DNA of 64,000 bases from Siderastrea radians. Its lineage: Eukaryota; Cnidaria; Anthozoa; Scleractinia; Rhizangiidae. Both the position numbers and the translations under genes were made by a program. The stretch lies in contig OZ024892.1 in the NCBI GenBank assembly GCA_964017195.1, forward strand, positions 16,605,871-16,669,870. Direction: 5' to 3'. The notes below the pieces were generated by a model that was given only the letters and a program-made list of their open reading frames with translations, was not told the origin of the DNA and did not search any database. Of the stretch, positions 1-64,000 are shown piece after piece. The number at the start of each line of letters is the position of its first letter. The stretch's first letter is position 1.

Positions 1-3000
1 TGTTGGAGATATTGGTTTTTGTGGGGTTCTGCCTGGCTTTTATCAAAGCTGAAAGTAATGCCGATGAAAAGTTTGACGATTCCCTTAATGATCAGCCTGC
101 GGAAGAATCTTTTCTTGAAGACGAGCCTGCCAACACCGCAGAAGAATCTCCACTGAACGAAGAGCCAAAGGAACAAGACCGCCGCCGACTCCTCCCCAGA
201 GTCATTATTCCCATCGGTATTCCTTCTAATATCAACAAGCTTTTCTTTAGAGTTTGCTACTGTTTCAGAGTTCGTTGCAAAGGTAAGTGCGATGTGTGTA
301 CTTTTAACACATTTTGATATCCGTTTTCATGGGTAAGGTTAACTGTCAAGTAATATATAGATTTAGCCAAGCCTAAAAGCGGATCCGCCAAGGAATAAAT
401 TGGTGTTCGTTTCTTAAAAATAGTCCTGAAGCTTTTCGGTCTGAAATATATTTCGGGGCTTTTTTGGGCCCGTTCGCTTCTGAAAGTGTTCCGAATTGTC
501 CTTCAATACTTTGGGGATCTGTTCTGTAAAACCAAGCTCGAAAGGTCATTCTAGAGGCTGAGCACGGCTTGATTTTTTTTTTCGGGTATCAAACTAAACA
601 CATATTTTACTCAAACAATTTGCGGCTGCAAATTGTTTGAAATTTGAGCGCTTTTAGAAATGCACAGAATTGTTTTTGGAAGCTTTTCGGATATAATGGG
701 TTTAAACTAACAACTGCTTCGCTTATAGTTTTTTAAATAACTGTTATATTTCGTTCTCTACCTCAGTAGAGACCATCAAGATTCAAAACAAACAAACACC
801 AAACACGCTTTAAATTATGCCGGCATAAGTTTTGCGGATGCGAAGTAAGCCTATATAAAGTTACCCGCTTTAAGGAACGCACAAAACTGTTTTCGGAAGC
901 TTTTGGAATAAAATAGCAACTGCTTCGCTTAACAGGTTATTACTATTGAAAACTTCTAGGACAAGAAAATCGACAATTGCACAAAGAGATGTACCCAAAA
1001 GTCAAAATTGAAAGCAATTATTCGTCGTAATCTCACTGAAGTGATGCTTGTACAGCTAGTTGACTTGCGACTGTACTTAGACCCACTGTTATGAAAAAAC
1101 AAACACAAAGTAATGGACAGAGAAATCATTTGTGAAAAAAATTTATTCGAAAACCCGTAAGTTTGCAAAATATTTAAGACTACATCTGTCACAAATCTGA
1201 GCGCGTTTTCTAATAATTTTTTAAAGTCAAAAGTAAATGACACATTTCTAATGACATAAATTAAATTCTCATTTCAAAACGTAATTTCTTTGACCGTAAT
1301 ACTCAAAATCGTTTACCTTAGACCCTTTTAAAAACTTCACTTACTCGGTTATGTTTCAGAACAGGGCAAGCTCTCCGCCGTGAAGAAAACAAAGCGATGA
1401 AGTCCTTTGAAGGCAGCTTTTGTAACTTGAACTTTTCGCCTTCTACTAGTATTCTTTTGAACTTTTTCTTTCCATTTATAGATATTAGATGTTTTTTTTT
1501 TTGTCAAGTACTTCAGTACTCTCGTGCAATCGTTTTGCTAAAGAAGCTTAAGCCTTTAAAGAAACCTCTTTTTGAAGAGCGACGATAGTCATGCGATTTC
1601 CCGCCAAGAAAAACGCCGGTTGCTCAAAAGCACCGCGCGATTTCCCAACAAGAAAAGATGGTATTCTATAACCCCCCCCCGTCGGGTTGTCTTGGGACTC
1701 CCCTCCCCCTCCCGCAGAGTCTGTGCGGACGGACGGACGTACGGACGGACGGACGGACGGACGGACGGACGGACGGACGGACAGACGGACGGACGGATGG
1801 ACGGTCACGTGACTATTATGTCACAACCAAAATGTCTTGGATCGATAGGTTACCAAATTTGCTTAGAAATGGAGCTTCGCTGGCGGGCTTTGCCCGCAGG
1901 CTCCGCTAAAATACACGCGTTTAAAAATAAAGTGAACTAGTCAACCAAACATTGCTATTTTGTTTTTACTACAATTAAGGAAACCCAAAAAGAACGGTTC
2001 AGTTTTGTTTAAAATTACTCTACCCGTTTTCTGAAACTGTAATGGCTGCGCATGTCTAGGTTGGAAATGGATTGCAACTTGAAACATCAGGCTAATGTTT
2101 TCATGTTTCTTTCTTGTTTCTTGGTAAAATTGCCAAAAAAAACTGACTATGGTTTGTTCTCTCTTTGAGAAAATCATTCGATTTCTTTTACTTGATGTTC
2201 TTGGAGCATTTCGTGAACAACAAAAGGTTTTTAATTTGACTTCAGCAAATTTTTCAACCAAAAGCGTGAAAAATCCCCGTGACGTAGCCACTTTAAAAAC
2301 ATCTTACACACATAGTGAAATTGTGAAAATTTTCTCCACTTTTAAATATGGTGTGTGTAAGACGTTAAAGGCTACACTTTGTATATGCCTTAACAGGAAC
2401 AATTACAAATTAAGAGGTAACAGAGAACATGTCGCACTTGTATCGCTAGTTAACTTTGATAATAGTTGCATGATTTTAACGCGGTTTTCAACTGAGTGTA
2501 TCTTAAAACCGAAACCAAAGCGACTACTCTAACCAATCACACCAAAAACAAACAATGAATTGAACCAATCATTATTCAAGCAAATACAGGTAATTGGCGT
2601 CAAGCGCGGGAAAACGCGTGCGATCAAGACACGATTGGTTTTAGGTTTACAACTTATTGGTTGAGAAAGTGGCGCTAGCAATCAGAGATTTCCGATTACA
2701 GGAACAAACAGCAATTTTGCGCGTATAGTACCAAGCAACCGTACCAACATTGCAACATTACAAATTTTGGAGCATTTTGCCATTTTTCCATGGCTTTCTG
2801 CGGCCCGGCACAATTGCAAATAGCTCAAAACCACGTCTTAAGAATGTTGCGCTCGCTCAAGTATCTCAACCCTGAGAGAATTAGAAGATTATCCAAGGAC
2901 TAAGCTGAAAGATTGAATTGAATTTGGAGTTTTCATAAGTTGATCCAATAAATTCAGCATCAGCTAACACTGAGGAAGCGGTCATGTATGAAATGCAAAT

Positions 3001-3529
3001 TAATTATAAATCGGAAATCTCTATTTAAACCAATCGCTGTGCGAAAAAGGCAATCGCGATTTACTTTCGACACAATTGAAAACCGCTCTAAATACATCAA
3101 ATTTATTGATCTTAGGGCAGTTTACAATTGAGCATCGTAAAACCAAACGAAAGCAATTACTCTAAGCGATCAAAAGAGGTAATGGACTCAATTGAAAACG
3201 GCGTCTAAAATAAAAACTATTTATCAGCTCATTATCGAGGTAGTGCTTCGCTTCACATACGCCAATTGGCTTATAATATAAAGTGCAATGTCTTAGAAGT
3301 TACATCGTTAATATACACTTCAATTTCTGTTTTATCCCACAAGACACAATTCCGCTTTTAAATAGAAAGTTTTGTTTTATTTTCAGTTCCAGGCATGCGC
3401 CCAGGGTTCAAAGGATGGGTCACACCCTACCAATCAGGCTACGTTGTGATCAACAACCTTCTTTACTATTTCTGGAACTGCAGTCCAAAGATTGTACCGG
3501 TTACTCGTCGTCCGCCGCCCCGCGGTTAG
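1..3529 (+). CDS. P1: secreted cationic four-cysteine peptide precursor (5' partial)
   Basis: The window opens two bases into the third codon, so the start codon, noncoding exon and promoter lie outside. The first visible exon runs to 282 and stops at a GTAAGT donor. It encodes a signal-peptide core (LEILVFVGFCLAFIKA), an acidic propiece with 17 Asp/Glu against two Lys, a DRRR run, and a mature start LLPRVIIPIGIPSNIN followed by FRVCYCFRVRC. The last exon starts at 3387 after TTTTCAG and splits a Val codon (phase 1). It encodes PGMRPGFKGW, then NCSPK, and ends in RG at stop 3527-3529. The region after DRRR has no Asp or Glu. Function is unknown; charge segregation and four cysteines fit a processed antimicrobial or toxin-like secreted peptide. 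The intron carries an insertion (about 354-1909). Family membership is clear by comparison with P4-P6. Confidence 0.8.
354..1909. mobile_element. Insertion of about 1.55 kb in the P1 intron, possibly Helitron-like
   Basis: In P5 the intron reads directly from GTCAAGTAA into AGTACACGG (near 55,655-55,668). In P1 these flanks are split by about 1.55 kb. The right end has a GC-rich hairpin (GCGGGC, TTT loop, GCCCGC at 1883-1897) and then CTAA about 10 bases later, which recalls the 3' end of Helitrons. No Rep or helicase coding is visible, so it would be non-autonomous. The edges are placed by comparison with P5 and may be off by a few bases; classification is tentative. Confidence 0.45.
1727..1805. 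repeat. (ACGG)n microsatellite
   Basis: An almost pure tetranucleotide run of ACGG/CGGA lies inside the intron insertion. It generates repetitive open frames on both strands (SVRPSVRP and TDGRTDGR types) that are not genes. Confidence 0.95.
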
Positions 3530-3615
3530 ACCGTCATCACCCATAAGAAAGTAAACTGCTTTGGGCTCGAACACGCCCCAGTCGCTTAAACGTGTAAAAT
3601 GTTATTGGTGTGACT

Positions 3616-3621
3616 AATAAA
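3616..3621 (+). terminator. P1 polyadenylation signal AATAAA
   Basis: AATAAA sits 87 bases after the P1 stop in the context GTGACTAATAAAGAG. The same context follows P3, P4 and P5. Confidence 0.75.
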
Positions 3622-3639
3622 GAGAATTTCTCTGAAATT

Positions 3640-4850
3640 TTGCGTTTCTGACCACCAACAGATAGTTCCATGTTGCCTGCTGCAAACACAGGGCAGCATA
3701 GTGGTTATCTCCAGTTAGTCTGCGGGAACCCTTGGACCCGTACAAGGAAGGAGGAGGGGGAGCTGATAAGGGGATCGTCGTACCTCTTAAGGGTTGAAAT
3801 TCGTGATCTGGTACCACTAACTCTGGAAGCTTAGAAAGTAAGACTGTCAGATTTATCAAAATAACCGACTCAGAAAATCTGACAGGTCTGACCAATTGTC
3901 ACAAGAATCTTAACCTCCTGGTAGGGAAACGAGATTCTGGTACCTTTTATAGGGCTTCTCTTCCAAAAATTACGACGTTTACCCGCCATTCGCCGCCCCC
4001 CGAGGGAGAGGGGTTGAAGTATTTCAGCTTATGCCCTGAATGTTGAGTCCTACAAAAAAAAAAAAAACAAACTTGGAATTCCCGTAAAACCCGTAACCTG
4101 GTGATAGTGTCGTTCTTCGCTACAAATATGACGCTTGGCGCAGTAATAGAAGAGTAATAAGCTGACTAGAGACAGATGGGTCTCATTTTCTTTGTAGTAT
4201 TCACTGAAAAGGTTATCCACTGGTTTAATGAGTCTAACTGTTCAAATTTGATCCAAGTTCAAAAGAGCTACTCTTTGAAATTCTCAACAGCCCATGACCA
4301 TCTTTCAAAAAAATCAACCACACCCTTCTATTTATGCGTTATTACATTTGTAAAAAAAGTTAAACAAAGAAGTACTGCTTCTCCAGGACTTCATCAAAAG
4401 AATCAAACAAAAATATATTTTTGAGAAACTTAACGTGTAAGGAAGATGTCTCTTCCTCCTCCCTTATCTCTTCTGTAATAAATTAATTTATTTAAAATAA
4501 ATAAATTGTCTGTATTTTTCTTCAGTTTTGAAATTTATATTCAACTTATGTGTTTTTGTTTCTTTCTTTACTTTTCCTTTTAAATATGTGTGTTTAATTT
4601 CAGATATTTACTGTTGTAATTAGGAAGTGTGAATTGCCAAATAGAGGTTATCAAAAAAGAGAGAGAAAAAAAAACTCCACGAAAACTATTTTTGTCACCA
4701 TTTGAATGGAAAGCCCTTCACTCCTCCGACTCCATCCCAAAATGTTAAAAAACACTGAAGAGAATATTGAGAAGGGTATCTTTGAACGCGACAATTAACT
4801 TAAAAGAAGCAGAAACGATGTATCCAAGAGACCTGTACCTAGGGCGTGCC
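3640..4850. other. Spacer between P1 and P2, left part
   Basis: This is conserved with about 57,520-58,700 of Y2 but has no convincing gene. Open frames here are short and not kept in phase between the two copies. Long A and T runs are common. Confidence 0.5.
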
Positions 4851-4859
4851 GCAGTATTT

Positions 4860-4972
4860 AACAATTATCCTGCGAAATCGCGCGGAATATTACCTGATAC
4901 TTAGCCGACGAGGCCGTAGGCCGAGTTGGCTAAATCAGGGGATATTCCGCAAGATTGAGCAGGATAATTGTT
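4860..4972. repeat. Long hairpin at the left end of the 750 bp insertion
   Basis: The arms AACAATTATCCTGC and GCAGGATAATTGTT enclose further paired blocks (GCGGAATAT/ATATTCCGC, CCTGAT/ATCAGG, AGCC/GGCT, AGGCC/GGCCT). The same hairpin recurs at 31,547-31,659. It is likely a structural end of the element. Confidence 0.8.
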
Positions 4973-5186
4973 TTATTATTCAACAAATTCCCATCGACTA
5001 CCATTTTCATAACGAGAAAAACTACGGCTCTATGATAAAAACGCTAAAAGCTAGCAACACATAAAGCTTAATAAAAATCAAAACAGAACTTCAAGAAATC
5101 GAAGTTTACTACCGTTGACTTAAAAAGACTTATTTACAAACTCATGTTTGGAAATGACAAGACAAAGGAAAAAAAATATTGCTACC

Positions 5187-5378
5187 TTACCGAGAATAAG
5201 TCCTCTTCCTGTGAATTAAAATCTTTTCAACTTTAGTCTTTACAACTTTCCGTGAGCAAGTGTGCTGCTTCGTTCGCAATAGCATTTTCTTGGTTGAGTC
5301 CTCACTATGAAAATTCCAAGTCAACCTGTGGATATCTTTGTGAGCTGAAGCAAATACTTGTTGACATTTTGAGAGCAT
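5187..5378 (-). other. Small open frame inside the 750 bp insertion
   Basis: A 63-codon ATG frame (starts MLSKCQQVFASAHKDI) is kept at 31,872-32,063 in the second copy of this repeat, with a few substitutions and no stop. It runs up to a GTAAGG donor-like site near 5192, so it could be a captured first exon. No family is recognised, and conservation may only reflect recent copying. Confidence 0.2.
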
Positions 5379-5601
5379 TTAATCGTGGAAAGTTTCTTCC
5401 AGAGAGTTAAAATTTACGGAGAACACTGCTAAAGCTGCCTCGCTTTTCAACATGGCCGCCAAACAAGCAATGAAAGAAAATCTGCAGTGCACTTTCAAAT
5501 ATGGTCATTTACGTATATCGCAGGATATCTGTCATGTGGGATGACAGATATTAAGGGCTTCCTTACCATATATGGGCATAGGGACAATTTGTTGAATAAT
5601 A

Positions 5602-7145
5602 AAACCATATGTACATTCGCACGATGCCGAGGCAAACTGTTTAACTAAGGTTATATACCTAAAATACCATTATCTACTCATCACTCAGAAGTTATGGTGC
5701 AGTGGATAGACGCGGTTTGCTTAATAGTAGTATCAGTAGCAGCGGACTGGTTCTTGATATTAGTATGTTCTGGTAAGGAACGTTCGAGCTTCACAATTTC
5801 ACAATTTTGTCTCCAATTTTTTTTATTATTTATATTTTTTTTTTTTTGGGGGGGGGTGTTTCGTTTTGTTTTCTTTACCTTCTTTTTACCACACCATTTG
5901 GCCCGAACGCGGAAGCAAAAGAAGCCACATTTTTTAACTTCAAGTTTGAACGTGCTTATTAATGTATGCCTATTCATACCGATACAAATTAAGATAAGCA
6001 AGTGATAACGTTGCATATTATTTTATTCAAAATCATAACATTAAGACAGAGACCACTTGGTATTATTTGATCGAGAACTTTACTCAGAGACTACTTATCA
6101 AGATATAAAACAACGTAGGATTCCTTACAGCAGGGGGTCTTGAGGAGCTCCGCTGTTAGGCTAGGCTGTCTATATATATAATGGTTTATAGTTACTTCTC
6201 TTTGGGGTTAATCCACCATGTTGAAACTTGAAGCCTTCAATTCTCGTTGAGAGGAGGCGTTGAGAATTTTTGTTGCAGTTGTAACACCGTATCCTAGATT
6301 ATATCTCTCGTTCAACTGCCAATCCTTTCCTTTTTTCCTCTCAAAACGAGCGGACAGTGGTTGTGGATCGCTAAAAGCGTAACGAAAATCGTGAAAAATT
6401 TACTTCGCTGGAAACTTTTTGAAAAATGCCACTTAGCCAAAAGTAGCATTTACTCGTAACAATCTCGACGATCACCTGATGATGAAAGTCATGGCTCTTC
6501 CAATGTCTAGCTCCAATTGCCCTGGCCCGGCTGCAAGCCTAACCCTGACCAGAAAAGTGTTATGTTTATGCGGTCACAAACCTTTTTGGTGCTTCTGAAA
6601 CATTTCTGCAGATAATACAAATCAAACAAGGTCGCAGACGAAGGAAACAAGCCCGAACTCTTTCTAGAAAGCTGACTCTTCTCTTGCTGGGCCAAGAATC
6701 TCTTTTTTTTAGGAGAAATAACGAAACTGTTTCCACGTTACGGGCTTTATAGGAATGCAACGCACTGAATATTGAGCCGGAATACACTAAAACACCACTG
6801 AGTGGGGGAAACAACAGGGATGAACATCGTAATTTTTAGAAAGAAGCCTGCTCATAGAAGATACCACAAACTCGTTTTATGAAAAGCGCTTCTATTCTTC
6901 CTTTTTCACCGTTAAGAGTCACAATTTCTCTTTGACAGGTACTATTTGTTTCCCTTTTTGTACATTAGTGCGCAACGACATTAATCTTAAAATCGTCATT
7001 TTTATTTACAGTAAGCATTCAAAGAGGTACATGTGATATGAGACGTCCCCCGGGGCTGCAAAGTTACTCACAAACTGGCTGAAGATAACTGCAAGCCACA
7101 ACTATCTCTTAGTGGTCAAAGACGCAAACTTTCAAAGAACTGTTC
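5602..7145. other. Spacer between P1 and P2, right part
   Basis: This is conserved with about 58,710-60,230 of Y2. A short open frame at about 5,694 (starts MVQWIDAVCLIVVSVAA) runs to a GTAAGG, and the matching place in Y2 (58,802) runs to GTAAGTT, but the ATG is not kept. No gene is called. Confidence 0.4.
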
Positions 7146-7151
7146 TTTATT
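7146..7151 (-). terminator. P2 polyadenylation signal
   Basis: The plus strand reads TTTATT, which is AATAAA on the minus strand in the context GACCAATAAAGAA, just over 100 bases past the P2 stop. P6 has the same context. Confidence 0.7.
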
Positions 7152-7257
7152 GGTCACACCCGAAACAGTTTACATGTCTAATACATCCTACACTGAGCGA
7201 CTTCTACACAAGCTGCCCAAAGCAGTTTAGTTTATATACGTTGGTGACCATTGTATT

Positions 7258-8295
7258 TTAGCCGCGGCTGACAGGACGTTTGGTTGGAGTGGGACGTGGC
7301 CTTACAGGTCTTGGGGTGCAGTTGTGGCACACGTACAGCCTGTTATTGATCACGACATAACCTGAATGGCCGACCACAATCCAGCCTTTGAACCCTGGCC
7401 TCATGCCTGGAACTGAAAAGAAAAAATGTTACATCAAGCCGAATTTTTGAAAACAGGGCCCAATTGTTCAAAAGCCGGTTAACACTAAACCGAGATTAAA
7501 AGTTAACTTAGGTTCCTACTTCTCTTGCTGAAAAGAGTTTTCACCGCTAATTTTGAGTGGCTGTTTGATAGCAACCATGCAAAGTCAAAAAACAAAGGGG
7601 GGGGGGGGAGAGAACTTAAAGGAATCCTCATCGTTTAGCCATAATAATGAATTCAAAATTGGCACTAATCCCGGGTTAGCTTAATCCTGCTTTGAACAGC
7701 TATGCCCAGGATATAAAAACTCGACTAGTCCTTCTAGTACGGTGAATCGTACATAAAAGCAAATATCATAACCAACGACATAATTTAACCAAAATACATG
7801 ATTATCACTTTGCGACTTCTCGGATTCTTTAGTTAGTCTTTCGAAGAGGAAGTTTGATAGGCTAACACAGGTTCATATGTTCGGTTTCTTTAACTTAAAA
7901 TTTAGGTCACAGAATATTTTGGCAAAGTAACCTTTTTCACCGAAACGATCCTTTCGTTGCCCCTAAATATAGCGTAACTGCGTTAAAAGTACACAAAACG
8001 TTACTTACCATAGCAACGTAATCTGAAACAGTACCAAACCCTGAAGAAAGCACTGTTGATATTGGAAGGAATGCCAATGGAAATAATGACTCTGGGGAGG
8101 AGTCGGCGGCGGTCTTGTTCCTTTGGCTCCTCGTTCAGTGTAGATTCTTCTGCGGTGTTGGAAGGTTCATCCTCAAGAAAAGATTCTTCCGCAGGCTGAT
8201 CATTAAGGAAACCGTCCTGCGTTTCATCGGTATTACTTTCAGCTTTTATAAAAGCCAAGCAGCCCCACAAAAACCAGTATCTCCAAAAACCGCAT
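7258..8295 (-). pseudogene. P2: frameshifted copy of the secreted peptide gene
   Basis: On the minus strand the coding exon runs from ATG at 8295 to the donor after 8009, and the last exon from 7412 to stop 7258-7260. Relative to P6, two bases are missing in the signal-peptide region (around plus 8263-8265), so the ATG frame soon stops. Past the lesion the normal frame continues through the acidic propiece, DRRR and the last exon. A further oddity: the first conserved cysteine is Trp (FRVWYC), while the last exon gains one (YVCHNC where P6 has YVFYNC). The last exon ends RPVSRG like P6, marking a subfamily distinct from P1/P3/P4/P5. It is probably non-functional unless another start or splice restores the signal. 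Confidence 0.75.
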
Positions 8296-8561
8296 CTCCG
8301 ACTGCAGAGAAACAACAAATGAAAATCTTATGTGAATTTCAACAAAAAAAATTGCAAAATGGCCCTTGACCTCTTTAATCTCAAGAACACTTTAGGAAAG
8401 ATAGAAAACCAGCATCGAATTTTACTCTGTAAAATATCGACCAGCTCAACTAGCGCGACAGAAAAGTTGCAAACTTAGTCTTTTTGTACACAAAAGATTC
8501 GCTGGGACATGGCTAGCGTTAATAAAAAGCAACATATTAAAGTTATAGAACAGTAACTTAC

Positions 8562-8653
8562 TTAACGTTTCAAAAGTGGCCTGTACTTCAACTGCTCCTG
8601 AAAAGTTTGCTCTCCCAAACCGATAGCTGAGCTGGCCTACAAATAGTTTTATA
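8562..8653 (-). promoter_or_regulatory. P2 TATA box and noncoding first exon
   Basis: On the minus strand TATAAAA (plus 8647-8653) is followed after about 85 bases by the donor GTAAGT (intron starts at 8561). Position and spacing match the promoter and noncoding exon inferred for P3-P6. The coding exon follows a TTTCTCTGCAG acceptor (exon from 8301). Confidence 0.6.
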
Positions 8654-9599
8654 CCGTTTTGACAGAAAGGCAATATTCAAAACACAATAGAAATGGAGTT
8701 GTTTTTCTTTTATGTTTGCGTAAAAGCTGCGTATGAGCAACACTTAAAACACAAAACACTCTTGAAGACGTAAATGACTATTTAGGGACTGAAAATTTTC
8801 CGCTATCCAATATAGTGAACTCGTCTGATTAACATTTTCAAGCCACCTAGGTATAAACAAACTTTTAACGATATTATTTCTATGCTACACCTATTATTTA
8901 ATCTAAATTGATACAGCTGTATTCAGGATATTTCTGTTTTGCAAGGAAGAGCCCATGTTAATGGCGTAACACTTTCAGAAGGAAACAAAATACTTTTCTC
9001 ATGGCAGTTGTGATTAAATGGTTGAAAGCGAGTTTACGTTTAACAATAGCAATTAGTGATCTTTCTTTTCAACAGACAAAGAATACTTTAACCAAAGGAT
9101 CAGATAAAATTTTTGTGCGTTAAAAAGATCGATGTTAAGATCATTGACAGTCATCAAAAAAAATCTTGATTCCGTAAAGTTCAAACTCAACAAAATGATT
9201 TTATCCTCTCTGAAGACAACGGCGTAATGAAGCAACTTTTCCAGAAAAAAAAATACTCCTTTCTTGTGAGAACAAAGTTTGCTGGATTTAGTCTTTGTAG
9301 AGTTAACAAAAAGTCGCAAAAAATTGACGCCATACAAATTGTGTTTTGTTCACAATGGCATTCACATGAACTGTCCATAAAGACGAAAAAGTTCAGCAAC
9401 GGAGTACTTCTTTGTGAAAACTAATCCTTCGTTATCAGGGCTTAGGCTTAGAGGCTTAGATGTTAACATCCGTGCTTACGCTCAAAGTATAATTGTCAGG
9501 GTATTTTATAGTGAAGTTGATTTTCAAAAAAAAATGGTGGAATTTCGGCTTCATCACATGCTAACTACACATAAATAACCTGTTCTCATGTGTACAAAG

Positions 9600-10180
9600 A
9601 TAAAAATCCTATTTAGGCCCTGGAAAAAACGGACTCAACATCCAACATTGCGAAATCCGACTTTGTCTACGATGTTGAACCAGGTGGCCAAGCGATTTAA
9701 ACGTTTCCATTCAACATTGCACAACATTGTTGGACACAGGATGTTACACGTGCTTGGCCACCCTATGATGATGCTGAAAGTTCTTAAATTATGTAAATTG
9801 GTGTTGCTACACGTCCACTTGCCAGCCTAACGAATTCAACCGATATTTTTTCACACTAGCCTGCGAATACAGCCGCCTCTCCGCGCTCTGGCCGCTTGCC
9901 GCGTTCGGAGGGGAGAGATGTCGTCTCTTCCCTCCGAACAAGGCAAGCGGCCAGAGCGCGGAGAGGTGGTTGTATTCGCAGGCTATCTTCACACTAAAGA
10001 AAAAAGGAAATGTTGGATGGTGCTTGGATCGAAAGTTTGATGACAATCAAATTTCGTTCGACAACCTTCAACATCTTTCAGCATCATTCAGCATCATTTC
10101 ACAGTGGCCAAACAGGAGCAATATTAACGTTGGACGCTGTTGGCTAGAATTGTGGGATCCGTTGTCCACGACCTTAGTCC
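9600..10180. mobile_element. Inverted-repeat element with internal foldback
   Basis: Left-side blocks such as GGCCACCCTATGATGATGCTGAAAG (about 9,757-9,781) recur inverted on the right as CTTTCAGCATCATTCAGCATC and CAGTGGCCA (about 10,076-10,110). Many ACATTG/CAACAT repeats surround them. This suggests an imperfect foldback DNA element; the edges are uncertain and no coding is seen. Confidence 0.35.
9857..9985. mobile_element. Palindromic MITE with 9 bp flanking duplication
   Basis: TAGCCTGCGAATACAGCCGC on the left is mirrored by an inverted copy ending in TATTCGCAGGCTA on the right, giving near-perfect arms over 129 bp (CTCTCCGCGCTCTGGCCGCTTGCC is matched by its complement). TTCACACTA occurs at 9850-9858 and again at 9988-9996, consistent with a 9 bp target duplication. 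Confidence 0.8.
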
Positions 10181-11510
10181 GTTTTGTCTGTAAACGTCAC
10201 CCAATTGCTGTGGAATGCGGAAGTTCTTCAAGCGCTCAAATCTTGTGTTTTTTCTTTTTTACATTTTTCTAGTAAAAGCTACGCATGAAAAACACTTGAA
10301 AGCAGGTGACCTTTTTTAAACGCAAAAGACTCTTAACGTCTTTAAGTACCATATGGTCTTAAGGTCTTAAAAACAACGTAAAAGCTACAATCAGCTAATG
10401 AAGTGTAAACACCGAAACTGAAAACATTCTTTACTAACCAACCATCAACCTGTTTACCTCCGAATTTGAAATTGTGAAGGCATTTTAAGATACTCGTAAT
10501 TTAAAAACCACAAAATTTGCTTCATCGAGAAAATCCGTGATCCACGTCAATTAATTGTTAGGTTTGCCCAATTTGTTTTTCAAAGCTATCGATCGACTCT
10601 CGTTGTTCAAGAATTGGATCAAGCATCTTTGAAGTTTAATCTCTTTCCCACAGCCAAACACAGCCGGAGTCAAAGAGGGCGCTACATTTTTTTTTTCTGA
10701 AAAGCCGGCCAGTCTTCATAAATTGCGATACAGTCTTCATGTAGGCGCCACGCACAACCTTCAAACTAAAACAAATCTAGGTTCATACAAATGTGCTTCT
10801 TGAACCATGCTCAGTTTAAATAAGCAATCGAGTGTAAGTTTGCTTCGATATAAAAAAAAAAGCACTGATATTATCCCACATGAAATTGGAAGTTGGAAAT
10901 GTTGAGATGAAGAATACAATGCGATTCTTACCCGTCCTAAGTCGCCATCTTTTTGTGGTTTTGTGAGGGAAAGGGGTGGGGGCTTATTAAAAACATGAAG
11001 CTCTAGTGGGGGGGGGGGGGAGGTTTATTAGAGCGTTTACGGGTAAATTGTTGTGATATAATCGGTAAAGTTTCCCAGTAAAGGGTGCTAGGAAACTGAC
11101 CATAAAATTTTGTACGTTTGTAATTGTGATTAATTTCTCAATAATTGAAAAACAAACACCGAGACAAACACCGCTGAGTCAAGAGTGATAAGGAATGACG
11201 TAACTAACATCCAACCAACGTCATTACCCCTTATATTCCAGAAGCGCAAAAATCACAAATCTATAGAAATTAAACAATTATAACCACAGGAAAGTATTGA
11301 TAACTAGCCTTTATTTGAATGAACACACTTTCTACGATTTCATCCACAAACTAAAAGGTGAGAACACCTTTTATATTATTTAAGTCCAGTTTAAATCATC
11401 CCCAGCGAAAACAGGCTTCAAATTCATATTGTATAATCGTTAGGGTATTTTATAGCTAAGCCGGAATATATTTCAAACTCAAGTTTGATGCTAATTACAC
11501 ATAGACACTG

Positions 11511-11819
11511 TACGAAAAATTGGATTTGCTATCCCTTTGATTCGAGTCAAAGGCAAGGTCAAATATGACCACGACTTTGTCTCCATCTTTGACGTGCGTC
11601 AAAGATGGAGGCAAATATGTGACGCCTTTACGTGTACTTTTGATATGTGTCAAAGGCGAGGTTAAATGTATTAACAACTTTGAAACGCCTTTGACGTGCG
11701 TCAAAAATGAAATCAAATGTGTGATGTGACGGCTTTGTTGTACTTTTGATACGGATCAAAGGCGACGTCAAATATGCCAATAACTTTGACTCCACCTTTG
11801 ACGCGCGTTAAAGGCGAAA
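11511..11819. repeat. CACTA left subterminal palindrome array
   Basis: Repeated TTTGAC/GTCAAAG words in both orientations occur every 20-60 bases, often as the palindrome CTTTGACGTGCGTCAAAG or close variants (TTTGATACGGATCAAAGG). These are the expected transposase-binding subterminal repeats of a CACTA element. Confidence 0.8.
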
Positions 11820-11828
11820 GTCAAATGT

Positions 11829-13736
11829 TTTCTGTATTGTATTTCAGGCGAACGGGCAGCCCCCCGGTAGGGTGAGTGCAATGGCTCCCGGACCTAACGT
11901 CTGATCCCACTCGAGGCAGGGGAGTGCAATGCCAACGAAGTGGGTTCATCCTGAAACGGAAGGGCACCAGGCCGCCAAACTCGCCGGGATGTCGAACCCC
12001 GCCTCCCAAACATTAAGGCACACTACGGACACATACGGAGAAGACATTACAAAGGGCCACCAACCTCAGAGTACAACCAATGAAGGCGACCCTTTGGAAG
12101 GTGGTACCCTCACATAAAACAAGAGACAACATCGACAAGACGCGTGCTGAACAATCGCAGAATCCTCCACAAGAGGATTCGTTGAAGTCCAACACCACAC
12201 AGATCACGGCGATGGACTAGCCGATGCAGGACTGAGGGCCGCAATGATGGCATGGTAATCCTCGACAGATCAGCTGTGGGAATCCAAGTACTGCGAGAAT
12301 TCCTCACCGTAGCCGTAGCGGGGTGCGGAGGCGAAACTGCCGGGGTGGGAACAGAAACAGATTGGGGAGGCCCAGCAGGGACCCGCTCCCGCACACTGGG
12401 GGTACCGGACACCTGCATCCCAGGGGTGGCAGATGGTTCCTGGATGGTGGGCTTTCCCGAACGAGCACGCCGAATGGCACGGATTTCCTCCCATTGCAGC
12501 GTGTCCGTCCACACCTCCTGATGAGACTTCAACAGGCGACTGTTTGACCCATCGCCCTCATCGGTGACCACAAGGGCATCGGTGAGGTCCAGGGTGTAAA
12601 CATGGGAGGAAGATGGTACTTTGGCGGGAGCGCCGGAACCCTGACGGGACCTCTTGCGCTTCCTTCGCCCTCCAGCCCTGGTGCTACGCGGGGAACTCGG
12701 AGAGCCCAAAACAGAGACCGAAGCCTCAGCCAGGATCTCCTCATCCCCGGACAACAACTCGCCATCTGACGCGGCCGAATAGGAACTCTCCGAGACAAGC
12801 TCGACATCATTAGCGGTCTCTTCTGCAGGTGCGTCTCCAGGGGGACTGGAGTTGGCACCCTCAGTACCGGCCGCGGCAGCGGGGGCTACAGGTTGCCCTG
12901 AAGCCGGAGCCGCTGGGGCGGGAGCCTTCTTACGGGCCGGCTTCGGAGCAGGGCCATCCCAGGCACGGCGACAGTCGCGAGCGACATGGCCAGGTTGACG
13001 GCAGCGACGGCAGACCCCATTGAGCGGACACTCCTTTCCACGATGGCAACGGGCGCTGCAAATGGGGCACCACGGGGGTTGACGACGGTACCAGATGCGG
13101 CAGTCGAAGCCAGCCAGACGGATGAGATTGGGGATGTCCTTTGACAGGGACATCTTGACGACTCGGGAGCCGTCAAAAAGCCCAGGAAAGCCATCGTGCT
13201 CCGAACGGCGGATGGAATGGACCTCGCCAAAGGGACGCAGAGAGGCTCGCAAGGCGTCGTCCGTAACTTCAGACGGAAGGTCCCGAACGTAAACCAAACG
13301 AGACCTCTGTTCAGCGGCGGTGACGCGTATGCGGTGGCCGTTGAACTCGAAACTGCTCAGGAGGACGTCGTCACAGGAGGCAACATCCTTGAAGGTTAAA
13401 CGGACCGCCCCATTGCGAAGAAACTGTACAGTCTCCAGCTTGGAGCGGTCCAAAACGCCAACCAGTGTAGGCAGGACATCACACGCGCCGATGTTACGGT
13501 AAACTTCCGGCGGGAAGAAAGCTATCAAACTGTTAGGGCACTCGACCAGCATACTTCAAAAAGTTAAGCCAGGCACGAGCGCGGTCACAAATTGGTTGGG
13601 TGACCAAAGAGAAGCGAATAAAACTCGCTAAAACCTCCTAAGCGAAAGCCAAGAAGGCGACGCTCACCAAAGTTGGACACAACCGAAGAGCAATACTCGA
13701 AAGAGTAGGGCCTCCGGCCATACAAAGCCCGTGTCA
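11829..13736 (-). mobile_element. ORF1-only non-LTR retrotransposon insertion
   Basis: A GC-rich block of 1.9 kb splits the left subterminal array. GTCAAATGT is present at 11820-11828 and 13737-13745, a plausible 9 bp target duplication, although the host array contains similar words. The minus strand carries about 180 bases of 5' leader, an RRM-like plus CCHC ORF and about 280 bases of 3' tail. There is no endonuclease or reverse transcriptase, so it would be a non-autonomous or internally deleted copy. Confidence 0.65.
12110..13552 (-). CDS. Non-LTR retrotransposon ORF1-like protein with two CCHC zinc knuckles
   Basis: This intact 480-codon frame starts MLVECPNSLIAFF. Residues 86-118 (RLVYVRDLPSEVTDDALRAS and following) resemble an RNA-recognition fold. 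Two canonical CCHC knuckles follow: C162-x2-C165-x4-H170-x4-C175 and C181-x2-C184-x4-H189-x4-C194. The rest is a low-complexity Ala/Pro and acidic linker with an RRKRKR basic patch. This order is known from ORF1 proteins of L1/Tx1-type non-LTR elements, where the protein binds element RNA. Base composition is much more GC-rich than the surroundings, in line with a recent insertion. No ORF2 follows. It could alternatively be a captured cellular CCHC gene, but the insertion context argues for a retroelement. Confidence 0.75.
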   Translation of the reverse strand: MLVECPNSLIAFFPPEVYRNIGACDVLPTLVGVLDRSKLETVQFLRNGAVRLTFKDVASCDDVLLSSFEFNGHRIRVTAAEQRSRLVYVRDLPSEVTDDALRASLRPFGEVHSIRRSEHDGFPGLFDGSRVVKMSLSKDIPNLIRLAGFDCRIWYRRQPPWCPICSARCHRGKECPLNGVCRRCRQPGHVARDCRRAWDGPAPKPARKKAPAPAAPASGQPVAPAAAAGTEGANSSPPGDAPAEETANDVELVSESSYSAASDGELLSGDEEILAEASVSVLGSPSSPRSTRAGGRRKRKRSRQGSGAPAKVPSSSHVYTLDLTDALVVTDEGDGSNSRLLKSHQEVWTDTLQWEEIRAIRRARSGKPTIQEPSATPGMQVSGTPSVRERVPAGPPQSVSVPTPAVSPPHPATATVRNSRSTWIPTADLSRITMPSLRPSVLHRLVHRRDLCGVGLQRILLWRILRLFSTRLVDVVSCFM

Positions 13737-13745
13737 GTCAAATGT

Positions 13746-14022
13746 ATGACGGCTTTGTATATACCTTTGATATGCATCAAAGGCTAAGTCAAATATGTGA
13801 TACCTTTGAATACACATTTCACGGGCGACAAAGGTTAAGTCAAATATGGGATGGCTTTGTTATACCTTTGATCAGTCAAAGGCCACGTCAAATATGTGAC
13901 ACCTTTGTCTTCAAAAAGCGTCAAGGGCGTCAAAGGTGGAGTGAAAAGTACAACGGCTTTACATACACTTTTTTTTTAGTGTCAAAGGTGATTTCAAATA
14001 TGCTTACAACTTTGAGGGCGTC
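13746..14022. repeat. CACTA left subterminal array, inner part
   Basis: The TTTGAT/GTCAAAGG array continues after the non-LTR insertion, with units such as CCTTTGATCAGTCAAAGGC. It ends near GTCAAAGGTGATTTCAAATATG. Confidence 0.75.
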
Positions 14023-15180
14023 ATAGAATTTGGTAACCCTTAAGTATGCCTTTGTGATGCATTCTGAAAAAAAGTTGTTCCTTCCTTGTTTAAACAGAAA
14101 CAGCGCTGTCACTTCAAAATCACCGCAACTAAACCAAGTCGGAATCCTTGACTCTTTCAAAAAATGCGAGAAATTCCTTAATCCTTTACATCCCAAGACT
14201 GAAAGAGGCTCCTTTTTGTTACCGAAGAAAAATATAAAAAGGACGAAATCCTAAACATGGCCCGGGCTGGCATGCAATTGTTCCTAGAATACAACAGAAA
14301 TAAGTCGCCTAATAAATAAAGGGGATTTAACTTATAACTGAGAAAATTGTCATACAGGAACTTTCTCAAAAGTCTGTTTATTCTTCTCTCTTATCATCGT
14401 AAAGTAAATTACATTTTAACAGTCATCGACTACAAAGAGTCATTAGTTATAAAAGACAGGTAAAAACCTATGTGGCACTAAAATGCAAACTTAAAAAGTA
14501 CTTAAAAATCCAAACAGGTTTTGATTTGATTAAGCAATATTTACTTCTGCAGCTTTTTGACGATGCTTCCGGTACGTCCGTTTTACACAAATATCCTTTT
14601 TTTAGTTATGGAATACGTAAATGAGATATTTTTAAACGACATTGCCAAATTACTAAGTTGACTGCGCTAAAATTAGTAAATTTAGATATTAAGAGTTGCA
14701 AACGAGAACTGCTTCCCTTTTAGGAAGTTTTTCCATCTGTACAACAATTCGTTACAGCAAGTTACAATTGCGTCTCAAGCTTTAGTGTCTGAAATACTCG
14801 CAACCACAGCAAAATGAGAGACGTCAGCACAGCCAAACCTGGTGCGGACACCGCACTATTAAGCAGGCGTGGAAACCTAAAATTAAAGTGTATAAACAAG
14901 ATCACAACTTCTAAAGTGACGCTCAGAAAATGAAGTGAAATCCAAATTTCACCAGTCTGGTCAGTTCAACACCTATGATCCTTATCCACTAAAGTGAAAC
15001 GCAAATAAAAACGTTTTGCAGCCGCTCATGATAGCACTGAATTTAGAATCAACACTTAAAAAGAGAGCAGGATTCAGCGGGAGAGGGGCAGTTGTATTAT
15101 CATTATCATGGCAAGTAGCCTGCACAGGAACCTGTATTGGATTGAGCAGACACCCCGTAAGGAAGGTGTCCGCTTAATAC
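14023..15180. other. CACTA interior without recognisable genes
   Basis: AT-rich sequence with short frames only. I see no transposase motif on either strand. Confidence 0.4.
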
Positions 15181-15463
15181 AGGCCAATTTACACGGTACA
15201 ACTTTATCGGATGTGATAACCTCACGACAAGTCTAGGACACCAGTTGTTTCGTGTTAAGTCAAACCTACAACTTGCGATTGTCGTTTACGACCAAAGAAT
15301 GGAATGTCGTGGGCTGTTACGCGGTCTGATTTTTGCTTACGGTTGTGGCACGCGATTCTTATAGCGCGCGCTGCTCGCTTCATGGAATGCGCATGCGACT
15401 TCTACAGCTATAAAAACCGCATGCGACAATCGTAAGCAAAAATCGTACCGTTAAATCGACCTT
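15181..15463. mobile_element. MITE-like inverted repeat
   Basis: AGGCCAATTTACACGGTACAAC on the left pairs imperfectly with the inverted right end (AATCGTACCGTTAAATCGACCT). An inner pair, TTTTTGCTTACGGTTGT and ACAATCGTAAGCAAAAA, strengthens the foldback. No coding capacity. Confidence 0.55.
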
Positions 15464-16093
15464 GGACTGTACATCAGCTTGTAATTATAAATGAGAATGA
15501 AATCTTTTTGCGAAAACACTCGTCCCTTTCGCTGACAAAAATACCCGTTCCAAATTTAACTCATGTGTTAACATACACCGTAAGACCGGCACGACTCAGC
15601 TCATTACCAACTCAGCCCGATAACAGACTGTTCACTTGGGACCGGTAAGAAATCAAACCGGCGCGAGTGCACATTAGTCTATGATCTCTGTTCGAAATTC
15701 CTTCCTTGAGAAAAAAAATCCCTTTCCGGTTTGAGACTGACTCATATTAATTGGTGTGGATTCGGCCTCCGAAATCAAAACCTCGTGCTGGTCTGAACTG
15801 ATACTCCACTCTTCTCACGTAGTTACCACCTGAGGCCTATCTCCCCCAGAATGTATGATATATACATTGAATTCCATACCATCACCCTTGCTTCTGGGAG
15901 TTTTATTTAACACTTTCTTTCTTTATACTGTCTTCAATTCACTGAAATTGACGGAACCACAAACAGGCGCCCCTCCTTCACAAACATTCGCAAATACCGG
16001 CAAGTTTCTATTATAATAGAAACAACCCTTGTTGCAAAGAAAACATTAGAGCCACGCCAGTAGAAGCAAGTGCAATTAATCCCCTATATATAA
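15464..16093. other. CACTA interior, 3' side of the transposase exon
   Basis: No gene is seen. This would be 3' flank of the minus-strand transposase fragment. Confidence 0.3.
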
Positions 16094-17118
16094 CTAAGCG
16101 AAGGCAATTTTCCTTGGAATAGGACAGACAACCATAACATTTTCTCCCTTGACTTTGTCAAACGCAGGTACAAACTTAGAATAAATTCTCTGCACAGGAA
16201 TGAATGAAGCTGGCCCTAGCTGTTCAAACAAATCTTTGCAGCAGACTTGCAATGGATTTCCAAAATACGATCTCTCTGGATGATCCTGGTACCAAATAAC
16301 ATATGCCAGCCAAAAAGGCTTGTATTCTCCGGCAACGCTGACATTTTGACGCATGTAAAACTGTACGCAACCTGCTCTTGGCTCTGAATCCCTGATATTG
16401 ATACGACCACCTGTCGAAACCCATGAAGCTAATACGTACGAAGAACGAATAGATCTGGAAAAAGAAGAGCCATACAGTTCACCACCGACTTCTACGGAAG
16501 AGAACCTTTCAAAATTTCCTACGATGCTTTCATCTTGCACATCCATATTCAGTTGCCGGTACATCTGTTTAAGATGTAGGATTTCGTGCTCCTCCAGGCA
16601 ATCCAGTCTTGATGGAGGTAAGCACTGGTAAGGGGAGACTTCATTCCAAAGATGCGTTGATTGCACGGCACCATGGCACAGCAAGGTAAGTGGACGAAAT
16701 GAGTGTATCGGTTCAAGCTCGATTTCTCCAAGTGTTCCTGTCTGGCCCACAGGCTTGAAAAACGGCTCAAATTCTTCTCGAAAAGATTCAGGAAGTGGGA
16801 TATCTTGAAGGGACTGATCGCGAACAAATTTCCTCATAAGTTGGAGTTCAATTGAACGATTGTTTGTTTGAAAACCTCCCATTATGCCATTGTACCTTTC
16901 AAACGAAAACAGCCAGAACGCGTAGACAGGACCAAAGTCTAGCACACACTCGCTAAGGTGAGTGTGCATGTGCATGTTTGGTGTCACTTCTTGGGATCCG
17001 TAAAGCCTTTGAAATTGCGTGCAAAATGTTTTTAAAAGGGAATCAGCCTTCATTACATCACGGACGGTGATAAATGGGCTACAAAGTATTTGGCATGCAA
17101 TAACAAAGGCTCTCCATA
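16094..17118 (-). CDS. EnSpm/CACTA transposase C-terminal exon (fragment)
   Basis: The minus strand is open from a TGA at 17147-17149 to stop at 16094, with an acceptor-like GGAAG at about 17119. The first ATG (17053) is internal: the upstream codons WRAFVIACQILCSPFITVRD continue the domain. The stretch TPNMHMHTHLSECVLDFGPVYAFWLFSFERYNG, read in two parts as TPNMHMHTHLSECVLDFG and VYAFWLFSFERYNG, then NNRSIELQLMRKF, matches the conserved DUF4218-like region of tnp2/EnSpm transposases. The more distal half (QFYMRQNVSVAGEYKPFW) is the usual trailing domain. The catalytic N-terminal part is not found between here and the right end, so the gene is truncated or decayed. It lies inside the CACTG-bounded element, which fits its family. 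Confidence 0.75.
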
Positions 17119-17278
17119 CTTCCAGGTAAAATAAGTGAAGTGTTATTCATTTAACCTAACACATTTATTCGAGTTAATCCCAATGACAAAGTAATCAGTC
17201 CAAAGTTGTTAATAGAGGAATAATTCCCGAATTTCAGGACAGCATCACAATTTCTTGGTGTGGGCCAGGGGTGTACCC

Positions 17279-17528
17279 GGGGCCCGTTTCTCGAAAGTCC
17301 CGATAACTTTTCGGTCGCGGAAAGCTATTTTATGTGCGCGATGTTTGCATTAAAGACTCAAATTTCAAATTTTGTTGGTTTTGAAAGCTGAGCAATAAAA
17401 ATTCTAAGTTGATAAAACAAGTCAGGCTGATAGGCAGGCTAGAACCTACACCAACGTTCTATAGATTTTGATTTTGAAATATAGCTCCGGGCCCGAAAAG
17501 TCAGCGGGACTTTCGAGAAACGGGCCCC
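17279..17528. mobile_element. MITE with 24 bp terminal inverted repeats
   Basis: GGGGCCCGTTTCTCGAAAGT and onward (17279) is mirrored exactly by ACTTTCGAGAAACGGGCCCC at the right end (17528). The 250 bp element has no coding; a target duplication is not obvious. Confidence 0.8.
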
Positions 17529-17763
17529 AGAGGTCCGCTTCCCCAATCCTGTTCAGTCCAAAAGAAGCCAAAAACCATACCGATTTGGCTTGAAGGGTAT
17601 TTTGCATTTTAGTTTAACCTTCAGTTCCGTTCTGAAATTGTGTGTGTGAATTTAGGAAAAATGAACAGAGTAATTTAATGTGTTGATATATTTACCGTGA
17701 TTTACCGTTCCCCTTACAGAAAGCTAAACAACGTTCAAAAGCGCTAAAAACTGAACCAGCACA

Positions 17764-18108
17764 ATGATTTCCGAACAAGATAAAGAGAAATATACAGCCA
17801 TCTTAACGGCGCAGTACATGTCTTCAGACGAATCAATGACAGATGACTCAGATAACGAAGAACAAGATCAAGAAAAAAAGAAAATGTTCGTTCGCAAAAA
17901 ACTGCCTTGGCAGCCAGACGAAGTAGACGACATGTTCAAATCGCTTGACCGCAAAGCGGCCAGACGGAGAAGCGAAAGAGCTGCGGCCATGGTCGTAAAA
18001 AGGCGAGTGACGGTGAACGCCTCAGTCCGTCTGCCCCCCCCCCCCCCCAGACGCCCCGAGATGGGCCATTCGACCTTAAAGGAAGATATGCACGGTACAA
18101 CTTTGTAA
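17764..18108 (+). CDS. Small acidic/basic ORF within the CACTA element
   Basis: A 114-codon frame starts MISEQDKEKYTAIL; an in-frame TGA lies 12 bases upstream of its ATG, so that ATG is the only start. It has an acidic serine-rich segment (MSSDESMTDDSDNEEQDQ), a middle with KKLPWQPDEVDDMFKSLD and a basic run (RKAARRRSERAAAMVVKRR). After a Pro run of C bases it drifts into low complexity (PPPPPRRPEMG), so the end may be eroded. An acceptor-like CCCCTTACAG lies 44 bases upstream, suggesting it is the last exon of a longer transposon gene. Similar tails are associated with cnidarian transposon ORFs in my memory, but I cannot name the family. Confidence 0.4.
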   Translation: MISEQDKEKYTAILTAQYMSSDESMTDDSDNEEQDQEKKKMFVRKKLPWQPDEVDDMFKSLDRKAARRRSERAAAMVVKRRVTVNASVRLPPPPPRRPEMGHSTLKEDMHGTTL

Positions 18109-18265
18109 CTTTGTCAATTCAATAGTCACGAGCTTGCAAGCGACGCCTGTTTTTTTTTTGTTTTTTTAATCAGTGATTGCTTGCAGACACGAGAGGGGCC
18201 GGAGTTTAGAGAATAAGAAAGCAGCAGGGTCACCCTCCTAACCGATGGCCTTAACCCTGAAGGTT

Positions 18266-18534
18266 GATTTCCACTGTTGCGTAAATTTTACGTGCGTACG
18301 GGCGTGAATTTAACTGGCTTTACGTGCGTAAATAAAATTAGAGACGATGTATGAACAGCTTACGTAAACGTAAAAAGTTCTCTAGAGACGATTTATGTAC
18401 GGCTTACGTAAAAAGTTCAACTATTTACGTTTACGTAAGCTGTTCATACATCGTCTCTAATTTTATTTACGCACATAAATCCAGTTAAATTCACGCCCGT
18501 ACGCTCGTATAAAATTTAAGCAACAGTGGAAATC
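18266..18534. mobile_element. Foldback MITE with long arms
   Basis: GATTTCCACTGTTGC at the left is inverted at the right (GCAACAGTGGAAATC). The arms extend inward through ACGGGCGTGAATTTAACTGG and GACGATGTATGAACAGCTTA with only small mismatches, so nearly the whole 269 bp is palindromic. TTAACC occurs on both sides (18251-18256 and 18539-18544), a possible target duplication. Confidence 0.8.
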
Positions 18535-18751
18535 CATCTTAACCGATAAACGGTCACCCAAGGGTCACCCTCATATGCGGGCTATTTGTTCTGCTTGGCG
18601 GGCTATTTCTGTTTACGTGAAAATCCGCGATAATGGTAGCAAGAGCAAGCGGGACAAACGATAAAAATACCAAACTCGCCGCTGAAGCATTTCTTCTTGC
18701 TGCCAGGATTGTGTTGTTGCGCTTAATAAAGTGCAACATTACAAAAGAACA

Positions 18752-18776
18752 CAACAACAACAACAACAACAAAAAC
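18752..18776. repeat. (AAC)n microsatellite
   Basis: A short run of AAC trinucleotides with imperfect ends. Confidence 0.8.
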
Positions 18777-19149
18777 AAGACCAAAGAGACAAAACAAACA
18801 GTCCGCCAAAACAAGAGCTCGTCCAGAAAAGATAGCTTGCCCCATATTATAGCCCCCCTCCCTCCCCTCCCCAACCTCTGCCCCATGTAAAGGGGGTCTA
18901 TGTTTCAGCCCGGCTAGGATGGTGACACTAGTACTAGGTCACCCTCCTTCCATGTAAACAGGCCTTGATAATTTCGAATTCTCCCAAACTCTCTCGAGTG
19001 TTTGCATAGCACGTTGTGTGATCACAGAACGGCTTTCTGGTTAGCTGATCAAGTACAACAGCTAGCACGAGCAGTACAAAAATTGCATACGACAGTCGAA
19101 AGCAAACGTTGTACCGTGTAAATCGCTCCTAAGGACGATAATGATAGGG

Positions 19150-19321
19150 ACCTTCAGATAGGAGTACGAGTACGACTTTTAAGATTATTCGTTTAGATAA
19201 TAATGAGTCACACACCTGGAGCCTCCTCAGGCTCTTCTGTATGACCAGCAACAGGGAGGAACCATGGTTCTGGTAGGGTTAAAAGTCGTACTCCTCGTAC
19301 TCGTAAACAGATCTTGAAGGT
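19150..19321. mobile_element. MITE-like inverted repeat (GAGTACGAGTACGACTTTT arms)
   Basis: ACCTTCAGATAGGAGTACGA on the left is mirrored by TCGTAAACAGATCTTGAAGGT on the right; the inner blocks GTACGACTTTT and AAAAGTCGTAC match exactly. 172 bp, non-coding. Confidence 0.65.
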
Positions 19322-21593
19322 AGCTAACTGAAATGCTTCCCAGCGTGCTTCCTGGGTTACAGGGTGTTAGAATGATGCTAACTTTAAGGTGTGCATAAAA
19401 CGACATGTTTAGACGAACCCGGGATAGCTGCTGCCTTCGACGGCCAAGTCGTCAACTTGACAAGTTCTTACTTTCAGGTCGACGCCGGATGGGATGCCAG
19501 CCCTGGTTGGGATTTTTAGCGCAAATCATTGTAGCTTGAACACGTTCGTCCCTTAAAACCGCCGATCACATACTCGGAAACATCGATTTTTTCGTCCGAT
19601 ACGTCTTAAACAAATTAAAGCTGACCCGTATCCACTGTTGTTGATCAAATCAGCATTAATTTGTGCTTAATCCCAGCCTGGGTTGATGCAAATTGGCTAA
19701 TTGACCTAAGTTCGTCTAAGCTGGCCCTTCATATGTTGATTTGTGGTCTCTTCCGTGGGCTCCAGTTAATAAAATAGTTTGCTCGCAATGAATGTTAGGA
19801 AGCATGCAAGTTAGAACGGCTCGAAATCGTTTTCTTTGGCCTTGGGGTACTTCATCTTAAACCAAACTTTCGCACAGTTGACAGGCTTCGATTTTGTTTT
19901 TACTACAACACAGGTACCCCAAGCTCAACTTATAAGGATTTCCGTGCAGACAAAAATGGCAAATTGTAGGAGCTAAAATATGATTGGATTTTAACTACAA
20001 TTGCGCCTCAGTTCTTTTGTTGTGTATTTCTGTTTCTTTAATGTGGTTATTTCTGGGCCGATTGAGAGCGCTTTCAGTGAGTTTTGGTTTACTATTTCCT
20101 CTCCATATATCCTAGAGAGGAAAAAAGTTTGAGAAAATGAACTAATTTGGGAACTAACTTGACATACATGTTTGGACATCAAACATTTGAAGTTTGAAAG
20201 CCCGTTAAGCGAATTCTCGCAACAGTAACTGTAAACCAGAAATGGAGATCACTTTGGTTAACAGGCATGTTTTTATTTGTTTGAACACGGAAATATTTTT
20301 TGTTAGGTGGTTACGCTGGTTTCAAATGTTCGATGACCAAACAATATCAAACAAGGTCATGTTTTTACGAGAAGAGCCCACGCTTAGATGCAACCGACGG
20401 TATTGATTTCACCACAGTTTTAATCTAAAAACAGCAAAACTCCCGAGACAGTGCCCCTTTAACAGATGAGCAAAGTGTTTACTTCGTATCATATTTAATC
20501 AGTTGAAGGTTTATTTCTCACTATTCGTGATTAATTTCAACAGAGTTTCACGTTGTTTCGTTTACCAAAGCCATTCGTAAATTTATTTACGCACAACAAA
20601 GGCAACAAAATGTACGCTCATTGTCAAGTCTTAGTGAAATTGATGTAAAGGAAGTCCACCTTTTCTTATTGAAACCAATGACCACACTACACAAAATGTC
20701 GGCTTTCAACCAGCTCAGTTATAACACTAGTAGGCTGGAAATTTTAGAGGCCTTATTGCGAACACCTGATTATATAATACTATAAATGGCACTAAACGGT
20801 ACTGAGCTGTAGCATAGTGTGAAGTGGACTTTGACTTAAAAGTTTGAAACTAAAATGGGAGACATTGCCTAATGAATATGTCAAGGACACATTATTTAAA
20901 GCGTTTATAGGTAACGCATTTAGTTAAGCAAGGGTTTAGAAAAGGCTCTTTAACATAAACTTTTTTTTAGCCATTTATCCTTTGCTTACCGGACATTAAG
21001 TTGCTCATTTATCGGGCAAATTTATTTATAGCATACGGTTCATGCGCATAATTAAGTTGTCCCATTTTCCTGTGTGGGCTATCGCAAGGATAGACCTTTA
21101 TTATGCGGCTACCATTTAGTGTAAAAACAAAACATTTTGCACCCCAAGCCTCGCAGTGAAAAACTTGAGATCGAGCCGTTGACGTGCAAAATCAAAGCTT
21201 TTTACTCTCCGGGAACTTAACATGGCCGCCGCGTGATGAAGGTCTATTAGTGAAAATTTTTAACAAATAAAATTATTACTTTTCATCAGTCACTTGCTAC
21301 TTTCATTTGTTAAGGGAACATTTTAAAAAGCCTATTACAATATTTTCCTTAGTTATTAATTAGATTACATAACTATTTCAGTTTTCAAATATATGACTAT
21401 TTTCTTTTGATCATGAGAAACAATACAAGAGCTGCTATGGAACTTTTTATTGTCTTCTTAGAGACTGCTTCTAACAAAATTAAAGTTCAAAAATTTGAAA
21501 ACAAATTATTGTCTGTTATAATTCTTTTAATCAAATACTAATTTGAATACACCCATCTCTGACATACATTCACGTGAATCTCAGAATTGCAGA
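19322..21593. other. CACTA interior, right half, no recognisable gene
   Basis: This is where upstream exons of the minus-strand transposase should lie. Frames are short and none shows a tnp2 core motif, suggesting deletion or decay. Confidence 0.45.
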
Positions 21594-21925
21594 CATTTTC
21601 GCTCCACCTTTGACAGGCCTTTGATTTGAATCAAAGGCCGATTTGATCTTACCTTTGCCAGACCTTTGATCTGAATCAAAGGCAGATTTGATCGCACCTT
21701 TGACAAACCTTTGATATGAGACAAAGGCGCATCAAATATCCCCTTTGACGCGCGTCAAAGGCGGGTGTAAAGGTGATGTTAAAAACGGCCTTTCTCACCC
21801 GTGACACCATGTAAAGGTGAGGTCAAAGGTAACCTTTGATGCGGTCAAAGTTTGTCAAAGGCGCTTCAAGGGCGGTCTTTATCGCGCCTTTGACAATACT
21901 TTTGATCAGTCGCAAAGGTAATTTT
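21594..21925. repeat. CACTA right subterminal palindrome array
   Basis: Dense CCTTTGAT/ATCAAAGGC and CCTTTGACGCGCGTCAAAGG words are the same family as the left array, in mirrored position close to the CAGTG end. Confidence 0.8.
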
Positions 21926-22876
21926 TCTTGCAGTGAAATAGCGTGTTCTTATGTGTGCAAAAATAAAAATCTTACTAGTCAGTCCGTTTTAATCAAAAGA
22001 AAATATTCTGCAAACGTGACTCGCTTGTGCAACGCAGAAATTATTCAACCACGCAAATCTAGTCGCTTTCTACGTTGTTCTAGTAAAAGCCACGTATAAG
22101 CAACACTTGAAAGCAGATGACCGTTGTTTCTTTAAATACGTAAAAGCTACAAACAACCAATATAGTGGAAAAACTGGGAAACATTCTTTACAAACCAAGA
22201 ACCAACCTGTTCACCTCCGATTTTAAAGGAGAAACGGCTAAGTTTTGAAACTGCAATTAAGATTCGGGATAAGCAAACTTACCTAAAAAAAACTTCTTCC
22301 GTTCAGTTCAGTTGGAATAAAATCATTTTGCTGTTAGGTTTTGAACTTCACATAGTGCTGGTTTTATCGATAACTGACAAGGATCTTAACGCCACTCTTT
22401 TTTAACTCACAACTCAAAATTTATCTATACTCTGTGCTTTAAGTATCCTTTTTTTGCTAGAAAATAAAGATCAGCATTATTGCAACTAACTCAGCAAAAC
22501 CCAACACTCGAAAAATGTCCTGTGATGTGGAGTGATGACGCCTGAAAACAACTGCATCGATAGTGTCAAATAAACTAGTCTGTAGAGTTTACATCTTACT
22601 GGCTTGAAAAATGTATATCAGACGGTTTCGTATTGTCTTCATTTCTGTATGACAAATTGTAGGATACTTGAAGAACGTTTAATGTGGTTTTATAATATGG
22701 ATTGTTTGCACCTTTTGACGTATGTGAACGCGGAATTTCTCAGACCTGAAGTGACGAACATCGACAGTGTTTTAAGTTTTACTCATGTTTTGTGGTTTTA
22801 AGTATTGCTAATACCAACCTATTACGCAATTAATGAAGAAAAACAACTTTAAGTCAGTTCTGTTTTGTGCTCACGG

Positions 22877-22972
22877 TATAAAAGGAGGTTCGCTGCAATC
22901 GTTTCTGAGAGAAAGCAGACTCGTCTGCCAGAGCAACCAGTAGTTTGTATACAAGCCACTTGGAACTTTCAA
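22877..22972 (+). promoter_or_regulatory. P3 TATA box and noncoding first exon
   Basis: TATAAAAGG (from 22877) is followed by about 88 bases and the donor GTAAGTGAC at 22973. P4 (44,131) and P5 (54,195) have almost identical blocks. The coding exon begins after the acceptor TTTTTTCATAG (exon from 23679), giving a 706-base first intron. Confidence 0.65.
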
Positions 22973-23339
22973 GTAAGTGACTTTTATATAACTTTGATAT
23001 GTTGCGTACTCCCTCTGAGCATCTTTTATGTCGGGAAAGGGCGACTCTTTCAACTTTTAACGTGCAATATTTATTTCCGCTTCTACTTTATAAGGTTTAA
23101 AGATTTTACTACCTTTGAGTTGAAATTTGAATTGAACTGAAGTAGCTATACAGTTAAGCATTTCGAAAAGAGTTTCTTCACCTAGAAGCCGCTTGAGAAG
23201 AATTCGATTTCTTGTAGTGTTTTTCATATGCTGTTCAAGCATATGCTTACAAGCTGTTAGCGAATTCCTGACGAGTGACTGTACTATTTTTAAAAAAGAA
23301 AGCTATCGATTATTACTTTAATATTGCGCAGCTTGTTAC

Positions 23340-23490
23340 GCTGATGAGGTGGTTCTTACTTTTGAGTCGGTGGATGAAATCCTAAGGGGTGGACACTCAA
23401 ATGGGAGTTACGAGCAGTTTTCATAAGTGGTGCTGTTAATTATAGGCTGTGAAAGGCTGCTCCAACTTTTGAGTCAGAGGATAACAAAAT
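23340..23490. repeat. Degenerate 106 bp minisatellite units in P3 intron 1
   Basis: Contains the diagnostic words ACTTTTGAGTCGGTGGATGAAATCCTAA and a diverged second unit. The same minisatellite is expanded in P5 intron 1. Confidence 0.6.
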
Positions 23491-23687
23491 CCTAAGTTGT
23501 AAAATCAGTGAAAGGTATTTCGTGCTTCCTTTCTGTCAATGCTGTGTAGCAATATTAAATTTTACGGTGATTTTTCTTCTTTTACAAACTTGAGTGTTCT
23601 CGAGATTAAAAAAGTCAAGAGCCATTTTTCATTTTTTGTTCAAACCTCACGGAACTCGTGTCTGTTGTTTTTTCATAGTCAGCTAAG

Positions 23688-25166
23688 ATGCGCTTGTTGG
23701 AGATATTGGTTTTTGTGGGGTGCTGCTTAGCTTTTATCCAGGCTGAAAGTAATACTGATGAAAAGTTGGACGATTCCCTTAATGATCAGCCTGCGAAGAA
23801 TCTTTTCTTGAGGATGAACCTGCCAAACCTCCAGAAGAATCTCCACTGAACGAAGAGGCAAAGGAACAAGACCGCCGCCAATTCATCCGACCGCCAATTC
23901 GTCGCACAATCACGATTCCCATCGGCATTCCTTCTAATATCAACAGCGGATTCTTTAGAGTTTGCTACTGTTTCAGACTTCGTTGCAAAGGTAAGTACGG
24001 CTGTGTGTACTTTTAACAGAGTTTGATATCCGTTTTCATGGGTAAGGTTAACTGTCAAGTAAGGTACAAGTATTGAAAAAAAAATTCACATATCGACAAA
24101 ACATTGGATGTACCAAACAATGGATTGCAACTTGAAACAATAGGCTAATGTTTTCAAGTTTCTTCCTTGTTTCTTTGTGTACGAGAAAAGAATAAGTCAG
24201 TACATTTTTCACCTAAAAACGTCAGTGAAAACTCCCCGTGAAGTAGCCCCTGCAGAAGAAGGGCTAAGCCCGAAACGCCTAGGATTATTAATCTTTTTTG
24301 GCACTTTTTGTCTTTATTATCGAAATAACTCTTGAATATTCTGTTAAGCGTCACGCAGCAAACAACATTTTAACATCAGAACATGTAGCACTTGTCTCGC
24401 TAGTTAACTGTGATAAAAGTTGCATTCTTTTCGACGTGGCTCTTAATTGAGTATCTTAAAACGAAACCAAAGAAATTGCTCTAACCAATCACAAAAAGAA
24501 CAATCAACAAAATGAACCAATCGTTACTCAAGCAATTACAAGTAACTGGCAACGAGCACGGTAAAACGCGTGCGATCAAGTTACGATTGGGTCTGGTTTT
24601 ACATCTCATTGATTGAGAAAGTGGCGCGAGCAATATCAACCAATCCTGAGCGAAAAAAAGCATACGCGATTTACCTTCGACACTCAATTGAAAACCGCTT
24701 TGAATACTACAAAGTTATTGATCTTAGAGCGGTTTTCAATTGAGCATCGCAAAAGCAAACCAAAGCAATCACTATAAACAATCACAACAGGAACAAAGAG
24801 CACAATGAACCGAAAGAAATAGAATTAATGCGCTGAATTGAAACCTGTTCTAGAATAAAAACTTTTGGTCAGTTCATTATCAAGGTATTCCTTTGCTTCA
24901 CGTATACCAACTGGCTACAGTGCAATGTCTCAGAAGTTACACTGTTAATATACACTTCAATTTCTGTTTTATCCCACAATTCACAATTCTGGTTTGAAAT
25001 AGTAAGTTGTGTTTTATTTTCAGTTCCAGGCATGCGCCCTGGGTTCAAAGGATGGGTCACACCCTACCAATCAGGCTACGTTGTGATCATCAACCTTCTT
25101 TACTATTTCTGGAACTGCAGCCCAAGGATTGTACCGGTTACACGTCGTCCGCCTACCCGCAGTTAG
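23688..25166 (+). pseudogene. P3: secreted peptide gene broken by a 1-base deletion
   Basis: ATG at 23688 opens a normal signal peptide (MRLLEILVFVGCCLAFIQA) and the start of the acidic propiece. One G is missing near 23794 compared with P4 (CCTGCGAAGAAT against CCTGCGGAAGAAT). The frame then shifts and stops at TGA 23847-23849. The rest of the exon (to donor at 23991) and the last exon (25024 to stop 25164-25166) are preserved in the original frame. The C-terminal Gly found in the other copies is Ser here (PPTRS). It is the direct paralogue of intact P4. Promoter, splice sites and AATAAA all remain, so it may still be transcribed. Confidence 0.8.
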
Positions 25167-25189
25167 ACAATTTTTGTCATCTCCCGTTG

Positions 25190-25290
25190 TGAAAGGGGGA
25201 GGCAGGGCCCCACCGAAAACCCCCAAGGCGAGTGGGCTCCCTGGTTAAATATTATTATTATTATTTTTATATTATTATTATTATAAAGTA
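25190..25290. mobile_element. Retroposon tail insertion in the P3 3' flank
   Basis: Compared with P4 (46,440 onward) about 90 bases are added: a GC-rich piece with GGCTCCCTGG followed by an (ATT)n run, typical of the 3' end of a SINE or LINE. Family not identified. Confidence 0.5.
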
Positions 25291-25335
25291 AAACGCCACA
25301 ATCGCTTAAACGTGTAAAATGTTATTGGTGTGACT

Positions 25336-25341
25336 AATAAA
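25336..25341 (+). terminator. P3 polyadenylation signal AATAAA
   Basis: Context GTGACTAATAAAGAG as in P1, P4 and P5. Confidence 0.7.
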
Positions 25342-26022
25342 GAGAATTTCTTTGAAACTTTGTGTTTTGACCATTTAGATATAAGTTGCCTGCTACAAAC
25401 GCAGGACTGCATGGTGGTTTTATCCAGTCCGTCTGTGGGAACATTCGGACCCGTGCAGGGAAGGGGACAAAGGGATCGTCGTACCTCTTTAATTTAAATA
25501 GCGCAATAAGCTAAGCCGATTAATCCTGCAGAACCTGAGAAAAATATCGTTAGCTTTATTCCTGCATGTGCATGGTTATGTGCAATCAGCGCGGAACATT
25601 CTTTTTGTTATCGCCTTTTTAAGGTTCACGAAATCAAACTTTGTAAAACCACAGAGAGATATAACTTGTTTACCTGCCTTAACAGAAATGTAGGAAAGTA
25701 ATGTGTCTTACTCTAGCCGATCATAAGATTTGCTTTTTGTTATTACAAGAATTAATGGGGATAAAACTCGATTTTTCGCTAAAAGCTCAACCTCTTTCAT
25801 CCTCAGGATCCCTGGGTTTGGCAATCCAAGATGGCAGCTACTAAGAAAGATCAGAAGCCGCCATCTTAGATTTCCCAACCCAAATATCCTGTGAACAAGT
25901 TTTCTGAAGCTTTCAGATCTCGTTTCTCTTCGTCGATCACCGAGAAAACTTTGCAAACAAACTGTGCATCACTGTTGAACCTCCCGTAAGCGACCGCCCG
26001 AAATGTTAAGCTAGAGTGGTCG

Positions 26023-26820
26023 CTTACGAGAGGTCTGACTACCTGGGACCTAAACGTTGATGTCTTAGTTTAGCTACTTTCAGAGGTTTGTTTTCTTTAA
26101 GGCACACAAAACTGACATATAGCCAAAAATGAAGTGTTCTATCTTTTTAGTTTTCACAACTTGGCACTCAAATAAGTCAAATTAGAGTTGTACTCCGCAA
26201 CTCTTTACAAATTGCGCATGGTAAGACGGGATTGTGTCAAATGGTCGCTCACCGGAGGTTATAAACAGTGGAAAATTGCAAACTGTCAGCCCACACAGTG
26301 GCCGCGGTCGTTTACGAGAGGTGGTCTCCTACTAGTGATTCCAGCTATAGTGATTACACTGAGAAAATTGGTATTTTGGAAAAGTGGTCTACTACGGGAG
26401 GTGGTCGCTTACGAGAGGTCTGACTACATGGGACCTAAACTTTGATGTCTTAGTTCAGCTAACTGCAGACGGTTATTTTCTTAAAGCTACAAAAACTGAC
26501 ATATAACCAAAAATGAAGTGTAATATCTTTTTAGTATTCACAACTTGGCAAGTCAAATTAGAGTTGTACTCCGCAACTCTTTACAATTTGCGCATCATTG
26601 GTAAGACGGGATCACGTGTCAAGTGGTCGCTTACCAGAGGTTATAAACAATGGAAATATTTCAAACTGTCAGCCCAAACAGTGGCCGCGGTCGCTTACGA
26701 GAGGTGGTCTCCTACGAGTGATTCCAACTACAGTGATTACACTGAGAAAATGTTGGTATTTTGGAAAAGTGGTCGCTGACGGGAGGTGGTCGCTTACGAG
26801 AGGTGGTAGCATATGGAGGT
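26023..26820. repeat. Tandem duplication of a 387 bp block (GGTCGCTTACGAGAGG words)
   Basis: CGCTTACGAGAGGTCTGACTAC and the sequence after it occur at 26,023 and again at 26,410. X2 has one copy (about 47,748-48,160). Many GTGGTCGCTTACGAGAGGTGG words give it a repetitive look. No conserved reading frame. Confidence 0.75.
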
Positions 26821-26829
26821 TCGACAGTA

Positions 26830-27012
26830 TTGACCACTTCACATTCCCATAATACACCTTTTTTGCCCCCCCCCCCCCCCAAATTTTGCAAAACCTATTG
26901 TTTTCAATTTCTCTTGGAAACATGCACGTTCCCAAGAGAAATTGAAAACAATAGTTTGTGAAAAACTTGGGGGGGCAAACAAAGTGTGTTATGGGAATGT
27001 AGAAGTGGTCAA
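26830..27012. mobile_element. Palindromic foldback element (X1 copy)
   Basis: TTGACCACTTCACATTCCCATAA pairs with TTATGGGAATGTAGAAGTGGTCAA; the middle TTTCAATTTCTCTTGG pairs with CCAAGAGAAATTGAAA around an ACATGCACGTT centre. 183 bp, non-coding. The X2 copy is at 48170-48343. Confidence 0.8.
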
Positions 27013-28738
27013 CATTCTCGCAAGTTCTAAACCCGACGTAAATAAAGACTTTAGGAGGAGAGGTTACTCAATAAAGATTGTACGGGGAGAACTAGGCCCA
27101 AAGTTCTAATCCTAAACCGTTCCAGATACCTAAAACAGCAATTAAACCTCTTTAAACCTCAAAAATAAGCCATAAACAGTAGATCACCGTGGGCTTTTAG
27201 TTGTTCGAAGTCTTAAAACTTTCGTATATTTCGGTGTTTGCCAAAATTTTGCGACCATTTTCAGTGTGAAGTGTATTTCAGCGACTCTGTAAGATATCAA
27301 AATAAAACCCTTCCCTACCCTTTAGTATACTGCAAACGTTAAAAAGGCAACTGGGCGGAGCCTCCCCATATAGCCCATTGTAGGTTGTCTTCCCAGGGAT
27401 TAAAGAAAATTTAAGGAAAGATGACCATGCAGAGGGAATAAAGAAGAATGGACACATTTAAGATTATCATTAATTGCACACCAGTTTATTTTTTCATACA
27501 ATGCTTACTAATGACAGGTCACCTATGTTGATTAGTTACTGATGGTTTACACGTGCCTTGAAATCACCATTCATTCGTTACTCGAAGTTCCGGATGAATT
27601 CAATACACAATTACACCAGGATCTCGCCAAACCTCCGATTGGACAAACACTGAAAAGAAAAAAGCATCCAACCTCGCGTTAAAACTTCAGGTTATTTTGG
27701 TTTTGCAAAACTTATGACATATAAGGCATGCGCTGATCGGTGACCTAGCCGTTCTTGATGAGGCTAATTTAGAGGTTACGTGACCAGTTTGTTGGCTTTA
27801 TCTTAAAAAAGAAATGAAACGTGGCAGCTCTTGTTTAAGGTGGAGGGGAAAACAGTTATCAATTAACATAAATCCTGGTCTTTCCAAACCCTTCATTCCT
27901 CTAGTGTTTGCATCAAGTTATGTACCAAGTCCGCCATTATCTATTCCTTTAAATATTTCTGGAGAAACAAATGGTGAAACCGAACCTGAAGCATTAATCG
28001 CGATGATTTTCATAAAAAGGAAAAAAGGAACAGTAGTAAAATGCGATTGAGCACTAAAAAAAAAAAAAAATTTTTTTTAATCATTGGAAATATTCCTCTC
28101 AAACATATCAAGAGAAACAAATTTTATTTCGAGAGGTTTGAGATGGCTGGTTCTGAGGCTCCACTAGCTGGAGTCAAGATCTGGGCAAAACAAGCGCAAA
28201 AAGGGCATTGAGGGGGCATTTTCGGCTTTTTCATTACAATTATCTCTTTAACAATTTTTAAAACTAAAAATGCTTTCATTAAGTTGTAGTTCGATGCCAA
28301 AGGAGGTTTTGTGAATTTTTCGCGCCTTTGTGGAATGTTTGAAAAGAAAAAAGGGGAATTGTGAAATTTATTTAAATAAGACATGTTGAGGATTTAATAA
28401 AAGATTAAACTATACTTCAAGCTCATAATAATTAGATAAACAGTCACCAAAACAGTCCGCTAACAAGCTGAAGTGCTCCTTCGTGGCGGTATGCAAAAAG
28501 CTTTAACCAGTCCCCTTTTTTCTCTCATATAAATACACCCAGAATGTTCCTTTGAACCATTGCGGTAGAAAATGAGGAAAACCCATGCAACCAATGTCTT
28601 TCTTAAGCCTTTTTTTTTGTCACTATTGGTTACACATAGTGTCGAAAATTTACGCTAAATTATTTGTAGTCAAGTCTCCGGAAACGTTCCAAAAGCGCGT
28701 TCTCTACATGTTAGTTTACCATCATTTGCGGTTAATGA
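27013..28738. other. X1 stretch with no called gene
   Basis: It is conserved with 48,344-50,060. On the minus strand an AATAAA near 27,490 could end a transcript containing the candidate exon at 28,739-28,966. No coding is recognised. Confidence 0.35.
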
Positions 28739-28966
28739 TTATTTGATAAAAATGGCGTTCAGTACTGGCGTCATTACTACTTTAGGAAGTATTTTGAGGT
28801 ATTCTTTCTCACGGTCACCTTTAGTCACTTTTGATCCCTCGTGAGCAATCTTAGAGCCGATCATTGAAAACTGCTCAACTTGTCCATAAAAGTGAAAGTT
28901 GTACAGAGGAGATTTTCTCGTGGTAGTGTTGATTATGTTCAACGGAGTAGTTCTAACTTTTGCGTC
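28739..28966 (-). CDS. Candidate last exon of an unidentified minus-strand gene (X1)
   Basis: The frame opens after an acceptor-like TTATTTTATCCAAG at 28966 and runs 75 codons to a TAA at 28739. It contains LNIINTTTRKSPLYNFHFYG, QVEQFSMIGSKIAHEGSKVT and a C-terminus VLNAIFIK. The X2 copy (50,061-50,291) has many substitutions and a length-neutral 3-base indel yet remains open, with the tail conserved. The strand pattern resembles a beta-rich C-terminal domain, perhaps like the last domains of transglutaminases, but this is a weak guess. Linking it to the exon at 29,045-29,180 fails on phase with the obvious splice sites, so the gene model is incomplete. Confidence 0.35.
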   Translation of the reverse strand, partial: DAKVRTTPLNIINTTTRKSPLYNFHFYGQVEQFSMIGSKIAHEGSKVTKGDREKEYLKILPKVVMTPVLNAIFIK

Positions 28967-29044
28967 CTTGGATAAAATAATAAGGAGTTACCATTCAAAT
29001 TAGTCTGTTTGTGTCCCGGATGAAAATCGCTGGGTCTCTAGTAA

Positions 29045-29180
29045 CTAAACATTCTTCACGTCATTTGATTTGCCTATTGTGTTAAGTTTCTCGTGAGCAT
29101 TCCTAACTGAGTTAACTAACTTACCAGCGTCCACCACAGCAAGCATCACCGGGATTGCAATAGTCGTGCTTGCAAGCTCT
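29045..29180 (-). CDS. Candidate exon of an unidentified minus-strand gene (X1)
   Basis: After an acceptor ATTTTTTGTAG the minus strand reads ELASTTIAIPVMLAVVDAGK and then LVNSVRNAHEKLNTIGK. X2 (50,352-50,505) preserves the frame with conservative changes (M to I, V to I, N to D), whereas an alternative cysteine-rich frame is interrupted in X2. A donor GTAAGT follows the VVDAG codons. The hydrophobic helix and amphipathic tail recall apolipoprotein-L-like proteins only loosely. Without the neighbouring exons no function can be assigned. Confidence 0.35.
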
Positions 29181-29525
29181 CTACAAAAAATAAAACAAGA
29201 CGTTGTTAACTTGGAGACAATTAGGTCCTCTATTCCTGTGTTTATAGATAGATAGCATTTTATAATAACACAGCATTCGTAAATCATATTCTAACAACAT
29301 TTTCAAAACCGTTATCCTAGAATTCCCATGTGTCTCATCACTTTTTTTTTTTTTGCTTGTCAGTTTTATTTCAGTAAATTGAATCACGCTATCATTTGCA
29401 GTGCAGCTCTGGAGAGCAACAAAGAGGAGTAATGGAAGCTATACGATAAAAAAATGGGGCAAGAATCAGTTATTGGGAATTATTGATGCATACCGTCTTG
29501 TTTTTGTCCCTCAAAGGCTGGTTTT

Positions 29526-29880
29526 TGGTTGTTGTTGTTGTTGTTGTTTTTTTTTCGGTTTCGTTTTATTATGTTTGTCTGTTTGTCTGTTTGTTTGCTT
29601 GTTTGTTTGTTTGTTTGTTTGTTTGTTTGTTTGTTGAATTTAATGCAGTCCAATGTTGTTGGGTAGAAGGCTGGTGAAGGGTCCCAGTTAGAAGTGCCGA
29701 TGCCGATAAGTGGGATAGGCCCACCGGCCATAGGCTCCGCCAGCAAGTCAACTGCCGCATTTCTACGACGTGTTCCTGGGTACACCATCCAAGAGTCAGT
29801 GGCGCGGGGGCGAGTCTTTGCCTCTAAATAAATCACCCATTTTTTCAGTAGTGCACGAGACACAAAACAATAAAACGAAC
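29526..29880 (-). mobile_element. Retroposon with (CAAA)n tail (X1 copy)
   Basis: On the minus strand a body of about 230 bases is followed by a CAAA-repeat tail and then a CAA run. The X2 copy (about 50,830-51,180) has a shorter tail. A body ending in a short microsatellite is typical of LINE 3' ends and SINEs; it inserted before the X duplication. Confidence 0.5.
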
Positions 29881-29924
29881 AGAAATCATAAATCCAGTAA
29901 AAAAAAACTGATTAAACAAACATA

Positions 29925-30400
29925 ACCAGAGGAAAGTATTGATAACTAGTTTGAATGAACACACTTTATGTGATTTCATCCACAGACTAAAAAGTGAGAA
30001 CACCTTGTATATTAAACAGCACCTTAGGAACGTACACTCAGTAGCTTTCATTTGAATGGACACACGTAAGGATTTCAGACTCAATACTTTGAACCAATTT
30101 GTGTTGTGAACAGCACCACAGGAAAGTACTGCTCAGTCAGGAGATGGGCTCCTGGCTCAGTAGCTTTCATTTAAAAGGGTACACTTTGGGATTTCATCCA
30201 CAGTCTCCAAGAGTTAGAACCACCTTTTACAGCATAATAAACAGTACCACAGAAAAGTACTACTCAGTAGCTTTCTTTTGAATGGTCACACTTTAGGATT
30301 TTATCCACAGAAAAAACACAGACTCAAAAGTTAGAACCACCTTGTACAGCATAATAAACAGCACCAAGGGAAAGTAGTGGTCACACCTTAGGATGTAATT
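29925..30400. repeat. 106 bp minisatellite array, inverted orientation
   Basis: Units contain CACAGGAAAGTAC, CTCAGTAGCTTTCATTT, GGATTTCATCCACAG and AGTTAGAACCACCTT, the reverse complement of the array at 54,651-55,100. X1 has about four units and X2 about one (51,220-51,330). Confidence 0.7.
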
Positions 30401-30570
30401 GTCAAGTTACACTAATTTATCCGAGGGAGTGAAGTTCGTTACGTACTGTCATTTACAGCAGCAGCTGTCTCAATACATGAATCTGTAGCATTCAAGTACT
30501 TCACAATGAAAGGCCATGAATTTTTTATATTACTCAATGTTTGCAGGTTGCCCTCACGAAAGGTTACGAT
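30401..30570. other. X1 flank before the TTAA element
   Basis: Conserved with about 51,330-51,441; no gene seen. Confidence 0.3.
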
Positions 30571-30574
30571 TTAA

Positions 30575-31266
30575 GGAGGCTCGCAACAGTTTTTTTGGCC
30601 TTGGAGTGTATCTTTTGAAGTCAAAATTTCACATAGAAGGTAAACTTCGATTTCCTTAATACTACACCACCTTTTCAACATATGATCAAAATTTATTTTC
30701 TCACTGGTCTCCTAGCAACAGCTGTCACCATAGCAACGGTAATGGACAACCCTTCATTTTAAACAATGTCGAATATCTCGAAAACTAGTCAGACACTTTA
30801 TGACGAAACTTGAACTGTTTGAACTACTTAACCTATACAACTTGTATGCGAAATTAGAGAAAAATCTGTAAGAGCGTTTTCGAGTAAATCATGATTCATT
30901 TTTTACGGGCTGATTTTGGTCATTCCTACAATTTTCTCCAATACTTCAAGAAAGATAAAACTTAACACTTTCTCTTTTCAGTTGAAGGATCTTTTATGAT
31001 ATCAAAACATTCTTAATGTAAATTGAGCTTCCTAGGTGGCTGCGATTTTAAGATATTTATATTTAAAAACTGCTAAAATGCAGCACAAATCAGCCAAAAA
31101 GTTCGTAATTTGCATAAACAGAAATATTTCTAAATTGCCATTACAGTTTTCTCTCTTAAACTGATTGCCGTTAGAATAATAATTCTTTTTGATGTTCCAG
31201 TGAGTTTTAGGCTGAGTTCCAGTGAGTTTTAGGTAAGAAGGCTGAATCTCGGTCAAGTTTCAGTCG
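30575..31266. repeat. Left terminal inverted repeat, outer part
   Basis: This matches the reverse complement of 39,780-40,471, with small indels and substitutions. The inner part resumes at 33,826-33,995 after the nested insertion. Confidence 0.85.
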
Positions 31267-31871
31267 TTATTAACTTTCAACGAGCAACAGTTTTATTTTG
31301 TTTTTCCTGGTCTATTTCACGGTTATTCACGTGCAATGAATATTTATACACACTGCGCTTGTGTCCTCTCGGGCATTTATAATTCCTTCTCATTATAATA
31401 AAAAATTTTCGTCTTCTGAGCTTCTTCCTGGAGACCCTTTTCCATTATTCTTTAAATACTGACTGACGTTTTAGCACTTTTAATTACGGATTTAATTACA
31501 CTGGAGCCGAAAAATGAAAAGAAACAAGCTCAGAAGACGAATATTTAACAATTATCCTGCGAAATCGCGCGGAATATCACCTGATACTTAGCCGACGAGG
31601 CCGTAGGCCGAGTTGGCTAAATCAGGGGATATTCCGCAAGATTGAGCAGGATAATTGTTTTATTATTCAACAAATTCCCATCGACTACCATTTCCAGAAC
31701 GAGAAAAACTACGGCTCTATGATAAAAACGCTAAAAGCTAGCAACACATAAAGCTTAATAAAAATCAAAACAGAACTTCAAGAAATCGAAGTTTACTACC
31801 GTTCACTTAAAAAGACTTATTTACAAACTCATGTTTGGAAATGACAAGACAAAGGAAAAAATATTGCTACC

Positions 31872-32063
31872 TTACCGAGAATAAGTCCTCTTCCTGTGAA
31901 TTAAAATCTTTTCAACTTTAGTCTTTACAACTTTCCGTGAGCAAGTGTGCTGCTTCTTTCGCAATAGCATTTTCTTGGTTGAGTTCTCACTGTGAAAATT
32001 CCAAGTCAACCGCTGGATATCTTTGTGAGCTGAAGCAAATACTTGTTGACATTTTGAGAGCAT
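31872..32063 (-). other. Small open frame, second copy of the one at 5187-5378
   Basis: 63 codons with the same start (MLSKCQQVFASAHKDI) and a GTAAGG donor-like end. Differs from the first copy at a few residues. Confidence 0.2.
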
Positions 32064-33572
32064 TTAATCGTGGAAAGTTTCTTCCAGAGAGTTAAAATTT
32101 ACGGAGAACACTGCTAAAACTGCTTCGCTTTTCAAAATGTCCGCCAAACAAGCAATGAAAGAAAATCTGCAGTGCACTTCCAAATATGGTCATTTACGTA
32201 TATCGCAGGATATCTGTCATGTACGGATGACAGATATTGAGGGCTTCCTTACCATATATGGGCATAGTGACAATTTGTTGAATAATAAATATATATATTT
32301 ATTAAAAACTGGACTAGGTATATTGGATTTCTAGCATTTTGATTGGCTGAACGGAGCTAGGCTATCAGCTCATATACCTGCTGCGACAAATATGGTCAAT
32401 GAACACTCAACAACAAAGTGAGCTGAAAGTTTTTTCCTCGCGAGCAACCCGACGACAAAAATGGACGAGGAAAATCACTTGGCAGCAAATTTAAATTAAG
32501 CAGAAATTCCAGCATCGTCACCAACAAGCATCACCAACAGCGTCGTCTAACACAAGTCAAAAATGTTTGAAGAAACTGTGCAGAAATAGAAATTTAAGCA
32601 TTAAGCGTCGTGTTTTATACAATTAATTTCTTTCATCGATCGTCACGTCGATCATTGAAATATTTGAACACGGTAGGTTTTATCAGGAAAGCTTTCCACT
32701 TCAAAATATCAAGACAAGACATAAAATAAAACACAGTGAAATGGGGCAGGAGCATTTAATAAAAACTATCACACATTCATGGCGAGTCGGTGCGAAAATC
32801 ATGAAGCAGTCTGAACAAGTACTAAAAAAATACAGCGGCAAACTACCAAGAAGGAAGGAAGGGCGAGATTTTTTTCGCCTTTAACACGCACAATTGACAC
32901 TGGTTTACCTGCACTCGTTGTAGCTCTGTGTTCCAACAGGTCCAAATGCTCAGATAGAAATCGGATGCCATGTAAACGGAGTTGAATCGCTTTTCCAGTT
33001 GTTTGAATGTTGTTTTTAAGCTTACCATTCCGTCCGCAACCTCTAAACCGAGAACAACTGCATTTTGCACTTTGCATTTAACAAACGTATGATGGTGACT
33101 TCTAATGTTCCTCACTACAGTAATCTTGCTTCTGAGCTGCATGGAAATTACCTCTTCAAGTTCAAATTTGTTCTGTCTTCAGTTCGATGAAACACGCACA
33201 TGATGGCTCCGTTGTGCGAACAGATTACAAACTTGTTCAGTTTCAACTCCAGCAGCTAATATGGTGAAATTGTACAGCTTCAATCCGCTTTGAACGATGA
33301 TAACAACAATGTTTCAGGAAAAATCAAACATGTACCATATTTCAAAGCCAATAATTAGAAGATTTCTTTCCAAAACTTGTGCTACTTTGTTCACTTTCGA
33401 GCAGTTTTCATTGATTCATTCAGCTTTGCAATGAAACGCTGCAACACTTCGCAAGGTTTTGGCGCCTTTTTCGTTCAGTCATGTGAGCGATTCTTGTTCC
33501 GTTTAAATTTCTTTTCTAATTTTTCCGTTCTTTCTTGACTTTTTTTTTTAATAGTGGTTAAGTTTTTAATAA

Positions 33573-33688
33573 AACAATTATTCTACTCGGGCTTGCTGGA
33601 TATCAAATGATTATAACCAACTCGGCGCTACGCGCCTCGTTGGTTATCTATCATTCGATATCCAGCGCGCCCTCGTAGAATAATTGTT
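33573..33688. repeat. Right hairpin of the nested element
   Basis: AACAATTATTCTAC and GTAGAATAATTGTT enclose GCTGGATATCAAATGAT/ATCATTCGATATCCAGC and ATAACCAAC/GTTGGTTAT. It mirrors the left hairpin in outer arm sequence and length but not in its core. Confidence 0.8.
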
Positions 33689-33995
33689 AAATATTATTAT
33701 GAGAAGGAATTATAAGCGCACGAGAGGACACAAGCGCAGCGTTTATAAATATTAATTGCACGTGAATAACCGTGAAATAGACCAGGTAAAACAAAATAAA
33801 ACTGTTGCTCGTTGAAAGTTAATAATAGTCCGGCGGATAAGTGTCATTTTAAGAACTAATCGTGCACTTTATGATAAAAACATAAAACTTGGCACACAAA
33901 TACTATAAATCATGAGGAATATTTTAAAGATTATAGGCAACCTGGATATGACCTTTTCCGGGGGGGAGAGCCATTTTTCAAAATGGCCGCCAGCC

Positions 33996-34408
33996 AGAAT
34001 CTTTTTTATGACAGCATGGTGCAAAATTACTAAATGAAAGGTTAAATAACTATTTTTGAGGCTGGTCACTCTTTAAAGTAGGTCCAGAGTTTTTAAAATT
34101 GTGTGAAAATAAACTTTTGAATTTTTTCTGGAAATTACTGTCATTTTGAGGTGAATTTATGCAAATTAGATTTTCGAATGAATTCATCCACAAACATTTT
34201 ATCATAATATCTTGCAACTGTTCCCTTTTTTAAGTTCCTCTTAAAAAAACTTATTTTAACTTGTTTCAATACTGTTTTTAAGTACGTATACTGTGCAAGA
34301 GCAAAATGTTAAAAACACACGTTTGTAATAATCGCCACCATCAAAAAAAGGAATCGCCGAAAAATGTTTGAGAAAGTTATTGTTTTGTTTTTTGTTTTTC
34401 AAGTGTGA
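33996..34408. other. 5' flank of the transposon gene
   Basis: AT-rich leader with no clear TATA box. A stop codon (TGA) directly precedes the ATG at 34409. Confidence 0.3.
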
Positions 34409-37400
34409 ATGCAAATTGTATTTTCACGTGCATATATTGTACCAGGTAATCAGGTCTATTGTTTTCTTCTGTGTGCCACGTTGCTGCCTTGTTTTCGATG
34501 CCGTTCAAAATATTACGATGGCTTATCTAATCCGCTTCTAAACAAAATGAAGCCGTTTAGAATTGTCTCAAGCAGTGACATTACCAGTTCCCTAAGTAAT
34601 AAAAGCGACACGCCCTTGGAATGGAGTAAGTGCATCTTCTGTCAAGAAGACACCGGCAAGAAACTCGTGTGTCCAGCCGACTATGCCGATAGATTTAGAG
34701 GAGCTGGTTATAAAACTATCGCTGAAACGTTACAAGCATTCTATGACCTTGGTTGTTTGCCGGACGATGTCAATCTTACTCGCATGAACGATGGCGATGG
34801 GCTGGAGCAAACATTCGTAAGCAGGAGGGCGAAATTCCATACAACGTGCAGTCTCAAATTCAACAAAAATGAACTCCAACGTGCTACCAAACGGAAGACG
34901 AGTGCAGATGAAGAAATTTCTCCTGGAGCAAAGAAAAAATATACTCGTCAAAACCTCTTCCGAAAAGATGAAGCCGCTGATATTTGTTTCTTTTGTGACG
35001 AACCTGCAACAGATTCAAAACCACTCCATAAAGCCTCAACACTGGACCTTGACACTCGAGTGCGCCAGTGTGCAGTAAATGTGCAAGACCAGCGTTTAAT
35101 AGCGAAGCTCAGTGAAAGAGATTTAATCGCGAAGGGGGCAGAATATCACACCCAATGCCTAGTGTCATTGTACAACAGAGATAGGGATAGAGCAGGTACA
35201 TCACATGATCAAGACGACACGAACACGGCCAAGAGCACAGCATTTGCTGAACTTATTTCATATATACAAGATGCTCTTGAGGACAAAGATACCACCCCTG
35301 TTTTCCAACTATCGGAATTAAAGAAACTTTACGTTGACAGAGTGGATCAGCTTGGAGGGGACCCCTCAGTAGTTCACTCTACAAGATTAAAAGAGAAGAT
35401 TCTCAGCTACATTCCTCAATTGGAAGCATACAATGAAGGTCGAAATGTATTGTTTGTGGCCAGTGAAAACGTAGGAAAATCTCTAAGAAGATCGTGTCAA
35501 CTTGGCGATGAGAGTGAAGCTGTGCTCCTTTCTCGTGCCGCAAACATTATTCGCCAGGACATGCTGAGAAAAAAATGTGAACCATTCAGTGGTTCATTCA
35601 CAGAAGATTGCCAGGAAAATTCGGTTCCTCAATCTTTGCTGATGCTTATTTCAATGATCTTGTATGGTACAAGCATAAAGGACAACGCTAGCTACTTGTC
35701 ACAACCTGCTCTGTCTCTTTCGCAATTGATAACGTATAACAGTTGTGTGCGCCGGCGTCAACAACCATCTTCAAACACCAGGCACTTCGAACAACGAGAG
35801 ACGCCCCTGCCATTATTTCTTGGTGCATTAGTACACACAAAAACAAGATCAAAAGATCTAGTGGATACACTTTACAAGCTGGGATTATCTGTTTCATATG
35901 ACCGTGTCCTAGGATTGTCTGCAGACCTTGGTAACTCTGCTATTAGCCACTTCGAGACAGTTGGAACTGTTTGCCCACCTACACTGAACATTGGTGTGTT
36001 CACGACATCAGCAGTCGATAATGTCGATCATGATCCAACAGCAACTAGTGCACATGGATCCTTCCATGGAACAGGTATATCACTGTTCCAGCATCCCGAC
36101 ACTGAAAATCGTGGAACAGAGCAAACACGCGTTTCTATCTCCAGGTCTGGCAAGAAAGTTTCAAAACTACCGGACAGCTATACACTTGTACCGGCAGCTT
36201 CTGTTGCAAAGGACGAGCCTCCTGTTCCAGAAGTTTGTGGACTGAAACAACCCAGCTGCAGTCTGATGAATAATGCTGTAGCAGAAGAGAATGACTGGTG
36301 CGATCATCTCAGCAAGATTATCGATGAAGGTAATTACGACAGTACCAGTGGTAAGGATTTGCACATATCCTGGGCAGCATACCACTCAAGAAGGCAACAA
36401 CTAGAAGAGACCCCCATTCTTGGCCCTGCAGCAGTCAGCGCCCTTCTCCCTCTTTTCCCGAATGACTCGAAGTCAGTAGCGATGATTCGACATTCCATGA
36501 ATGTGGTGAAAAAGGCTGTGGCAGTTCTTAATCCTGGACAAATTCCCGTGATCACATTTGATCAACCGCTTTTCAAGATTGCAAAGCAAATCCAGTGGAT
36601 GTGGCCAGAAGAATATGGGGAGGAGTCATTTGTAGTAATGTTGGGTGGCCTACACATCAAGATGACATTGCTAAAGGCACTTGGAGATTTTTTGGATGGC
36701 AGTGGCTGGACGTCAGCACTAGTGCAAGCTGAAATAGCGACAGCAGGAACTTCGAATTCGTTCCTGAAAGTTGCGCATGTCAAGAGAACCGCCCGTGCAC
36801 ACCAGATTACAGCCTGCGCTCTCTATAAGCTTCGACAGGCATCGTACGTTGAGTGGCAAACGAATCAGCTAGGATGTAGCAGTGAATCGTTCGAAGAATG
36901 GTGCGAACAGAGAGCCCTTCAAAGTCCACAGTTCCATTTCTGGCAGCTTGTGCTGAGTATTGAGTGGGAAGTACTGACCTGGGACAGATCAATCCACGAA
37001 GGCAACTTCCTTTTGTATGTAGAAGCTTTGACAAGGCTTCAGTGGCTGTTCCATTCTCTTGACCACTACAACAACGCTCGTGCGAGTGCCATTCACCTGC
37101 GTGACATGGTTATTCTTCGCGAGAAACACCCCAGAATTTTTGAAGCATTTTGCAAGGGAAAGTTCACCGTTAACAAGACACAACGAGCATTCTCTAGGAT
37201 GGCTATAGATGAAAGCCATGAGCAGAACAACGCCTGCGTGAAAGGAGATGGAGGAGCAGTGGGCCTAACCGAGAACCCATCGGCACTACTGCGATGGATG
37301 GTGTCTGGACCTGAGATGGCGAGGATTATTGGCGAATTTCGCACCGTATTGGACAAGAAGGAAACAGTTTCACAGCTTCATCACCACGAGGACCAGCCAG

Positions 37401-39341
37401 GTGATTTGATTTAACTTATCAATTTTTTTCCTAATATTTTCACCGTTTTAGGATATCTCCAGTCTGTCGTTACCGCTGAAATACAAGAAACTAAAAACAG
37501 TTTTTAAAATATTTTATAATAGCTTTTAAGCTATATATTAACAGGAATCAATATGATAATTCCACAACGATGACATCATATTTTTTTTCTTTTTCTTAGC
37601 AATACAAGCATCGTTCCTCAAGAATGTGAAGGCTTTGGTTGAAACCATGGACAATATGGGCAACCCATTCTCTGATACTAGTGGTGATCTCTTAGTTCTT
37701 GATACTCGTGAGGTAATGGATGCAGCAGTCCACAATTCTGTCCGCAATTTGCAAGAGATTGGCAAACGTCAATGCAACGAGTTCTTTAGCAGGCGATTAG
37801 TAGAACGCACGACTCCACTCAGTGACAGAATACCAAAGAACAATTTGAGTTTATTCAGCTGGCGTCCTGATAAAGCAAAAACCCGCACACAGGAGCAGCG
37901 TCTGTCAATGAAAAGGGACCGGCATTTGTTCGCAACTTTATATATCGCCAGTCAAGTGCGCGATGCTGACCTTGAAGAGTTTTTCCAACATGAAAACCAG
38001 TCGTGGCCACCTTCAATATCTGACTACGGCAAGTTGAGATCAGTTACAAAGTCTGACCTACTTCCATGCCTGGAAGATCTCCTGCCGCAAACTGACGAAG
38101 CGAACAACTTAGTTCCTGAAGTGGACATGATTGTTCTCGATGGTGCAGTAATAGTCAACATGATTAAACCTGCCAAGTCCAATACATTCGCAGAGTATGT
38201 CAGTGAATTTATGACATACATACGAAGTCAGTTCACGAAACCTGTTCAACGAGTCGATGTAGTGTTTGATGACTACAGAGATGCGAGTCTCAAGGCGGCC
38301 ACAAGGATGAAGAGGGGAACGGGTGTGCGCATCAGAGTGGAAGGAAGAAAGAAACTTCCTAAAAACTGGCATCAGTTTCTGCGAGAAGACGGAAACAAAA
38401 CAGAGCTCTTTAATCTTCTCAGCAACAACGTAACAGCGGAGACTTTTCCTGGTGTGGTGGTGATGACTAGAGGAAAAGAGCTTCGCTGCTCGGAGGTAGT
38501 TAACGAACAGGGGCTTTCGCCTTGCACGCACGAAGAGGTGGACACACGGATGCTACTGCATGCCGCAGATGGTGCCAAACAAGGATTCAAAAGAATCTTG
38601 GTTAGGACTGTTGACACAGATGTTGTTGTTCTCGCTGTCAGTACCGCTAACAAACTGGCATGTGAACAGTTAATTGTGTCATTTGGAACAGGAAAGACAT
38701 CCCGGTACCTAGATGCAACTCTCATGGCGCGACAATTGGGCAGTGTCAAGTGCGACGCATTACCTGCTTTCCATGCACTCACCGGGTGCGACACTACGTC
38801 AGGTTTTGCAGGAAGAGGAAAGCGTACAGCATGGTCGGTGTGGAATAAGTTCAGTGATGTCACGCCCGCTCTACTAACACTTGCTCAAACACCAACAGAA
38901 GCACACATAGATGAGATCCTTCCTACCATCGAGAGATTCGTCATTCAGATGTATGACAAAGAAAGTTCTGATAGCAGTGTTAACAAGGCAAGACAAACTT
39001 TGTTCACACAGAAAGGCAGGGAGATAGAGAACATTCCACCAACAAAGGATGCCCTACGTCAGCACGTCCTTCGAACAGGATATCAGGCTGGTCATGTGTG
39101 GGGTCAGGCTCTCCTTAAAGAACCACAGCTACCTAGCCCAGACGAATTCGGCTGGAGGCGCCAAAATGATTCTTCTCAGTGGGAGGTGAAGTGGATGGAC
39201 CTGCCTCCTGCTGGTGCAGCTTGCCGTGCTGTAGTCAAGTGTGGATGCACTAAAGGATGCAAAGGGCGGTGCAGATGTGCTAAAGAAAATCTGCCGTGTA
39301 CAATGTTGTGCAAATGTGGTGGTTGTAAGCGCCTTGAATGA
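34409..39341 (+). CDS. Transposon protein: zinc-finger modules, candidate DDE core, XPG-like nuclease, CXC domain (two exons)
   Basis: Exon 1 is 34409-37400; the donor CCAG/GTGATT and acceptor TTTTCTTAG define a 199-base intron; exon 2 is 37600-39341. The phase-1 join keeps the frame, giving about 1,577 residues. The start is uncertain: ATG 34547 (MKPFRIVSSS) is a good alternative. Two C-x2-C...H-x2-C modules lie at C75/C78/H144/C147 and C193/C196/H247/C250. A candidate RNase-H-like transposase region has D718 (ITFDQPL), GGLHIKM near 749 and D934-E935 (IDESHEQNN). Exon 2 has motifs in XPG/FEN1 order: VLDGAVIVNM, VVFDDYRDASLK, THEEVDTRMLLHA, RTVDTDVVVLA and LTGCDTTSGFAGRGK. The end is a CXC cluster (CGCTKGCKGRCRC, then CKCGGCK). 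Both exons are open throughout, so the copy may be recently active. Domain names come from motif reading only. Confidence 0.8.
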
Positions 39342-39616
39342 AAGGGACACTTGTTTGGCCATATACGTTTAATTGTTGTATCCTATTAGCTCACGACAGA
39401 ACAGTCATTCAGTCAATATCGGGGCTTCTTTGAAATGATTATATTGAAATCACAATTTTTGCTGCGAAATGACCTCTGTAATTCTTAGAAACACTTTTAA
39501 AGCAATTTTGATAGCAAACGTCGTTTTTTTGGTGTTAGATCAATAAGTATGTATCATTAAATTGGCAGTTTGACACTGTACCAAGTTGTTTTGTTCAATG
39601 TTGTTGTAGCAATAAA
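39342..39616. other. 3' flank of the transposon gene
   Basis: No second gene is visible before the right inverted repeat. AATAAA occurs near 39,610 and may serve as the polyadenylation signal. Confidence 0.4.
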
Positions 39617-40471
39617 TCTGCCCGGCGGCCATTTTGAAAAATGTCCCGTCCCCCCTGACAAAGGCCACTTCCAGGTTGCCTATAATCTTTGAAATGTTCC
39701 CCATGAATTATAGTATTAGTGTGCCAAGTTTCATGCTTTTATCATAAAGTGCACAACACTTTCACATATCCGCCGGACTATAACGACTGAAACTTGACCG
39801 AGATTCAGCCTTGTTATCTAATAACAGAAATGTTTATTCAGCCTAAAACTCACTGGAACATCAAAAAGAATTATTATTCTAACGGCAATCAGTTTAAGAG
39901 AAAAATCTGTAAGGGCACTTTAAAAATATTTCTATTTATGTAAATTACGAACTTTTTGGCTGATTTGTGCTGCATTTTAGCAGTTTTTAAATATAAATAT
40001 CTTAAAATCGCAGCCACTCTCAATGCACATTAAGAATGTTTTGATATCATAAAAGATCCTTCAACTGAAAAGAGAAAGTGTTAAGTTTTATCTTTCTTGA
40101 AATATTGGAGAAAATTGCAGGAATGACCAAAATCAGCCCGTAAAAAATGAATCATGATTTACATGAAAACGCTCTTACAGATTCTTCCCTAATTTCGCAT
40201 ACAAGTTGTGTAGGTTGAGTAGTTCAAACAGTTCAAGTTTCGTCGCAAAGTGTCTGACTAGTTTTCGAGATATTCGACATTGTTTAAAATGAGGGGTTGT
40301 CCATTACCGTTGCTATGGTGACAGCTATTGCTAGGAGACCAGTAAGAAAATAAACTTTGATCATATGTTGAAAAGGTGGTGTAGTATCAAGGAAATCGAA
40401 TTCTACCTTCTATGCGAAATTTTGACTTTAAAAGATACACTCCAAGGCCCAAAAAACTGTTGCGAGCCTCC
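39617..40471. repeat. Right terminal inverted repeat
   Basis: Reverse complement of 30,575-31,266 plus 33,826-33,995. The inner edge is near GGCGGCCATTTTGAAAAATG, mirrored at about 33,973-33,992. Confidence 0.85.
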
Positions 40472-40475
40472 TTAA

Positions 40476-42176
40476 ATTGTTTCGTTAAAATGGCATTCAC
40501 ATGAACCGTCCATAAGGGCAAAAGACTTCAACAGTCAACAGTCAATCAGCTGTGAACGTTCAACACATCTCCGATCTACCTTTTTAAAGTTCAGCTTAAA
40601 TTATCCCTTGAGGTTGCAAAGACATATCGTATAATTGTCAGGGTATTTTATAGTTAAGCGAGAATGCTTTTCAAACACAAGTTGATGCTAACTACACATA
40701 AATAGCATGTTCTTGTGTGTGCAAAGACAAAAATCTTACTCGGTTTATTTTATAAGGAAAATATTCTGCAAAGATCAGCCAATCGCGGAATGCGGAAATT
40801 ATTCAACCACGAAAATCTTGTAGCTTTCTACGTGACGTTTTTCTAGTAAAAGCCACGTATAAGCAACACTTGAAAGCAGGTGACTGTTTTCATACACAAA
40901 AGATTATTATCGTTTAAATACATAAACGCCATAGCAACCAGTATAGTCCGGGAAAAAACTGAAAACATTCTTTACAAAACAACTACCAACCTCTTTACCT
41001 CCGATTTTGAAACTGTGAAGGCACTTTAACATATTCGTAAAACAGCTGACAAATTTAAAAACCACAAGATTCGTGGCTGCATCAAAAATAACCTCGTTCC
41101 ACGTCGGTTGCGTTAGCTTTGCACGATTGTTTCTTCATAGCTAATAATCAGCTCTTGTGATGTGCGTAGCGCCATGAATTTTAAGGAAAAACATTCCATG
41201 TCAAAAGTGCAAAAATTGGATCAGGCATATTTCTTTCGCATTGCCAATCAGTATTACTCAGGAAAAGGTCTATTGTAGCTGGTATTTCCTTCTGTATACA
41301 TAAAGGGCAACCTTATAGCCTAGAATGTTGCAGATATTTGTCCTAGATTACTGTGATTGACACGTAGTGAATTCTTACTTTGTACCATGAATATGAGCAG
41401 TTACCGAAAAACTCTACTGATTAACATTCGTTCAGTCAGGGTTCTTTTGCAAACGTAGACCTAATTCTACGCAATAAAAAATTGTGATATTTCGAAGGGA
41501 AACTTGAAATCAGTGAGCGATACGAAAGATACATGCCTTATCTAGTGCTGTGAAGTTCTTTAGAGCTACAATTTCGGTATTTACAGATACCGTTAAAACA
41601 TAGGCAGCAAAGATCCAACCTCCACTTCCAAAATGGTGGTTCTAACTCTTGAGGCTGTCGATAAAATCTTTAAAATATGAACATTCAAATGAAAGCTACT
41701 GAGCAGTATTTTCCTGTTGTACTACTTATTTTGGTTCGGAAGGTGGCTCTAACATTTGATTCTGTGAATGAAATCCTAAAGAGTCACGGCATTCAAGTGA
41801 AAGCTAATGGGAGTTACTTCTGTGCCGCTGTTTTCTATGCTGTACAAGGTGGTTCGAACTTTTGAGTCTGTGGATGAAATCTTAAAGTGTGACCATTCAG
41901 ATAATAGTTATTGAGCTGTAATTTTCCTTTTGATCTGTTAACTTAGAAAGATTTTTGAAACTGAAATTTGGATTTTTACTGGGGCTTTATCGAAAAGGGT
42001 TATAAGGGTTATGGCGTTCAGAAAATGCTGTTATCCTTCCCAACTACTGACTCAGTAGTGTTTGTCTCGAAGACCTTCATTTTTCCTATAAAGAGATTAT
42101 TCATAATTCGAAATATACGAAGTTTCCGGTCAATTTCCCAGGTCCTTTAACCGAGAAACGTTACGGATCAGAACAA
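40476..42176. other. X1 right part, no called gene
   Basis: Conserved with 51,446-53,149. It contains diverged 106 bp minisatellite units (about 41,640-41,900). Short frames are not consistently kept. Confidence 0.4.
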
Positions 42177-43146
42177 CAATTAATTGTTAGGTTTGCCCAA
42201 TTTGTTTTTCAAAGCTATCGATCGACTCTCGTGACGTGTGTAGCATCACATAATTCCTGCCAAATGTTCAAGAATTGGATCAAGCATCTTTGAAGTTTAA
42301 TCTCTTTCCCACAGCCAAACACACCCAGAGTCAAAGAGGGCGCTACATTTTTTTTTCTGAAAAGCCGGCCAGTCTTCATAAATTGCGATACAGTCTTCAT
42401 GTAGGCGCCACGCACAACCTTCAAACTAAAACAAATTTAGGTTCATACAAATGTGTTTCTTAAACCATGCTCAGTTTAAATAAGCAATCGAGTGTAAGTT
42501 TGCTTCGATATAAAAAAAGCACTCATATTATCCCACATGAAATTGGAAGTTGGAAGTGTTGAAATGAATAATAAAATGCGATTCTAACCCGTCCTTAGTC
42601 GCCATAATTTTGTGGTTTTGTGAGGGAAAGGGGTGGGGGCTTATTAAAAACATGAAGATCTAGTGGGGGGGGGGGGAGAGGTTTATTAGAGCGTTTACGG
42701 GTAAATTGTTGTGATATAATCGGTAAAGTTTCCCAGTAAAGGGTGCTAGGGTGCTTTTTTCAATAATTGAAAAAAAGAACTCCGAGACAAACACCGCTGA
42801 GTTACGAGTGATAAGGAATGACGTAACGTACATCCAACCAACGTAACAAACATCCAACCGACGTCATTACCCCGGGGCCCTTATATTCCAGAAGCGCAAA
42901 AATCACAAATCTATAGAAATTAAACAAACATAACCACAGGAAAGTATTGATAACTAGCCTTTATTTGAATGAACACACTTTCTACGATTTCATCCACAAA
43001 CTAAAAGGTGAGAACACCTTTTACATTATTTAAGTCCAGCTTAAATCATCCCCAGTGAAAACAGGCTTCAAATTCATATTGTATAATCGTCAGGGTATTT
43101 TATAGCTAAGCCGGAATATATTTCAAACTCAAGTTTGATGCTATTA

Positions 43147-43159
43147 CACATAAATAGCA
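43147..43159. other. Empty site of the CACTA element
   Basis: ACACATAAATAGC is uninterrupted here; the AAA at 43152-43154 corresponds to the 3 bp duplicated around 11506-21935. Confidence 0.8.
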
Positions 43160-44130
43160 TGTTCTTATGTGTGCAAAAATAAAAATCTTGCTAGTCAGTC
43201 CGTTTTAATCAGAAGAAAATATTCTGCAAACGTGACCCGCTTGTGCAACGCGGAAATTATTCAACCACGCAAATCTAGTCGCTTTCTACGTTGTTCTAGT
43301 AAAAGCCACGTATAAGCAACACTTGAAAGCAGATGACCGTTTTCAAACACAAAAGATTCTTAAGGTCACTACTTTATTTGTTTGTTTAAATACGTAAAAG
43401 CTACAAACAACCAATATAGTGGAAAAACTGGGAAACATTCTTTACAAACCAAGAACCAACCTGTTTACCTCCGATTTTAAAGGAGAAACTGCTAAATTTT
43501 GAAACTGCAATTAAGATTCGGGATAAGCAAACTTACCTAAAAAAAAACTTCTTCCGTTCAGTTCAGTTGGAATAAAATCATTTTGCTGTTAGGTTTTGAA
43601 CTTCACATAGTGCTGGTTTTATCGATAACTGACAAGGATCTTAACGCCACTCTTTTTTAACTTACAACTTAAAATTTATCTATATTCTGTGCTTTAAGTA
43701 TCTTTTTTTGTTAGAAAATAAAGATCATCATTATTGTAACTAACTCAGCGAAACCCAACACTCGAAAAAAGTCCTGTGATGTGGAGTGATGACGCCTGAA
43801 AACAACTGCATCGATAGTGTCAAATAAACTAGTATGTAGAGTTTACGTCTTACTGGCTTGAAAAATGTATATCAGTCGGTTTCGTGTTGTCTTCATTTCT
43901 GTATGACAAATTGTAGGATACTTGAAGAACGTTTAATGTGGTTTTATAATATGGGTTGTTTGCACCTTTTGACGTATGTGAACGCGGAATTTCTCAGACC
44001 TGAAGTGACGATCATCGACAGTGTTTTAAGTTTTAATTATGTTTTGTGGTTTTAAGTATTGCTAATACCAACCTATTACGCAATTAATGAAGAAAAACAA
44101 CTTTAAGTCAGTTCTGTTTTGTGCTCACGG

Positions 44131-44226
44131 TATAAAAGGAGGTTCGCTGCAATCGTTTCTGAGAGAAAGCAGACTCGTCTGCCAGAGCAACCAGTAGTTT
44201 GTACACAAGCCAATTGGAACCTTCAA
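44131..44226 (+). promoter_or_regulatory. P4 TATA box and noncoding first exon
   Basis: TATAAAAGG at 44131, then about 88 bases to the donor GTAAGTGAC at 44227. The intron ends at the acceptor TTTTTTCATAG (exon from 44940). Confidence 0.7.
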
Positions 44227-44599
44227 GTAAGTGACCTTTATATAACTTTGATATGTTGCGTACTCCCTCTGAGCATCTTTTATGTAGGGGAAGGGCGACT
44301 CTTTCAACTTTTAATGTGCAATATTTATTTCCGCTTCTACTTTATAAGGTTTAAAGATTTTACTACCTTTGAGTTGAAATTTGAATTGAACTGAAGTAGC
44401 TATATAATGAAGTATTTCGAAAAGAGTTTCTTCACCTAAAAGCCGCTTGAGAAGAATTCGATTTCTTGTAGTGTTTTTCATATGCTGTTCAAGGTCCGCA
44501 ATGTTACAAGCTGTCAGCGAATTCCTGACGAGTGACTGTACTATTTTTAAAACAGAAAGCTATCGATTATTACTTTAATATTGCGCAGCTTGTTACGCT

Positions 44600-44765
44600 G
44601 ATACAGTGGTTCTTACTTTTGAGTCGGTGGATGAAATCCTAAGGGGTGGACACTCAAATGGGAGTTACGAGCAGTTTTCATAAGTGGTGCTGTTAATTAT
44701 AGGCTGTGAAAGGCTGCTCCAACTTTTGAGTTAGAGGATAACAAAATCCTAAGTTGTAAAATCAG
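44600..44765. repeat. 106 bp minisatellite units in P4 intron 1
   Basis: Same words as in P3 (ACTTTTGAGTCGGTGGATGAAATCC), one good and one degenerate unit. Confidence 0.6.
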
Positions 44766-44948
44766 TACGTGAAAGGTATTTCGTGCTTCCTTTCTGTCAA
44801 TGCTGTGTAGCAATATTAAATTTTATGGTGATTTTTCTTCTTTTACAAACTTGAGTGTTCTCGAGATTAAAAAAGTCAAGAGCCATTTTTCATTTTTTGT
44901 TCAAACCTCACGGAACTCGTGTCTGTTGTTTTTTCATAGTCAGCTAAG

Positions 44949-46421
44949 ATGCGCTTGTTGGAGATATTGGTTTTTGTGGGGTGCTGCTTAGCTTTTATCC
45001 AGGCTGAAAGTAATACTGATGAAAAGTTGGACGATTCCCTTAATGATCAGCCTGCGGAAGAATCTTTTCTTGAGGATGAACCTGCCAAACCTGCAGAAGA
45101 ATCTCCACTGAACGAAGAGGCAAAGGAACAAGACAGCCGCCAATTCATCCGACCGCCAATTCGTCGCACAATCACGATTCCCATCGGCATTCCTTCTAAT
45201 ATCAACAGCGGATTCTTTAGAGTTTGCTACTGTTTCAGACTTCGTTGCAAAGGTAAGTACGGCTGTCTGTACTTTTAACAGAGTTTGATATCCGTTTTCA
45301 TGGGTAAGGTTAACTGTCAAGTAAGGTACAAGTATTGAAAAATAAACTTCACTTATCGACAAAACATTGGATGTACCAAACAATGGATTGCAACTTGAAA
45401 CAATAGGCTAATGTTTTCAAGTTTCTTCCTTGTTTCTTTGTGTACGAGAAAAGAATAAGTCAGTACATTTTTCACCTAAAAACGTCAGTGAAAACTCCCC
45501 TTGAAGTAGCCCCTGCAAAAGAAGGGCTAAGCCCGAAACGCCTAGGATTATTAATTTTCTTTTTGCACTTTTTGTCTTTGTTATCGAAATAACTCTTGAA
45601 TTTTCTGTTAAGCGTCACGCAGCAAACAACATTTTAACATCAGAACATGTAGCGCTTGTATCGCCAGTTAACTGTGATAAAAGTTGCATTCTTTTCGACG
45701 TGGCTCTTAACTGAGTATCTTAAAACGAAACCAAAGAAATTGCTCTAACCAATCACAAAAAGAACAATCAACAAAATGAACCAATCGTTACTCAAGCAAT
45801 TACAAGTAATTGGCAACAAGCACGGTAAAAAGCTTGCGATCAAGTTACGATTGGGTCTGGTTTTACATCTCATTGCTTGAGAAAGTGGCGCGAGCAATAT
45901 CAACCAATCCTGAGCGAAAAAAAGCATACGCGATTTACCTTCGACACTCAATTGAAAACCGCTTTGAATACTACAAAGTTATTGATCTTAGAGCGGTTTT
46001 CAATTGAGCATCGCAAAAGCAAACCAAAGCAATCACTATAAACAATCACAACAGGAACAAAGAGCACAATGAACCGAAAGAAATAGAATGAATTGAAACC
46101 TGTTCTAAAATAAAAACTTTTGGTCAGTTCATTATCAAGGTATTCCTTTGCTTCACATATACCAACTGGCTACAGTGCAATGTCTCAGAAGTTACACTGT
46201 TAATATACACTTCAATTTCTGTTTTATCCCACAATTCACAATTCTGGTTTGAAATAGTAAGTTGTGTTTTATTTTCAGTTCCAGGCATGCGCCCTGGGTT
46301 CAAAGGATGGGTCACACCCTACCAATCAGGCTACATTGTGATCAACAACCTTCTTTACTATTTCTGGAACTGCAGCCCAAGGATTGTACCGGTTACTCGT
46401 CGTCCGCCAACCCGCGGTTAG
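44949..46421 (+). CDS. P4: secreted cationic four-cysteine peptide precursor (intact)
   Basis: Exon 44949-45252 and exon 46279-46421, phase-1 junction, 148 residues. ATG follows the intron-1 acceptor by nine bases. Signal peptide MRLLEILVFVGCCLAFIQA, acidic propiece (DEKLDDSLNDQPAEESF and onward), then a junction that differs from the family: DSRQFIRPPIRR instead of DRRRLLPR, so processing may occur at a different basic site. The shared core IPIGIPSNIN and FRVCYCFRLRC follows, then PGMRPGFKGW, YYFWNCSPR and a C-terminal TRG. Cysteines after the signal: two in CYC, one in RLRC, one in NCS. No Asp or Glu after the propiece. A C-terminal Gly could donate an amide. Likely secreted defence or venom-type peptide; unproven. 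Confidence 0.85.
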
Positions 46422-46513
46422 ACAATTTTTGTCATCTCCCCTTGAGAAAGTAAACTGCTTGGGCTTGAACACGCCACAATCGTTTAAACGTGTTAAATGT
46501 TATTGGTGTGACT

Positions 46514-46519
46514 AATAAA
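46514..46519 (+). terminator. P4 polyadenylation signal AATAAA
   Basis: Context GTGACTAATAAAGAG, about 93 bases past the stop. Confidence 0.75.
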
Positions 46520-46539
46520 GAGAATTTCTTTGAAACTTT

Positions 46540-48169
46540 GTGTTTTTGACCATTAAGATATATGTTGCCTGCTACAAACGCAGGACTGCATGGCAGTCCT
46601 TCTGTGGGAACATTCGGACCCGTGCAGGGAAGGGGGCTGACAAAGGGATCATCGTACCTCTTAAGTGTTGAAATTCGTAATTTGGGCCCAGTAACTATGG
46701 AAACTAAAACCATCAGATTTTCGAAAATCAACTACTCAGAAAGTGCGACAAGTCTACCTAATTGTTAAAAGAATTTTTACCTCTAGAGCTTGGTAGGAAA
46801 CCGAGATTCTGGATTGGACACAAGGCTTTATCTTTACCTGTTACACATAATCAAGTCGTAAGTGAGTTCAGAGCCGACTGAGACTGGCTATGGGGTCATG
46901 CATAATCGTGCTGAATGGAATAATTATTTTATTATACAAAATGATCCTGGATGATGAGAATTGTTATTAACACAAACTTTCCTGTTAAAAGAAACATGTT
47001 TTTCGCCATCTTTTTCGTGCGACTTTTCTACTCGTAGGAGTTCAGCTGATAGCCTATCAGCAGGAAGCCAATCAGGTTCTCACGAAATCAGCCCCTAGAA
47101 ATTTTTCTTCTATGGTTTCCGCGGTTTCCAGAGAACACGGATTTCAACTCGATATAGCGAGAGACTGACGGCTGATTTGGAGATTCTACTGTAGCCAAAA
47201 TCTGGCCAATAAAGAAAATTTAAATAGCGCAATAAGCTAAGCCGATTAATCCTGCAGAACCTGAGAAAAATATCGTTAGCTCTATTCTTGCATATGCTTG
47301 GTTATGTGCAATCAGCGCGGAACAGTCTTTTTGTTATCGCCTTTTTAAGGTTCGCGAAATCAAATTTTGTAAAACCACAGAAAGATATAACTTGTTTGCC
47401 TACCTTAACAGAAATGTAGGATAGTAATGTGTCTTACTCTAGCCGATCATAAGATTTGCTTTTTGTTATTGCAAGAATTAATGGGTATAAAACTCGATTT
47501 TTCGCTAAAAGCTCAACCTCTTTCATCCTCAGGATCCTTGGGTTTGGCAATCCAAGATGGCGGCTACTAAGAAAGATCAGAAACCGCCATCTTAGATTTC
47601 TCAACCCAAATATCCTGTGAACAAGTTTTCTGAAGCTTTCAGATCTCGTTTCTCTTCGTCGATCACCGAGAAAACTTTACAAACAAATTGTGCATCACTG
47701 TTGAACCTCCCGTAAGCGACCGCCCGAAATGTTAAGCCAGAGTGGTCGCTTACGAGAGGTCTGACTACATGGAACCTAAACGTTGATGTCTTAGTTTAGC
47801 TATTTTCAGAGGTTTATTTTCTTTAAGGCACAAAAAACTGACATATAGCCAAAAATGAAGTGTTCTATCTTTTTAGTTTTCACAACTTGGCACTCAAATA
47901 AGTCAAATTAGAGTTGTACTCCGCAATTCTTTACAAATTGCGCATGGTAAGACGGGATTGTGTCAAATGGTCGCTTACCGGAGGTTATAAACAATGGAAA
48001 ATTTCAAACTTTCAGCCCAAACAGTGGCCGCGGTCGTTTACGAGAGGTGGTCTCCTTCGAGTGAATCCAGCTATAGTGATTACACTGAGAAAATTGGTAC
48101 TTTGGAAAAGTGGTCGCTGACAGCAGGTGGTCGCTTACGAGAGGTGGTCGTATGTGGAGGTTGACAGTA
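46540..48169. other. X2 stretch 3' of P4, no called gene
   Basis: This aligns with 25,370-26,829 of X1 but includes about 450 bases (about 46,770-47,215) absent from X1. An inverted pair AAGATGGCGGCTA/CCGCCATCTT sits near 47,555-47,595. Confidence 0.35.
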
Positions 48170-48343
48170 TTGACCACTTCCACATTCCCATAACACACTT
48201 TGTTTGCCCCCCACATTTTTCATGTACTATTCTTTTCAATTTCTCTTGGAAACATGCACGTTCCCAAGAGAAATTGAAAACAATAGTTTGTGAAAAATTT
48301 GGGGGGCAAACAAAGTGTGTTATGGGAATGTAGAAGTGGTCAA
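48170..48343. mobile_element. Palindromic foldback element (X2 copy)
   Basis: Orthologous to 26830-27012, with the same termini and centre; it predates the X duplication. Confidence 0.8.
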
Positions 48344-50060
48344 CATTCTCGCAAATTCTAAACCCGACGTAAATAAAGACTTTAGGAGGAGAGGGTACTC
48401 AATAAAGATTGTACGGGGAGAACTAGGCCCAAAGTTCAAATCCTAAAGCGTTCCAGATACCTAAAACAGCAATTAAACCTCTTTAAACCTCAAAAATAAG
48501 CCATAAACAGTAGATCACCGTGGGCTTTTAGTTGTTCGAAGTCTTTAAACTTTCGTATATTTCGGTGTCTGCCAAAATTTTGCGACCATTTTCAGTGTGA
48601 AGTGTATTTCAGCGACTCTGTAAGATATCAAAATAACACCCTTCTCTGCCCTTTAGTATACTGCAAACGTTAAAAAGGCAACCGGGCGGAGCCTCCCCAT
48701 ATAGCCCAAAGTAGGTTGTCTTCCCCGGGATCAGTAAAGATTTAAAGAAAGATGACCATGCAGACGGAATAAAAAAGGATGGACAGATTTAAGATTATCA
48801 TTAATTGCACACCAGTTTATTTATTCATACAATGCTTACTAATGACAGGTCACCTATGTTGATTAGTTACTGATGGTTTACACGTGTCTTGAAATCACCA
48901 TTCATTCGTTACTCGAAGTTCCGGATGAATTCAATACACAATTACACCAGGATCCCGCCAAACCTCCGATTGGACAAACACTGAAAAAAAAAAACATCCA
49001 ACCTCGGGTTAAACCTTCAGGTTATTTTGGTTTTGCAAAACTTATGACATATAAGGCATGCGCTGATCGATGACCTAGCCGTTCTTGATGAGGCTAATTT
49101 AGAGGTTACGTGACCAGTTTGTTGGCTTTATCTTAAAAAAGAAATGGAACGTGGCAGCTCTTGTTTAAGGTGGAAGGGGAAACGGTTCTCATTTAACATG
49201 AATCCTGGTCTTTCCAAACCCTTCATTCCTCTAGTGTTTGCATCAAGTTATGTACCAAGCCCTCCACATCTATTCCTTTAAATATTTCTGGAGAAGCAAA
49301 TGGTGAAACCGAACCTGAAGCATTAATCGCGATGATTTTCATAAAAAGGAAAAAAGGAACAGTAGTAAAATGCGATCCAGCACTAAAAGAAATGTTTTTT
49401 AATTATTGGAAATATTCCTCTCAAACATATCAAGGGAAACAAATTTTATTTCGAGAGGTTTGAGATGGCTAGTTTTGAGGCTTCAAGGGCTCTAGTCAAG
49501 ATCTGGGCAAAGCGAAAAAAGGGCATTGAGGGGGCATTTTCGGGTCATTTGCAATTTTTTATTAGAATTATCTCTTTAACATTTTTTTAACTAAAAATGC
49601 TTTCATTAAGTTGTAGTTCAATGCCAAAGGAGGTTTTGTGAATTTTTCGCGCCTTTGTGGAATGTTTGAGAAGAAGAAAGGGGAATTGTGAAATTTATTT
49701 AAATAAGACATGTTGAGGATTTAATAAAAGATTTAAAACTATACTTCAAGCTCATAATGATTAGATAAACACCAAAACAGTCCGCTAACAAGCTGAAGTG
49801 CTCCTTCGTGGCGGTATGCAAAAAGCTTTAACCAGTCCCCTTTTTTCTCACATATAAATACACCCAGAATGTTCCTTTGAACCATTGCGGTAGAAAATGA
49901 GGAAAACCCTACAACCAATGTCTTTCTTGAACCTTTTTTTGTCACTATTGGTTATTCATAGTGTCGAAAATTTACGCTAAATTATTTGTATTTAAGTCTC
50001 CAGAAACGTTCCAAAAGCGCGTTCTCTACATGTTAGTTTACCATCATTTGCGGTTAATGA

Positions 50061-50291
50061 TTATTTGATAAAAATGGCGTTCAGTACTGGCGTCATAATT
50101 CCTTCAGCAAGTATTTTGAGGTATTCTTTCTCATGGTCACCTTTAGTCACTTTTGATCCCTCGTGAGCAATCTTAGAGCCGATCATTGAAAACTGCTCAA
50201 CTTGTCCATGAAAGTGAACGTTGTACAGCGGAGTTTTTCTCGTGGTACTATTGATTATGTTCAACGTGAGAGTAACTCTAACGTTTGCGTC
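50061..50291 (-). CDS. Candidate last exon of an unidentified minus-strand gene (X2)
   Basis: Paralogue of 28739-28966. It opens DANVRVTLTLNIINSTTRKT and ends VLNAIFIK. Relative to X1 it has one extra codon near the start and several residue changes but no stop, which mildly favours coding. Confidence 0.35.
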   Translation of the reverse strand, partial: DANVRVTLTLNIINSTTRKTPLYNVHFHGQVEQFSMIGSKIAHEGSKVTKGDHEKEYLKILAEGIMTPVLNAIFIK

Positions 50292-50351
50292 CTTGGATAA
50301 AATAATAAGGAGTTACCATTCAAATTAGTCTGTTTGTGTCCCGGATGAAAA

Positions 50352-50505
50352 TCACTGGGTCTCTAGTAACTGAACATTCTTTACTTCATTTGGTTTGCCT
50401 ATTGTGTTAAGTTTCTCGTGAGCATCCCTAAGTGAGTTAATTAACTTACCAGCGTCAACCACAGCAAGTATCACCGGGATTGCAATAGTCGTGCTTGCAA
50501 GCTCT
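50352..50505 (-). CDS. Candidate exon of an unidentified minus-strand gene (X2)
   Basis: Paralogue of 29045-29180: ELASTTIAIPVILAVVDAGK then LINSLRDAHEKLNTIGKPNE. Open six codons further than X1 before TGA. A GTAAGT donor follows VVDAG. Confidence 0.35.
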
Positions 50506-50829
50506 CTACAAAAAATAAAACAAGACGTTGTTAACTTGGAGACAATTAGGTCCTCTATCTTGTGTTAATAGATAGATAGCATTTTATAATAACACAGCAT
50601 TCGTAAATCATATTCTAACAACATTTTCAAAACCGTTATCCTAGAATTCCCATGTGTCTCATCACTTTTTTTTTATTTTGCTTGTCAGTTTTATTTCAGT
50701 AAATTGAATCACGCTATCATTTGCAGTGCAGCTCTGGAGAGCACCGAAGAGGAGTAATGGAAGCTAAACGATAAAAAAATGGGGCAAGAACCAGTTATTG
50801 GGAATTATTGATGCATACCGTCTTGTTTT

Positions 50830-51180
50830 TGTCCCTCAAAGGCTGGTTTTTGGTTGTTGTTGTTGTTTTTTTTTTTTTGTTTTTTGTTTTTGGTTTCGTT
50901 TTAGTTTGTTTGTCTGTTGTTTGTTTGTTTGAATTTAATGCAGTCCAATGTTGTTGGTTAGAAGGCTGGTAAAGGGTCCCAGTTAGAAGTGCTGATGCCG
51001 ATAAGTGGGATAGGCCCATCGGCCATAGGCTCTCCCGGCAAGTCAACTGCCGCACTTCTACGACGTGTTCCTGGGTACACCATCCAAGAGTCAGTGGCGC
51101 GGGGGCGAGTCTTTGCCTCTAAATAAATCACCCATTTTTTCAGTAGTGCACGAGACACAAAACAATAAAACGAACAGAAA
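50830..51180 (-). mobile_element. Retroposon with short-repeat tail (X2 copy)
   Basis: Same body as 29,637-29,863, with a shorter CAAA tail and a longer A/CAA tract. Confidence 0.5.
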
Positions 51181-51435
51181 TCATAAATCCAGTAAAAAAA
51201 AACTGGTTAAACAAACATAACCAGGGGAAAGTATTGATAACTAGCCTTCATTTGAATGAACACACTTTGTGTGATTTCATCCACAGACTAAAAAGTGAGA
51301 ACCCCTTGTATATTAAACAGCACCTTAGGAACGTAGTGAATTCAATACATGAATCTGTAGCATTCAAGTATTTCACAATGAAAGGCCATGAATTTTTTAT
51401 ATTACTCAATGTTTTCAGGTTGCCCTCACAAAAGT

Positions 51436-51451
51436 TACGATTTAAATTGTT
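51436..51451. other. Empty TTAA site of the 9.9 kb transposon
   Basis: The sequence TTACGATTTAAATTG is continuous here; TTAA at 51442-51445 is the site duplicated at 30571 and 40472. Confidence 0.85.
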
Positions 51452-53149
51452 TCGTTAAGATGGCATTTACATGAACCCTCCATAAGGGCAAAAGACTTCA
51501 ACAGTCAACAGTCATTCAGCTGTGAACGTTCAACACATCTCCGATCTACCTTTTTAAAGTTCAGCTTAAATTATCCCTTGAGGTTGCAAAGACATATCGT
51601 ATAATTGTCAGGGTATTTTATAGTTAAGCGAGAATGCTTTTCAAACACAAGTTGATGCTAACTACACATAAATAGCATGTTCTTGTGTGTGCAAAGACAA
51701 AAATCTTACTCGGTTTATTTTATCAAGAAAATATTCTGCAAGATCAGCCAATCGTGGAATGCGGAAATTATGCAACCACGAAAATCTTGTAGCTTTCTAC
51801 GTGACGTTTTTCTAGTAAAAGCCACGTATAAGCAACACTTGAAAGTAGGTGACTGTTTTTATACACAAAAGATTAATATCGTTTAAATACATAAAAGCCA
51901 TAGCAACCAGTATAGTGCGGGAAAAAACTGAAAACATTCTTTACAGAACAACTACCAACCTGTTTACCTCCGATTTTGAAACTGTGAAGGCACTTTAACA
52001 TATTCGTAAAACAGCTGATAAATTTAAAAACCACAAGATTCGTGGCTGCATCATAAATATCCTCGTTCCACGTCGGTTGTGTTAGCTTTGCACGATTGTT
52101 TCTTCAAAGCTAATAATCAGCTCTTGTAACGTGCGTAGTGCCATGAATTTTAAGGAAAAACATTTCATGTCAAAAGTGCAAAAATTGGATCAAGCATATT
52201 TCTTTTGCATTGCCAATCAGTGTTACTCAGGAAAAGGTCTATTGTAGCTGGTATTTCCTTCTGTATACATAAAGGGCAACCTTATAGCCTAGAATGTTGC
52301 AGATATTTGTCCTAGATTACTGTGATTGACACGTAGTGAATTCTTACTTTGTACCATGAATATGAGCAGTTACCGAAAAACTCTACTGATTAACATTGGT
52401 TCAGGCAGGGTTCTTTTGCAAACGTAGATCTAATTCTACGCAATTAAAAATTGTGATATTTCGAAGGGAAACTTGAAATCAGTGAACGATACCAGAGATA
52501 CATGCCTTATCTAGCGCTGTGAAGTTCTTTAGAGCTACAATTTCGGTATTTACAGAGACCGTTAAAATATAGGCAGCAAAGAACCAATTTCCACTTCCAC
52601 AACGGTGGTTCTAACATTTGAGGCTGTCGATAAAATCCTTAAAGTGTGAACATTGAAATGAAAGCTACTGAGCAGTATTTTCCTGTTGTACTGCTTATTA
52701 TGGTTCGGAAGGTAGCTCTAACATTTGATTCTGTGAATGAAATCCTAAAGTGTCACCATTCAAGTGAAAGCTAATGGGAGTTACTTCTGCGCCGCTGTTT
52801 ACCATGCTGTACAAGGTGGTTCGAACTTTTGAGTCTGTGGATGAAATCTTAAAGTGTGACCATTCAGATAATAGTGATTGAGCTCTAATTTTCCTTTTGA
52901 TCTGTTAACTTAGAAAGATTTTTGAAACTGAGATTTGGATTTTTATTGGAGCTTTATAGAAAAGGGTTATAAGGGTTATGGCGTTCAGAAAATGCTGTTA
53001 TCCTTTCCAACCGACTGAATCAGTAGTGTTTGTCTCGAAGTCCTTCATTTCTCCTATAAAGAGATTATTCATAATTCGAAATATACGAAGTTTCCGGTCA
53101 ATTTCCCAGGTCTTTCAACTGAGAAACGTTACGGATCAGAACACAATTA

Positions 53150-54190
53150 AAGTCCAATATAGAGCGGTTGTAAATCACGTCTCCTATTATTTGATCTACG
53201 AAGACATGGTCTTAGAACAACAGAAATTGCCGTGGTATGAAATTTTTGCGGGTTTTGATTTTTTCGACTTATCCACCCGATCTACGAAGACTAGATCCCC
53301 CAAAAATTGGTTACTTACAAACTATTTCTTAAAAAAGTCAGTTCTCTTTTTGTTTATTCTTTGTGTGTGTTATTTACTTATTTATTTATTCTTCAATGTC
53401 ATTTCGAATTTATTGTCTTTATTAGGTAGTTAGTTTACAGAGCCCCATTTAAACCAGCGTATGCTGAACTGGGCATCTCTGTCTAAATATTGTCAATAAA
53501 TAAATAAAGAAAGAAAGAAAGAAAGAAAGAACCAATTTTAGTTAGAGTTGAGCAATAACCAACTTCAAAAATAAACTTCTCCCTTTCAATTACGTTGGAA
53601 TAAAATCATTTTCGCTGTTAGGTTTTGAATTTCATTTAGTCTTGGTTTTATCGATAACTGGCAAAGATCTTAACGCCAATCTTTTATTAACTCACAAAAA
53701 ATTCTATCTTTATATGCTCCGTGCTTTAAGTATCCACCTTTTTTTAGAAAATAAATGTCATCGCTAATGTTAAGGTTACTATAACTGGAACATACAGAAT
53801 CTCAGCAAAACACAACACACGAAAAATGTCTTGTGATATAGAAAAACAAGGCCTGAAAACAACTGCATCGATAGTGTCAAATAAACTAGTATGTATAGTT
53901 TATATCTTAGTGGCGTGAAAAATGCATATCAGTCGGTTTCGTGTTGTCCTCATTGTTTTCCGGTTCCTGTATGACAAACTGTAGGATACTTAAAGTACAT
54001 TTAATGTGGTTTTATAATATGGGTTGTTTGCACCTTTTGCCGTATGTGAACGCGGAATTTCTCAGACCTGAAGTGACGATCTTCAACAGTGTTTTAAGTT
54101 TTAATTAGGTTTTGTGGTTTTAAGAATTTCTAATACGCACCTATTACGCAAACACTGAAGAAAAACAACTTCAAGCTCTGTTTTGTGCTC
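53150..54190. other. Junction between X2 and Y2, retroposon remnant
   Basis: After X2 ends, sequence near 53,380-53,530 finishes in (AATA)n and (GAAA)n runs, like a LINE or SINE tail. A plus-strand frame at 52,978-53,433 crosses the X2 boundary and is not judged real. From about 53,560 the sequence is a diverged relative of the P3/P4 upstream region. Confidence 0.45.
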
Positions 54191-54194
54191 ACTG

Positions 54195-54292
54195 TATAAA
54201 AGGAGGTTCGCTGCAATCGTTTCTGAGAGAAAGCAAACGCGTCTGCCAGAGCAACCAGTAGTTTGTTTACAAGCCACTTTTGGAAGTTTCAA
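54195..54292 (+). promoter_or_regulatory. P5 TATA box and noncoding first exon
   Basis: TATAAAAGG at 54195, donor GTAAGTGAC at 54293. The first exon is close to those of P3 and P4 (TTCGCTGCAATCGTTTCTGA conserved). Intron 1 is longer (1,027 bases) because of the minisatellite. Confidence 0.7.
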
Positions 54293-54650
54293 GTAAGTGA
54301 CTTTTATGTAATTTTGACTTGTTGCTTACTGTCTAACCCTAAGGTTGGTTCAGCGAATCTTTTATGCAGGGAAAGGGAGACTCTTTCTTGCAGAAAAAAG
54401 TTTGCAAATTTTACAGTGTGCAATATTTATTTCAGCTTCTACATTTATAAGGGTTAAAGATTTTACCCCTTTTTACGTTGAAATTTGAATTGAACTGAAC
54501 TATACATGAAAGCTGATTGAGCAGAATTCAATTTCTTGTACCATTTAAGGTCCAACACCTTTTAAGTTGTAAGCGAATTCCTGACGAGTGACTCTAATAT
54601 TTCAATGAAAGCTATTGATTACTACTGTTACGTTGTGTTGTTTACTACTC

Positions 54651-55100
54651 TGTACAAGGTGGTTTTAACTTTTGAGTCGGTGGATGAAATCCTAAAGTGT
54701 GGCCATTCAATTGAAAGCTACTGAGTAGTACTTTCCTGTGGTGCTGTTTATTATGCTGTACAAGGTGGTTCTAACTTTTGAGTCGGTGGATGAAATCCTA
54801 AAGTGTGGCCATTCAAATGAAAGCTACTAAGCAGTACTTTCCTGTGGTGCTGTTTATTATGCTGTACAAGGTGGTTCTTACTTTTGAGTCGGTGGATGAA
54901 ATCCTAAAGTGTGGCCATTCAAATGAAAGCTCCTGAGCAGTACTTTCCTGTGGTGCTGTTTATTATGCTGTACAAGGTGGTTCTAACTTTTGAGTCGGTG
55001 GATCAAATCCTAAAGTGTGGCCATTCAAATGAAAGCTACGAGCAGCTTTCATAAGTGGTGCTCTTTATTATGCTGTTAAAGGCTGCACCAACTTTTGAGT
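54651..55100. repeat. 106 bp minisatellite array in P5 intron 1
   Basis: TGTACAAGGTGG starts units at 54651, 54757, 54863 and 54969, an exact 106-base period; a degenerate fifth unit follows. Other copies lie in P3/P4 introns and, inverted, at 29,925-30,400. Confidence 0.9.
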
Positions 55101-55325
55101 TAGAGGATAACAAAATCCTAAGTCGTAAAATCAGACAAATGCGTGAAAGGTATTTCGCTTTTCCTTCGGTTTCTGTCAGTGCTGTATTGCAATATTCAAT
55201 TTTATGATGACTTTTCTTCTTTCACAAACTTGGGCGTTCTCGAGAATAAAGAGGTTAATAGCCATTTCTCAATTTTTTTCGATAAACCTCACAGTACTTG
55301 TGTTTGTCGTTTTTCGCAGTCAGAG

Positions 55326-57399
55326 ATGCGCTTTTTGGAGATATTGGTTTTTGTGGGGTTCTGCCTGGCTTTTATCAAAGCTTTTATCAAAGCTTTTATC
55401 AAAGCTTTTATCAAAGCTGAAAGTAAAGACGAGCCTGCCAACACCGCAGAAGAATCTCCACTGAACGAAAAGCCAAAGGAACAAGACCGCCGCCGACTCC
55501 TCCCCAGAGTCATTATTCCCATCGGCATTCCTTCTAATATCAACAGTGCTTTCTTTAGAGTTTGCTATTGTTTCAGAGTTCGTTGCAAAGGTAAGTGCGA
55601 TGTGTGTACTTTTAACGGAGTTTGACATCCGTTTTCATGGGTAAAGTTAACTGTCAAGTAAAGTACACGGCTTGAAAAATAAAGCGAACTAGTCAACCAA
55701 ACATTGCTATTCTGTTTTTACTGCAATTAAGGGAACCAAAAACGAACGGTTAAGTTTTGTTGAAAATTACTCTACCCGTTTTCTGAAACTGTTAGTAATG
55801 GCTGCGCATGTCTAGGATGGAAATGGATTGCAACTTGAAACATTAGGCTGATATTTTCACGTTTCTCTCTTGTTTCTTGGTAAAATTGCCAAAAACTGAT
55901 TATGGTTTGTTCTCTGTTTGAGAAAATCATTCGATTTCTTTTACTTGATGTTCTAGGAGCATTTCGTGTACGACAAAAGGTATTGAATTTGACTTCAGCA
56001 AATTTTTCAACCAAAAACGTGAGAAATCCCCGTGAGGTAGCCACCTTAAAAACATCTTACGCAGCTCGCGAAATTTTGAAAATTTTCTCGATTTTTTTCA
56101 TATGGTGTGTGTAAGACGTTAAGGGAAACACTTATATTTGCCTTTTCAGGAACAATTACCAGTTAAGGGGTAACACGAGAACATGTAGCACTTGTGCCGC
56201 TAGCTTGCTTTGATAATAGTTGCATTCTTTTTAACGCGGTTTTCAACTGTGTATCTTAAAACCGAAACCAAAGCGATTACTCTAACCAATCACAGCAGAA
56301 ACAAACATCAAAATACACCAATAATACTCAAGCAAATACAAGTAATTGGCGTCAAGCACGGTGAAACGCGTACGATCAAGACACGATTGGTTTTACAACT
56401 CATTGGCGGGTTGAGAAAGTGGCGCGAGCAATTAGACAGTTGCGATTTACAGGCACAAACGGCAATATTGCGCTAATAGTACCAAGCAACAGTACCAATA
56501 TTGCAATATTACAAATTTTGGAGCATTTTGCCATTTTTCCGTGGCTTTCTGGGGCAAATATGCCAAAATGTCAAAAGTATGAAACTTGTTAAAGCCGTTC
56601 CGCACAATTGCAAATAGCTCAAAACCACGGCTTCCTTTTCGCCCACGTGTCAGGCCTGTCTTCAGTATGTTGCGCTCGCTCAACTATCCCAGCCCTGAGA
56701 GAATTAGAAGTCTATCCAAGGACTAAGCTGAAAGATTGAATTGAATTTGGAGTTTTCGTAACTTGATCCAATAAATTCAGCATCAGCTAACACTGAGAAA
56801 CCAGTCATGTATGAAATGCAAATTACGTATAAATCGGAAATCTCTATTTAAACCAATCGCTTTGCGAAAAAAGCAAACGCGATTTACTTTCGACACTCAA
56901 TTGAAAACCGCTCTAAATACATCAAATTTATTGATCTTCGAGCAGTTTACAATTGAGCCTCGTAAAACCAAATCAAAGCAATTACTCTAAACGATAAAAA
57001 CAGGAAGAAAAACCACAATGAGCCAATCAGAACTCCAACGAAATAGAAGTAATGGGCTCAATTGAAAACGGCGTCTAAAATAAAAACTATTTATCAGTTT
57101 ATTATCGAGGTAGTGCTTAGCTTCACGTACGCCAATTGACTAAATATTTACAGTGCAATGTCTTAGAAGTTACATTGTTAATATACACTTCAATTTCTGT
57201 TTTATCCCACAAATCAAAATTCCGCTTTTAAATAGGAAGTTTTGTTTTATTTTCAGTTCCAGGCATGCGCCCAGGGTTCAAAGGATGGGTCACACCCTAC
57301 CAATCAGGCTACGTTGTGATCAACAACCTTCTTTACTATTTCTGGAACTGCAGCCCGAAGATTGTACCGGCTACTCGTCGTCCGCCGACCCGCGGATAG
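55326..57399 (+). CDS. P5: secreted cationic four-cysteine peptide precursor with AFIK repeat
   Basis: Exon 55326-55590 and exon 57257-57399, phase-1 junction, 135 residues. ATG lies six bases after the acceptor TTTTTCGCAG. The signal region MRFLEILVFVGFCL is followed by four AFIK units from a 12-base tandem repeat. About 20 residues of the acidic propiece are lost (the text jumps to ESKDEPANTAEESPLNEKP). DRRR and the mature region are as in P1: LLPRVIIPIGIPSNIN, FRVCYCFRVRC, PGMRPGFKGW, YYFWNCSPK and end PPTRG. Four lysines now interrupt the signal's C-terminal side, so secretion or cleavage may be altered. All splice sites, TATA box and AATAAA are present. Function as for the family, unproven. 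Confidence 0.82.
55368..55415. repeat. Four copies of a 12 bp in-frame repeat (Ala-Phe-Ile-Lys)
   Basis: GCTTTTATCAAA is repeated four times without mismatch; the other genes have one copy. Confidence 0.95.
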
Positions 57400-57485
57400 A
57401 CTGTTATCACCCATAAGAAAGTAAACTGCCTTGGGCTTGAACACGCCCCAGTCGCTTAAACGTGTAAAATGTTATTGGTGTGACT

Positions 57486-57491
57486 AATAAA
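57486..57491 (+). terminator. P5 polyadenylation signal AATAAA
   Basis: Context GTGACTAATAAAGAG, 87 bases past the stop. Confidence 0.75.
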
Positions 57492-57519
57492 GAGAATTTC
57501 TTTGAAACTTTGTGTTTTT

Positions 57520-60230
57520 GACCACCAGCAGATAGATCTATGCTGCCTACTGCAAACACAGGGCAGCGTGGTGGTTATCTCCAGTCAGTCTGTGGGAACC
57601 TTTGGATTCATACAGGGAAGGAGGGGCTGATAAGGGGATCGTCGTACCTCTTAAGGGTTGAAATTCGTGGTCTGATAGCGCTGACTTTGGAAGCTTAAAA
57701 AGTAAGACTGTCAGATTTATCAAAATCACCTACTCAGAAAATGTGACAGGTCTGACTAATCTTCACAAGAATCTTAACCTCCTGGTAGGGAAACGAGATT
57801 CTTGTAACTTTCATAGGGTTTCTCTTCTGAAAATTACGACGTCTACCCCCCCATATCCCGCCCCCCAGGGGAGAGGGGTTGAAGTGTTTCAGCTTATGCC
57901 CTGAATGTTAAGTCATACAAAAAAACTTGGAATTCCCGTAACCTGGTGATAGTGTCTTTCTTCGCTTCAAATATGACGCGTGGTGAAGTAATAGAGTAAG
58001 AGTAGTAAGCTGACTAGAGACAGATGGGTCTCATTTTCTTTGCAGTATTCACTGAAAAGGTTATCCACTGCTTTAATGAGTCTGACTGTTCAAAATTTGA
58101 TCCAATTTCAAAAGAGCTACTCTTTGGAATTCTCAACAACCCAAGACCATCTTTCAAAAAATCAACCACAGTACCCTTCTATTTATGCGTTATTACATTT
58201 AAAAGAGAAAGTTAAACAAAGAAGCACTGCTTCTCCAGGACTTCATCAAAAGAATAAAAAATATATATATTTTTGAGAAACTTAACGTGTAAGGAAGATG
58301 TCTCTTCCTCCTCCCTTATCTCTTCTGTAGTAAATTAATTTATTTAAAATAAATGAATTGTCTGTATTTTTCTTCAGTTTTGAAATTTATATTCAACTTA
58401 TGTGTTTTTGTTTCTTTCTTAACTTTTCCTTTTAAATATGTGTGTTTAATTTCAGATATTTACTGTTGTAATTAGGACGTGTGAATTGCCAAATAAAGGT
58501 TATTAAAAAAGAGAGATAGAAAAAAACTCCACGAAAACTATTTTTGTCACCGTTTGAATGGAAAGCCCTTCACTCCTCCGACTCCATCCCAAAATGTTAT
58601 AATACACTGAAAAGAATATTGAGAAGGATATCTTTGAACGCGACAATTAACTTAGAAGAAGCAAAAACGATGTATCCAAGAGACCTGTACCTAGGGCGTG
58701 CCGCAATAGAACCATATGTACATTCACACGATGCTGAGGCAAACTGTTATAACTAAGATTATATACCTAAAATACCATCACCTACTCATCACTCAGAAGT
58801 TGTGGCGCAGTGGATAGACGCGGTTTGCTTGATAGTAGTATCAGTAGCAGCGAACTACTTGATGTTAGTATGTTCTGGTAAGTTACGTTCGAGCCTCACA
58901 ATTTTACAATTTCATCTCTCCGTTTCTTTATTTATTTTGGTTTCATTTTGTTTTGCTTTGTTTTTGTTTTTTCTTTTTACCTCACCATTCGGCCCGAACG
59001 CCGAAAGCAAAAGAAGCCACCTTTTTTAAATTTTAAGTTTAAACGTGCTTATTATTTTATGACAATTTCTACCGATACGAATTAAGATAAGCCGGCGGTA
59101 ACGTTGCATATTATTTTATCCAAAATCATAACAATAAGGTAACGACCACTTGGTATTATTTGATCGAAAACTTTACTCAGAGACTACGTATCAGGGGGTA
59201 TTGAGGAGCCCCGCTGTTAGCTAGGCTGTCTATATATAATATAATAGTTTATAGTTATGGTCAAAGAGATCAATATCTCTTTGGGGTTAATACACCACGT
59301 TGAAACTTGAAGCCTCAATCCTCGTTAAGAGAAGGCGTTGGAAATTTTTGTTGTAATTGTTATACCGTATGCTAGATTATATCTCTCGTTAAACTGCAAA
59401 TCACCTTTCCGTTTTTTTTTCTCTCAAAACGAGCAGACAGTGGATGGCAATCGCTAGAAGCGTAACGAAAATCGTGAAAAATTTACGTCGCCGGAAAGTT
59501 TTTGAAAAATGCCACTTAGCCAAAAGTAACATTTACTTGTAACAATTTCGAGAATCACCTGATGATTTTTTCAACCTTCAAAATCTTACGGTGCCCAGAA
59601 AAACAATCCTCCTCCCAATCAAAAGTCGTGGCTCTTCCAATGTCTATTTTAGGCTCAAGGGTTATGATTATGCAATCACAAACCTTTTTGGTGCTGCTGC
59701 GAAACATTTTTACAGGTAATGCAAAACAAACACGGTCGCAGACAAAGGAAATGAACCCCATCTCTTTCTACAAAGCTGACTCTTCTCTTCCTGGGCCAAG
59801 AGTCGTTTTTTGGCGAAATAAAGAAACTTTTACCAAGTTACGGCTTTTATAGGAATGCAACGGACTGAACATACACCAGTGGGGGGAATCTTGTTTAAAA
59901 ACAACAGGGATGAACATGGTAATTTTCAGAAAGAAGCCTGCTCATAGAAGATACCAGTAACTCGTTTTATAAAAAGTGCTCCTATTCATTTTCACCGTTG
60001 AGAGTCACAAATTTTCTTTGACATGTACAATTTGTTCCCCTTTTTTGGACATCAGTTCGCAACGAAATTGATCTTAAAATCGTCATTTTGATTTACAGTA
60101 AACATTCAGAGGAGTACATGTCATATGGGAGGTCCCCCAAAGCAGTAAAGATACTCACAAAAGGGCTTAAGATAACTGCAAGCCACAACAATCTCTTAGT
60201 GGTCAAAGACGCAAACTTTCAAAGAACTTT
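57520..60230. other. Spacer between P5 and P6
   Basis: This aligns with 3,640-7,145 minus the 750 bp insertion. It includes the empty site GTGCCGCAATAGAACC near 58,697. No gene called. Confidence 0.45.
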
Positions 60231-60232
60231 TC

Positions 60233-60238
60233 TTTATT
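60233..60238 (-). terminator. P6 polyadenylation signal
   Basis: TTTATT on the plus strand reads AATAAA on the minus strand in GACCAATAAAGAA. Confidence 0.7.
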
Positions 60239-60344
60239 GGTCACACCGGCAGCTGTTTACATGTCTAATTCATCCTACACTGAGCGACTTCTACACGAGC
60301 TGCCCAAAGCAGTTTACTTTATATAGGTTGGTGACCATTGCGTT

Positions 60345-62521
60345 TTAGCCGCGGCTGACAGGGCGTCTGGTTGGAGTGAGACGTGGCCTTACAGGTCTTG
60401 GGGTGCAGTTGTAGAACACGTACAGCCTGTTATTGATCACGACATAACCTGAATGGCCAACCACAATCCAGCCTTTGAACCCTGGCTTCATGCCTGGAAC
60501 TGAGAAGAAAAAATGTTACATGAAGCCAAATTTCCGAAAACAGGGCCCGGTTGTTCAAAAGCCGGTTAACACTCAACCGAGATTAAAGGCCCACCTTCAC
60601 CCAAACGGCCTTGCGACCGTTTGTTATTGTTTTCAAATGGTTCTATTGTTTTCCTCGAATATTCCTGCGAGCGAGAAAATTGTCACGTAAATTCAAAACA
60701 AATCGGAGGAGCCATATCGCATCGATTTACTTTGCGAAGTTGCCCCAATCTACGGCCTCAATTTACAAATCTTTAGGCTTTTATTTAAAGCATTTACTCC
60801 CCCAAAATGTTGGAATTGTCTGATGTTCGCCATGTGAAAGTTTCAATGACATAGAAAGCGAGAAATAAGTTTGTTATGTTCGTACTTCTAAGCGCAAGCA
60901 AGCGATCTCGGCAGAAGACTCAAACAGTTACTTGGACATTCGATTGTTTTAGTCTGCAAATTGCACTCTGATTGTCTTGTAAGGTAACAGTGATTTTAAA
61001 GGCCCCTCCTAATCATTATAGAGGTTGGTCTGAAGGGAAATAAACAGCGTATACGACTAAATAGCAACTCACTGATTATCGCTCGCAAAATAGCACTTGT
61101 CCGGTGACTCCCGCATTAAGCCAGCCGTACGTGTGTACTAATCGATCAAATCTCCCTGGACCTATGATTAACTGAGAAACTAGTTATTTTAATTTAATCG
61201 TACGACGATAGATACAGCAGAAGAACAAGAAAACAATCCTGCAAAACCATTCATTTATTACACACTCGCGAGCCGCTCTGTTTACATCGCGCGAATAAAA
61301 TCAAATCAAACGAATCAAACTTACTTGTCAAGGTCCCGCATCCAATACAATCAGGAATTTAAACAACATCACATCACAAGAGATCAACATCACAAGAGAT
61401 TCATAAAATATCTGTTTCTTTGCTTCATAACACAAGCTTCTCTGAGACGAATACTGACAATATTTTCCTTCGGCATAACCGTGCAGTATCTTCAACTGCG
61501 AGGTATCATTTGGCAGGAAACATATTGGACGAAGTAAGAGCGAAAAAAATACGTTTGGCCGGCTCAGTCACAAAATAATTCCAGGAAACAATAGCCTGAT
61601 AATTGAAGAATAACTTCCTGCATGCTTTTGGACGATTTTCGACAAGATGGCTCCGGAAGAAATGGATTTTGAAAGAAAACCCGCTCAGAAACAATTTCGT
61701 GTTACACGAAATTCATAAAACAGCAAGCGCGGTGCGCAAAGCCTTTTGGGTGAAGGTGGGCTTTAAGTTCCTTTTTCTCTTGCTGAAAAGAGTTTTCATT
61801 GCTAACTTTGAGTGGCTGTTTGATAGCAACCATGCAAAGTCAAAACAAAAGGGGGGGAGAACTTAAAGGAATCCTCATTGCTTAGCGATAATAATGAATT
61901 CAAAATTCGCACTAATCCCGGGTTAGCTAATCCTGTTTCTGCCCAGGATATAAAAACCCGACTAGCCCTTCTAGTATGGTTACTCCTACATAAAAGCAAA
62001 TATCATAACCAACGACATAATTTATCCAAAATACACAATTATCACTTTGCGCCTTCTCGGGTTGTTTAGTTAGCGTCTCCAAGAGGAAGTTTTATAGGCT
62101 AACACAGGTTCATATGTTTGGTTTCCTTAACTTAAAATTTAGGGCGCAGAATATTTTGGGCAACGCAAACGATCCTTTCGTTGCCCCTAGATTTAGGGTA
62201 ACTGCGTTAAAAGTACACAAAACGTTACTTACCATAGCAACGCAATCTGAAACAGTAGCAAACCCTGAAGAAAGCACTGTTGATATTAGAAGGAATACCG
62301 ATAGGAACAATGACTCTGGGGAGGAGTCGGCGGCGGTCTTGTTCTTTTGGCTCCTCGTTCAGTGGAGATTCTTCTGCGGTGTTGGAAGGTTCGTCCTCAA
62401 GGAAAGATTCTTCCGCAGGCTGATCATTAAGGGAATCGTCGAACTTTTCATCGGTATTACTTTCAGCTTTGATAAAAGCCAAACAGAATCCCACAAAAAC
62501 CAATATCTCCAAAAAACCCAT
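60345..62521 (-). CDS. P6: secreted cationic four-cysteine peptide precursor, second subfamily (intact)
   Basis: On the minus strand, exon 62521-62233 and exon 60499-60345, phase-1 junction, 147 residues. Start MGFLEILVFVGFCLAFIKA, six bases after acceptor TTCTCCGCAG. The acidic propiece (DEKFDDSLNDQPAEESF and onward) ends in DRRR. The mature part has LLPRVIVPIGIPSNIN, FRVCYCFRLRCY, then an exon that departs from P1/P4/P5: PGMKPGFKGWIVVGHSGY, NNRLYVFYNCTPR and a Pro/Arg-rich tail ending RRPVSRG. It keeps four cysteines after the signal and has no Asp or Glu there. Convergent with P5. The intron contains a 1.2 kb TTAA element absent from P2. Likely functional gene; role unknown. Confidence 0.83.
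60587..61762. mobile_element. Non-autonomous TTAA element in the P6 intron
   Basis: TTAA at 60583-60586 and 61763-61766 flanks ends AGGCCCACCTTCACCCAAACG and the inverted TTTTGGGTGAAGGTGGGCT. Y1 (about 7,495-7,520) lacks it. 1,176 bp without a recognisable transposase; piggyBac or Kolobok type by target site. Confidence 0.8.
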
Positions 62522-62793
62522 CTCCGACTGCGGAGAAACAACAAATGAAAATTATTGTGAATTTCAACAACAACAAAAAATTGCAAAATGGCCCTTGACC
62601 CCTTTAATCTTAAGAACACTTTAGGAAAGATAGAAAACCAGCATCGAATTTTACTCTGTAAAATATCGACCAGCTCAACTAGCGCGACATTAAATAGTTC
62701 CAAACTTAGTCTTTTTGTACCCAAAAGATTCACTGGGTCATGGCTAGCGTTAAATAAAAAGCGACATATCAAAAATATACAACAGTCACTTAC

Positions 62794-62884
62794 TTAACGT
62801 TTCAAAAGTGGCCTGTGCTTCAACTCTGCTGGAAAGGTTGCTCTCCCACAACGATAGCTGAGCACGCCTACACATAGTTTTATA
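62794..62884 (-). promoter_or_regulatory. P6 TATA box and noncoding first exon
   Basis: On the minus strand TATAAAA (plus 62878-62884) precedes a donor GTAAGTG (intron from 62793) by about 84 bases. Matches P2 closely; exon 2 begins at 62527. Confidence 0.65.
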
Positions 62885-63421
62885 CCGTTTTGACAGAAAG
62901 ACAATATTAAAAAACAATAGAAATGGAGTTGTTTTTCTTTTTGTTTGCGTAAACGCTGCGTATGAGCACACAAAACACTCTTAAAAGACGTAAATGGCTA
63001 CTTAGGGAATGAAAATTTTCCGCTATCCAATATAGTGAACCCATCTGATTAACATTTTCAAGTAACCTAGGTATAAACAAACGTTTAACGATATTATTTC
63101 TATGCTACACGTATTATTGAATCTAAATATACGCTATTGATACAGCTGAATCCAGGATTTTAATGGCGTAACACTTTCAGAAAGAAACAAAATACGTTTC
63201 TCATATCAGTTGGGATTAAATGGTTGAAAGCGAGTTTAAGTTTAACAATAGCAATTAGTGATCTTTCTTTTGAAGAGACAACGAATGCTTTAACCAAAGA
63301 CATAGATAAGATTTTTATGCGCTAAAAAAGATCGATGTTATTAAGATCATTAACAGTCATTTAAAACCTAGATTCCGTAAAGTTCAAAACTTAATAAAAA
63401 TGATTTTATTCTCGGGTGTTA

Positions 63422-63535
63422 CTAAAACGAGTAACGCAGTAACGAGTAACGAGTAACGCAGTAACGAGAAAACGAGTAACGCGAAAAATTTTCCAGGGGT
63501 AAAAAATAGAAAACGAGTAACGGGAAAAAAATTGA
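63422..63535. repeat. Imperfect AACGAGTAACG repeat
   Basis: CGAGTAACG and GCAGTAACG words repeat irregularly, replacing the Y1-like sequence. Confidence 0.85.
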
Positions 63536-64000
63536 AAGGCAATAATTAAAAAAAAAAACAGTAACGGTAGAAAAATGAAAAGGGTGAAAATTACACTAAT
63601 AATAATAATAATTACTTAGGCAATGTAGAACTGTACTGAAACGAATAATGTAACCTGAAAGCTCGCTATGTTCGGGCCGTTGACAAAACCAGGATCGGAC
63701 CGGATCGGATCGGATCGGACCGGACTGACAAAACCTGGATCGGATCGGATCGGACTCACAAAACCCGGATCGGGTCGAATTCTATTTTTAAAAAAAACAT
63801 ATCTACTCAGTAAAAGTAGGGGCATTTCAAATTCCCATTAAAATTTTCAAGTGGTATCTTTGGATCAAGATAAAGAAAAGAGATCAAGAAAGTGATTGCC
63901 ATTGCACTGTTTTTGCTTTTTCTTCTCCATGCTGTCGTGAAGACTTTTGTTTATTGTTATGGATTTACACTCTGTAAACTACTTCATGAAAAGAACATTT
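63536..64000. other. Right end of window, simple repeats, no gene
   Basis: AT-rich with (AAT)n, then a GATCGG array and plain sequence to the end. Confidence 0.5.
63690..63777. repeat. GGATC pentamer repeat in three blocks
   Basis: Runs of GGATC/GGACC separated by near-identical ACAAAACC(T/C)GGATCG spacers give a higher-order repeat of about 30 bases. Confidence 0.85.

What the first reader, a model, noticed from the sequence alone, without database searches (positions are those of the whole stretch)
1..62521. Undescribed-looking multigene family of charge-segregated, four-cysteine secreted peptides
Six loci share a signal peptide, an acidic propiece (17 Asp/Glu in P1), a basic cleavage run (DRRR in most) and a cationic region with no Asp or Glu and four Cys (CYC, RC, NC). 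The CYCFRVRC core recalls beta-hairpin antimicrobial peptides only superficially. Precursors with an anionic propiece and cationic product are known for antimicrobial peptides and cnidarian toxins, but I recognise no family with this sequence.
Basis: partly seen in the sequence, partly recalled or inferred. Interest (0 to 1): 0.9.

Follow-up and report, generated by a model that had tools for sequence, protein, structure and literature searches.

The report
New coral family of two-charge peptides
Six related genes, four of them apparently intact, encode small secreted-looking proteins with an acidic front half and a strongly basic, cysteine-containing back half; relatives occur elsewhere, one of them in a named stony coral, and they look like precursors of defence peptides for which the searches made here found no description.

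Summary
Each of the six loci has a coding exon (signal-like start, acidic propiece, basic run, CYCFRxRC or, in P2, WYCFRLRC) that ends at a GGTAAGT donor; a second coding exon lies 0.6-3.1 kb downstream (VPGM-PGFKGW...GYVVINN-LY...NC), followed by a stop and AATAAA. Spliced, P1, P4, P5 and P6 give an 81-86-residue product with 14-16 Lys/Arg, no Asp/Glu and four Cys. P2 and P3 carry frameshifts. Four of 44 database relatives carry the two exons joined at the same place, one of them an annotated 'hypothetical protein' of the stony coral Oculina patagonica. P6 against P1, P4 and P5 shows purifying selection, and its second exon is far more diverged than its first, which suggests gene conversion. 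No Pfam, NCBIfam, PDB or Rfam match was significant; none of twelve peptide words occurs in the held papers. Additions: a Lys/Arg-Arg-Gln junction in 21 of 44 relatives, a C-terminal Gly suited to amidation in 8 of 10 second exons, a Pro/Arg-rich tail in most of them. Best reading: lineage-restricted precursors of cationic host-defence peptides, working like Hydra arminins. Function is untested.

The parts
1..282 (+). P1 first coding exon (5' end off the window)
3387..3529 (+). P1 second coding exon, type A; AATAAA at 3616
8009..8295 (-). P2 first coding exon, broken (frameshift in signal-peptide region; WYC in place of CYC)
7258..7412 (-). P2 second coding exon, type B, open; AATAAA at 7151
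23688..23990 (+). P3 first coding exon, broken by a frameshift in the propiece
25024..25166 (+). P3 second coding exon, type A, ends in Ser; AATAAA at 25336
44949..45252 (+). P4 first coding exon, intact, five residues longer than P1 and P6 after the cleavage site
46279..46421 (+). P4 second coding exon, type A; AATAAA at 46514
55326..55590 (+). P5 first coding exon, open; 12-base array (55368-55418) in place of much of the acidic propiece
57257..57399 (+). P5 second coding exon, type A; AATAAA at 57486
62233..62521 (-). P6 first coding exon, intact
60345..60499 (-). P6 second coding exon, type B, longer Pro/Arg tail; AATAAA at 60238
43489..43759 (+). Stretch holding a conserved noncoding island upstream of P4 (counterparts: P3 from 22228, P5 from 53526, P6 from 63481 minus, P2 from 9285 minus; P1's lies off the window): candidate promoter or 5' untranslated exon
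   Evidence: role inferred

Best explanation
A multigene, lineage-restricted family of secreted cationic host-defence peptide precursors in a stony coral or close kin. The signal peptide directs secretion; the acidic propiece neutralises the basic part in the secretory pathway; a proprotein convertase cuts at the basic run; the released peptide, about 80-95 residues with a net charge of about +10 to +20 and in most members two potential disulphides, acts on microbes at the epithelium, most simply by binding and disturbing anionic membranes. Shown: gene structure, the splice join in relatives, charge segregation, purifying selection between P6 and the other intact copies, duplication. Inferred: the host group, secretion, cleavage, amidation, disulphides, antimicrobial target.
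For: Exon join found in 4 of 44 relatives (P0022, P0029, P0030, P0039). No Asp/Glu from the basic site to the C-terminus in 8 of 8 spliced proteins (P1, P4, P5, P6 and those four). Propiece net charge against product: -15/+15 (P1), -15/+16 (P6), -13/+14 (P0022). A dibasic pair near the boundary in all of the 44 relatives but P0001 and P0002 (by eye on the listing; P0019's lies a few residues on), followed by Gln as Lys/Arg-Arg-Gln in 21 of 44. C-terminal Gly in 8 of 10 second exons (P1, P2, P4, P5, P6, P0022, P0029, P0030; not P3 or P0039). More synonymous than non-synonymous change between P6 and P1, P4, P5. A paper on Hydra AMPs gives just this pattern for most of that animal's AMPs: bipartite charge, cysteines, clustered paralogues, taxonomic restriction (PMC10945409, passages).
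Against: No activity or peptide data and no expression data for the window. No homology to any proven AMP. P4, P0001 and P0002 lack a dibasic pair at the boundary, and P5's acidic propiece is weak (net -5), although P4 and P5 are open. Two exon-one-only relatives, P0014 and P0018, have one Asp just after the cleavage site. Cysteine number varies: three in P0029 and P0030; the first Cys is Arg or Ser also in P0020, P0031-P0035 and P0037; P0041-P0044 have one in the first exon. In the product part of the first exon P1 and P4 differ more at non-synonymous than synonymous sites (dN 0.194, dS 0.117; not tested). Folds were predicted with low confidence (mean pLDDT 59 and 52).
Confidence: 0.55

Rival explanations
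1. A venom or cnidocyte peptide family: same precursor logic, but the cationic product acts on prey or predators.
For: Precursors with signal, propiece and a cysteine-containing product in duplicated clusters are also usual for cnidarian toxins (recalled).
Against: No Pfam toxin family matched and no PDB match was significant. Told for completeness: 6 of the 10 chance-level PDB rows are named as large bacterial toxins (E 1.2-5.2, aligned to their repeat regions), 2 as antibody chains and 2 as cell-wall-binding repeat proteins. Three or four Cys in 81-96 residues with a loose Pro/Arg tail is unlike compact cnidarian toxin folds (recalled).
Confidence: 0.15
2. Neuropeptide or hormone precursor: Lys-Arg cleavage, N-terminal Gln (pyroglutamate) and C-terminal Gly (amide) are marks of regulatory peptides.
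For: Lys/Arg-Arg-Gln in 21 of 44; C-terminal Gly in 8 of 10 second exons.
Against: One long product of 81-96 residues per spliced precursor, not several short repeats; very high charge; many diverging paralogues.
Confidence: 0.12
3. A structural or mineral- or mucus-binding secreted protein, in which the acidic and the basic halves both matter.
For: Parts of the acidic half are themselves conserved in the family.
Against: A dibasic pair at the boundary in 42 of 44 relatives (by eye); no Asp/Glu after it in 8 of 8 spliced proteins.
Confidence: 0.1
4. Fragments spread by duplication or mobile elements, with no function.
For: The window holds large duplicated blocks and tandem repeats and at least one retroelement-like frame; two of six copies are broken.
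Against: pS well above pN between P6 and P1, P4, P5, shared splice sites and AATAAA in 6 of 6, joined exons in relatives, 44 relatives.
Confidence: 0.03

Closest known systems
Arminins of Hydra
   Same: Precursors with a negatively charged N-terminal part and a positively charged C-terminal part, paralogue clusters (PMC4820302 and PMC10945409, passages).
   Different: Arminins lack this cysteine framework (recalled), and their genes are stated to be confined to Hydra (PMC10945409). PMC4820302 calls the arminin C-terminal part scarcely conserved; here CYCF and GYVVINN in the product are among the best conserved parts of the window copies. Arminin sequences were not compared directly.
Periculins and HyCWR peptides of Hydra
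   Same: Biased charge halves and cysteines, related paralogues, clustered for periculin (PMC10945409, passages).
   Different: Different cysteine pattern (recalled for periculin); the paper reports no conventional cleavage site in HyCWR, whereas here a basic site is kept in 42 of 44 relatives (by eye).
Damicornin / AmAMP1 of stony corals
   Same: Coral antimicrobial precursors of similar length (107 and 117 residues in a table of PMC11820242).
   Different: They belong to an ShK-related family (title of a paper cited in PMC11269664 and PMC11820242; six Cys recalled). No ShK or other Pfam domain was found here.
Beta-hairpin AMPs (tachyplesin, protegrin, arenicin)
   Same: Short Cys/Arg/aromatic strand such as FRVCYCFRVRC; acidic proregion in some (recalled).
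   Different: No significant PDB match, longer product, extra second-exon domain. The resemblance is recalled only.

Membership tests
Arminin | Bipartite charge: acidic N-terminal half, basic C-terminal half | tested here: met
   (P5 weakly)
Arminin | Sequence homology to arminin | not tested
   No arminin sequence was compared directly; no Pfam or NCBIfam family matched significantly
Arminin | Confined to Hydra | tested here: not met
   the one named relative is a stony coral, Oculina patagonica
Damicornin/AmAMP1 (ShK-like) | ShK-type domain | tested here: not met
   no Pfam match beyond chance
Beta-hairpin AMP | Two-stranded disulphide hairpin | tested here: inconclusive
   Four short strands predicted in P0022 at 134-140, 149-155, 158-162 and 165-169, but mean pLDDT 59, pTM 0.23; P0030 52 and 0.18
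Beta-hairpin AMP | Sequence relation to a solved member | tested here: not met
   at E up to 10
Cationic host-defence peptide (functional class) | Kills or inhibits microbes | not testable with these tools
   bench assay needed
Cationic host-defence peptide (functional class) | Strong positive charge of the product | tested here: met
   net +10 to +20 in 8 of 8 spliced proteins (P4 is +12 there, from its second Arg pair, and +14 from the boundary)
Proprotein-convertase substrate | Dibasic pair at the charge boundary | tested here: inconclusive
   Present in 42 of 44 relatives (by eye) and in P1, P2, P3, P5, P6, but P4, P0001 and P0002 have only one Arg there

The most novel reading that the evidence does not exclude
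A two-module defence peptide not described before: a disulphide-stabilised beta-sheet head (CYCFRxRC...GYVVINN-LYFFWNC) fused to a proline/arginine tail, capped by pyroglutamate and amide in many members, with the first exon homogenised by gene conversion while the second diverges. Head and tail could have separate targets, membrane and an intracellular one as in proline-rich AMPs.
Probability: 0.12. Interest if true: 0.75.

Novelty: new variant of a known kind. Interest (0 to 1): 0.55.

Why it matters
Around 13 cnidarian AMPs are thoroughly characterised according to PMC11820242 (passage). A clustered family present in at least one named stony coral, if it is a defence family, would be a direct handle on how corals control their microbes. 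40 of the 44 database relatives are single frames that end at or shortly after the splice donor, so gene annotation probably misses or truncates this gene; the exon structure given here tells annotators what to look for.

Tried and rejected
Single-exon reading: rejected, since the tail after GGTAAGT differs by an indel and by stops between copies and relatives carry the spliced form. C-terminal YGK as an amidation signal: rejected for the same reason; Gly follows at the second place after the third Cys in 36 of 36 exon-one-only relatives (counted on the listing; P0041-P0044, of another pattern, left out), as a G|GT donor demands. Viral contigs and prokaryote genomes: no relative confirmed (16 and 38 pattern matches, none upheld by tblastn). 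Rfam at gathering scores: none. The two AlphaFold2 models were too uncertain for a fold search, which was not run. Chance-level matches set aside: Pfam LIAS_N and DUF3464 (E 0.08-0.16); PDB (E 8-10; E 0.75-0.81; E 0.44-8; E 1.2). Tree (one search was an earlier version of the script, which failed): 44 rows, P0041-P0044 dropped as too divergent; P0039 was cut by my trimming to 18 residues, so its place there means nothing; P0037 kept an untrimmed start; the fork that holds P1, P5 and P6 is unresolved. In one search the automatic site finder mis-placed the boundary for P4, P0001, P0019, P0038 and P0041-P0044 and found none for P0002 and P0035; the 8 of 8 statement for P4 rests.

The window's own genome could not be searched, so copy number outside the window is unknown; no tool named the species. 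That it is a stony coral or close kin is inferred from P0039 alone.
Full report
What is there. Six loci in the 64-kb window encode one protein family. Read as single frames they give a hydrophobic signal-like start, an acidic stretch, a basic run and CYCFRxRC (WYC in P2), then tails that disagree. The disagreement has a simple cause: in all six the frame meets GGTAAGT directly after RC-Lys or RC-Tyr, and the stretch behind it varies by an indel and stops as introns do. In the five copies whose upstream DNA is in the window, a pyrimidine-rich tract with AG lies a few bases before the ATG, so an upstream intron is likely.

The second exon. Aligning the DNA downstream of all six shows one shared island: a pyrimidine-rich tract and CAG, then an open frame in the right phase, a stop, and AATAAA 86-169 bases on. 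Introns are 596 to 3104 bases. Spliced products of P1, P4, P5 and P6 have four Cys (CYC, RC, NC) and no Asp or Glu after the basic run.

Support from elsewhere. Searches with the first exon alone found 6 and then 10 relatives. A profile of spliced proteins found 44 with E up to 10, 43 of them under 0.01, among 1680 candidates. Four carry the same join: P0022 (201 residues, contig of 2530 bases), P0029 and P0030 (contigs of 1030 and 966 bases), and P0039, 'hypothetical protein ACROYT_G004199' of Oculina patagonica, a stony coral. P0039 is a gene model in a 49-Mb contig, so may be a prediction. P0023, 87% identical to P0022 and from a 219-kb contig, reads on as FGKLISS at just that place, as expected of intron; its DNA was not seen. 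The source tag 'lgn' of P0022, P0029 and P0030 I take to mean assemblies of public reads (recalled, not checked); joined exons in short contigs point to cDNA. The other 40 relatives stop at or shortly after the donor.

Selection. P6 against P1, P4 and P5 gives more synonymous than non-synonymous change per site (Fisher 1.7e-6, 2.3e-7, 3.9e-8, not independent). Among the closer copies the signal is weak or absent: P1-P4 0.038, P4-P5 0.03, P1-P5 0.16, and in the product part of the first exon P1-P4 has dN 0.194 above dS 0.117, which may be noise or diversification. P4-P6 identity is 86% and 65% in the exons and 53% and 46% at the two intron ends; for the closer pairs P1-P4, P1-P5 and P4-P5 the 3' intron end is nearly as alike (88-91%) as the exons. 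Gaps between intact copies keep the frame: one of 12 bases in the second exon, 15 in the first exon of P4, and 10 plus 14 for P5.

Mosaic history. P1 and P6 differ at 21% of synonymous sites in the first exon but at 60% in the second (Fisher 1.4e-4; P4-P6 0.0089, P5-P6 0.029). With their intron ends at about 50% identity, gene conversion of the first exon between the two classes is the simplest cause; constraint on synonymous sites is not excluded. Second exons fall into type A (P1, P3, P4, P5) and type B (P2, P6).

Duplications. Blocks 1-9.2 kb and 55.3-63.4 kb are copies, as are 22.1-30.0 and 43.4-51.3 kb.

Features not in the finding. Lys/Arg-Arg followed by Gln in 21 of 44 relatives, which after cleavage would leave an N-terminal Gln able to form pyroglutamate; in the window only P3 has it. 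C-terminal Gly in 8 of 10 second exons. A tail rich in Pro and Arg after the last Cys: 9 Pro and 7 Arg/Lys in 29 residues of P0022, 5 and 6 in 19 of P6, 5 and 4 in 15 of P1; P0039 has little of it (3 and 1 in 14).

Function. The precursor logic is that of cationic defence peptides with a neutralising propiece. Most Hydra AMPs are described in much these terms in PMC10945409 (passages). Nothing here tests activity. Venom, neuropeptide and structural roles remain possible.

Against. P4 lacks a dibasic pair at the boundary; P5 has lost most of its acidic part; two relatives (P0014, P0018) have an Asp just behind the cleavage site; Cys number varies in relatives; structure prediction is weak; there are no expression data for the window itself.

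In print? Twelve words of the two exons occur in none of the held papers (figures are not held). Topic searches gave capped lists (25 of 136, 15 of 430, 2 of 2, 12 of 17, 12 of 448 and 10 of 242 papers), in which no title or shown start of an abstract describes this family. Passages only were seen of PMC4820302, PMC10945409, PMC11269664 and PMC11820242. Supplementary tables and most subscription papers were not seen.

Noticed in passing
12110-13555 (-): 481-residue frame with a CCHC zinc knuckle and an RRM match just above the cut-off, probably the first frame of a retroelement.
   Followed up: partly
34409-37414 and 37560-39341 (+): Two long frames (1001 and 593 residues) without a Pfam match at E 0.01, the second ending in a Cys-rich stretch; possibly one mobile-element or low-copy gene split by an intron.
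   Followed up: partly
16094-17146 (-): 350-residue frame, transposase-like by eye, no Pfam match at E 0.01.
   Followed up: partly
54604-55076: 106-base unit repeated 4.5 times directly upstream of P5.
   Followed up: no
55368-55418: Perfect 12-base array (4.2 copies) inside the P5 coding exon, between signal peptide and propiece.
   Followed up: partly
P0041-P0044 (database relatives): A divergent branch that lacks the CYC motif and has a single Cys in the first exon's product part.
   Followed up: no
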